33,522 nt of DNA. It comes from Clostridia bacterium (GTDB lineage Bacteria; Bacillota; Clostridia; Christensenellales; Aristaeellaceae). Both the position numbers and the translations under genes were made by a program. Shown here in pieces: positions 1-33,522 of this stretch (position 1 is its first letter; every line of letters starts with the position of its first letter). The notes under the pieces are model-generated. The model ran no database searches, was not told the origin of the DNA, and saw nothing but the letters and a program-made list of their open reading frames with translations. Location of the stretch: NCBI GenBank assembly GCA_017938695.1, contig JAGBBA010000037.1, positions 1-33,522 of the forward strand. The letters run 5' to 3'.

Positions 1-35
1 CGTTCGTCCTGAGCCAGGATCAAACTCTTCCGTTT
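1..35 (-). rRNA. rrs: 16S ribosomal RNA, 5' end (partial)
   Basis: Read on the minus strand, positions 28 to 9 give the universal 16S start AGAGTTTGATCCTGGCTCAG, followed by GACGAACG, as is usual in Clostridia. The mature 5' end is estimated about seven bases upstream, near position 35, by analogy with E. coli numbering. The rest of the gene lies beyond the left edge. The match to the conserved primer region is exact, so identity is very secure; only the exact 5' end is estimated. Confidence 0.97.
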
Positions 36-164
36 AATCCTTTATCTCATCCAGCAGATCGCTCTGCCAGACTAACTCATTCGGAATCATCTGTCTACTA
101 TTTCTTGCGTTTCTCGCTTCTGTATCGTTTTCAAGGTTCGGCCGCTCTCGGTGAGAGCTTGTAC

Positions 165-193
165 ATCTTATCACTCGTTTTGGCGTTTGTCAA
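165..193 (-). promoter_or_regulatory. Promoter of the 16S rRNA operon
   Basis: On the minus strand a perfect -35 box TTGACA (193-188) is followed by a 17-base spacer and the -10 box TAAGAT (170-165). The predicted start is near 158, at the foot of a GCTCTC/GAGAGC hairpin. It points into the 16S gene, leaving a leader of roughly 120 bases. Strong -35 boxes are typical of Firmicute rRNA promoters. Confidence 0.85.
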
Positions 194-197
194 CACC

Positions 198-235
198 TTT
201 TTTCAAAGTTTTTTGACTTTTTTCAGCTCTTTTTT
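198..235. promoter_or_regulatory. Phased A-tracts upstream of rrn promoter (UP-element / curved DNA)
   Basis: Four runs of six T on the plus strand (A6 on the minus strand) start at 198, 209, 218 and 230. The steps are 11, 9 and 12 bases, close to one helical turn on average. They lie directly upstream of the rrn -35 box. Phased A-tracts bend DNA, and A-rich UP elements bind the alpha subunit of RNA polymerase. The role here is inferred from position and spacing. Confidence 0.6.
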
Positions 236-297
236 CAGAGGCGAACCGCTTTCATATCATCAGCATTTTTTGTTCGTGTTTTGCATCATATCTTGTG

Positions 298-846
298 TCA
301 TGCGTGCTGCTTTGCGTCATTTCCGTTCGCCAGTTGCTTTTCGACAGCCTCCAGCAGTGCTTGTGGAATAACACCCATCCGACTTTTCCCTATCATGATC
401 GCCGCTGTTTTGGACACATAGCAGGTCGTGGCGATTTCCTCCGGCTGCATCCCTTCGACCGCAACCTGCGGGCAAAGCAGATGGCCTGCAAAGCAGTTGG
501 CCTCCGCTTCATCCGCCACCGCATCCTCTATATGATGAAGCAAAATGTGTCCCAGCTCATGGGCGAGGGTGAAGTTGAGCCGGGCCGGGTTGCCGCCCTC
601 CCGGTAGCACACCACATAGCGTTCGCCGCCCCGCACGGTAAAGGCATCCGCCTCGCCGCAGCGGCGGTCGAAATCAGCTTCCGTCATGCACAGTTCCTCC
701 GCTGCCTGCTGAAAGGTATACACCACCGTGTTCCTGCATTTGTGAAGAATCTCCAGCGGCCGCACCGGCAGGCTTGTAATCCTCAGCCGCAGCAGACAGC
801 GGTACGCCAGCGTGGCGGCTCGGTCATAATCCGGCTGGCGGATCAT
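298..846 (-). CDS. ImmA/IrrE-family metallopeptidase
   Basis: This 182-residue protein has a zinc-peptidase motif HELGH at residues 96-100, followed by EAEAN near residue 115 and a C-terminal helical part. That is the pattern of ImmA/IrrE (COG2856) proteins, which cleave or inactivate a partner Xre repressor in phages and mobile elements such as ICEBs1. The start at 846 overlaps the stop of the upstream repressor gene as ATGA, so the two are translationally coupled. Pairing with an Xre repressor supports a role as anti-repressor protease that induces the island, perhaps after DNA damage. The family is clear; the target and trigger are inferred. Confidence 0.88.
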   Translation of the reverse strand: MIRQPDYDRAATLAYRCLLRLRITSLPVRPLEILHKCRNTVVYTFQQAAEELCMTEADFDRRCGEADAFTVRGGERYVVCYREGGNPARLNFTLAHELGHILLHHIEDAVADEAEANCFAGHLLCPQVAVEGMQPEEIATTCYVSKTAAIMIGKSRMGVIPQALLEAVEKQLANGNDAKQHA

Positions 847-1181
847 GGCTGATCCTCCTTGCCGAAGGCATGCTCGAACAGTGCCCGGCCCACTGCCAGG
901 TATTTCTCCTGCTCGGCAGGGGTGAGCTGGCGGAACGCACGGGTCATGATGGTGATGTTGGCATCCTGGTCCCCGGCCCGCACCGGCGGCTGATGGTCGC
1001 ACAGCTCGTCAATGGACACGCCGAAAATGGTGGACATCTTCCGCAGAGCAGGAATATCCGGCTGGGACTGCCCGTGCTCCCACTTGTGCACCGCTGTGGC
1101 AGAAATGCCCAGCAGCTCGCCCAACGCCTGCTGGGAAAGCCCCTTCTTTTGCCTGAAAAACCTGATGCGATCCGCGTACAT
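843..1181 (-). CDS. Xre-family HTH repressor (cI-like)
   Basis: This 112-residue protein begins with a typical helix-turn-helix: RQKKGLSQQALGELLG and ISATAVHKWEHGQSQPD within the first 45 residues. The rest is a short C-terminal region without a LexA-like autoprotease domain. The start at 1181 is chosen because GAGGTG lies seven bases upstream on the minus strand; an earlier start at 1208 has no such site. It is divergent from the virion module and translationally coupled to the ImmA-type gene, so it is the likely master repressor. It probably binds the repeated CAACTTTT sites upstream and regulates both divergent promoters. Confidence 0.9.
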   Translation of the reverse strand: MYADRIRFFRQKKGLSQQALGELLGISATAVHKWEHGQSQPDIPALRKMSTIFGVSIDELCDHQPPVRAGDQDANITIMTRAFRQLTPAEQEKYLAVGRALFEHAFGKEDQP

Positions 1182-1199
1182 ACCTTTCACCTCATATGG

Positions 1200-1228
1200 A
1201 TTATACAACTTTTAGTTAATAATATCAA
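1200..1228 (-). promoter_or_regulatory. Repressor promoter (minus strand)
   Basis: On the minus strand a -35 box TTGATA (1228-1223) is separated by 17 bases from a perfect -10 box TATAAT (1205-1200). It points at the repressor gene at 1181, leaving a very short leader. One CAACTTTT operator candidate (1206-1213) lies in its spacer, so autoregulation is likely. Confidence 0.8.
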
Positions 1229-1267
1229 GCAACTTTTCGTGAATTTTTTATCTTGACATCAACTTTT
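1206..1267. promoter_or_regulatory. Three CAACTTTT operator repeats of the lysogeny switch
   Basis: CAACTTTT occurs at 1206-1213, 1230-1237 and 1260-1267, all in the same direction. The first is inside the spacer of the repressor promoter, the second between the two promoters, and the third inside the spacer of the rightward promoter. Three repeated sites spread over two divergent promoters match a lambda-like switch. Binding by the adjacent Xre protein is inferred. Confidence 0.65.
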
Positions 1268-1281
1268 CAGCGGTATATAAT
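1253..1281 (+). promoter_or_regulatory. Rightward early promoter
   Basis: A perfect -35 box TTGACA (1253-1258), a 17-base spacer and a perfect -10 box TATAAT (1276-1281) drive transcription into the late regulator gene at 1339. The start site should be near 1288, inside a palindromic region. Such a consensus promoter must be tightly repressed, which fits the operator repeats that overlap it. Confidence 0.9.
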
Positions 1282-1284
1282 AAC

Positions 1285-1314
1285 CGCAAGTTAATCTTGC
1301 GAATATTTGTTCGC
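1285..1314. promoter_or_regulatory. Twin palindromes downstream of early promoter, second LexA-like
   Basis: Two adjacent palindromes occupy the start-site region. The first is CGCAAG-TTAAT-CTTGCG at 1285-1301, with perfect arms. The second is GCGAA-TATTTG-TTCGC at 1299-1314. The core of the second, CGAATATTTGTTCG at 1300-1313, differs at one arm position from the Firmicute LexA pattern CGAAC-N4-GTTCG. Both are likely repressor sites; which protein binds is not shown. Confidence 0.55.
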
Positions 1315-1338
1315 TTATGGATAAGGAGGCTATCACTG

Positions 1339-1776
1339 ATGACCAATGCAGCATTTCTTAAGGCTTATCGTGATCTTCACCAGGAGTTGGCCGTGATGGA
1401 ACGCCATCTGGCCATGTGCGGCACCACAGGCTGCCCCACGGGCGTGCGCACTTCGCGGTACGATGCGCTCCCCCGCGGCACCAACAACGGCACAGCCGCG
1501 GCCATTCAGCATCAGGAGGGCGTGGAAGCCGCCGTACAGCAGCTGCGCGATAACCTGGCAGATATGGATACCACCTTCCAGGCTCTGTTGCCCCGGGCCA
1601 GAAACTACCGCGACCGGTGCATTCTGCGGCAGTATTATCAACTGGGCCAGACCGATGCCCAGGTGGCCGAGTGTCTGTGCGTCAGCGTTCGGCATGCCAA
1701 CCGGCTGCGCAGCGAACTGCTCACCCACCTGGACAACCCGGCCAGCATGTCCACCGCCGTCGTTGCGGGTCCGTAA
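1339..1776 (+). CDS. RinA/ArpU-like or DUF1492-like phage late regulator
   Basis: This 145-residue protein is the first gene from the early promoter. The start at 1339 follows AAGGAGG by about nine bases. The N-terminal half is charged and helical. The C-terminal half (about 95-135) reads RCILRQYYQLGQTDAQVAE then CLCVSVRHANRLRSELL, a helix-turn-helix like sigma-70 region 4. Small proteins of this type lie just before the terminase in many Firmicute phages and activate late transcription. Its position before a second promoter at 1763 fits that role. It could instead act with the terminase, because the small terminase next door lacks its own HTH. The exact family is not certain. Confidence 0.6.
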   Translation: MTNAAFLKAYRDLHQELAVMERHLAMCGTTGCPTGVRTSRYDALPRGTNNGTAAAIQHQEGVEAAVQQLRDNLADMDTTFQALLPRARNYRDRCILRQYYQLGQTDAQVAECLCVSVRHANRLRSELLTHLDNPASMSTAVVAGP

Positions 1777-1791
1777 CCAACGTGATATGAT
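1763..1791 (+). promoter_or_regulatory. Putative promoter of the virion module
   Basis: TTGCGG (1763-1768), a 17-base spacer and TATGAT (1786-1791) form a reasonable sigma-A promoter overlapping the end of the regulator gene. The predicted start is near 1798. A LexA-type palindrome lies just downstream at 1808-1821. The -35 box is only partly consensus, which fits a promoter that needs an activator. Confidence 0.55.
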
Positions 1792-1807
1792 GGCATCGTG
1801 GAAAATA

Positions 1808-1821
1808 AGAACAAATGTTCT
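1808..1821. promoter_or_regulatory. Candidate LexA (SOS) box upstream of terminase
   Basis: AGAAC-AAAT-GTTCT is a perfect palindrome in its arms and matches the Firmicute LexA pattern GAAC-N4-GTTC, including the purine/pyrimidine preference of the centre. It lies about ten bases after the predicted start of the 1763 promoter, where a bound repressor would block transcription. Binding by LexA rather than by the island's own repressor is inferred. Confidence 0.6.
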
Positions 1822-1834
1822 CAATTCCACACAA

Positions 1835-1861
1835 AGCGTTCCGCTTCTCCGGCGGAACGCT
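1835..1861 (+). other. Stem-loop before the small terminase gene
   Basis: AGCGTTCCGC (1835-1844) pairs perfectly with GCGGAACGCT (1852-1861) around a seven-base loop, followed by ATTTCATTT and the ribosome site of the terminase gene. The U-run is too broken for a strong terminator. It may act as an attenuator or an RNA-stabilising or processing hairpin. Confidence 0.6.
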
Positions 1862-1885
1862 ATTTCATTTGAAGGGAGGTCTTTC

Positions 1886-2164
1886 ATGGCCAAACGACGC
1901 GCCGCGGATGACATCGCCACGCCGGAGGAAGTGCTGCGCACCTTCACCCAGATCATGCGCGGCGAGATGACCGAGGCCTCCGGGCGCAAGGGTGCATCCG
2001 GCGAGGAGATCGCCCTGCCGCCCAAGGTGTCGGAGCGGAGCAAGGCTGCGGAGCTGCTGGGCAAGCGTTACGGCCTGTTCAGCGAAAAGGAGCCCGGGGC
2101 CAAACCCAAGGCCGAGCTGGCTGCTGAGATCGAGCAGGCCATGCTGGAGATGCATGGATCGTGA
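1886..2164 (+). CDS. terS: Phage terminase small subunit, lacking N-terminal HTH
   Basis: This 92-residue protein begins at 1886 after GGGAGG. Its two recognisable parts, ATPEEVLRTFTQIMRGEMTE and SERSKAAELLGKRYGLF, match the C-terminal oligomerisation half of Terminase_2-type small subunits. The usual N-terminal helix-turn-helix that binds the packaging site is absent, and the sequence upstream in the same frame does not look like one. The gene overlaps the large subunit by 11 bases, as expected for a terminase pair. Either recognition of a specific start site has been lost, or the HTH protein encoded at 1339 supplies it. Family assignment is fairly secure; the consequence is inferred. Confidence 0.75.
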   Translation: MAKRRAADDIATPEEVLRTFTQIMRGEMTEASGRKGASGEEIALPPKVSERSKAAELLGKRYGLFSEKEPGAKPKAELAAEIEQAMLEMHGS

Positions 2165-3389
2165 CGCTCTCTCCCTGATGGTGCACCGTCCTGCCCAGGT
2201 GGCCCGGTGGTGCGGTTCCAAGCTGCTGACCGATGACCTCCACGGTGCCTGGATGCAAAAGATGCTCCTGGGCCGGGAGGACATGACGCTCCTGGCGCAC
2301 CGCGGCTCCTACAAAACCACCTGTCTGGCCGCCGCCATGGCCATCAGCATGTGCGTGTATCCCATGCGGAACATGCTCTTCATGCGCAAGACCGACGGCG
2401 ACGTGATCGAGATCATCCGGCAAGTCAAGCTGTTTCTGCAATCCGATGCCATGCTTTTTCTCACCCAGAAATTATGGGGCGAGCCCGTGAACATTCTCAG
2501 GGCCGATCAGTTCAGCATCACCACGGATTGCTATGCAGCCTGCCGGGGCGCAGCGCAGCTCCTGGGCCAGGGCACGCGCGGCAGCCTTACCGGCAAGCAT
2601 GCGGATATCATCATCACCGACGACATCGTGAACCTGCAGGATCGCATCAGCCCCCAGGAGAGGGAGCACACACGCGCCATCTACCAGGAGCTGCAAAACA
2701 TCCGCATTCCCGGCGGACGGATCATCAACACCGGCACACCCTGGCACCCTCAGGACGCCATTTCCCTCATGCCCCGGGTGGAGAAGTACGACTGCTACCG
2801 CACCGGGCTGCTCACGCCGGACAAACTGGACGAACTGCGGCGATCCATGTCGCCCATGCTCTTCGCTGCGAATTACGAATTGAAACACATTGCTGACGAC
2901 GACGCCCTGTTCGCCCAATCCCCCGGCTTTTTTGATGATCCCCTGCTCCTGCGGGACGGCATTGCCCATGTGGATGCAGCCTACGGCGGCAGCGACTGCA
3001 CCGCCCTCACCTGTGGCAGGCGCGAAGGCGACACCATGTATCTGTATGGACGGTTGTTCCCCGGACACATCGACACGGTGATGGAAGATATCCTCGCCTG
3101 CTGCGACAAACTGCTCTGCGCCCCCGTCTGGTGCGAAACCAACGGCGACAAGGGCTACGTCGCCCGGGAGCTGCGCCGCCTGGGCGGACAGGTGCGCACC
3201 TACCAAGAACGGCAGAACAAGCATTTGAAAATCTCCACCCACCTGCGCAAGTGGTGGCCGAAGGTGCGCTTTCTCCGCACCACCGACCCTGCCTACATCG
3301 ATCAGATCCTCGCCTACTCCGCCACCGCCGCCCACGACGATGCACCCGACTCCGCTGCCTGTGTCATCCGCCTTTTAGACCGCACCTGA
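2154..3389 (+). CDS. terL: Phage terminase large subunit
   Basis: This 411-residue protein is the packaging motor. Near residues 49-56 it has a Walker-A-like HRGSYKTT, and at 151-157 the Walker B segment DIIITDD. The C-terminal nuclease domain has the RNase-H-like start HVDAAYGGSD with acidic residues near 274 and 281. The start at 2154 lies inside the end of the small-subunit gene and has GGAG upstream. Both the ATPase and nuclease halves appear intact, so the packaging enzyme should be functional. Terminases of this kind drive DNA into the procapsid through the portal encoded next. Confidence 0.92.
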   Translation: MDRDALSLMVHRPAQVARWCGSKLLTDDLHGAWMQKMLLGREDMTLLAHRGSYKTTCLAAAMAISMCVYPMRNMLFMRKTDGDVIEIIRQVKLFLQSDAMLFLTQKLWGEPVNILRADQFSITTDCYAACRGAAQLLGQGTRGSLTGKHADIIITDDIVNLQDRISPQEREHTRAIYQELQNIRIPGGRIINTGTPWHPQDAISLMPRVEKYDCYRTGLLTPDKLDELRRSMSPMLFAANYELKHIADDDALFAQSPGFFDDPLLLRDGIAHVDAAYGGSDCTALTCGRREGDTMYLYGRLFPGHIDTVMEDILACCDKLLCAPVWCETNGDKGYVARELRRLGGQVRTYQERQNKHLKISTHLRKWWPKVRFLRTTDPAYIDQILAYSATAAHDDAPDSAACVIRLLDRT

Positions 3390-3412
3390 TGCACCAAATC
3401 AAGGAGGCAACC

Positions 3413-4762
3413 ATGTTTACCGACATTACCTATCAGGACTGGCAGTCCGCCGCCGACCGCGACAGGCTGCTTCTGTCCGCCATCGACCGCTACAAGGCTT
3501 CCCGCGATTTCTCCCGCGCGCTGGAAGCCGGCGATTACTTCCGCGGCTGCAACACCGCCGTTGCCGGGAAAACCGTGCTCCGCGCCCGCAAGATCGAGAC
3601 CCGCGACGCCTCCGGCCGCAAGCGCGTGCGCACCGGCACCGAGGATGTGGTGGGCAACCGCATCGGCTCGGGCTTCCTGTTCCGCTTCATCACCCAGCAG
3701 AATCAGTTTCTGCTGGCGAACGGCTGCATCCTCAAGGATGCCGAAACGAAGGCCTGCCTGGGCGCAGATTTCGACCACCAGCTGGCCAGCCTGGGCGAGC
3801 GCGCGCTGATCCACGGCGTAAGCTGGGGCTTCTGGAACGTGGATCACCTGGAGGTGCTGGAAGCCGCCCGTGACGCCCGTTCCGGCTTCTTCGCCCTGCT
3901 GGACGAAATGACCGATGAACCCATGGTAGGCGTGCAGTTCTGGCAGCTGAACGCTGACAAGCCCCTGTACATCCGCCTGTTCGAACTGGACGGCGTGACC
4001 GTTTTGCGCATGGAAAAGGGCACGCTGATCCCAGTGATGCCCAAGCGGCCCTATGTGGTCACCATGCGTTCCGACGCCTTGGGGGACGAGATCATCTCCC
4101 AGGAGAATTACACCCGGCTGCCCGTCATCCCCCTGTTTGCCAACACCGAGCGGCAGAGCGAACTCACCCCGGCCATCAAAGCCAAGATCGACGCCTACGA
4201 CAATATCCTTTCCGATTTTGCCGACAACCTCGACAGGGCCAACGATGTTTACTGGGTGCTGAACAACTTCGGCGGCACCACCGACGATATCGCCCAGATG
4301 CTGGAGGAGATCCAGCGCATCAAAGCCGTGGCCAACCTGTCCGACGGCAGCGGCTCTTCCTCCACCGCCGAGCCCCACACCATCGAGGTGCCCTACGCCG
4401 CCCGCAAAACCGCCCTGGATATTCTGGAACGCGCCCTCTACCAGGACTACATGGCCCTGAACGTCGACGCCCTCACCGGCGGCAGCCTGACCAACGTGGC
4501 CATCCGCACCGCCACCGCCAACCTGAACCTGAAGGCCGACCGCTACGAGTGGCAGGTGTTCCGCTTCGTGCAGCAGCTGCTCTCCCTGCTGGGCATCACC
4601 ACCGAGGAGATCCGCTTCCAGCGGCAGTGCATCGCCAATGAATCCGAAACCGTGGCGGATATCGCCGCCATGCGCCCGGACATTGACCGCCGCACCGCCC
4701 TGAAGCTGAACCCCTACATCCAGCCAGAGGAGATCGACACTCTGCTTGAACAGGAGGCGTAA
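3413..4762 (+). CDS. Phage portal protein (SPP1 gp6-like)
   Basis: This 449-residue protein starts at 3413 after AAGGAGG. Position after the large terminase, length, and segments such as VVGNRIGSGF, LPVIPLFAN and the helical stretch around DNILSDFADNLDRANDVYW match SPP1-type portals. The portal forms the dodecameric ring at one capsid vertex through which DNA enters and to which the connector and tail attach. It is followed by a 107-residue neck-like protein rather than the common minor head protein. No truncation is evident. Confidence 0.88.
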   Translation: MFTDITYQDWQSAADRDRLLLSAIDRYKASRDFSRALEAGDYFRGCNTAVAGKTVLRARKIETRDASGRKRVRTGTEDVVGNRIGSGFLFRFITQQNQFLLANGCILKDAETKACLGADFDHQLASLGERALIHGVSWGFWNVDHLEVLEAARDARSGFFALLDEMTDEPMVGVQFWQLNADKPLYIRLFELDGVTVLRMEKGTLIPVMPKRPYVVTMRSDALGDEIISQENYTRLPVIPLFANTERQSELTPAIKAKIDAYDNILSDFADNLDRANDVYWVLNNFGGTTDDIAQMLEEIQRIKAVANLSDGSGSSSTAEPHTIEVPYAARKTALDILERALYQDYMALNVDALTGGSLTNVAIRTATANLNLKADRYEWQVFRFVQQLLSLLGITTEEIRFQRQCIANESETVADIAAMRPDIDRRTALKLNPYIQPEEIDTLLEQEA

Positions 4763-4765
4763 ACC

Positions 4766-5089
4766 ATGTTCATTTCCCGCCTGCCGGAGTTCCTCGCCCG
4801 CCTCGACCTGCCCCTGGCCGCCCAGGCCATGGGCGATGCCGCTATTTCCGCCGTGCGCACACAGATGCTCACCGGCTACGACCGTCCCGTGCACCAGACC
4901 GGTGCCCTTCTGAACGACGTGTCTTGCGCCGTGCAGGGCAGCACGGCCGTCATCGGCAATACCTTGCCCTATGCCGTCCCCGTCCATGATGGAACCTGCC
5001 GCACAGCAGGCCGCCCCTACCTGGCCGACGGCATCCTCAACCATGCAGATGCCATTCGCCGCGCCGCTGCGGATGCTCTGCGCCAGTAG
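4766..5089 (+). CDS. Putative HK97 gp10-like neck or minor capsid protein
   Basis: This 107-residue protein begins three bases after the portal stop, with AGGAGG upstream. The pattern TGALLNDVS, then VIGNTLPYAVPVHDGT and AGRPYLADGI resembles the gp10/neck family, in which a beta-rich protein ends in a G-T-x-x-x-x-RP-(F/Y)-L motif. Such proteins normally lie after the connector genes; here it lies between portal and scaffold, which is unusual. A minor capsid role is the alternative. Confidence 0.5.
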   Translation: MFISRLPEFLARLDLPLAAQAMGDAAISAVRTQMLTGYDRPVHQTGALLNDVSCAVQGSTAVIGNTLPYAVPVHDGTCRTAGRPYLADGILNHADAIRRAAADALRQ

Positions 5090-5109
5090 GAAGCGTGATA
5101 TCCGCTTCC
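5089..5109 (+). other. Stem-loop before the scaffold gene
   Basis: GGAAGCG (5089-5095) pairs with CGCTTCC (5103-5109) around a seven-base loop, followed by TGTTTTCATA. It separates the portal-side genes from the scaffold and capsid genes. It could be a weak terminator or a processing/stability hairpin that uncouples the highly expressed capsid message. Confidence 0.5.
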
Positions 5110-5161
5110 TGTTTTCATATACATTTCGTTTGCGCAACGAACCGCGCAGAAAGGAGTCCCC

Positions 5162-5728
5162 ATGGCACTGACCCGTAAGCTGCTCAAGGATATGCAGCTG
5201 GAAGATGAAAAGATCGAGCAGATCATCGCCGCCCATGTGGCCACCATCGAAGCCCTGAAAGCCGAGCGCGATGCCGCCCTCACCGAAAACGAGGAGCTGC
5301 ACGTCCAGGTGGAGCAGCTTTCCACCGCCAATCAGTCCGCCGCCGAGGTACAGGCGGCCTTCGATGCCTACCGCACCCAGATCGAATCCACCCGCCAGTC
5401 AGAGAAAGCCATCGAACTGATCCGCCTGGCCATGCTGCAGGCCGGCTGCAACGAAAAGGCCATCGGCCTGCTGATCCAGACCATCGACCCCTCCACCCTG
5501 GAAATGGAAAACGGCCAGGTGAAGAACGGCGAGGCCATCATCGCCGAGCTGCGCGCCAAGCACGCCGCCTTCTTCGCCCAGCCCGTCCGCATGGCCGCCC
5601 CGGCCGTTCGTCCCCCTGTCCCCACGGGCGGTGCGCTGACCCGTGAGGATATCTCCCGCATGAGCGCAGATGAAATCAACCGCAACTGGAACGCCGTGAA
5701 GGGCGTCCTTGCGAAAGGAGCGATTTAA
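5162..5728 (+). CDS. Phage scaffolding protein (GP20-like)
   Basis: This 188-residue, mostly helical protein begins at 5162 after AAAGGAG. Residues about 10-75 form a coiled coil rich in E, A, L and Q. The C-terminus, LTREDISRMSADEINRNW, is the conserved tail of Firmicute scaffold proteins that contacts the capsid protein. Its position immediately before the capsid gene supports this. The scaffold directs procapsid assembly and leaves before DNA packaging. No protease gene is present, so scaffold exit probably needs no cleavage. Confidence 0.82.
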   Translation: MALTRKLLKDMQLEDEKIEQIIAAHVATIEALKAERDAALTENEELHVQVEQLSTANQSAAEVQAAFDAYRTQIESTRQSEKAIELIRLAMLQAGCNEKAIGLLIQTIDPSTLEMENGQVKNGEAIIAELRAKHAAFFAQPVRMAAPAVRPPVPTGGALTREDISRMSADEINRNWNAVKGVLAKGAI

Positions 5729-5731
5729 CGT

Positions 5732-6535
5732 ATGGCTATCACCTCTTTCATCCCCAAGGTATGGTCCGCCCGTCTGACTGAAAACCTGCACAAGGCCCTG
5801 GTGTTCGGTTCCCTGTGCAACCGCAACTGGGAGGGCGACATCGCCCAGTTCGGCGATACGGTGCACATCAACAACCTGGCCGACATCACCGTCAAGCCCT
5901 ACACCCCCAACACCGACATCGCCGAGCCCGAGCAGCTCACCGGCTCCGATACCACCCTGGTCATCGACCACGGTGCCTACTACAACTTCTACCTGAACGA
6001 TGTGGACGCCGCCCAGGCCAATTCCGACCTGATGGACGCCGCCATGCGCAACGCCGCCTACAAGCTGGCCGAGGACACCGAAGCCTACATCCTGTCCGTC
6101 ATCCGTGAGGGTGCTGGCACCAAGAAGTCCGGTGCCATCCCCGAGGGCGGCGTGTACGAGCTGCTGGTGAACATCAAGACCGCCCTGGACGAGAAGAACG
6201 TACCCCGTGCCGGCCGTGTGCTGGTGGTGCCCGCCTCTGTCGAGGGCGAGCTGCTGCTGGACAACCGCTTCATCACCGGCAACGGTGCCTTCTCCGAAGC
6301 CCACCTGGCCGATGGCTCCGTGGCCCGCGCCGCTGGCTTCGACATCTACATCAGCAACGACCTGACCAACGAACTGGTGGCCATGACCTCCGACGGCGTG
6401 ACCTTCGCCAACCAGATCACCCACATCGAGGCCTACCGCCGCGAAAAGGGCTTCGACGACGGCGTGAAGGGCCTGTCCCTGTGCGGTGCCAAGGTCGTCA
6501 TGCCCTCCTGCGTCTACATCCACACGCTGTCCTAA
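5732..6535 (+). CDS. Major capsid protein (P22 coat-like)
   Basis: This 267-residue protein starts with MAITSFIPKVWSARLTENL and continues with GDTVHINNLADITVKPYT, the standard N-terminus of the P22 gene-5-like coat family common in Clostridia phages. It contains the later VEGELLLDNRFI and YRREKGFDDGVKGL segments of the same fold. It builds the icosahedral shell. It lies three bases after the scaffold gene. A hairpin-array repeat begins nine bases after its stop codon, which is odd inside a phage structural operon. Confidence 0.9.
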   Translation: MAITSFIPKVWSARLTENLHKALVFGSLCNRNWEGDIAQFGDTVHINNLADITVKPYTPNTDIAEPEQLTGSDTTLVIDHGAYYNFYLNDVDAAQANSDLMDAAMRNAAYKLAEDTEAYILSVIREGAGTKKSGAIPEGGVYELLVNIKTALDEKNVPRAGRVLVVPASVEGELLLDNRFITGNGAFSEAHLADGSVARAAGFDIYISNDLTNELVAMTSDGVTFANQITHIEAYRREKGFDDGVKGLSLCGAKVVMPSCVYIHTLS

Positions 6536-6540
6536 GGTGG

Positions 6541-6680
6541 AACGCCAGAGGGGACGCTGTCCCCTCTGGACTCCCCTGCGAAGGGTCTTCGACCCTTTCG
6601 AAACCCTTCTTCGTGGGCAGTTACTTGGCTGTTTTCTCCCTGGTGTCACGGTGCGCAACGGGCGCACCGCGACGCAGGGG
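6541..6680 (+). repeat. Dispersed hairpin-array repeat, copy A
   Basis: The order is: hairpin CCAGAGGGG/CCCCTCTGG (6545-6569), spacer ACTCCCC, hairpin around GAAGGGTC/GACCCTTTC (6579-6600), AAACCC, TTCGTGGG, a variable stretch, then GGTGTCACGG followed by GTGCGC/GCGCAC and CCGCGACGCAGGGG (to 6680). The same modules in the same order recur at 17159-17562, 27245-27409 and 33251-33379. It follows the capsid stop codon in coding orientation and separates capsid from connector genes. Confidence 0.85.
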
Positions 6681-6693
6681 AGTGGCACATTTC

Positions 6694-6725
6694 ATTCCGA
6701 ATTCCGCATTCTTAATTCCGAATTA
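6694..6725 (+). repeat. AT-rich 32-bp repeat, copy 1
   Basis: ATTCCGAATTCCGCATTC then TTAATTCCGAATTA. The reverse complement of a near-identical unit is at 23101-23135; the two differ mainly at three central bases. It contains partial internal symmetry from repeated ATTCCGAA. It sits between repeat copy A and the ribosome site of the next gene. Confidence 0.75.
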
Positions 6726-6742
6726 GTTTATGGAGGTTTCCT

Positions 6743-7186
6743 ATGACCATCAGCGTCCCTGATCTCATGCGGGAGACCCGCAATTTCTTTCCTTCCGCGG
6801 CCCTGGATGCGTCCTGGACGCTGCAGGGCGGCATGCTGACGCCTTCCGGCGGGCTTTGCCCCGGCGACTGGGTGGCAGTGACGGGTTCCCTTTACAACAA
6901 CGGTGTCTATCAGCTGGCGGATGGGGTGTCCATTCCCGGCGCAGTGGATGAAAGCTGGACCGGCCGCGTGTGGCTCCTGTCGCCCCCGGCAGATTTCCTG
7001 GCACTAGCCGGTGAGGTTATTGCCTGGGCGGCTCAGCAGGGTTCCCAGCAAGCAGTGAAGGAGTCCTTCGGTGCTTACAGCCGCGAGCTGGCCACCGATG
7101 CCGCTGGCAAGCCCATTACCTGGCAGGCGTATTTTGCCGAGGCACTCAAGCCCTACCGCCGCATGTACACGGAGGTGAAGCTGTAA
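6743..7186 (+). CDS. Head-tail connector (adaptor) protein
   Basis: This 147-residue protein begins at 6743 after TGGAGG. Segments such as SGGLCPGDWVAVTGSLYNNG, WTGRVWLLSPPADFLALAGE, SFGAYSRE and KPYRRMYTEVKL resemble a family found after the capsid gene in many clostridial siphophages, where gp6-like adaptors lie. A small beta domain is followed by a helical C-terminal half. It probably binds under the portal. The next gene overlaps by one base (TAATG), so the connectors are coupled. Confidence 0.6.
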   Translation: MTISVPDLMRETRNFFPSAALDASWTLQGGMLTPSGGLCPGDWVAVTGSLYNNGVYQLADGVSIPGAVDESWTGRVWLLSPPADFLALAGEVIAWAAQQGSQQAVKESFGAYSRELATDAAGKPITWQAYFAEALKPYRRMYTEVKL

Positions 7187-7530
7187 TGCTTCAGGATTAC
7201 TTTGAGGACTTTATCCTGCTGGTGAGGAACCAGGCTGCCGACGACATGGGCGGCACGGATGAATCCTGGCAGGAGGGCGTCACCTTCCGCGGCGGCGTGA
7301 CCCAGGTAGTGGGCAAGGAGGCTGATATCAGCGGCCTCATGGCCCTCAAGACCGTGCCCATGCTGCTCCACGAGTGGGACGTGACCTTGGTGCAGGGCGA
7401 CCGCATCCGCCGCGTTCGTGACGGCGCGGAGTTCCGCATCACTGGCAACAGCAGCGACATGCGCACGCCGCCCGTGGCCAGCACGACCTATTGCCAGGTG
7501 CCCGTGGAAAGGCTGGTGACCGCCCCGTGA
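7186..7530 (+). CDS. Head-tail joining / stopper protein
   Basis: This 114-residue protein overlaps the previous gene by one base. It is beta-rich, with GGVTQVVGKEADISGLMALK, LLHEWDVTLVQGDRIRR and FRITGNSSDMRTPPVAS. This arrangement resembles the short head-tail adaptors (SPP1 gp16-like stoppers) that close the portal channel after packaging. Position between adaptor and tail-completion genes supports the call. The sequence match is by pattern only. Confidence 0.6.
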   Translation: MLQDYFEDFILLVRNQAADDMGGTDESWQEGVTFRGGVTQVVGKEADISGLMALKTVPMLLHEWDVTLVQGDRIRRVRDGAEFRITGNSSDMRTPPVASTTYCQVPVERLVTAP

Positions 7531-7532
7531 GC

Positions 7533-7907
7533 ATGAAGCTGTACCAGAAATCCGTGGTTGCATTCTTGAAGGAAACCGGCCTGCCGGTGTACATCACCGG
7601 CCAGGTGCCCAAAGGGGCCAGCTTTCCCTACATCACGCTGACCACCGCCTATGCGCCCTTTGCCCAGTCGGCCGGGCTGACCGTCACCGCCTGGTTCTGC
7701 GAGGATCACGCCCATACCCGTTGCGTCGAACTGATGGACGAACTGTGCGCCGCCATCCCCGAAAGCGGTGCCATGCTGCGCTATCACGGCGGCATGGCGG
7801 TTCTGCGCCGGGCCGCAGGCAGCTTCATCACCCTGGTGGGCGATGAAAACGACCGCCGCATCCTGGGCGGCCGCATGCGGCTGAACGTCCACCTCTACGA
7901 TGCCTGA
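7533..7907 (+). CDS. Tail completion / tail terminator protein
   Basis: This 124-residue protein begins at 7533 (MKLYQKSVV), with a GTG alternative at 7527 that overlaps the preceding stop. The N-terminus KSVVAFLKETGLPVYITGQV, then FPYITLT and the ending GRMRLNVHLYDA resemble small tail-terminator proteins (SPP1 gp17 type) that cap the tail tube where it meets the head. It is the last connector gene before the tail tube. Confidence 0.6.
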   Translation: MKLYQKSVVAFLKETGLPVYITGQVPKGASFPYITLTTAYAPFAQSAGLTVTAWFCEDHAHTRCVELMDELCAAIPESGAMLRYHGGMAVLRRAAGSFITLVGDENDRRILGGRMRLNVHLYDA

Positions 7908-7917
7908 TCTCTCCCCT

Positions 7918-7943
7918 GGGCGGAGGCCGCGCGGCTTCCGCCC
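7918..7943 (+). other. Stem-loop before the tail tube gene
   Basis: GGGCGGAGGCC (7918-7928) pairs with GGCTTCCGCCC (7933-7943), with one G-T pair and a GCGC loop. TTATTTCAATAGAAGGAG follows, containing the ribosome site of the tail tube gene. Its position and trailing sequence resemble the hairpin at 1835-1861. It may be a weak terminator or an RNA processing/stability element. Confidence 0.55.
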
Positions 7944-7970
7944 TTATTTCAATAGAAGGAGTGTCCTGCC

Positions 7971-8561
7971 ATGACCACCTCTTTGACCCCCTCCACCTTT
8001 GAAAATCTACAGCTCAACGCAGGGCTTTTCCTGCGCGGATTCGACTTTTCCGCCGCCGCGTCCGCCGCCCAGCTGCGCCTGCTGGTGGCCGACGCCATTG
8101 CCGACGGCACCTGTGTCATCGGTGCCACCCGGGGCGGCGGCACCTTCACCTGCACGCCTGCCATCCGCAACATTGAGGCCGACGGCCTGCGCTCGCCTGT
8201 GGTGGGCTCCACCGTCAACGACGGCTGGACCGTGAAGCTCACCGGCACCATGCTGGAGATCACCCCCGATAACTTCGCTTCCGCCCTCATCTGCGCCGAT
8301 GTGCAGACCGCCGGCAGCGTCACCACCATCCGCGCCCGGGCAGATATCGCCGAAGAGGATTACATCCCCACCCTGTGCTGGATCGGCGACACCAGCCGCG
8401 GCTTTGTGCTCATTGAGCTGACCAACGCCCTGAACCTGAAGGGCGCGGCCTTCACCTTTACCGACAAGGGTGAGGGCACCCTGCCCTTCGAATTCCAGGC
8501 CCACCAGGATCCCAGCGACGACCCGGCCTACGCGCCCTTCCGCATCGTCTTTTTCGATTGA
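7971..8561 (+). CDS. Major tail tube protein
   Basis: This 196-residue protein begins at 7971 after GAAGGAG. It is beta-rich, with GGGTFTCTPAIRNIEADG, VVGSTVNDGWTVKLTGTML and the ending LPFEFQAHQDPSDDPAYAPF, as in clostridial siphophage tube proteins (the aspartate-rich ending with FQAH is characteristic). It should polymerise into the tail tube. The gene has its own upstream hairpin and a strong ribosome site, which fits a highly made protein. Confidence 0.78.
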   Translation: MTTSLTPSTFENLQLNAGLFLRGFDFSAAASAAQLRLLVADAIADGTCVIGATRGGGTFTCTPAIRNIEADGLRSPVVGSTVNDGWTVKLTGTMLEITPDNFASALICADVQTAGSVTTIRARADIAEEDYIPTLCWIGDTSRGFVLIELTNALNLKGAAFTFTDKGEGTLPFEFQAHQDPSDDPAYAPFRIVFFD

Positions 8562-8571
8562 GGTGTTCGGC

Positions 8572-8937
8572 ATGAAGCTTAGCCAACTCACCACCCGGCA
8601 GCTGGCCGATGTGCTGGTGCAAATCACCCCGCCCCTGTGCCGCATCGCCCGGGACGAGCGCACCCTGGCCATCCTGGACGACCTGTCCTTCTCCGGCCTG
8701 GAGGCGCAGCCGCCCCTGCGCGCTGCCACCCAGCTGTGGGAAAAGCTTTTGCCCCTGCTGCTCACCGACCTGGCGGATGACCTATTCACCGTTTTGTCCG
8801 TGCTGGTGGAAAAGCCGGTGGATGTCCTCCGCGCCCAGCCCGGCCTGACCACCATCACCGACCTGATGTCCATCTGGGACAGCCAGCTCACCACTTTTTT
8901 CACCTCTGCCGGATCTGCGGCGCAGGAGAGATCCTGA
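8572..8937 (+). CDS. Tail assembly chaperone, short form (gpG-like)
   Basis: This 121-residue helical protein lies between tube and tape measure genes, where the tail assembly chaperone pair always lies. The start at 8572 follows GAGGTG. Near its end the reading frame passes over T TTT TTC (8895-8901), a classic -1 slippery heptamer in the correct phase, and the next gene is in the -1 frame. Chaperones of this kind coat the tape measure during tail assembly, and the slip makes a longer fused form. The function rests on position, size and the slippery site. Confidence 0.75.
   Translation: MKLSQLTTRQLADVLVQITPPLCRIARDERTLAILDDLSFSGLEAQPPLRAATQLWEKLLPLLLTDLADDLFTVLSVLVEKPVDVLRAQPGLTTITDLMSIWDSQLTTFFTSAGSAAQERS
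8895..8901 (+). promoter_or_regulatory. Predicted -1 programmed frameshift site
   Basis: T TTT TTC sits in the zero frame of the 8572 gene as ACT-TTT-TTC. A -1 slip continues through CAC CTC TGC CGG with no stop into the frame of the 8940 gene. The product would be about 220 residues. This mirrors the lambda G/GT arrangement. Slippage itself is not shown. Confidence 0.7.
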
Positions 8938-8939
8938 CC

Positions 8940-9233
8940 GTGGTATCCGGCTTTCGTCCCCTGCCCATGGCCGCCCTGCAGGAGGTGCTCCTCCACCGCA
9001 AGGCATGCCAGGCCAAAAAGAGCTACGCCGCGCACCTGACATGGCTCATCGGTGCGCAGCTGTTTGCCCTGGGCGGCGGCAAGGATTACCCAGTGCCGGA
9101 CGTGTTCGCCCTTTTCCCCGATACCACCGCCCCCAGGGATCGCCGCAGTGCCGAGAACATCCGCCAGGATGTGTGGACGCGGCTGACCCATTCCCCTATC
9201 CAATCTGAAAGAAAGGAGACTGACCATGGATAA
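8940..9233 (+). CDS. Tail assembly chaperone, frameshift extension (gpT-like)
   Basis: This open frame encodes 97 residues if started at GTG 8940, three bases after the preceding stop. It is more likely read as the C-terminal extension after a -1 slip at 8895-8901, which adds the residues HLCRICGAEILTV before it. Segments include PLPMAALQEVLLHRKA and HLTWLIGAQLFALGG. It overlaps the tape measure start by eight bases. Independent initiation is possible because GGAGAG precedes the GTG. Confidence 0.65.
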   Translation: MVSGFRPLPMAALQEVLLHRKACQAKKSYAAHLTWLIGAQLFALGGGKDYPVPDVFALFPDTTAPRDRRSAENIRQDVWTRLTHSPIQSERKETDHG

Positions 9234-9726
9234 GCTGTTCGAGCTTTCTGCCGAGTTGACCCTGGACGCCGCTGCATTTCTCCGCGGCCTTGCCCAGGCG
9301 GAGCAAGCCGCCCGCAACGCCACCGCCACCCTGATGCAGCTGCAAGCCTCTGCCCTGGGTTCCTGGTCCGCCGTGGCTGCCAGCATCCGCGCCGCCACCG
9401 AGCAGATGCAGGCCTTTCTCGCCCTGCAAGGCAGCGTGCCTGCCAGTGCCCCGGGCTTTGCCACCGGGTTGGACTATGTGCCCTATGACAATTTCCCGGC
9501 CCGGCTGCACGAGGGCGAGGCCGTCCTCACCAGCCTGGAGGCTGCCCAGTGGCGCAGCGGCCAAAGCAGCCGCCCGGTTGATCTGTCCGGCCTGGGCGAG
9601 GCCCTTGCCGGTGCACTTTCCGGCGTGACTGTGGAGCTGGACGGCCAGACGGTGGGCCAACTGATCACCCCTGCCGTGAGCCGGGGCATCGCCCAGCAAA
9701 CCAAGGCCAGGAGGTACAACGCATGA
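9226..9726 (+). CDS. Tape measure protein, extremely short
   Basis: This 166-residue protein begins at 9226 after AAAGGAG. The N-terminus AELTLDAAAFLRGLAQAEQA resembles the start of tape measures. The segment GLDYVPYDNFPARLHEGEAV (about residues 84-103) is the hallmark near the C-terminus of many tape measures, usually preceded by hundreds of helical residues. Here the long central rod and any lytic domain are missing, yet both ends and the frame are intact. Tail length follows tape measure length, so a tail of only about 25 nm would be expected at 0.15 nm per residue. The gene overlaps Dit as ATGA. It may be an adapted short form or an in-frame deletion. Confidence 0.75.
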   Translation: MDKLFELSAELTLDAAAFLRGLAQAEQAARNATATLMQLQASALGSWSAVAASIRAATEQMQAFLALQGSVPASAPGFATGLDYVPYDNFPARLHEGEAVLTSLEAAQWRSGQSSRPVDLSGLGEALAGALSGVTVELDGQTVGQLITPAVSRGIAQQTKARRYNA

Positions 9727-10487
9727 TGACACGCTACCGCGTCTGGCTGGATGGTCTGGGCCTCCACGACCTTGACCCCTGCCTGATCATCACCGACGTA
9801 TGCGAATCCGCACCGCGCATGCAGATCAAAACCGCCGCCCGCGCCCAGGGCGACGGCCTGGTGTGCACCCGCCGCACCCGGCAAAGTCTGAGCGTCACGG
9901 TGCGCTTTCTCATCCGCGAATACGACCCCATGCGCCGCCAGGGCGTGATGCAAAAGCTCCACGCCTGGGCCCAGGGGAGCTGCCTCACCTTCAGCCACCG
10001 CCCCGGGCAGGAGCTGCTGGTCACCCTGGATGCTTTCCCCACCGTGACCAGCGCGCTAAAGTGGACGGAGGAGCTGTCCATCACCTTCACCGCCTACGCC
10101 CTACCCTACTGGCGCAGCGTTGAGCCCGCCACCCTGGCCACCAATACCTCCGCCGCCATGATGGTGGAAGGCACCGCCCCCTTCGCCCCGGCCGACGTCA
10201 CCGTTACCACCGGCGGCAGCGGCACCACCACCGCCATCACCGTGCAGGCCGGCAGCCATGCCATCACGCTGCAGGGGCTGTCCCTTGCGCCCGGGGCGAC
10301 GGTGGTCTTTTCCCATGATGACCAGGGCGTGCTGCACATCACCAGCGGCGGCGCATCGCTGCTTGATCGCCGCACCGCTGATTCTGCCGACGATCTGCTG
10401 ATGATCCCCGGGCAGAGCAACACCGTTTCCTGTTCCGGCGATCAGCCCCTGACGGCCACTTTCGCCGTGAAGGGGGTGTGGGCATGA
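9723..10487 (+). CDS. Distal tail protein (Dit-like)
   Basis: This 254-residue protein overlaps the tape measure stop. It has an N-terminal beta domain with a segment SLSVTVRFLIREYDPMRRQG near residues 55-75, typical of Dit hub proteins, and ALPYWRS near residue 135 that usually ends the hub domain. The rest is a beta-rich galectin-like half ending in DLLMIPGQSNTVS and FAVKGVWA. Dit forms the ring joining tail tube and fibre. The next gene overlaps it as ATGA. Confidence 0.72.
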   Translation: MMTRYRVWLDGLGLHDLDPCLIITDVCESAPRMQIKTAARAQGDGLVCTRRTRQSLSVTVRFLIREYDPMRRQGVMQKLHAWAQGSCLTFSHRPGQELLVTLDAFPTVTSALKWTEELSITFTAYALPYWRSVEPATLATNTSAAMMVEGTAPFAPADVTVTTGGSGTTTAITVQAGSHAITLQGLSLAPGATVVFSHDDQGVLHITSGGASLLDRRTADSADDLLMIPGQSNTVSCSGDQPLTATFAVKGVWA

Positions 10488-12379
10488 CCCGCCTCCCCCG
10501 CCTGCTGGACGGCAGCATGCAGGAGGTCTGCCGCCTGCACCCTGTCAGCCTGGAATTGGAACTGAACCTCTCACCCCTGTCCACCGCCGTGATGGTCCTG
10601 CCGCCGGACGATCCCGATGTGGCCGTTGGCCGGTTCATTGAGCTTTACACACCCCAGGGCAGCGCAGGGATCTTCCGGGTGGAGCAGGCCGAGCAAACCT
10701 ATACCGGCACCACCCGTCTGCACTTGCAGCACGGTTTGGTCACCCTGGCCGACGGGCTGATCCCCGGCCAGAACGAAGACGGCACCACCGCCTCGCTGCG
10801 GTCCATCCTGACCACGCTTTTGTCCCACCAAAGCCAGTGGACGCTGGGCCAGGTGGACGTCCCCGACACCCTGCTGCTCACCTGGCGGTACGACTACGCC
10901 AACCTGCTGGAATCCCTGCTGTCCATCATGAAGGAGCTCCCGGCCTACCGCCTCGCCTTCGACCAGTCCGCCCTGCCCTGGACGCTGCACGTCCTTGCCC
11001 AGACGGAGGATGACCCCAGCGAGTGCCGCCTGAGCCGCAACCTGGAAAGCCTCACCGTGGAGACCAACCGCAGCGAGCTTTGCACCCGGCTGTACGTCCC
11101 CGGCACAGCGCAGCCCCTCGATGCCGACACCATCGCCCTTTATGGCACCGTGAGCCGCAGCCTTTCCGGCGATGACGATCTGCCCCAGGAAGAGCTGCTG
11201 GCCCGTGGCCGTCAATACCTGGAGGCGCACAAGCATCCCCAGCTGACGGTGTCCCTGCACGCGTTGGATCTCAGCCAGTGCACCGGCGAAAGCCTCGACC
11301 GCTTCACCCTGGGGCATCCCTGCCGCATATGCCTGCCGGAGAAGGGCTCCCCCATTCTGCAGCGCGTGGTGTCCATCGCCTACCCCGATCTGATCGCCGA
11401 TGACCAGCAGCTTCGCCTCACCCTCGCTACCCAGGCACAAACCACCGCCGATGTGTTGTCCAGCCTGATCATCGACACCACCGTGGTCAAAAAGAAGATC
11501 GTTCACCAGGCCGAGGCCATCCGCGACAACAAGCGGCTGATCTTAGAGGCCGAGGAGGCCATCGAGCTGCGCGCCAAGGAGATCTCCCTGATCAGCGAAC
11601 GGCTGGATGTGCAGGCCCGGGATATCACGGTCAACGCCGAAAACATTGCCGCCAATGCAAAGAACATCTCCGTAAACGCCAAAAACATTGACGTAAACGC
11701 CGAGAACATCGCCACCAACGCCAATGCCATTGCTGTGAATGCCAGGGATATCGACTTGAATGCCGAGCGCATTACGGCCAATGCCAACGCGATTTCCGTC
11801 AACGCCCGGGATATCGACGTGAACGCCGAGAACATTGCCACCAACGCTGAGCGCATCACGGCCAATGCCAACGCGATCTCTGTCAACGCCAGGGATATCG
11901 ACGTAAACGCGGAGAACATCGCCACCAACGCCCGGAACATTTCTGTCAATACGCAAAACATCAGCGTGCAGGCACAGAACATCAATGCCAATGCGCAGAA
12001 CATCGCCGCCAATGCCCAGGCGATTTCCCTCAAGGCGGACAAAATCGACCTGCAGGGCTATGTGACCATGCAGGAATTCGAGGCCCTGGAAGGCACGGTG
12101 AACAGTCTTTTCGCTTCCGACCTGGTGGTGCACGGCCTCAGTTCCGACTATGTTACCGCCGGCGAAGGCGACTTCGACAACCTGGTTTTCGGCACGCTGA
12201 ACGGCGTGAACACCGAGTGGAAGTCCCACTATGTGCTCACGGGCATCGGCACCATCAGCCAGAGCAAACGCTACCTGAACGTGCTTCTGGCCGACGGTTC
12301 CTCCGCCGCGCTGGACATTGTGACCAACGTGTCCATTTCCCCCAACGGCACCTACCTCAACTACTTTGGAAAGGCGTGA
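10484..12379 (+). CDS. Tail-associated fibre protein with N@d-type coiled coil
   Basis: This 631-residue protein follows Dit directly. Residues 1 to about 345 form a beta-rich N-terminal hub domain like those of Tal/minor structural proteins (for example LYTPQGSAGIFRVEQAEQTY and the lid region near CRICLPEKGSPILQ). Residues about 360-520 are a long coiled coil, of which 381-520 are 20 exact heptads of the form I-x-x-N-A-x-x. Residues 520-631 form a C-terminal domain beginning IDLQGYVTMQEFEAL, probably receptor-binding or trimerisation. No peptidase motif was seen. It likely forms a trimeric fibre at the tail tip and decides target recognition. The start at 10484 is chosen for the ATGA overlap. 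Confidence 0.78.
   Translation: MTRLPRLLDGSMQEVCRLHPVSLELELNLSPLSTAVMVLPPDDPDVAVGRFIELYTPQGSAGIFRVEQAEQTYTGTTRLHLQHGLVTLADGLIPGQNEDGTTASLRSILTTLLSHQSQWTLGQVDVPDTLLLTWRYDYANLLESLLSIMKELPAYRLAFDQSALPWTLHVLAQTEDDPSECRLSRNLESLTVETNRSELCTRLYVPGTAQPLDADTIALYGTVSRSLSGDDDLPQEELLARGRQYLEAHKHPQLTVSLHALDLSQCTGESLDRFTLGHPCRICLPEKGSPILQRVVSIAYPDLIADDQQLRLTLATQAQTTADVLSSLIIDTTVVKKKIVHQAEAIRDNKRLILEAEEAIELRAKEISLISERLDVQARDITVNAENIAANAKNISVNAKNIDVNAENIATNANAIAVNARDIDLNAERITANANAISVNARDIDVNAENIATNAERITANANAISVNARDIDVNAENIATNARNISVNTQNISVQAQNINANAQNIAANAQAISLKADKIDLQGYVTMQEFEALEGTVNSLFASDLVVHGLSSDYVTAGEGDFDNLVFGTLNGVNTEWKSHYVLTGIGTISQSKRYLNVLLADGSSAALDIVTNVSISPNGTYLNYFGKA
11624..12043 (+). repeat. Twenty 21-bp heptad repeats in fibre gene
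   Basis: The 420 bases divide exactly into 20 units of 21 bases encoding I-x-x-N-A-x-x, such as ISVNARD, IDVNAEN and IATNAER. Some four-heptad blocks (for example ITANANA-ISVNARD-IDVNAEN-IATNA) occur twice nearly identically, so the array probably grew by slippage or unequal recombination. Ile falls at position a and Asn at position d. Confidence 0.92.
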
Positions 12380-12546
12380 TCTTCCTGGACATTCTGCAAT
12401 CCGTGAAAATTGTGATCTATCTGCTGGGGCAGCTGAGCGTTTCCGGCCAGGATGACGTGCGCCGGCTGAATGCCTGCTTCGACCGGCTGAACGCCCTGAA
12501 GCTGCACCTGGAAGCACCGCCCGCAGAAGAACCCCCGAAGGAGTAA
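12376..12546 (+). CDS. Small phage protein of unknown function
   Basis: A 56-residue frame starts with GTG at 12376, overlapping the fibre stop as GTGA, and ends three bases before the holin. The N-terminal half is hydrophobic with KIVIYLLGQLSV; the C-terminal half is helical and ends in PPAEEPPKE. It may be a small tail-tip or lysis accessory protein. No family was recognised. It lacks a strong ribosome site, so it probably relies on coupling to the fibre gene. Confidence 0.55.
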   Translation: MIFLDILQSVKIVIYLLGQLSVSGQDDVRRLNACFDRLNALKLHLEAPPAEEPPKE

Positions 12547-12549
12547 ATC

Positions 12550-12741
12550 ATGGAGCAAAACCGCTTTCTTTCCCCTGTTGTCTGGGCCGCAGCCGCCGCC
12601 CAGGTGCTGGCCCTTATGGTCACCCTCGGGGTGATCGACACCGGCCTGAGCGAGAGCATCAACGCCGTTATCACCAGCCTGTTGCAGCTGCTGGTCACCT
12701 TCGGCGTGCTGAACAACCCCACCAGCAAGGAAAACTTCTAA
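12550..12741 (+). CDS. Holin (phi LC3-like)
   Basis: This 63-residue protein begins at 12550 after AAGGAG. It has two membrane segments, about residues 8-29 and 38-57, separated by a short GVIDTGLSESIN turn, and a polar C-terminus. Pattern and length match small holins of Firmicute phages. It would make membrane holes that release the endolysin encoded next. Its presence means the cluster keeps a way to open the cell. Confidence 0.8.
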   Translation: MEQNRFLSPVVWAAAAAQVLALMVTLGVIDTGLSESINAVITSLLQLLVTFGVLNNPTSKENF

Positions 12742-12746
12742 TTCCC

Positions 12747-12774
12747 GGGGCTTATCCTGAAAAGGGTAAGCCCC
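12747..12774 (+). other. Stem-loop between holin and endolysin
   Basis: GGGGCTTATCC (12747-12757) pairs with GGGTAAGCCCC (12764-12774), with one T-G pair, followed by TTATATT and the endolysin ribosome site. It is a fourth hairpin at a module boundary in this cluster. A weak terminator or translational control is possible. Confidence 0.6.
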
Positions 12775-12795
12775 TTATATTCGGAGATGAGTCCC

Positions 12796-13473
12796 ATGTT
12801 ATCCATTCAAAAGCTTTGCGATGATTTCGAGCAGGCCTTGGGCTGGCCCTATGAGTCCCCCGGCTCCAACGACGAGCACGGGGTGGATTGCTCCGGCCTG
12901 TTTGTGTATGCCTTCCGCCGCCAAGGCGCGAGGATCTACCACGGCAGCAATACCATCTGGCGCAAATACCTCACCAGCAAGGGGCGCATCCAGCGGGAAA
13001 GCCAGCTGAAAAAGGGCATGGCCGTCTTCAAGTGGCGCGAAGAAGGCGATCCCCAGCAGGACGGTCTGGGCAATTTCTACCACATCGGCCTGGTGACCCA
13101 AACCAAGCCCCTGCGCATTATCCACGCCTCCACCAACGGCATGCGCGTCCGTGCCGAGGACGATGCCCATGGCTGGACCCACTGGGGTGCGCTGAAGGGC
13201 GTGCAGTACACCGTGCAGGCACTGATGCCCGAGAGCACCGACCAGCCCGACGACGTCACCGCCCTGCCCATGCTGCGCTACGGTGCACGGGGCAGCGAGG
13301 TGGTGCGCCTGCAGCTGATGCTGCGCAACCTGGACTTCACCCTGGAGCCGGACGGCATTTTCGGCCCCATCACCCGGGAGGTGGTGAAAACCTTCCAGGC
13401 CATGCACCGCCTGGAGGTAGACGGCATCGTGGGCCCGCTGACCTGGGCCGCGCTGGAAGAAACAATTGAATAA
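12796..13473 (+). CDS. Endolysin: NlpC/P60 peptidase plus peptidoglycan-binding domain
   Basis: This 225-residue enzyme starts at 12796, nine bases after GGAG; an upstream ATG at 12787 is too close to that site. Residues 1-145 are an NlpC/P60 cysteine peptidase with the catalytic Cys near 32 in DCSGLFVYAF and the His near 96 in FYHIGLV. Residues about 155-222 are a peptidoglycan-binding (PG_binding_1) domain with the usual DGIFGPITREVVKTFQ and VDGIVGPLTWAAL. It lacks a signal peptide, so it depends on the holin. It cuts stem peptides in the cell wall and releases particles. It is the last gene of the island. Confidence 0.9.
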   Translation: MLSIQKLCDDFEQALGWPYESPGSNDEHGVDCSGLFVYAFRRQGARIYHGSNTIWRKYLTSKGRIQRESQLKKGMAVFKWREEGDPQQDGLGNFYHIGLVTQTKPLRIIHASTNGMRVRAEDDAHGWTHWGALKGVQYTVQALMPESTDQPDDVTALPMLRYGARGSEVVRLQLMLRNLDFTLEPDGIFGPITREVVKTFQAMHRLEVDGIVGPLTWAALEETIE

Positions 13474-13477
13474 CCAA

Positions 13478-13517
13478 AGAGGAGCAGTTCCGCCATGGGA
13501 ACTGCTCCTCTTTTTTT
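13478..13517. terminator. Strong bidirectional terminator at the island end
   Basis: AGAGGAGCAGTTCC (13478-13491) pairs perfectly with GGAACTGCTCCTCT (13498-13511) over 14 bases around a six-base loop, followed by TTTTTTG on the plus strand and TTTGG on the minus strand. It ends the endolysin message and also the convergent GNAT message. Confidence 0.93.
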
Positions 13518-13520
13518 GTT

Positions 13521-13994
13521 TTACAGCGCGCACACTGCCACGATCTCCTCGCCGCTGGTTTCGCCATTTTCCCGGAAACCAGCCGCGTGATACATGGCCT
13601 TGGCCACTGTGTTCTCTTTTTCGTAGGACAGCCAGCAATGCGTGGCCGGGCCACAGGGCCAGGTGCGCAGATACCGGAGGCATGCCTGCAGGGCCGCCTT
13701 GCCCAGCCCCTTCCCTTGATACCGCTGGTCGATCATAAACCGGCAGATCAGGTAATTGCCCCGGGCGATCTCCGGGTCGCCGTCCATGTAGTCGTAGCCG
13801 AACATCACAAAGCCCACCAGCGTATCATCGTCATACAGGCCGAAGGGCAGGGCCGCGTGACCGGATTCCCGGCTGGCAAAGGCCTCGATGATGCTGTAAC
13901 TGTTGCTGGCCACAAAGCTCTGCTGGTCGTCCCGCACGCTCAAGCGGGTAATGTCCCACACGTTGCTCAGATCCACCTTGCGCAGCCGGATCAT
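13521..13994 (-). CDS. GNAT-family N-acetyltransferase (BltD/spermidine acetyltransferase-like)
   Basis: This 157-residue protein has the GNAT acetyl-CoA signature in YLICRFMIDQRYQGKGLG (about residues 82-99) and the later ENTVAKAMYHAAGF. The N-terminus IRLRKVDLSNVWDITRLSV and the segment VGFVMFGYD resemble BltD-type spermine/spermidine acetyltransferases. The polyamine substrate is a guess from resemblance. The gene lies three bases after ribF on the minus strand and is probably the last gene of that operon, before the shared terminator. Confidence 0.75.
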   Translation of the reverse strand: MIRLRKVDLSNVWDITRLSVRDDQQSFVASNSYSIIEAFASRESGHAALPFGLYDDDTLVGFVMFGYDYMDGDPEIARGNYLICRFMIDQRYQGKGLGKAALQACLRYLRTWPCGPATHCWLSYEKENTVAKAMYHAAGFRENGETSGEEIVAVCAL

Positions 13995-13997
13995 GCC

Positions 13998-14915
13998 TCA
14001 CCGCATCCCTTCAAAATATTCCCGGGCTTCCTGGGCGTCACGGGTGATCTGCGCCTTCAGCTCATCCACGCTGGCGAAGCGTTTTTCCGCCCGCAGATAG
14101 CTGAGGAAGGACAGCCGCACCTTTTTCCCGTACAGGGACAAGCACTCATCCAGGGCGTAGGCTTCCACCGTCACGCTGCCCTCGGGCAGGGTGGGATGCC
14201 GCCCCACGTTCACCACCGCCGGATAAATGCTGTGCTCTACCTCCATCCAGCAGGCATATACACCAAAGGCAGGCAGTGCCTTGCCGTTGGGGATATCCAC
14301 ATTGGCCGTGGGATAGCCCATGGTGCGGCCGATGTGCTTGCCGTTCATCACCCGGCCAGACAGGGTGTAGCTGTGGCCCATCAGCCGGGTCGCCTCATGG
14401 ATGTTCCCCTGCTGCAACAGGCCCCGGATGCGGGTGGAGCTCACCGTTTCGCCGCCGATGATCACCTCGGGCACGATGGTCACGTCGAAGCCGTGGCTCT
14501 GGCCGTAGGCACGCAGCATGTCGCCGTTGCCTGCGCCCCGGCTGCCGAAGGTAAAGTTGAAGCCGCACACCACCTGCTGCGGCTGATATACACGCACCAG
14601 GTTCGCCATGAATGTTTCCGGCTCCTGACTGGCGATCTGCCGGTCAAAGGGCTGGATGCACAGGTTGTCCACACCGAAGTCCGCCATGATCCTTGCCCGT
14701 TCGGTAAGGGTGGTCAACAGCGGCGGGGCTTTTTCCGGGCGCAGCACCTGCATGGGATGGGGCTCAAAGGTGAGCACATTCAGCAGCAGGCCGGTCGCTT
14801 CGGCCAGCTCTACACCGGCCATCAGCAGGGCCTGATGCCCCCGGTGCACGCCGTCAAACATGCCCAGCACCAGCACACAGCTTTCTGTTTGCTGCGGATC
14901 TCGCAGGATCTGCAT
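13998..14915 (-). CDS. ribF: Bifunctional riboflavin kinase / FAD synthetase
   Basis: This 305-residue enzyme makes FMN from riboflavin, then FAD. The N-terminal nucleotidyltransferase has the signature GMFDGVHRGHQALL near residues 18-31. The C-terminal riboflavin kinase has GRTMGYPTANVDIPNG near residue 200. The start at 14915 follows AAAGGAGGGG. It lies 13 bases downstream of truB, its usual Firmicute neighbour. Length and motifs are complete. Confidence 0.95.
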   Translation of the reverse strand: MQILRDPQQTESCVLVLGMFDGVHRGHQALLMAGVELAEATGLLLNVLTFEPHPMQVLRPEKAPPLLTTLTERARIMADFGVDNLCIQPFDRQIASQEPETFMANLVRVYQPQQVVCGFNFTFGSRGAGNGDMLRAYGQSHGFDVTIVPEVIIGGETVSSTRIRGLLQQGNIHEATRLMGHSYTLSGRVMNGKHIGRTMGYPTANVDIPNGKALPAFGVYACWMEVEHSIYPAVVNVGRHPTLPEGSVTVEAYALDECLSLYGKKVRLSFLSYLRAEKRFASVDELKAQITRDAQEAREYFEGMR

Positions 14916-14928
14916 GTTGCCCCTCCTT

Positions 14929-15822
14929 TCAGCCTTCCGGCGCGATCTGCGCGCGCCACACCAGCATGTCGCCCTCCCGGGCAGCCATACCCCAGAATTG
15001 ATCATTCAAATACACCCGGGTCACCTGACCCTCGCTGAGCTCGTCGCCGCGCACCGCCTTCAGGGGCAGCTTGGCACCGTTTTCCACCAGCTTGCGGATG
15101 CGGTTGTCGGCGTCCACCCGGGGCAGATGCTGCAGGGGCATGTCCAGGGCCAGCAGATGCTCCGCCAGGGTGCCTTCTTCCTTGTGGGCGGCGGCTTCTT
15201 CCAGCGTCATGGCGGTATCCAGGCGGAACACGCCGCTCTGGCTGCGAAGCAGGAACCGCATGTGGGCCGGGCAGCCCACCAGCTCGCCCAGGTCGTTGCA
15301 AATAGAGCGGATGTACGTCCCTCTGCCGCAGCGGATGGTCATCAGTACGCCGTGCTCCGGCATTTCACCGTGCAGGTCGATGCTTTCCACATGCACCTGG
15401 CGCAGGGGGACTTCCACCGTTTCGCCCCGGCGGGCACGCTCGTACATGGCCACGCCATCCTGCTTGATGGCACTGTACATGCTGGGCCGCTGCCAGATAT
15501 CGCCGATGAGCTGGCGCGAAGCCGCTTGCACCTGCTCGTAGCTGGGGTAATTCTCCCCGGAGGCGATCACCTGCCCGGTGGCGTCCTGGGTGTCCGTAGC
15601 CACGCCAAAGGCGCACTCGGCCACGTATTCTTTTTCCTTGTCTACCAGATAATCAAAAAGCCGCGCGGCCTTGCCGATCATCACGGGCAGCACACCGGCG
15701 GCTTCCGGGTCCAGCGTACCGGCATGACCGACGCGCTTTTCCCCCGTCAGTCGCCGGACGTTGGCCACCACAGCAGCGGAGGTCATGCCCGGCGGCTTAA
15801 GGATATTCAAAAATCCGTTCAT
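14929..15822 (-). CDS. truB: tRNA pseudouridine(55) synthase
   Basis: This 297-residue enzyme forms pseudouridine 55 in the T loop of tRNAs. It has NILKPPGMTS at the start and the catalytic motif GHAGTLDPEAAGVL near residues 32-45, with Asp as nucleophile. RGTYIRSICNDLG and the C-terminal PUA-like part (residues about 235-297) complete the family pattern. The start overlaps the nrnA stop as ATGA. Confidence 0.96.
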   Translation of the reverse strand: MNGFLNILKPPGMTSAAVVANVRRLTGEKRVGHAGTLDPEAAGVLPVMIGKAARLFDYLVDKEKEYVAECAFGVATDTQDATGQVIASGENYPSYEQVQAASRQLIGDIWQRPSMYSAIKQDGVAMYERARRGETVEVPLRQVHVESIDLHGEMPEHGVLMTIRCGRGTYIRSICNDLGELVGCPAHMRFLLRSQSGVFRLDTAMTLEEAAAHKEEGTLAEHLLALDMPLQHLPRVDADNRIRKLVENGAKLPLKAVRGDELSEGQVTRVYLNDQFWGMAAREGDMLVWRAQIAPEG

Positions 15823-16784
15823 TCAATGCACCTTTTCATTGCGTCCAGCACGCGGGCCATGGCAGCCTCCAGGGGGCCCTCCAGCGTGCAGCCGGAAGCC
15901 TGGGCATGACCGCCGCCGCCGAAGCTGCGGGCGATCTCGTCCACCCGGTCAGGGGCCACGGCACGCAGGGCCAGCTTGATGCTTCCATCAGCATTCTCCC
16001 GGCCCAGGACAGCCAGGCGCACGCCGGGGATCTCCAGGCCGTAATTCACAATGGCGTCGGCATGCTCGGGCAGTGCGCCGCAATCCAGAAAATCCTGATA
16101 GGTCAGCTGCATGGTGGTCACGCACTCGCCAGCATGGAACTGCAGGCTGTTCAGCGCCCGGCCCAGCAGCTTCACATGGGGCTTCTGCTTCTGGCGGAAC
16201 AGAACGCGGTTCATTTCATCCAGGGGCAAGCCGCACTCCATCAATTCGCTCATCACGCGGAAGGTTTCCGCGTTGGTGCTGCGGAAGGCAAAGTTCCCCG
16301 TATCGGTGGAAATGGCCGCGTACAGGCACATGGCGATGTCCTTGTCCAGGGCCACGCCCAGCACATCCAGCTGCTCCTTGATCAGCAGCGCCGTGGCCGG
16401 AGCCTCGGCATCCACGCTGTTGACCTCCATCTCGCAGGGGTTGGTGCCGTGGTGGTCGATCTGCGCGGTGCGCTTGGCCTGCTTCAGCAAAGCGGCGCAC
16501 TCGCCCATGCGGCTGATGTCGGAGATATCCACGCAGATCAGCAGGTCGAACTGCTCCTCTGCTGCGGTACGGAACTCACGCACGCCCTTGAGCATCAACA
16601 GGGTGTCCGGGATCTTGTGCTGGCAGAACACTTCCACCTGCTTGCCCAGCTTTTCCAGGCCCAGCTTCAGGGCCAGCACGCTGCCCACGGTGTCCCCGTC
16701 GGGGTTCACATGGCTGCACAGAGCGATAGTCTGCGCGTCATGGATCAGCTGCGCGATCTCACTGGGCTTCCGGGTCAGTTCCAT
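15819..16784 (-). CDS. nrnA: DHH-family oligoribonuclease / pAp phosphatase
   Basis: This 321-residue protein carries the DHH family motifs: HVNPDGDTVGS near residue 25, VDISD, QIDHHG near residue 110, and the DHHA1 ending GGGGHAQASGC. Enzymes of this type degrade short RNAs to mononucleotides and dephosphorylate pAp. It lies between rbfA and truB, a conserved Firmicute order. Its start overlaps rbfA by 26 bases, so it is translationally coupled. Confidence 0.93.
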   Translation of the reverse strand: MELTRKPSEIAQLIHDAQTIALCSHVNPDGDTVGSVLALKLGLEKLGKQVEVFCQHKIPDTLLMLKGVREFRTAAEEQFDLLICVDISDISRMGECAALLKQAKRTAQIDHHGTNPCEMEVNSVDAEAPATALLIKEQLDVLGVALDKDIAMCLYAAISTDTGNFAFRSTNAETFRVMSELMECGLPLDEMNRVLFRQKQKPHVKLLGRALNSLQFHAGECVTTMQLTYQDFLDCGALPEHADAIVNYGLEIPGVRLAVLGRENADGSIKLALRAVAPDRVDEIARSFGGGGHAQASGCTLEGPLEAAMARVLDAMKRCIE

Positions 16785-17148
16785 GGCCAGTCATCCCTTC
16801 CGTTTTCTGTACATCGGCCAGCACCTTGGCGATATGCACGCCATAGGCAATGTTTTCATCCTTCACGAAGGAGAGCTCCGGGCTCTGGCGGATCACAATG
16901 CCCCGGGCCAGCTCGCGGCGGATATACCCGGCCGCGCTCTTCAGGGCCTTAAGCAAATCGTCGCGCTTGTCATCCTCCAGCACGGACACATAGATCTTGG
17001 CAAACCGCAGGTCGCGGGTCACCTCGGCCCGGGTTACAGAAAACGTGCCGGAAATGCGCGGATCGTTCAGTTCCTCGCGGATAATGCGGTCCACCTCGCG
17101 GCGAACCTCTTCAGAAATGCGGTCAATACGCTGATAACTGCTACTCAT
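16759..17148 (-). CDS. rbfA: Ribosome-binding factor A
   Basis: This 129-residue protein matures the 30S subunit. It has RIDRISEEVRREVDRIIREE at the start, NDPRISGTFSVTRAEVTRDL, and the KH-like core with AKIYVSVLEDD and ELSFVKDENI. GAGGTG lies five bases before the start at 17148. The gene usually follows infB directly, but here 416 bases of repeat DNA separate them. Both remain on the minus strand, so co-transcription through the repeat is likely unless it terminates. Confidence 0.94.
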   Translation of the reverse strand: MSSSYQRIDRISEEVRREVDRIIREELNDPRISGTFSVTRAEVTRDLRFAKIYVSVLEDDKRDDLLKALKSAAGYIRRELARGIVIRQSPELSFVKDENIAYGVHIAKVLADVQKTEGMTGHGTDPEAQ

Positions 17149-17158
17149 ATTACACCTC

Positions 17159-17562
17159 GCGCCAGGGCTCTGCCCTGGACCCGGCAGAGGCTCCGCCTCT
17201 GCACTCCGCTTAAGGGACTTTGTCCCTTAAGAATCCCTTTCGGCGATGGGCTTGTCCGCGCTTGCGAACGGGCTTCGCCTGTTACTTGGAACATTCATGA
17301 TACCCGTAACGCCCTGAAGCAGCTTGCCCCAGGGCGTTGATAACGGAAACATAAGCCCCTTCCTCCGCGTCGCGGCGCATCCGTTATGCGCCGTGACCCC
17401 TTATCGGCGATAACCCACCTGGGCATCCCCGAACGGGAGTCCAGAGGGCCGAACGGCCCTTTGGCAGGGTTTCCAAAGGGGCAGAGCCCCTTTGGTCAGG
17501 GAGTCCAGAGGGGCTGAAAGCCACTCTGGCGGGGTTTCCAAAGGGGCAGAGCCCCTTTGGCC
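17159..17562. repeat. Dispersed hairpin-array repeat, copy B (two inverted arrays)
   Basis: This fills the whole gap between infB and rbfA. A plus-oriented array starts at 17162 with CCAGGGCTCTGCCCTGG, then GCAGAGGC/GCCTCTGC (17184-17202), then CTTAAGGGAC/GTCCCTTAAG (17209-17231), AATCCC and TTTCGGCGATGGGC. A minus-oriented array starts at the infB stop with four CCARAGGG/CCCTYTGG hairpins (17562 down to about 17440), then GTTCGGGGATGCCC and the end module GGTCACGGCGCAT through CCGCGACGCGGAGG (17398-17361). A further hairpin ACGCCCTG/CAGGGCGT lies between. The minus array follows infB in coding orientation; the plus array opposes the operon. Confidence 0.85.
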
Positions 17563-17564
17563 CC

Positions 17565-20480
17565 TTACCGGGGAATTTCTTCCATGATGAAGCACTCGAC
17601 GATATCGCCTTCCTTGATGTCGTTGTGACCCTCAAGGGACATACCGCACTCGAAGCCTTCCTTCATTTCCTTGACGTCTTCCTTCAGGTGGCGCAGGCTG
17701 GACAGCTTGCCCTCGAAGACGACCACGTTGTCGCGCAGCAGGCGAACCTGAGCGTTACGCTGCACCTTGCCATCCTGCACATAGCAGCCGGCGATGATGC
17801 CAGCACCGGTGATCTTGAACACGTTGCGGACCTCGGCGTGGCCCAGCAGCACTTCCTTGTACTCGGGCTCCAAGAGGCCCTTCATGGCCTTCTCCATGTC
17901 CTCGATGGCCTTGTAGATGATGGTGTACAGGCGCACATCCACCTTTTCCTTCTCGGCGGCCTCGCGGGCGGAGGCATCGGGGCGCACGTTGAAGCCAATG
18001 ATGATGGCATTGAACGCGCTGGCCAGGTTCACGTCGTCCTTGGTAACGGCACCGGCACCGGAGTGCAGCACACGCACCTTCACTTCGTCGTTGGTCAGCT
18101 TGAGCATGGCCTGCTTCACAGCTTCCACAGAGCCCTGCACGTCGGCCTTGATGATCAGGTTCAGGGTCACGGTCTTGCCTTCCTCCAGGCTGGAGAAGAG
18201 ATTTTCCATGCTCATCTTGGCGGCGGTGGCTTCGCGGGAGGCACGCAGCTTCTCGCGGCGTTCGTCGGCCACCTTACGGGACAGGTGATCGTCACCCACG
18301 GCGATCATCTCATCGCCAGCGGAGGGCACTTCGTCGAAGCCCATGATCTCCACAGGCATGGAGGGGCCGGCGGACTGCACCTTCTCGCCACGGTCATTGA
18401 TCAGCGCACGGACGCGGCCAGCCGCCAGGCCGGCGATGATGTTGTCGCCCACATGCAGGGTACCGTTCTGCAGAAGCACGGTAGCCAGGGGGCCGCGGGC
18501 CTTGTCCAGCTTGGCCTCGACGATAACGCCCTTGGCCAGACGATTGGGATTGGCGCGCAGCTCCAGCATTTCGGCCTGCATGAGGATCATTTCCAGCAGT
18601 TCATCCACGCCGTCGCCGGTCAGGGCAGACACGGGCACGCAGATGGTATCGCCGCCCCAGTCTTCGCAGACGATGCCGTAGTTGGTCAGGTCCTGCTTCA
18701 CACGCTCGGGGTTGGCGGTGGGCTTATCCATCTTGTTGATGGCAACGATCACCGGCACCTCGGCAGCCTTGGCATGGTTGATGGATTCCACGGTCTGGGG
18801 CATGACGGAGTCGTCAGCCGCAACGACCAGCACAGCGATATCGGTGGCCTGGGTGCCGCGGGCACGCATGGCAGTGAAGGCCTCGTGGCCGGGGGTATCC
18901 AGGAAGGTAATGGCCTGGCCGTCCACATCCACGGTGTAGGCACCGATGTGCTGGGTGATGCCGCCCGCCTCGCCAGCGGTGACGCGGCTGGAACGGATGT
19001 AGTCCAGAAGGCTGGTCTTGCCGTGGTCGACGTGGCCCATGATGGTAACCACCGGAGGACGGGGCTGCAGGTTTTCTTCGGTATCGTCGAAGTCCTCGGC
19101 CACCAGGGCGTCCTCAGCGGTCTGCTCAGCCTTGCGCTCCAGGGTGATCTCGAAGTCGGAGCACACCAGCTGGGCGGTATCGAAGTCGATCTCGCTGTTG
19201 ATGGTGGCCATGTTGCCCAGCAGGAACAGCTTCTTGATGATCTCGCCGGAGGTCTTGCCGATCTTCTCGCACAGGTCGCGCACGACAATGGTATCGCCAG
19301 CCATGTAGGCAGTCTCGATCTTGATGGGAGCCATCATCTGCTGGGCAGAGGGCTTCTTCACGCGGGAGCGCTTGCCGCCGCGGATCACATCATCATCGTA
19401 GCCGTTGAAATTGTTGCGGGCCTCCTGCTTACGGTTGCGGGTGACACGCTCGGGATCGTGCTGGCGCACGTAGTTCTTCTTGTTGGGATCGTAGTTGGAA
19501 ACGCGCTCCTTCTCCATGGGGGGAGCCAGCTCCGGGCCCTTGCTGCGGGACATGCCGCCCTGGGGACGGCCGCCGCCCATACCGGGCCGGGGCGCACCGC
19601 CGGGCGCGGGACGCTGGCCGAAGCCGCCCTGGCCGGGTGCACCGGCAGGACGCTGGGCAAAGCTGCCCTGGGGACGAGCCGCACCACCCTGGGCAGGACG
19701 GCCAAACTGGCCCTGCTGACCCTGGGGATTAGCAGGACGGCCATAGGGGCCCTGAGGATTGGCCGGACGGCCGTAGGGGCCCTGGGGATTGGCGGGGCGT
19801 CCATAGGGGCCCTGCTGACCCTGGGGGTTGGCAGGACGGCCATAGGGGCCCTGGGGATTCGCCGGACGACCGTAGGGGCCGGCGGGACGGGCACCCTGCT
19901 GACCCTGACCCTGCTGCACAGGACGGGCAGGCTGGGGCGCACGGATCACGTTGGGAGCCAGGCCCACGGGCTTGGCAGGCTGAGCCTGCTGGCCGGGACG
20001 GCTGATGATCTGGCCGATGGCAGGTTTCTTGGGCTCGCTGGCCTTGGCGGCAGCGGCCTTGACCTTCTCCTCGGCAGCCTTGGCGGCGGCAGCTTCAGCA
20101 GCAGCCTTTTCCTCGGCGGCCTTGGCAGCAGCGGCTTCAGCAGCAGCCTTCTCCTGGGCAGCCTTGGCAGCGGCAGCTTCAGCAGCGGCCTTCTCCTCGG
20201 CAGCCTTGGCAGCAGCGGCCTCAGCAGCAGCGATTTGCGCCTTGTCCTCATCGTCCAGCATGGTAAATGCCTTGGAATGGGAGGCGATGGCCTTCTGCTG
20301 CTCCTCGCGGCGCAGCTGGGCAGCAGCCTCCTCCTTTTCGCGCTGGAAGCGGTTCTCCAGCTTTTTCAGGGACTGCACAAGGCTGTCTGCGCCCTTGCGC
20401 ACGCGAGTCGCGTCGCTCAGCACTTTCTGAGCGTCAACGGCCAGTTCCTTCGTAGCACCTTTACTCTTCACATTCGTCAT
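17565..20480 (-). CDS. infB: Translation initiation factor IF-2
   Basis: This 971-residue GTPase places initiator tRNA on the 30S subunit. The GTPase domain begins near residue 480 with GHVDHGKTS (G1), then [15 protein letters not shown] (G3), NKMDKP (G4) and SALTG (G5). The IF-2 C-terminal domains follow, ending FIMEEIPR. The N-terminal 400 residues are low-complexity: alanine-rich [14 protein letters not shown]-type helices, then about five copies of [10 protein letters not shown] near residues 200-250 and other G/P/Q-rich sequence. The start at 20480 is chosen because it overlaps the upstream stop as ATGA. A hairpin-array repeat begins immediately after its stop codon. Confidence 0.96.
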
Positions 20481-20824
20481 TCGACGCTTGCACCCCCGCA
20501 ATTATTTGCCGATTGTATTGGGTCTGCTGCTTGAAGCAGCCTGGTGATCTGCTGGGCCAGCCCGCCCTTGAGGACCGCCATGGCCATTCCGGGCCGTGAG
20601 GTGGCTTCCAGCAGCATGCCTTCGGGTATGATTCCCAACGTTGCGCCCGCATTGGTGCAAGCGTCGTGGTACTTCTTTTTGGTGGCGGGCGATGCGCCGC
20701 TGTCCAGCAGCAGCACCCCGCAGTTACCGGAGCGGATGGTCTTCAGGCAGCCATCCTCGCCGAACACTGCCTGCCTTGCCCGCACGGTGAGGCCCATCAT
20801 GCCCCGCAGCTTCTGTTCATCCAA
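20477..20824 (-). CDS. ylxQ: L7Ae-family ribosomal / K-turn-binding protein YlxQ
   Basis: This 115-residue protein has the L7Ae/L30e fold pattern: [16 protein letters not shown], then [19 protein letters not shown] and [13 protein letters not shown]. Family members bind kink-turn RNA. It lies between ylxR and infB, as in most Firmicutes, and overlaps both (by 8 bases with ylxR and 4 with infB). A role in ribosome or RNase P-related RNA binding is inferred from family. Confidence 0.88.
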
Positions 20825-21113
20825 GCGCGTCTTCGCCTCCGTCAGTCGGAAGCGCGGCGATGGTTGCCTGGAGCTGCTGAGCGACCTCCTCGGTCAGCTG
20901 CACCTCCAGCTGGCGCTCCAGCTGCTTTTGCTTGATGGCCCGCTTGAGGCACTCTTCGCTGCGGCACACATAGGCACCGCGCCCGGGCTTTTTGCCCACG
21001 GGATCCAGGGATACCGTCCCGTCAGGGGCGCGCACCACACGGATCAATTCCCGTTTGGGCTTCATCTCCCGGCAGCCCACGCACATGCGCATGGGCACCT
21101 TCTTCGGCTTCAT
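20817..21113 (-). CDS. ylxR: YlxR-family RNA-binding protein (RnpM-type)
   Basis: This 98-residue protein has the family signature: RMCVGCREMKPKRELIRVV near the start and GKKPGRGAYVCRSEECL near residues 41-57. YlxR (RnpM) of B. subtilis binds RNase P RNA and modulates its activity; the same role is inferred. It lies 24 bases after nusA and overlaps ylxQ, in the conserved order. Confidence 0.92.
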   Translation of the reverse strand: MKPKKVPMRMCVGCREMKPKRELIRVVRAPDGTVSLDPVGKKPGRGAYVCRSEECLKRAIKQKQLERQLEVQLTEEVAQQLQATIAALPTDGGEDALG

Positions 21114-21137
21114 GGGCGAACCTCCCTCTCCTGCGCC

Positions 21138-22301
21138 TTACAGCGTATCGTCGTCCCCGGCGATGTCCACCATGGGGAACGCATCAAAGGGTTCGTCGTC
21201 CATCACCGGCAGGTCGATGTCAGCATCCACCATGTCGGTCATTTCAGCCGCCTGGGACTGGGACTTGATGTCGATCTTCCATCCGGTGAGCTTGGCAGCC
21301 AGGCGGGCGTTTTGGCCCTCCTTGCCGATGGCCAGGGACAGCTGATTGTCCGGCACGATCACGCGGCAGGCCTTTTCGTTTTCAGCCACGAACACGCTCA
21401 GCACATGAGCGGGGTTCAGGGCGTTGGCCACAAACTCGGCAGGGTCGCTGGACCACTTGATGATGTCGATCTTCTCGCCCTTGAGCTCGTTCACCACGCG
21501 GTCAACGCGGCTGCCGCGCTGGCCTACGCAGGCACCCACGGGATCGATCATCATGTCGGAGGAGTGCACGGCCATCTTGGTGCGGCTGCCAGCCTCGCGG
21601 GCGATGGACTTGATGGTCACCACGCCGCCGGCGATCTCGGGCACTTCCATCTCGAACAGGCGCTTGACCAGGTTGGGATGGATGCGGCTCACGCGCACCT
21701 GGGGACCGCGGGGGCCCACAGGGCCTGCACGGTGCACTTCCAGCACGTAGACCTTCACATGGTCGTCGTCATGCAGCACTTCGCCGGGCATCATTTCGTT
21801 CTGCTCCAGCACGCCTTCGGTGCGGCCCAGCTCCACATACACGGCCTTGGGCTCCACACGCTGCACGATGGCGGTGAGGATCTCGCTTTCCTTCTCGATG
21901 TACTCGTCGTAGATCTTGCCGCGCTCAGCCTCGCGGATGCGCTGCATGATCACCTGCTTGGCGGTCTGGGCCGCCACGCGCAGGAAGCCGTTGGGGGTCA
22001 CATCCACCTCGGCGATGTCGCCCATCTGGTAGGTGGAGGAGATCTTGCTGGCCTCTTCCAGGGTGATCTGGCTGCCGGGCTCCTCGACCTCTTCCACGAT
22101 CAGCTTGCGGGCGAACACCTGGGCTGCGCCAGTCTGACGGCTGACGGTCACGGCCAGGTTGGTGGGCACCACCGCGCCCTTGGGCAGGTTCTTGCGATAA
22201 GCAGCCTTCAGGGCTTCTTCGATGGTGGAGAACAGCATCTCCTCGCTGATCTCTTTTTCTTTGGCTAATGCCTTGATTGCTTCGATAATTTCGGATTTCA
22301 T
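21138..22301 (-). CDS. nusA: Transcription termination/antitermination factor NusA
   Basis: This 387-residue protein binds RNA polymerase and nascent RNA to affect pausing, termination and antitermination. The N-terminal domain starts KSEIIEAIKALAKEK. An S1 domain follows (about 130-200), then KH1 and KH2 with RIHPNLVKRLFEMEVPEI, DPVGACVGQRGSRVDRVV and QLSLAIGKEGQNARLAAKL. The start at 22301 follows GGAAGGCGG. NusA commonly controls its own operon, so the structured leader upstream of rimP is a natural target. Confidence 0.96.
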   Translation of the reverse strand: MKSEIIEAIKALAKEKEISEEMLFSTIEEALKAAYRKNLPKGAVVPTNLAVTVSRQTGAAQVFARKLIVEEVEEPGSQITLEEASKISSTYQMGDIAEVDVTPNGFLRVAAQTAKQVIMQRIREAERGKIYDEYIEKESEILTAIVQRVEPKAVYVELGRTEGVLEQNEMMPGEVLHDDDHVKVYVLEVHRAGPVGPRGPQVRVSRIHPNLVKRLFEMEVPEIAGGVVTIKSIAREAGSRTKMAVHSSDMMIDPVGACVGQRGSRVDRVVNELKGEKIDIIKWSSDPAEFVANALNPAHVLSVFVAENEKACRVIVPDNQLSLAIGKEGQNARLAAKLTGWKIDIKSQSQAAEMTDMVDADIDLPVMDDEPFDAFPMVDIAGDDDTL

Positions 22302-22338
22302 GATATTACCGCCTTCCACTGCGTATTGTATGCGCGGC

Positions 22339-22818
22339 TTATTCGGACAAGTCCACGCTTTCGACACCATCCATATCCACCACGGGCTTCACCAGGGCGC
22401 AGGCCTTGCGGGCCAGGCGCACTTCGCCGGCAGGGGTATCCAGCACGATCTCCTCTTTGGAGAAGTCCTGCAGGAAGCCGGTCAGCTGCTTGGTTCCGTC
22501 CATGGCTTTGAACAGGTGAACCTCCACCTCTGTGCCGATGGCCCGTTCAAAATCGCGGTCCTTTTTCAGGGGGCGGTCCACACCGGGCGAGGACACCTCC
22601 AGGAAGTCGTAATCGTAGGCTTCCAGCTGGGGCTGGATGGCCCGGTGATAGGCTTCGCAGTCGTTGAGGGTGATGCCTTCGGGCTTGTCGATGTAGATGC
22701 GCAGATATTTGTCCGCGCCCTCTTTGTCCAGGCTCACCTCCACCAGTTCATAGCCCAGCTGATCCGCCAGCCGCTGGCATTTCGGCGTTACGATGGACGT
22801 GAGTTCTGCTTTCGGCAT
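22339..22818 (-). CDS. rimP: Ribosome maturation factor RimP
   Basis: This 159-residue protein acts in 30S maturation. Its pattern includes GYELVEVSLDKEGADKYLRI, YHRAIQPQLEAYD and the signature DYDFLEVSSPGVDRPLKKDRD. The start at 22818 is preferred: the alternative at 22839 lies before the GAGGTG ribosome site. It is the first gene of the nusA-infB operon, about 230 bases downstream of the promoter. Confidence 0.93.
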   Translation of the reverse strand: MPKAELTSIVTPKCQRLADQLGYELVEVSLDKEGADKYLRIYIDKPEGITLNDCEAYHRAIQPQLEAYDYDFLEVSSPGVDRPLKKDRDFERAIGTEVEVHLFKAMDGTKQLTGFLQDFSKEEIVLDTPAGEVRLARKACALVKPVVDMDGVESVDLSE

Positions 22819-22839
22819 AGGGGTTGATTCACCTCGCAT

Positions 22840-23052
22840 TTAACAGTTTCTTCCAGAAAGGCAACATAAAAGAGTGGCCAACATAAGCCTCCCGGTCATG
22901 GCGACAGCAAGCCCTCCGCAACAAGCATTACGGATGCCTGCGGCCCCAATGCCGCTCGGCCATGTCCACTCTCTACGTCAAACCCTTCTTTCATTACAGT
23001 GCGCCACTGGCGCGTATGTCACGCCTGCGATGCAGGCAGAACTAACCACACT
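22840..23052 (-). ncRNA. Structured 5' leader of the rimP-nusA operon (candidate cis-regulatory RNA)
   Basis: No protein gene is visible in this interval. On the minus strand the leader holds: hairpin GCCTGC/GCAGGC (23037-23023); hairpin GCGCC/GGCGC (23013-23001); and a larger domain closed by AGAGTGG (22972-22966) and CCACTCT (22877-22871), with inner stem CATGGC/GCCATG (22964-22959 and 22902-22897) and further small hairpins including GCGGC/GCCGC. The closing arm is followed by TTTTATG, which could make it a terminator. The inner TGGCCGAGCGGC resembles a tRNA D-arm, but no acceptor or T arm exists. It could be an attenuator for NusA autoregulation. Confidence 0.6.
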
Positions 23053-23058
23053 CTAGCA

Positions 23059-23087
23059 GTATACCACAGCTTTGCCGGAAATACAAG
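23059..23087 (-). promoter_or_regulatory. Promoter of the rimP-nusA-infB operon
   Basis: On the minus strand TTGTAT (23087-23082), a 17-base spacer and TATACT (23064-23059) form a good sigma-A promoter. The start should be near 23052, giving a leader of about 234 bases before rimP. No gene lies between it and rimP. Confidence 0.75.
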
Positions 23088-23100
23088 CGTTTTCCTAATA

Positions 23101-23135
23101 AATTCGGAATTCTGAATGCGGAATTCGGAATTAAG
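23101..23135 (-). repeat. AT-rich 32-bp repeat, copy 2
   Basis: AATTCGGAATT, CTG, AATGCGGAATTCGGAATT reads as the reverse complement of the unit at 6694-6725, differing mainly at the three central bases. It sits between two divergent promoters. About 16 kb separates the copies, which lie in unrelated contexts, so it is a dispersed family and not a local duplication. Confidence 0.75.
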
Positions 23136-23185
23136 TTTGTGGACACCGGCAGCTTGAAAAGTATAGGAACACCATTCATTCCGCA

Positions 23186-23214
23186 TTGCCCTTCAGACAA
23201 ATTGGTGCTACAAT
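23186..23214 (+). promoter_or_regulatory. Promoter of the radical-SAM gene
   Basis: TTGCCC (23186-23191), a 17-base spacer and TACAAT (23209-23214) lead to a start near 23221, just before the ribosome site GAGGTG. The leader would be very short. Confidence 0.65.
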
Positions 23215-23232
23215 GCTTTTGAGGTGAACGAT

Positions 23233-24114
23233 ATGGAATCCTGCACCCTTTGCCCCCGCCGCTGCGGTGCCCAGCGCACCGAAAGCACCGGCCACGGCTT
23301 CTGCCGCCTGCCCGAAACCATGCGCATCGCCCGCATTCAACCCCATCTGTGGGAGGAGCCGCCCATCAGCGGCACGCGCGGCACCGGCGCGGTGTTTTTC
23401 AGCGGCTGCACGCTGCGCTGCGCCTATTGCCAGAACGCGGATATCAGCCACCGCAACCTGGGGCGCGATTTCACCCCCGCCCAGCTGGCGGACAGCCTCC
23501 GCCGCCTGGTGGATGCAGGCATGCACACCATCAGCTTCATCACCGCCACGCCCTATGTGGACAAGATCCTGGATACCCTGGCCATCTACCGGCCCCCGGT
23601 ACCGCTGGTGTGGAACACCTCCGGCTACGAAACGGTGGACACCCTGCGCAAGCTGGAGGGCGTTATCGACGTGTACCTCCCCGACCTGAAGCACTTCTCC
23701 CCTGCCATGGGCAAGCTGTGCGCCCAGGCCGGCGACTACTTCGACGCCGCCAGTGCCGCCATCACCGAGATGTGCCGCCAGACAGGCGCACCCCAGTATG
23801 ATGCAGACGGCATCATGCAAAAGGGCGTGATCATCCGCCACCTGATCCTCCCCGGGCTCACCAGCGAAAGCATCGCCCTTCTGACCTGGGTGAAGGAAAA
23901 CCTGCCGGAAGGCATCCCCGTCAGCCTGATGCGCCAGTACGTCCCCTGCAACGACGTAAGCATCAAGGGGCTGGACAGGACCATCACCAGCCGGGAATAC
24001 CACCGCGTCCGCGACCATATGCAGGCCCTCGAACTGCCCGGCTTCCAGCAGGAGGCCGCCAGTGCCAGCACCGACTTTGTGCCGCTGTTCGGCCAGGATG
24101 AGAGCTATATCTGA
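23233..24114 (+). CDS. Radical SAM protein, PflX-like (COG1313)
   Basis: This 293-residue protein has a cysteine-rich start (CTLCPRRCGAQR) and the radical-SAM cluster motif CTLRCAYCQN near residues 57-66. Later segments WNTSGYETVDTLRKLEG, DVYLPDLKHF and the ending MQALELPGFQQEA match PflX-type proteins related to pyruvate formate-lyase activases. It probably makes a 5'-deoxyadenosyl radical. No glycyl-radical enzyme is adjacent, so its substrate is unknown. The start at 23233 follows GAGGTG by six bases. It is the only plus-strand host gene in this part and forms its own transcription unit. Confidence 0.82.
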   Translation: MESCTLCPRRCGAQRTESTGHGFCRLPETMRIARIQPHLWEEPPISGTRGTGAVFFSGCTLRCAYCQNADISHRNLGRDFTPAQLADSLRRLVDAGMHTISFITATPYVDKILDTLAIYRPPVPLVWNTSGYETVDTLRKLEGVIDVYLPDLKHFSPAMGKLCAQAGDYFDAASAAITEMCRQTGAPQYDADGIMQKGVIIRHLILPGLTSESIALLTWVKENLPEGIPVSLMRQYVPCNDVSIKGLDRTITSREYHRVRDHMQALELPGFQQEAASASTDFVPLFGQDESYI

Positions 24115-24120
24115 CAAGCA

Positions 24121-24154
24121 AAAGCGACCCGTCAATAGACAGGTCGCTTTTTTT
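24121..24154. terminator. Terminator between radical-SAM gene and HTH gene
   Basis: AAAGCGACC (24121-24129) pairs with GGTCGCTTT (24142-24150), followed by TTTT on the plus strand. On the minus strand the trailing run is TTTTGCTT, so it can also serve the convergent HTH gene. Confidence 0.85.
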
Positions 24155-25587
24155 CATTCATCCATATGCGTCCGGCAATACTCGATCATTTCCATCAGGA
24201 TCTTTCTGGTCTTGTACTCCGGCTGCACGTTGTAGGGCAGAATGCTGTGCAGGAAGAAATTGCGGTACACCCGCAGGAACTGCCCCTGGGTAACCATGGT
24301 TTCGCTGTGGTTGGCAGTCAGGTTGTAGTCCGTGCCCGCCTTGATGATAGACAGTCCCAACCCGTCATAGAACACGATCTCGTCGTCGCGCATGGCATCC
24401 TCATCCTTGAGGAAATGCACCTGGTAGTAGGGATTGGTGGTGTGCTGCTCCAGCACGGACTGCAGGGTCTCCATGCGTTCCTTCATCGTCAGGGCATCAA
24501 AGCCCCAGAACTGGTCGCTGAGCCTGCCCGTGCGGACAAACCGCCACACCGCCCGTTGCTTGAACACATGATGCTGCGCCTGCTTTTTCGCCAGGGCATT
24601 CTGCTGCCGCTGGACGAACACCTCAGCCAGTGCCTCTGCCATGCCATCGAAAATGGAATCATCCGCCAGCGGCCCGTCGCGGAAGGCGCGCTCCCAGGTT
24701 TTCAGCGGCACCTGCTCCATGCCGAAATCCGGCTTGATGCGGTAAACAGCGCGATCCTTTTCCAATTCGCTGCAATAACGGATATACGCCACATAGTCGT
24801 TCTCGAATCCACCCAGCCCGGCATTGCGGATGGGCGTGGCGATGGCCTTCACGCTGTCCATCATGCGATGCACGTTGGCCGCACCCACCGGGAAGGAAAA
24901 CCGCATGCCCTCGCCGGTGTTCTGGAAGATCACCAGGTCGTAATAGGGCTTGTCCTCCACAGCATACTCTGCCAGCATCACATCGGCCAAAAGGATGCCC
25001 CGGGGGTTGCTCAGCAATTCCTCATGGGTGCAGAAGGCCATGGCACCGTAGTAGTTTTCATCGTGCAGGATGGGCAGCACCGAGCGGATGGTCATCACCG
25101 TGCGCAGCAGGTTCTGGTCGGAATACAGGTAGTGCTCCACCTTGGCAATGCCGCGGGCGGTCAACTGGGCCAGGGCACCGAAAAGGGGCAGCGTTTCGCA
25201 ATTGAGCACGGTGATCTTCAGTCCCTGCATGGGCAGATAACGCTCCAGCAGCGTCTGCTTTTCACCGGTGTACGCATCCGCCAGCACCGGGTCCACCAGG
25301 GGCGGATCCTCCCGCAAAAACTGGCGCAGGGTATCCGTGGCGGCGTATTCATCGCTGCCCAGCTTCTTTTTTTCAAGAATGCGGTCAAGGCTGCTGGCCT
25401 CGCTGTCCGTCAGGGCGATGGTTTCGTTTTCCTTCAGCAGCTGGCAGAAGCGGGTCACGCTGTCCATGTTGGCCTTGTCCTGCATGATGCGGGCCACGGA
25501 TGTCTGGCTCTTGTAGCCCAGCAGGGCCGACAGTTCGCCCACGGACAGGCCGCGGCTTTTCTGAATTTCCTGAATAAACTGCCGCAC
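24154..25587 (-). CDS. HTH-domain protein of unknown function (large regulator)
   Basis: This 477-residue protein starts with an Xre-like helix-turn-helix (SRGLSVGELSALLGYKSQTS, residues about 11-30). The remaining 400 or so residues are not recognised; they include mixed alpha/beta stretches such as LKITVLNCETLPLFGALAQL and YDLVIFQNTGEGMRFSF. No signal peptide or membrane segment is obvious. It starts with GTG at 25587, eight bases after AGGAGG, which overlaps the stop of the upstream gene, so it is coupled to the trmD operon. It may be a ligand- or signal-responsive regulator. The function is unknown. Confidence 0.75.
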   Translation of the reverse strand: MRQFIQEIQKSRGLSVGELSALLGYKSQTSVARIMQDKANMDSVTRFCQLLKENETIALTDSEASSLDRILEKKKLGSDEYAATDTLRQFLREDPPLVDPVLADAYTGEKQTLLERYLPMQGLKITVLNCETLPLFGALAQLTARGIAKVEHYLYSDQNLLRTVMTIRSVLPILHDENYYGAMAFCTHEELLSNPRGILLADVMLAEYAVEDKPYYDLVIFQNTGEGMRFSFPVGAANVHRMMDSVKAIATPIRNAGLGGFENDYVAYIRYCSELEKDRAVYRIKPDFGMEQVPLKTWERAFRDGPLADDSIFDGMAEALAEVFVQRQQNALAKKQAQHHVFKQRAVWRFVRTGRLSDQFWGFDALTMKERMETLQSVLEQHTTNPYYQVHFLKDEDAMRDDEIVFYDGLGLSIIKAGTDYNLTANHSETMVTQGQFLRVYRNFFLHSILPYNVQPEYKTRKILMEMIEYCRTHMDE

Positions 25588-25600
25588 GGCTCAGTCCTCC

Positions 25601-25969
25601 TTACTTGCGGGTTCGGATGCACTGGGTCTCCATGTAGCCGATGAAGGTGCACTCCACCAGCACCACCTGGCCATCCCGGGTGGCAAGCATGTCCAGCACA
25701 GGCAGATTGGCCAGGGCCATGCTGTCCAGATACTGATAGGCCACCACGCCGGTAAGCAGCAGGGCCGGTATCCACAACAGCCCGGCGAAGGGCTCGCGCC
25801 TGCGCCCTGCCCCGGACAGGGGCAAAAGCAGTGCCAGCGTGATGCCCAGCAGCACGCCCTTGAGCACATTGCTCCAGAAGCCCAGGCCGTTCATCACCGG
25901 CAGTAAAACGCACAGGGCCAACGCCATCAAAAGCGGCGCGACCATCACCGTCAATTTGCGCAGGAACAT
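25601..25969 (-). CDS. Small membrane protein of unknown function
   Basis: This 122-residue protein has three hydrophobic segments, about residues 8-28, 35-53 and 66-83, and a short cytoplasmic-looking ending with QCIRTRK. It begins at 25969 with ATG overlapping the trmD stop (TGATG) and has GGAGG upstream, so it is translationally coupled to trmD. It occupies the place where rplS often lies in Firmicutes. It is followed by the HTH gene, and the two may work together. No family was recognised. Confidence 0.7.
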   Translation of the reverse strand: MFLRKLTVMVAPLLMALALCVLLPVMNGLGFWSNVLKGVLLGITLALLLPLSGAGRRREPFAGLLWIPALLLTGVVAYQYLDSMALANLPVLDMLATRDGQVVLVECTFIGYMETQCIRTRK

Positions 25970-26688
25970 CACATTTCCTCCAGCATACGCTTTTCCTTAT
26001 CGGTCAGTTCAGCCTTTTCCAGCAGGTCGGGACGGAATGCCTTGGTAGCCCGCAGGGACTCCTGCCGCCGCCAGGCCTTGATCTTCGCATGGTCGCCGGA
26101 AAGCAGCACCTCCGGCACTTCCATGCCGTTCAGTTCCCTGGGACGGGTGTATTGCGGATACTCCAGCAGCCCGTCAGAGAAGCTCTCCTCCTCCGGGCTT
26201 TCCGCCGAACCCAATACGCCAGGGATGAACCTGGCCACGCAGTCCGTCAGCACCATGGCCGCCAGTTCGCCGCCGGTAAGGATGTAATCGCCGATGCTGA
26301 TCTCCTCGTCGATGCAGGCGTCCAACGCGCGCTGATCCACACCCTCGTAGTGGCCGCAGAGCAGGATGAGTTCCTCCTCCTTCGCCAGCTCCCGGGCCTT
26401 GGCGGTGGTCAGCGTGGTGCCCCTGGGGCCCATAAAGATGCGCTTACCCTTGAAATTCTCCCCCATGGCAAAGGCCATGGCATCCATGATGGGCTGAGCC
26501 AGCATCACCATGCCCGCACCGCCGCCGAAGGGATAGTCGTCGGTATTCTTATGCTTGCGGTCAGAAAAGGGGCGGATGTCGATGCACTCCACCTCGATCA
26601 GCCCCTGCTCCCGGGCGCGGCCCAGGATGGAGGCGTTCATCACGCTTTCGAACATTTCCGGAAAGATGGTCAGGATCTTAATCTTCAA
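25969..26688 (-). CDS. trmD: tRNA (guanine-N1)-methyltransferase
   Basis: This 239-residue SpoU-like knot enzyme methylates G37 of tRNAs. It has KIKILTIFPEMFESV at the start, GGGAGMVM, CGHYEGVDQRALD, ISIGDYILTGGELAAMVL and the ending typical of TrmD. The start is TTG at 26688, overlapping the rimM end, with GAGGTGG eight bases before it; this gives exactly the usual TrmD N-terminus. An upstream start at 26751 would run through rimM sequence and is rejected. Confidence 0.94.
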   Translation of the reverse strand: MKIKILTIFPEMFESVMNASILGRAREQGLIEVECIDIRPFSDRKHKNTDDYPFGGGAGMVMLAQPIMDAMAFAMGENFKGKRIFMGPRGTTLTTAKARELAKEEELILLCGHYEGVDQRALDACIDEEISIGDYILTGGELAAMVLTDCVARFIPGVLGSAESPEEESFSDGLLEYPQYTRPRELNGMEVPEVLLSGDHAKIKAWRRQESLRATKAFRPDLLEKAELTDKEKRMLEEM

Positions 26689-27199
26689 AGACGGCCACCT
26701 CTTGCAGCTTTTCGGCACAAACGTCGATGCGCCGCGCCTCCACATCCACACGGGGGAACACAGCCTTCAGGGCCGGAGCCATCATGCTGCCCCGGGCACG
26801 CTTGAACACATACACATCCACCGGGCCGTGCTGCAGCACATCGGTGAGCTTGCCCAGCACATTGCCGGCCTCGTCCACCGCCTCGCAGCCGATAAGGTCG
26901 CAGATGAACACCTCGCCCTCGTCCAGCTCGGCAGCCTGGCTGCGGCTGATGTACAGCTGCGTGCCGCGCAGCCGCTCCACATCGTTGGGGTTGACGCAGT
27001 CGCCCAGGGTAATATAAGCAAACCCATCATGCACACGGGAACACTTGGCCTTGATGGGGGTATACTCGTTTTTATCCAAAATGTACAGGGTCTTCCAGCG
27101 AAGGAAATCATCCGGATCCGCCGCATAGGGCTTGATCTTCGCCTCGCCCCGGATGCCCTGGGGCTTGAGCACTTCGCCGATCATCAGATAATCATTCAT
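26678..27199 (-). CDS. rimM: Ribosome maturation factor RimM
   Basis: This 173-residue protein helps assemble the 30S head with S19. It begins MNDYLMIGEVLKPQGIRGEA, and later has VERLRGTQLYISRSQAAEL and GNVLGKLTDVLQHGPVDVYV, then a PRC-barrel-like end ARGSMMAPALKAVFP. The gene overlaps trmD by 11 bases. Upstream lies a hairpin-array repeat and an intrinsic terminator after khpA, so how it is transcribed is not obvious. Confidence 0.93.
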   Translation of the reverse strand: MNDYLMIGEVLKPQGIRGEAKIKPYAADPDDFLRWKTLYILDKNEYTPIKAKCSRVHDGFAYITLGDCVNPNDVERLRGTQLYISRSQAAELDEGEVFICDLIGCEAVDEAGNVLGKLTDVLQHGPVDVYVFKRARGSMMAPALKAVFPRVDVEARRIDVCAEKLQEVAVFED

Positions 27200-27244
27200 T
27201 TACGTTTCTCCCTCCGCCATCCTCAAAGGACAGCTTCGCAACTT

Positions 27245-27409
27245 TCCCCGCGTCGCGGCACGCCCGTTGCGTGCCGTGACCCCTGCTTAGTTGGCGTACC
27301 TGCCGCCATCCCCGAATGGGATTCTTAAGGGATGAAATCCCTTAAGCGGGAGTGCAGAGGGCAGAGCCCTCTGCGCCGGGGAGTCCAGAGGGGATGAAAT
27401 CCCCTCTGG
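27245..27409 (-). repeat. Dispersed hairpin-array repeat, copy C
   Basis: Read on the minus strand from 27409, the element starts with CCAGAGGGG/CCCCTCTGG (27409-27385) and ACTCCCC. Next come GCAGAGGGC/GCCCTCTGC, ACTCCCG, CTTAAGGGAT/ATCCCTTAAG and AATCCC, then ATTCGGGGATGG and the end module GGGTCACGGCACGC through GCCGCGACGCGGGG (about 27282-27245). It lies 17 bases after the khpA stop in coding orientation, between khpA and rimM. Confidence 0.88.
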
Positions 27410-27410
27410 T

Positions 27411-27440
27411 GCAAAAAAGGCGGGATCAGTTAGATCCCGC
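27411..27440 (-). terminator. Intrinsic terminator overlapping the khpA stop codon
   Basis: On the minus strand GCGGGATC (27440-27433) pairs with GATCCCGC (27427-27420) around TAACT, followed by CTTTTTTG. The khpA stop TGA at 27428-27426 lies inside the hairpin, so ribosomes finishing khpA would disrupt it. This may link termination to translation of khpA. Confidence 0.75.
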
Positions 27441-27671
27441 GTCTTTCTGGATTTCGACAAAAACAGGCTTGTTGTTTTTGGCGGTGGCAGCCTTCACCAC
27501 GGCACGGATGGCCTTGGCGATGCGGCCCTGCTTGCCGATGACTTTGCCAACATCTTCTTCCGCCACGTTCAGGGCGAGGATGATGGCCTCGGGGCCTTCG
27601 GTTTCATGCACGCTGACTTGGTCGGGATGATCCACCAAGGACTGCGCCATGAAGGTAAGTAGTTCTTGCAT
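27426..27671 (-). CDS. khpA: KH-domain RNA-binding protein KhpA (YlqC)
   Basis: This 81-residue protein is a single KH domain with the RNA-binding loop GKVIGKQGRIAKAIR near residues 42-56. KhpA forms a complex with KhpB in Firmicutes and influences cell division and RNA. Position after rpsP is conserved. The last codons and stop form the stem of a terminator. Confidence 0.93.
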   Translation of the reverse strand: MQELLTFMAQSLVDHPDQVSVHETEGPEAIILALNVAEEDVGKVIGKQGRIAKAIRAVVKAATAKNNKPVFVEIQKDAGSN

Positions 27672-27721
27672 GGAGACTTCCTTTCTTCAAACCGGCAAGG
27701 CCGGCGCAGTCTTCATCAGAC

Positions 27722-27970
27722 TTACTTCTCGATGACGCCGGTCTTCTTCAGCAGAATGCGAACGGTGTCGGTGGGCTGAGCACCGCACTGCAGCCAATAC
27801 TTGGCGCGCTCGCCGTCGACCTTGATCTCAGCGGGGGCGGTCATGGGATTGTAGTAGCCGATCTCCTCGATGAAGCGGCCATCGCGGGGGGAGCGGATGT
27901 CGGCAACGACAACACGGTAGAAGGGCTTCTTCTTCATACCCATTCTCTTCAGACGAATCTTGACAGACAT
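27722..27970 (-). CDS. rpsP: Ribosomal protein bS16
   Basis: This 82-residue protein starts [20 protein letters not shown] and continues with [20 protein letters not shown], the S16 signature. The start at 27970 follows GAGGAGG. It is a component of the 30S subunit body. It lies 50 bases before khpA and 71 after ffh. Confidence 0.97.
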
Positions 27971-28015
27971 TGGATTTCCTCCTCAAATGTATGGTAGGTT
28001 GATCTATATGGAAAT

Positions 28016-28032
28016 CATATACGGTGTATATG
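28016..28032. other. Short inverted repeat between ffh and rpsP
   Basis: CATATAC (28016-28022) and GTATATG (28026-28032) pair perfectly around GGT. It lies in the 71-base gap after the ffh stop and before the rpsP ribosome site. No U-run follows, so it is unlikely to terminate; it may bind a protein or form an RNA stability hairpin. Confidence 0.35.
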
Positions 28033-28041
28033 AGTCCACGC

Positions 28042-29367
28042 TTACTTCATGCCGGGCAGGCGCATGCGCAGACGGCCTTTGCCCTTCATCTGGGTCATTT
28101 GCTTCATCATCTGCTTGGCCTGCTCGAACTGGCGGATGAGCTGGTTCACATCCTGCACGCTGGTGCCGGAACCGGCAGCGATGCGCTTGCGGCGGCTGGC
28201 GTTGAGGATGCCGGGGTTGCGACGCTCCCTGGGGGTCATGGAGCGGATGATGGCCTCGGGCTTCTTCATGGCGTTCTCGTCCACGTCGATGTCCTTGCCG
28301 GACATGCCCGGGAGCATCTCGATCATGCTCTTGATGCCGCCCATCTTTTTCATGGACTGCATCTGATCCAGGAAGTCCTCCAGGGTCAGTTCGGCATTCT
28401 TGGCCTTGCGGGCCAGCTTGTCCACATCGTGCTCGTCGAAGGCCTCGGCAGCCTTGTCGATCAGGGTGAGCACGTCGCCCATGCCCAGGATGCGGCTGGC
28501 CATGCGGTCGGGGTGGAAGGGCTCGATATCGGTGAGCTTCTCGCCCACGCCGGAGAACTTGATGGGCTTGCCCGTCACCGCGCGGACAGACAGCGCAGCA
28601 CCGCCGCGGGTATCGCCATCCAGCTTGGTGAGGATCACGCCGTCGATGGACAGCTTCTCGTTGAAGGACTGGGCCACATTCACGGCGTCCTGGCCGGTCA
28701 TGGCGTCCACCACCAGCAGGATTTCCTGGGGCTTCACGGTGTCCTTGATGCGGGCCAGCTCGTCCATGAGCTCGGTGTCGATATGCAGTCGGCCGGCGGT
28801 GTCGATGATCAGCACGTCACGCTGATAATAGCGGGCGTACTCAACGGCTTCCCTGGCGGTCTGCACAGGATCCTGGGTGCCCTTTTCAAACACGGGCACC
28901 TTCACCTGCTCGCCCACCACCTGCAGCTGCTTGATAGCGGCAGGGCGGTAGATATCGCAGGCGGCCAGCATGGGCTTTTTGCCCTGCTTGGAGAGGTAAC
29001 CGGCCAGCTTGGCGGCCATGGTGGTCTTACCTGCGCCCTGCAGGCCGCAGAGCATGTAGATGGTCAGCGGGCTGGAGGACCAGGTCAGGCGGGCATTGGA
29101 GCCGCCCATCAGCTGGGTCATTTCCTCGTTGACGATCTTGATGACCTGCTGGCTGGGCGACAGCGAGGACAGGATCTCCTGGCCCACGCACCGCTCGGTG
29201 ACCTTTTTGATAAAATCCTTGGCGACGGCGTAGTTCACGTCAGCCTCAAGCAGTGCCATGCGAACCTCTCGCATGCCCTCCTTGACGTTCTGCTCGGTGA
29301 GCTTGCCCTTGCCGGTCATTTTCCGCAGGGCACCCTGCAGCTTTTCACTCAAGCCTTCAAAGGCCAT
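28042..29367 (-). CDS. ffh: Signal recognition particle protein Ffh (SRP54)
   Basis: This 441-residue GTPase targets membrane proteins. It has the N domain, then LCGLQGAGKTTMAAKLAGYL (G1, about residues 106-125), DTAGRLHID (G3), TKLDGDTRGGAALS (G4), and a methionine-rich M domain with RIAAGSGTSVQDVNQLI and MKQMTQMKG near the end. The start overlaps the ylxM end by 11 bases. The gene is complete. Confidence 0.97.
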   Translation of the reverse strand: MAFEGLSEKLQGALRKMTGKGKLTEQNVKEGMREVRMALLEADVNYAVAKDFIKKVTERCVGQEILSSLSPSQQVIKIVNEEMTQLMGGSNARLTWSSSPLTIYMLCGLQGAGKTTMAAKLAGYLSKQGKKPMLAACDIYRPAAIKQLQVVGEQVKVPVFEKGTQDPVQTAREAVEYARYYQRDVLIIDTAGRLHIDTELMDELARIKDTVKPQEILLVVDAMTGQDAVNVAQSFNEKLSIDGVILTKLDGDTRGGAALSVRAVTGKPIKFSGVGEKLTDIEPFHPDRMASRILGMGDVLTLIDKAAEAFDEHDVDKLARKAKNAELTLEDFLDQMQSMKKMGGIKSMIEMLPGMSGKDIDVDENAMKKPEAIIRSMTPRERRNPGILNASRRKRIAAGSGTSVQDVNQLIRQFEQAKQMMKQMTQMKGKGRLRMRLPGMK

Positions 29368-29725
29368 TGCTTTCCTCCTGATCCAGCCGGATCAGCGCAT
29401 CCAGCAGCTGCTCCGCCTCGTCATAACGCTTGTCCCGGATCGCGCTGCGGCACTGTTCCAGCCCGTCGCTCATGCGCTGAAAGCGGGCTGCCATGCCCAG
29501 CTTTTCCTCCATGTCGAAGAGCTTGCCCGCCGCCCGGGTCAGCATATCGTGGACGCCCTGACGGCTGACGCCTGCCTCCTGGGCGATCTCCCCCAGGGAC
29601 ATGTCCTCCTCGCAATGCAGCTGGAGCACCAGGCGTTGCTTTTCCGTCAGCATGCCGCCGTAGAACGCCGTCAGCCAGGCCAGCTCGATCTTGCGGCTGA
29701 TCTCATCATTTCCCTGCGTTCCCAT
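29357..29725 (-). CDS. ylxM: YlxM/p13-like HTH protein
   Basis: This 122-residue protein has EKQRLVLQLHCEEDMSLGEI and AQEAGVSRQGVHDMLTRA, a sigma-like helix-turn-helix, near residues 30-70. YlxM binds SRP components in streptococci and lies before ffh in many Firmicutes. The start at 29725 is chosen because GGAGG lies eight bases upstream; a GTG start at 29740 is less likely. It is the first gene of its operon. Confidence 0.9.
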   Translation of the reverse strand: MGTQGNDEISRKIELAWLTAFYGGMLTEKQRLVLQLHCEEDMSLGEIAQEAGVSRQGVHDMLTRAAGKLFDMEEKLGMAARFQRMSDGLEQCRSAIRDKRYDEAEQLLDALIRLDQEESNGL

Positions 29726-29769
29726 GCCAGCATCCTCCACGTCAAGGTGTTTCGGTTGACACCTGAGCT

Positions 29770-29798
29770 ATTATACATGACTCCTGGGCTTGTGTCAA
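29770..29798 (-). promoter_or_regulatory. Promoter of the ylxM-ffh-rpsP operon
   Basis: On the minus strand a perfect TTGACA (29798-29793), a 17-base spacer and a perfect TATAAT (29775-29770) precede ylxM by about 45 bases. This is a full consensus sigma-A promoter. Confidence 0.92.
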
Positions 29799-29837
29799 GG
29801 CCTTTTTCTTGACAGATGCAAAAGAATTTCATCGCAT

Positions 29838-29861
29838 GAAAAAACCGGCCCGAAGGCCGGT
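29838..29861 (-). terminator. Intrinsic terminator after the peptidoglycan-binding gene
   Basis: On the minus strand ACCGGCC (29861-29855) pairs with GGCCGGT (29850-29844) around a TTCG loop, followed by TTTTTT. It lies eight bases after the stop of the gene at 29870-31858. Confidence 0.93.
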
Positions 29862-29869
29862 CATGATGC

Positions 29870-31858
29870 TTACTTATAGGGGATGTCCTGTCCCGTCAGG
29901 CTCTTCCAGAAGGCCCGGATGGTGTTCTGGTTGGATACGCCGTACTTCGGGTCGTTCTTCTCCGCCTCGGACATGTCGCGCAAAAGGTGCAGGCACAGAT
30001 GTCCGTCAAAGTCGTTATCCTTGATGTTGCCAGAGAGGTGGGGCGTGTTGTGGGTCGCGCCGATGGTCCAGCGACCGTCGGGCAGACGCACGTACACGGG
30101 CTTCTGCGTCCAGGTGTTCTGGTTGCCGAAAGCCTTGAACATCACCGCGGTGTCGGTGGCGGTCAGGGGCTCGGAGTCCGCATGACGGCCGGCAGACAGC
30201 AGCTGCAGCGTCCAGCTCAGGCCCGTGGCCGGATCAACGATCAGGAAGTGCGCCTTGGCCTGCAGGGTGGGCTTGATGTCATTCTGCCAGTGCAGGAGCT
30301 GCACCTGGCCGATGTTGGGGATGGCCACGCTGGTGCCCGTGCCGGGGGGCAGGGTGTCCGTGGCACCGGAGTTGGGGCCCACCGCACTGCCGGAGTAAAG
30401 CTTGCCCAGGGTGTTGGGGCCAGCCACGCCGTCGGCAACAAGGCCGTTGGCCGCCTGGAATTCCTTCACAGCGGAGGCGGTTTCATTATTATAGGTGCCG
30501 TTGGTGTTCACGGTATAGCCCAGCTCCACCAGGGCATTCTGCAGCTGCTGCACCGCCGCGCCGGTGTTGCCCTTGCGCAGGGTGACGGTGGTATCCGGCA
30601 CCGGGGTGGGGGCCGGCGTGGGTGTGGTGGCCGCAGGCAGAGCGTCGTCGGAATACAGAATGCGGTAGGTGTTGGCACCGGCCAGGCCGTCAGCCGTGAG
30701 GCCGTTCTTCTGCTGGAACAGCCGCACCGCCTCGATGGTGCTCGTGCCGTACTTGCCGTCGATGCTGCCGTTGTAGAAGCCCAGCTCCCGCAGGCGACGC
30801 TGGACGCTCTTCACGTCCTCGCCCTCATAATTCTTGCGCAGGGTGCGGCTGGGGATGATATAGCCCGTATCGGTATCCACATCCGGGGCCGGGGTGACCA
30901 CCGGGGTAGGCGTTGCCGTGGGGGCCGCCGTGACACCGTTCAGGGGCTTGGCATTGCTGGAGAACAGCACACGGTAGGTGGCACTGCCAGCCAGACCGTC
31001 AGCGGTCAGTCCGTTCTTCTGCTGGAAGGACTTCACCGCCGCCATGGTGCCGGAGCCGTACTTGCCGTCAATGCTGCCGGTGTAGTAGCCCAGTTCCTTC
31101 AGGCGGGACTGCACGCTCTTCACATCCTCACCCTGATAGCCCTTGCGCAGGGTACGGGTGGGCACGTCGTAGCTATTGCCAGTGGATGCCGTGGGCGCAG
31201 GGGTAGCGGCAGGTGCCTCCGTGGGCGGAGCGGTGACCACCGTGTCGTTGCCGGTGTCGCCCGCCAGCTGGGCTTCCAGCTTCTTCAGCGTCCTGCTGCC
31301 AGCCTTGCCGTCAGCCTCCAGGCCGTTGGCCTGCTGGAAAGCCACCACCGCGCGCTGGGTGCCGGTGCCAAACTTGCCGTCAGCACTGCCAGCGGCAAAG
31401 CCCAGGTCGTTCAGGGCCTTTTGCAGGATCTTCACCCGGTCGCCCCGGGAGCCGTACTTCAGCGTGTCATAATTGCCACCGAAGATGCTGCTGCCGTTCA
31501 CCGTGCCAGCATTGTTGCCGCCGGTGGAAGTGTCAGGTGCCGCCGTGGGGGCGGAGGACACTTCACCGTTGACCTTGGCGTAAAGCAGCGACTGGGTCTG
31601 GTTGCCGGCCACGCCGTCCACCTTCAGGCCGTTGTCGCGCTGGAACTGGCGCACAGCCTTCTCCGTGGTGGGGCCGTACTTGCCGTCCACGCCGCCGGTG
31701 GAGTAGCCCAGGCTCACCAAAGCCTGCTGCATTTTCTGCACCGAGCTGCCCTGGTCGCGGTAGCGCAGCGTTTTATAGCTTGCGGCAAAGGCGGACGTTG
31801 CCACGAACACAAGCATCACCGCCAGGATGATCCCGTGCCATATCTTCCGCTTATTCAT
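29870..31858 (-). CDS. Secreted multi-domain peptidoglycan-binding protein
   Basis: This 662-residue protein starts at 31858 after GGGAGG. Residues 1-26 are a signal peptide (KRK, then hydrophobic, ending SAFAAS). Five PG_binding_1 domains follow, each with a form of L-R-x-G-x-x-G-x-x-V near its start and D-G-K-Y-G near its middle, separated by Ala/Pro/Thr linkers such as TAAPTATPTPVVTPAPDV. Domains three and four are nearly identical. The last 150 residues form a domain without a named family: it has HADSEPLT, then GATHNTPHLSG and DFDGHLCLHLLRDM. The conserved His and Cys residues could form a catalytic site acting on peptidoglycan. It has its own promoter and terminator. Confidence 0.85.
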   Translation of the reverse strand: MNKRKIWHGIILAVMLVFVATSAFAASYKTLRYRDQGSSVQKMQQALVSLGYSTGGVDGKYGPTTEKAVRQFQRDNGLKVDGVAGNQTQSLLYAKVNGEVSSAPTAAPDTSTGGNNAGTVNGSSIFGGNYDTLKYGSRGDRVKILQKALNDLGFAAGSADGKFGTGTQRAVVAFQQANGLEADGKAGSRTLKKLEAQLAGDTGNDTVVTAPPTEAPAATPAPTASTGNSYDVPTRTLRKGYQGEDVKSVQSRLKELGYYTGSIDGKYGSGTMAAVKSFQQKNGLTADGLAGSATYRVLFSSNAKPLNGVTAAPTATPTPVVTPAPDVDTDTGYIIPSRTLRKNYEGEDVKSVQRRLRELGFYNGSIDGKYGTSTIEAVRLFQQKNGLTADGLAGANTYRILYSDDALPAATTPTPAPTPVPDTTVTLRKGNTGAAVQQLQNALVELGYTVNTNGTYNNETASAVKEFQAANGLVADGVAGPNTLGKLYSGSAVGPNSGATDTLPPGTGTSVAIPNIGQVQLLHWQNDIKPTLQAKAHFLIVDPATGLSWTLQLLSAGRHADSEPLTATDTAVMFKAFGNQNTWTQKPVYVRLPDGRWTIGATHNTPHLSGNIKDNDFDGHLCLHLLRDMSEAEKNDPKYGVSNQNTIRAFWKSLTGQDIPYK

Positions 31859-31896
31859 GCCGTATACCTCCCGTTGAAACGAGTATTTCAATGTTC

Positions 31897-31925
31897 AGTA
31901 TAGCAGAACTTCATACTTTTGTAAA
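31897..31925 (-). promoter_or_regulatory. Promoter of the peptidoglycan-binding gene
   Basis: On the minus strand TTTACA (31925-31920), a 17-base spacer and TATACT (31902-31897) precede the gene start at 31858 by about 39 bases. This is a good sigma-A promoter, giving the gene its own transcription unit. Confidence 0.75.
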
Positions 31926-31942
31926 GCTTTGTGATATATTTG

Positions 31943-32578
31943 TTACACTAGCAGATCCATCGGATGATGCAGCAGCCGTTCCGCCCCGGCTTCCAGCAAT
32001 TCATCAGCCTCGCGGAAGCCCCAGGTCACGCCAACAGGGTGCATCCCGGCCGCCCTGGCGCAGCGCATATCCACATTGGTATCCCCCAGGTAAAGGAAAT
32101 CCCCCGGCTCCAAGCCCAGCTGCTGCGCGATAGCCAGTGCACCGGCCGGGTCGGGCTTGACGGGCACGCCTTCCATCTGGCCGCGCACCGCATCAAACCG
32201 GATCTCCGGAAAGAAATGCGCCACCACGCGGCAGGTATCCGCATGGGGCTTGTTGGAGAACACGCACAGCCTCACGCCCTTCTCCTGCAGCGCATGCAGC
32301 ATCTCCACCACGCCGTCATAGGGCCGGCTCTTCACCAGGCTGTGCTCCTGATAATACGCCTGATAGTCCTGCAGTACGTCGGCTTCCAGGTCATGCCGCT
32401 CCCCCACCACGCGATGGGCCAGCGTTTTCGCGCCGTCGCCCACAAAATAACGATAGGCCGCCACCGGATGCTCCCCCAGCCCGTGCAGCCGCAGCGCGCG
32501 GTTCATGGCAAAGGCGATATCCTCCAGCGTGTTGGTCAGCGTACCATCCAAATCAAACAAAACAGCCTGATACATCAT
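31943..32578 (-). CDS. HAD-family phosphatase (phosphoglycolate phosphatase-like)
   Basis: This 211-residue enzyme has all HAD motifs: FDLDGTLTNT near residue 8 (nucleophile and acid Asp), VFSNKPH near residue 112, VKPDP near residue 145, and YLGDTNVDM near residue 170. The helical cap between motifs I and II is of the Gph/PGP type. The substrate may be phosphoglycolate or another small phosphate ester. The start at 32578 follows GGAAGGAAG; the next codon is also ATG. It is divergent from the BofC-like gene. Confidence 0.88.
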   Translation of the reverse strand: MMYQAVLFDLDGTLTNTLEDIAFAMNRALRLHGLGEHPVAAYRYFVGDGAKTLAHRVVGERHDLEADVLQDYQAYYQEHSLVKSRPYDGVVEMLHALQEKGVRLCVFSNKPHADTCRVVAHFFPEIRFDAVRGQMEGVPVKPDPAGALAIAQQLGLEPGDFLYLGDTNVDMRCARAAGMHPVGVTWGFREADELLEAGAERLLHHPMDLLV

Positions 32579-32657
32579 CGATCTTCCTTCCATATAGAAT
32601 AATCCGCCCCCTTCCAGGCACACTAAACGCATCATGCCGGAAAAGGAGCGAACGCAT

Positions 32658-33242
32658 ATGAATCAACAAAACAAACGCCCGGATAAACCCCAGGCCATGG
32701 TGAGCCGCCAGCAGATCATCCTTGGCACGCTCACGCTGCTGGGCATGGCCGTCCTGATGATCGTAGGCCTCACGCCCCGCAGCGCATCCGCGCCGGAGGC
32801 CGAGCCCGATACCGCCCAGGTGGCCCAGGACGCCGTCCAGTCCCTGGACGCGGCCTGCGAGATGATCCAGCACCTCACCTACACACCCTGCCAGCACCAG
32901 CTCACGCGCCGCCAGACCCTGCCGCCCGATCTGGCTGGTAAAACCCGTGCCGACCTGGAAGCCGCCTACGACGCCTGGCAGATCACCAGTTTCGCCCCCG
33001 CCCAAGTCACCATGTCCCAAAGCCTGGACATGTACTGCCCCCAGCACTTCATCCTCATGCCCGACGACAGCGGCATGCTGTGCATTTTCCAAAACAAATA
33101 CGGCGACGCCCTCGCCCTCGTCGAAGAGCTCGGCGTTCTCTTCTCCGAGCTGCCCGACTCCTATCAGGAGGAACTGCGCGGAGGTTTGGGTTTCGACAGT
33201 CAGGAGGAGCTGGTGCAGTGGTTGGAGGTAGCGGATAGTTGA
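32658..33242 (+). CDS. Membrane-anchored BofC-like protein
   Basis: This 194-residue protein begins at 32658 after AAGGAGCG. It has a single membrane segment (about residues 20-40, IILGTLTLLGMAVLMIVGL) after a basic N-terminus. The C-terminal part, with GMLCIFQNKYGDALALVEEL, SELPDSYQEELRGGLGFDS and EELVQWLEVA, resembles the BofC C-terminal domain, a forespore protein that restrains SpoIVB in sporulating bacilli. The resemblance is by pattern and is moderate. A hairpin-array repeat begins 13 bases after its stop. Confidence 0.55.
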   Translation: MNQQNKRPDKPQAMVSRQQIILGTLTLLGMAVLMIVGLTPRSASAPEAEPDTAQVAQDAVQSLDAACEMIQHLTYTPCQHQLTRRQTLPPDLAGKTRADLEAAYDAWQITSFAPAQVTMSQSLDMYCPQHFILMPDDSGMLCIFQNKYGDALALVEELGVLFSELPDSYQEELRGGLGFDSQEELVQWLEVADS

Positions 33243-33250
33243 TTTCGGGG

Positions 33251-33379
33251 GGACGCCAGGGCTCTGCCCTGGACCCGCTTAAGGGATTTCATCCCTTAAG
33301 AATCCCATTCGGGGTGGGCGGAGGGAGTGGTCTTCGAGAGGGTGTCACGGCGCGAATCCGGTCGCGCCGCGACGCGGGG
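33251..33379 (+). repeat. Dispersed hairpin-array repeat, copy D
   Basis: The order is CCAGGGCTCTGCCCTGG (33256-33272), ACCCG, CTTAAGGGAT/ATCCCTTAAG (33278-33300), AATCCC, ATTCGGGGTGGG, a variable stretch, then GGTGTCACGG followed by CGCGAATCCGGTCGCG and CCGCGACGCGGGG (33341-33379). It follows the BofC-like stop codon in coding orientation, as copies A and C follow theirs. Confidence 0.88.
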
Positions 33380-33522
33380 CAAGCAGCGTTTTTTGCTTGG
33401 CTGAGCTTTGGTGCGGATCTGTGAGCAAGCTCACAGAGTCCGCACGTCGCGCATGCGCTGCTTTTCACCCAACCAGGTGGAGGCGGCGACCTCCTGCGGA
33501 GGCCGACGGGATAGTCAAGTTC
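33380..33522. other. GC-rich structured non-coding stretch at window end
   Basis: No coding region is supported. AAGCAGCG (33381-33388) can pair with CGCTGCTT (33456-33463), enclosing hairpin GTGCGGA/TCCGCAC with inner CTGTGAGC/GCTCACAG (33411-33445). The last 60 bases are GC-rich with CCTCC/GGAGG pairs. It may be an extension of the repeat family or a separate RNA; the right edge cuts it. Confidence 0.4.

Follow-up and report, generated by a model that had tools for sequence, protein, structure and literature searches.

We assign a probability of roughly 0.78 to the reading that the 13-kb virion gene cluster in the window (the whole stretch of DNA analyzed, 33,522 nt, which is an entire MAG contig) is a domesticated siphophage resembling a gene transfer agent (GTA), that became fixed next to an rRNA operon in a Christensenellales-type Clostridia lineage and is passed on with the chromosome. 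A domesticated particle had been proposed in the preliminary description of this DNA, and the proposal is supported by a junction shared among relatives, a host-congruent tree, and dN/dS values below 1. As shown in Table 1, the genes of the intact ∼13-kb cluster described there, from repressor to endolysin, lie where they had been placed, with PHROG and Pfam support. The orfX homologue in phage L182 gave weak matches to DUF1492 and Sigma70_r4, and orfX is kept in relatives. A profile search of the window's own genome for the portal type PF04860 led nowhere; the cluster portal is of the other type. The host-type repeat claimed inside the virion module is also present: its pattern had 30 forward and 35 reverse matches in the genome (≤3 mismatches) compared with 0 for the backwards pattern.

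Table 1. Features of the window, with the evidence for their assignment
Feature	Position	Strand	Evidence or remark
16S rRNA gene, 5′ end	1..36	-	leader to about 147
ImmA/IrrE-type M78 metallopeptidase, 182 aa	298..846	-	PF06114, E 2e-9
Cro/C1-type HTH repressor, 112 aa	843..1181	-	PF01381, E 6e-15
orfX, putative late activator (ArpU/sigma-70 region 4-like), 145 aa	1339..1776	+	weak HTH_23 match
Small terminase (TerS) without N-terminal DNA-binding domain, 92 aa	1886..2164	+	
Large terminase (TerL), 411 aa	2154..3389	+	ATPase and nuclease motifs kept
SPP1-type portal, 449 aa	3413..4762	+	PF05133, E 2.5e-32
Neck/tail completion-like protein	4766..5089	+	phrog_5, E 1.7e-6
Capsid scaffold	5162..5728	+	PF06810
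Major capsid protein, 267 aa	5732..6535	+	phrog_267, E 2.9e-54
Host-type GAATTC-rich short repeat	6699..6718	no strand	between capsid and connector genes
Head-tail connector h1	6743..7186	+	phrog_1236
Head-tail connector h2	7186..7530	+	unknown-function family; role from gene order
Connector/probable tail terminator h3	7533..7907	+	weak phrog_17405; role inferred from gene order
Major tail (tube) protein, 196 aa	7971..8561	+	phrog_885, E 5.8e-32
Tail assembly chaperone-like 1	8572..8937	+	unknown-function family; position
Tail assembly chaperone-like 2	8940..9233	+	position; relatives
Tape measure, 166 aa	9226..9726	+	corresponds to the termini of a 911-residue tape-measure frame in a phage
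Distal tail protein Dit, 254 aa	9723..10487	+	weak phrog_33, E 9e-4
Tail-associated protein Tal, NAxxI heptad repeats	10484..12379	+	PF06605; repeat family D1
Holin, 63 aa	12550..12741	+	phrog_297, E 2.7e-6
Endolysin, NlpC/P60 and PG_binding_1	12787..13473	+	Pfam
Host flank: acetyltransferase, ribF, truB, nrnA, rbfA, infB, rnpM, nusA, rimP	13521..22839	-	rbfA from position only; acetyltransferase from weak rimI match

Because the window begins within the 5′ end of a 16S rRNA gene, no integrase separates the rRNA operon from the repressor genes. The contig ends at base 1, inside this gene, and positions 10–27 presumably form the 27F primer-site complement. In relatives L013 and L019, the corresponding ends are matched by Rfam SSU; the short piece in the window gives no match. 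The right neighbor of the cluster is the core operon ribF-truB-nrnA-infB-rnpM-nusA-rimP, and this right junction, with the lysin beside acetyltransferase and ribF, was seen in this MAG only and not in relatives. In agreement with the preliminary description, no match to integrase, excisionase, or replication families was found among the window proteins scanned, which comprised all but a few small open frames. The window thus holds chromosomal virion genes free of an integrase or replication module, as in a GTA. A temperate phage should carry an integrase and att sites, and an integrase with att sites just outside had been named as evidence against domestication; the 16S rRNA gene lies at the left, and of the 41 repeat families, the 20 that were listed include no att-like direct repeat that links the flanks.

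The TerS gene most likely starts at position 1886 rather than with the longer open frame. Positions 1–53 of Pfam Terminase_2 are missing from the window TerS and complete in the sister phages, a comparison that confirms the claimed loss of the DNA-binding half. The first 14 PDB matches of a model of this TerS were SPP1-like TerS, mostly oligomerization-domain entries and none with E ≤0.001. In the 18 cluster sequences aligned (29 genomes have TerL), the TerL motifs were kept with small changes. In-frame stops that appeared to break TerL in many relatives were rejected, because that query started upstream of the true start; the query from the true start returned "none" for stops in 17 of 17 rows, in 14 of 20 genomes, with most genus members outside this set. 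At the level of sequence and model, packaging machinery is therefore retained without sequence recognition, as in a GTA. Because the DNA-binding domain of TerS is lost and the TerL motifs are kept, and by analogy with RcGTA and FpGTA (see below), the cluster particle would be expected to package host DNA, which it may also transfer to other cells.

Within the window's own genus, TerL was present in 16 of 18 genomes (absent from G002 and G004), and of the other 15 members with TerL, 13 have the rRNA leader to the left of the cluster; the leader also lies left of the packaging module of G170, which belongs to genus g63. In G014, other sequence stands at that point of the contig, and no clear rRNA junction was found in nine other g63 packaging loci or in G019, G021, and G218. 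On the right side, metallophosphoesterase and/or mnmE are common to seven members. Particle and host trees of 25 genomes had 13 of 22 splits in common, compared with a mean of 0.16 and a maximum of 2 in shuffles, and the observed r of Mantel tests was reached by 0 of 499 permutations in 21 of 21 tests; discordant splits with support >0.9 numbered four in the host and three in the cluster tree. The check for vertical inheritance at the same site suggested earlier was therefore passed on both counts, the rRNA-side junction and the host-congruent tree. Strain-specific presence at varying sites, the contrary outcome, was not seen within the limits of MAG data; every related genome that carries the cluster and has a named record is a MAG.

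Not all relatives keep the cluster in one piece. Tail tip and lysis genes lie apart from the rest in G004, G006, G012, and G015, and in g63 the packaging module lies apart from the capsid module; a self-transmitting phage could not have its virion genes split over chromosomal sites in this way. L026, L027, and similar loci with TerL and portal only were considered as decayed remnants, which we rejected because they are g63 packaging modules whose capsid modules lie elsewhere. Similarly, a tie between the second locus and the mnmE site through a shared metallophosphoesterase was rejected, as the two are probably paralogues. Because it is inherited from parent to daughter and probably packages the cell's own DNA, the cluster looks like a gene transfer agent.

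The sister siphophages L281, L182, and L184 (IMG/VR), Enterococcus phage phiFL2A, and Lactococcus phage Q33 have the same TerS-TerL-portal-scaffold order as the cluster, and in L281, L182, and L184 the order of connectors and tail tube is also the same. The cluster TerL is at about 49% to those of phiFL2A and Q33, and its capsid at 61% to that of L281, whereas the L182 capsid is another one. L281 also has thymidylate synthase and methyltransferase genes, and Q33 has an integrase. Unlike the cluster TerS, those of L182, L184, and L281 retain the N-terminal domain. The tape measure is indeed very short, as had been claimed: 166 aa in the window compared with 461 aa in L281 and a 911-residue frame in L182. 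Relative to these phages (461–911 residues), it falls to 166, then to about 45–71 residues, then to none, and in one subclade the tail tube gene is also absent within the cluster. We give even odds to a one-family series from siphophage to tail-less DNA-packing particle, in which the middle of the tape measure would have been lost first (911 to 166 aa), then everything except the final helix (leaving about 59–71 aa with an ARQRRY-like end), then the whole, and lastly the tube gene, with Dit docking directly onto the neck; meanwhile, the genes would have scattered and TerS would have lost its recognition domain. If true, Clostridia would have a second GTA lineage, which might be where the packaging observed in Christensenellaceae comes from.

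That packaging was reported, in 3 of 25 GTA-like events, together with FpGTA I/II, the GTA of Faecalibacterium, a Clostridia host (Borodovich et al., Nat Commun 2026, PMC12946183). As described there, one FpGTA operon holds TerL, portal, scaffold, and capsid together with a TerS in which no DNA-binding domain is obvious; a second holds baseplate, fibre, holin, and endolysin; and the particles have no identifiable tails. The FpGTA capsid and portal are given there under the bacterial accessions RCH50849.1 and RCH50851.1. Likened by this published description alone, the cluster resembles FpGTA in TerS type, gene set, and Clostridia host; it differs in that its line of descent, its rRNA site, its sister phages, and the stepwise loss of its tail can be seen, and in being known from genes alone. 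The MAGs named as gene-searched in section 9 of PMC12946183 belong to other groups. No published report of this cluster was found in the literature searched, in which "gene transfer agent" and "Christensenell" occur together in PMC12946183 only. In RcGTA of Rhodobacter capsulatus, virion genes package host DNA, TerS is described as lacking a specific DNA-binding domain, and the tail is short, its tape measure amounting to about 216 residues (113+83+20) (PMC7296036, PMC7947584). The cluster is like RcGTA, as so described, in its TerS and short tail, a likeness of features and not of sequence, but differs in its SPP1-type portal, SPP1-like TerS, and Gram-positive host type, and in having tape measures that are shorter or lacking altogether. 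RcGTA also has helper loci, which are located elsewhere.

If the cluster acts as a GTA, the HTH/ImmA pair would keep it off and orfX would turn on the virion operon. TerS without its recognition domain would then let TerL fill small heads with host DNA, and holin and endolysin would free the particles. Attachment to the next cell, where delivery may follow, would be by a short-tailed to tail-less tip made of Dit and Tal, joined in some relatives by a fibre.

Consistent with the conserved lysis genes, and with Dit, Tal, and fibre being among the fastest-changing genes, the cluster might instead encode a domesticated killing particle, PBSX-like in role, that packages host DNA and kills close kin without gene transfer. 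We consider this unlikely, although some genomes have a second Dit elsewhere. A tail-based killer needs the opposite of tails that shrink and, in one subclade, of a tube gene gone from the cluster, and the TerL motifs are kept. PBSX has a sheathed contractile tail, whereas no sheath or contractile-tail family was found among the PHROG matches of the cluster, which sets the two apart by gene families and not by sequence. PBSX of Bacillus subtilis is a defective particle that packs host DNA in a Gram-positive host (as cited in PMC12946183), and the FpGTA authors leave the killing option open in their account (PMC12946183).

A functionless old prophage in slow decay is less probable still. Its short tails, the PG-binding remnants behind the tape measure in G006 and G012, a portal split by an in-frame stop in G019, a lysin cut to 91 aa in G005, and missing genes in G021 would all fit. 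However, close pairs have dN/dS values well under 1 at each of the two loci, and frames are mostly intact at about 60% amino acid identity between species, with a host-congruent tree. In G006–G012, the closest pair compared, dN/dS was 0.01–0.30 in 17 of 17 genes; purifying selection on virion genes, expected of a GTA and earlier proposed as a check, is thus borne out in close pairs. In two of three g63 pairs dN/dS reached up to 1.30, where the NG86 dS looks saturated. Cluster dS lay near the host scale, at 0.13–0.37 in G006–G012, compared with 0.14 for infB and 0.30–0.31 for two locus-B flank genes, and 0.31–1.08 in G016–G017, compared with 0.43 for mnmE. Between the window and G006 it was 0.23–1.48 compared with 0.33 for infB, so that several genes lie above the host value. 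A still mobile element (temperate phage or satellite) targeting rRNA operons is very improbable: the constant rRNA-side junction and the true sister phages in IMG/VR (L182, L184, L281) would suit it, but no integrase or replication gene was found in the window's cluster, both flanks are common to several species, cluster divergence is near host scale, and in several relatives the genes are spread across contigs on which unrelated loci flank them left and right.

Few lineages are known to have GTAs, and telling these from dead prophages is difficult. The probably domesticated, GTA-like cluster can be studied next to its sister phages, in many host species, at a site that stays fixed, and at successive stages of tail loss. 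This allows asking which phage parts go as a virus turns into an organ of its host, whether DNA delivery needs a tail, and whether gut Clostridia swap genes by such particles; the sister phages provide a clean before and after for the loss of TerS specificity.

Order-wide, a capsid search matched 23 of 396 genomes, and class-wide, capsid-like matches were found in 33 of 391, own and family genomes included in both. In the capsid neighborhoods examined, the other cluster genes were mostly absent; because the gene caller fails on low-GC contigs, one neighborhood survey says little for these. Portal- and scaffold-like genes stood alongside the capsid in G051, G926, and G1036, and the tape measures of G051 and G926 exceed 900 residues, as in ordinary phages.

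We consider the cluster to be domesticated, with a probability of roughly 0.95, and the evidence for domestication to be strong. The window, one entire contig of 33,522 bases from a 2.53-Mb MAG that is 87.5% complete, carries the features listed in the table. In line with the preliminary description, no integrase or replication gene was found: the window proteins scanned gave no match to these families, and the left neighbour is the 16S rRNA edge. The right junction was not seen in the relatives compared and may be a rearrangement or misjoin; G004, a related genome whose IF-2 is 99% identical to that of the window over 581 residues, has a different neighbour beside ribF. Related genomes, where named, are MAGs, and for genes outside the window we used a caller of our own, based on codon usage and adjusted to this GC.

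Features of the window and of two related loci
Feature	Position	Strand	Content
16S rRNA gene, 5' edge	left end of window	minus	
Cluster, from left		 	divergent ImmA/HTH pair, orfX (ArpU/sigma-70 region 4-like regulator), small terminase (TerS), large terminase (TerL)
Cluster, after TerL			SPP1-type portal, neck protein, scaffold, major capsid, three connectors
Cluster, after connectors	right end (endolysin) 13473		tail tube protein, two chaperone-like genes, 166-aa tape measure, Dit, Tal, holin, endolysin
Short repeats	6699-6718; 23100-23126		GAATTC/GCATTC-rich; present on many contigs of the own genome
Tandem pattern in Tal	11582-12064		21 bases (seven residues, NAxxI type), probably a coiled coil
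Right flank			converging core operon: ribF, truB, nrnA, infB, rnpM, nusA, rimP
662-aa protein	29870-31858		at least five PG_binding_1 repeats resembling the endolysin C-terminal domain
G012 second locus (L124)	9603-12323	minus	906-aa tail-fibre-like protein upstream of Dit
G014 locus (L018)	1744-2529		261-aa protein inserted between TerL and portal

Trees of host genes (infB and rpoB) and of cluster genes (TerL, portal, and capsid) for 25 genomes had 13 of 22 splits in common, against a mean of 0.16 and a maximum of 2 in 1000 label shuffles; among the splits supported above 0.9, four of the host tree and three of the cluster tree were discordant. Further, host and cluster distance matrices correlated in all 21 tests, and in each none of 499 permutations reached the observed value. 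To the right of the cluster, seven genus members have metallophosphoesterase and/or mnmE in common, and G007 and G010 have another flank common to both; the contigs of G003, G013, and G014 stop before the tail genes. Cluster dS was near host dS: 0.13-0.37 for G006-G012 (infB, 0.14; two genes beside the second locus, 0.30-0.31), 0.31-1.08 for G016-G017 (mnmE, 0.43; metallophosphoesterase, 0.63), and 0.23-1.48 for window-G006 compared with 0.33 for infB, several genes exceeding the host value.

The expectation of dN/dS below 1 in virion genes held in close pairs, with 0.01-0.30 in 17 of 17 genes for G006-G012. Values were 0.12-0.50 in 16 genes for window-G006 and 0.12-0.78 for G016-G017, where h3 (the probable tail terminator) and Dit were highest. 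The 17th gene, a 70-aa lysin remnant, gave 1.12 for window-G006 (poor alignment) and 1.02 for window-G012, the only values among the 13 pairs compared that were not below 1. In the second locus (tail-tip and lysis genes), dN/dS was 0.12-0.37 for G006-G012 and up to 0.74 in more distant pairs. One pair from the related genus g63 gave 0.10-0.55; two others reached 1.30, where NG86 is unreliable because dS stays at ∼0.4-0.8 though the proteins differ by up to 60%.

The small terminase is indeed truncated, as had been claimed from the sequence. In the sister siphophages L182 and L184, Terminase_2 matches positions 1-138 of 141 (E 1.5e-35 and 1.2e-32, respectively), whereas the match covers only 54-134 in the window, 56-134 in L013, and, below cut-off, 103-134 in L027, and is absent in L024 TerS. 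Over the 37 frames called, cluster TerS ranges in length from 71 to 109 aa. The first 14 PDB matches of the AlphaFold model of window TerS (mean pLDDT 71) are SPP1-like small terminase entries, mostly oligomerization-domain constructs, the best at E 0.013 and none at 0.001 or better. The Walker A, Walker B, and three nuclease motifs of TerL were kept in all 18 cluster sequences aligned, picked out of 29 genomes with TerL, apart from minor changes at a few positions (e.g. G010, G176, and G180). The TerS reduction parallels that described for RcGTA (PMC7947584) and FpGTA (PMC12946183). The TerS and TerL pattern is best read as that of a particle that would pack host DNA; its role for the host could be gene transfer or killing. 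By its published description, FpGTA of Faecalibacterium is the nearest known case; the same paper attributes 3 of 25 GTA-like packaging events to Christensenellaceae and names MAGs of Onthomonas, Gemmiger, and F. prausnitzii as gene-searched (PMC12946183).

The tail is also reduced. Against the 911-residue L182 frame, a profile of cluster tape measures matched strongly at 814-910 and weakly at 26-61; as judged from this alignment, the middle is gone. The tape measure, 461 aa in the sister phage L281, is 164-167 aa in the window, G006, G012, and G015; 59-71 aa (likeliest starts) in G001, G007, G009, G010, and G011; ∼64 aa in L174; at least 58 aa in G218, with the C-terminal motif present; and, with position as the only basis of assignment, 45-51 aa in G172, G173, and G178. 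In G008, L178, and G179, Dit follows the major tail protein (MTP) within 88 bases, and h3 is directly followed by Dit in G005, G016, G017, the IMG/VR contigs L176, L179, L180, and L185, and also L279, L280, and L283, some of which may be the same species. An MTP profile that finds the window, G008, G011, and G019 had no match at E 0.01 in the loci searched of G005, G016, G017, L176, L179, and L185. In RcGTA the tail tube comprises five discs, and one fold is common to the stopper, terminator, tube, and distal proteins (PMC7296036); because of this common fold, it is plausible that Dit would dock on the terminator.

Virion genes are split over several sites in relatives. In G004, G006, G012, and G015, a second site adjacent to transporter genes, labelled ecf-type from reading the proteins, carries Dit, Tal, lysin, hl1, and holin. 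On the rRNA side, the cluster ends after the tape measure in G006, G012, and G015, its last item in G006 and G012 being a lysin remnant of 70-75 aa. A search of G004 for TerL, portal, and capsid found none, and in the own genome a portion of this ecf neighbourhood is present, lacking the five-gene set. The tail-fibre-like protein is 899 aa in G006 and is not at that place in G004. In seven g63 genomes (G172, G174, G176, G178, G179, G180, and G181), a packaging module holds TerL, portal, and orfX, in most of them also the HTH/ImmA genes and TerS; other genes flank it on both sides in G172, G174, G176, and G180. Scaffold and capsid lie on contigs other than that of this module, accompanied by connector, tail, and lysis genes if the contig extends far enough, and in G173 and G177 the portal is away from TerL, adjoining the tail and lysis locus. 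Where contigs are short, location on separate ones does not prove distance; a genome in pieces cannot be that of a self-transmitting phage.

TerL occurs in 16 of 18 genus genomes, the own one included. Outside the genus, a sample of 60 genomes gave two clear relatives in other family genera and a third match at 30% identity. Of 308 family genomes, 61 had a capsid match at E 1e-3 or better, and identity was at least 45% in 27 of these (window's genus, 15; g63, 10; g3, 1; g66, 1); the remaining 34, at 19-31% identity, are probably other phages. Beyond the family, a few genomes had the capsid, and most other cluster families were missing from the neighbourhoods sampled; the partial exceptions (G051, G926, and G1036) look like ordinary phages. 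The IMG/VR siphophages L281, L182, and L184 look like a free-living sister group, the L281 capsid being of the same type (61% identity). In genus g5, G021:C21 (L030) retains TerL and portal, separated by a secreted-looking protein of 557 aa; elsewhere there is a weak capsid match only. Second TerL copies of 49-56% identity occur in G173:C71, G177:C30, and G181:C21, the last in a phage-like gene row.

Most relatives' contigs break off at about the same position as the window, their ends containing the complement of the 16S rRNA start and its leader; the Rfam SSU model gave matches at the L013 and L019 ends. MAG assemblies often break at rRNA operons, which accounts for these systematic ends. 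Window bases 1-150, aligned to the left ends of contigs, beat 20 shuffles in 13 of the 15 other TerL-bearing genus members (G003 and G010 on the strength of just 17-18 bases) but not in G014 or in G015, whose contig begins at the final bases of the leader. In g63, G170 scored and nine other packaging loci did not clearly; two of these (G178 and G179) are uninformative because the locus starts in the immediate vicinity of ImmA or at that gene itself. G019, G021, and G218 gave no clear score; seven IMG/VR contigs, drawn only from those where the leader had already been seen, scored too. In L022, L024, and L025, ImmA and HTH are missing and, by eye, a TTGACA/TATAAT-like promoter precedes orfX on the side of the rRNA leader; loss of repression is a possibility in this subclade.
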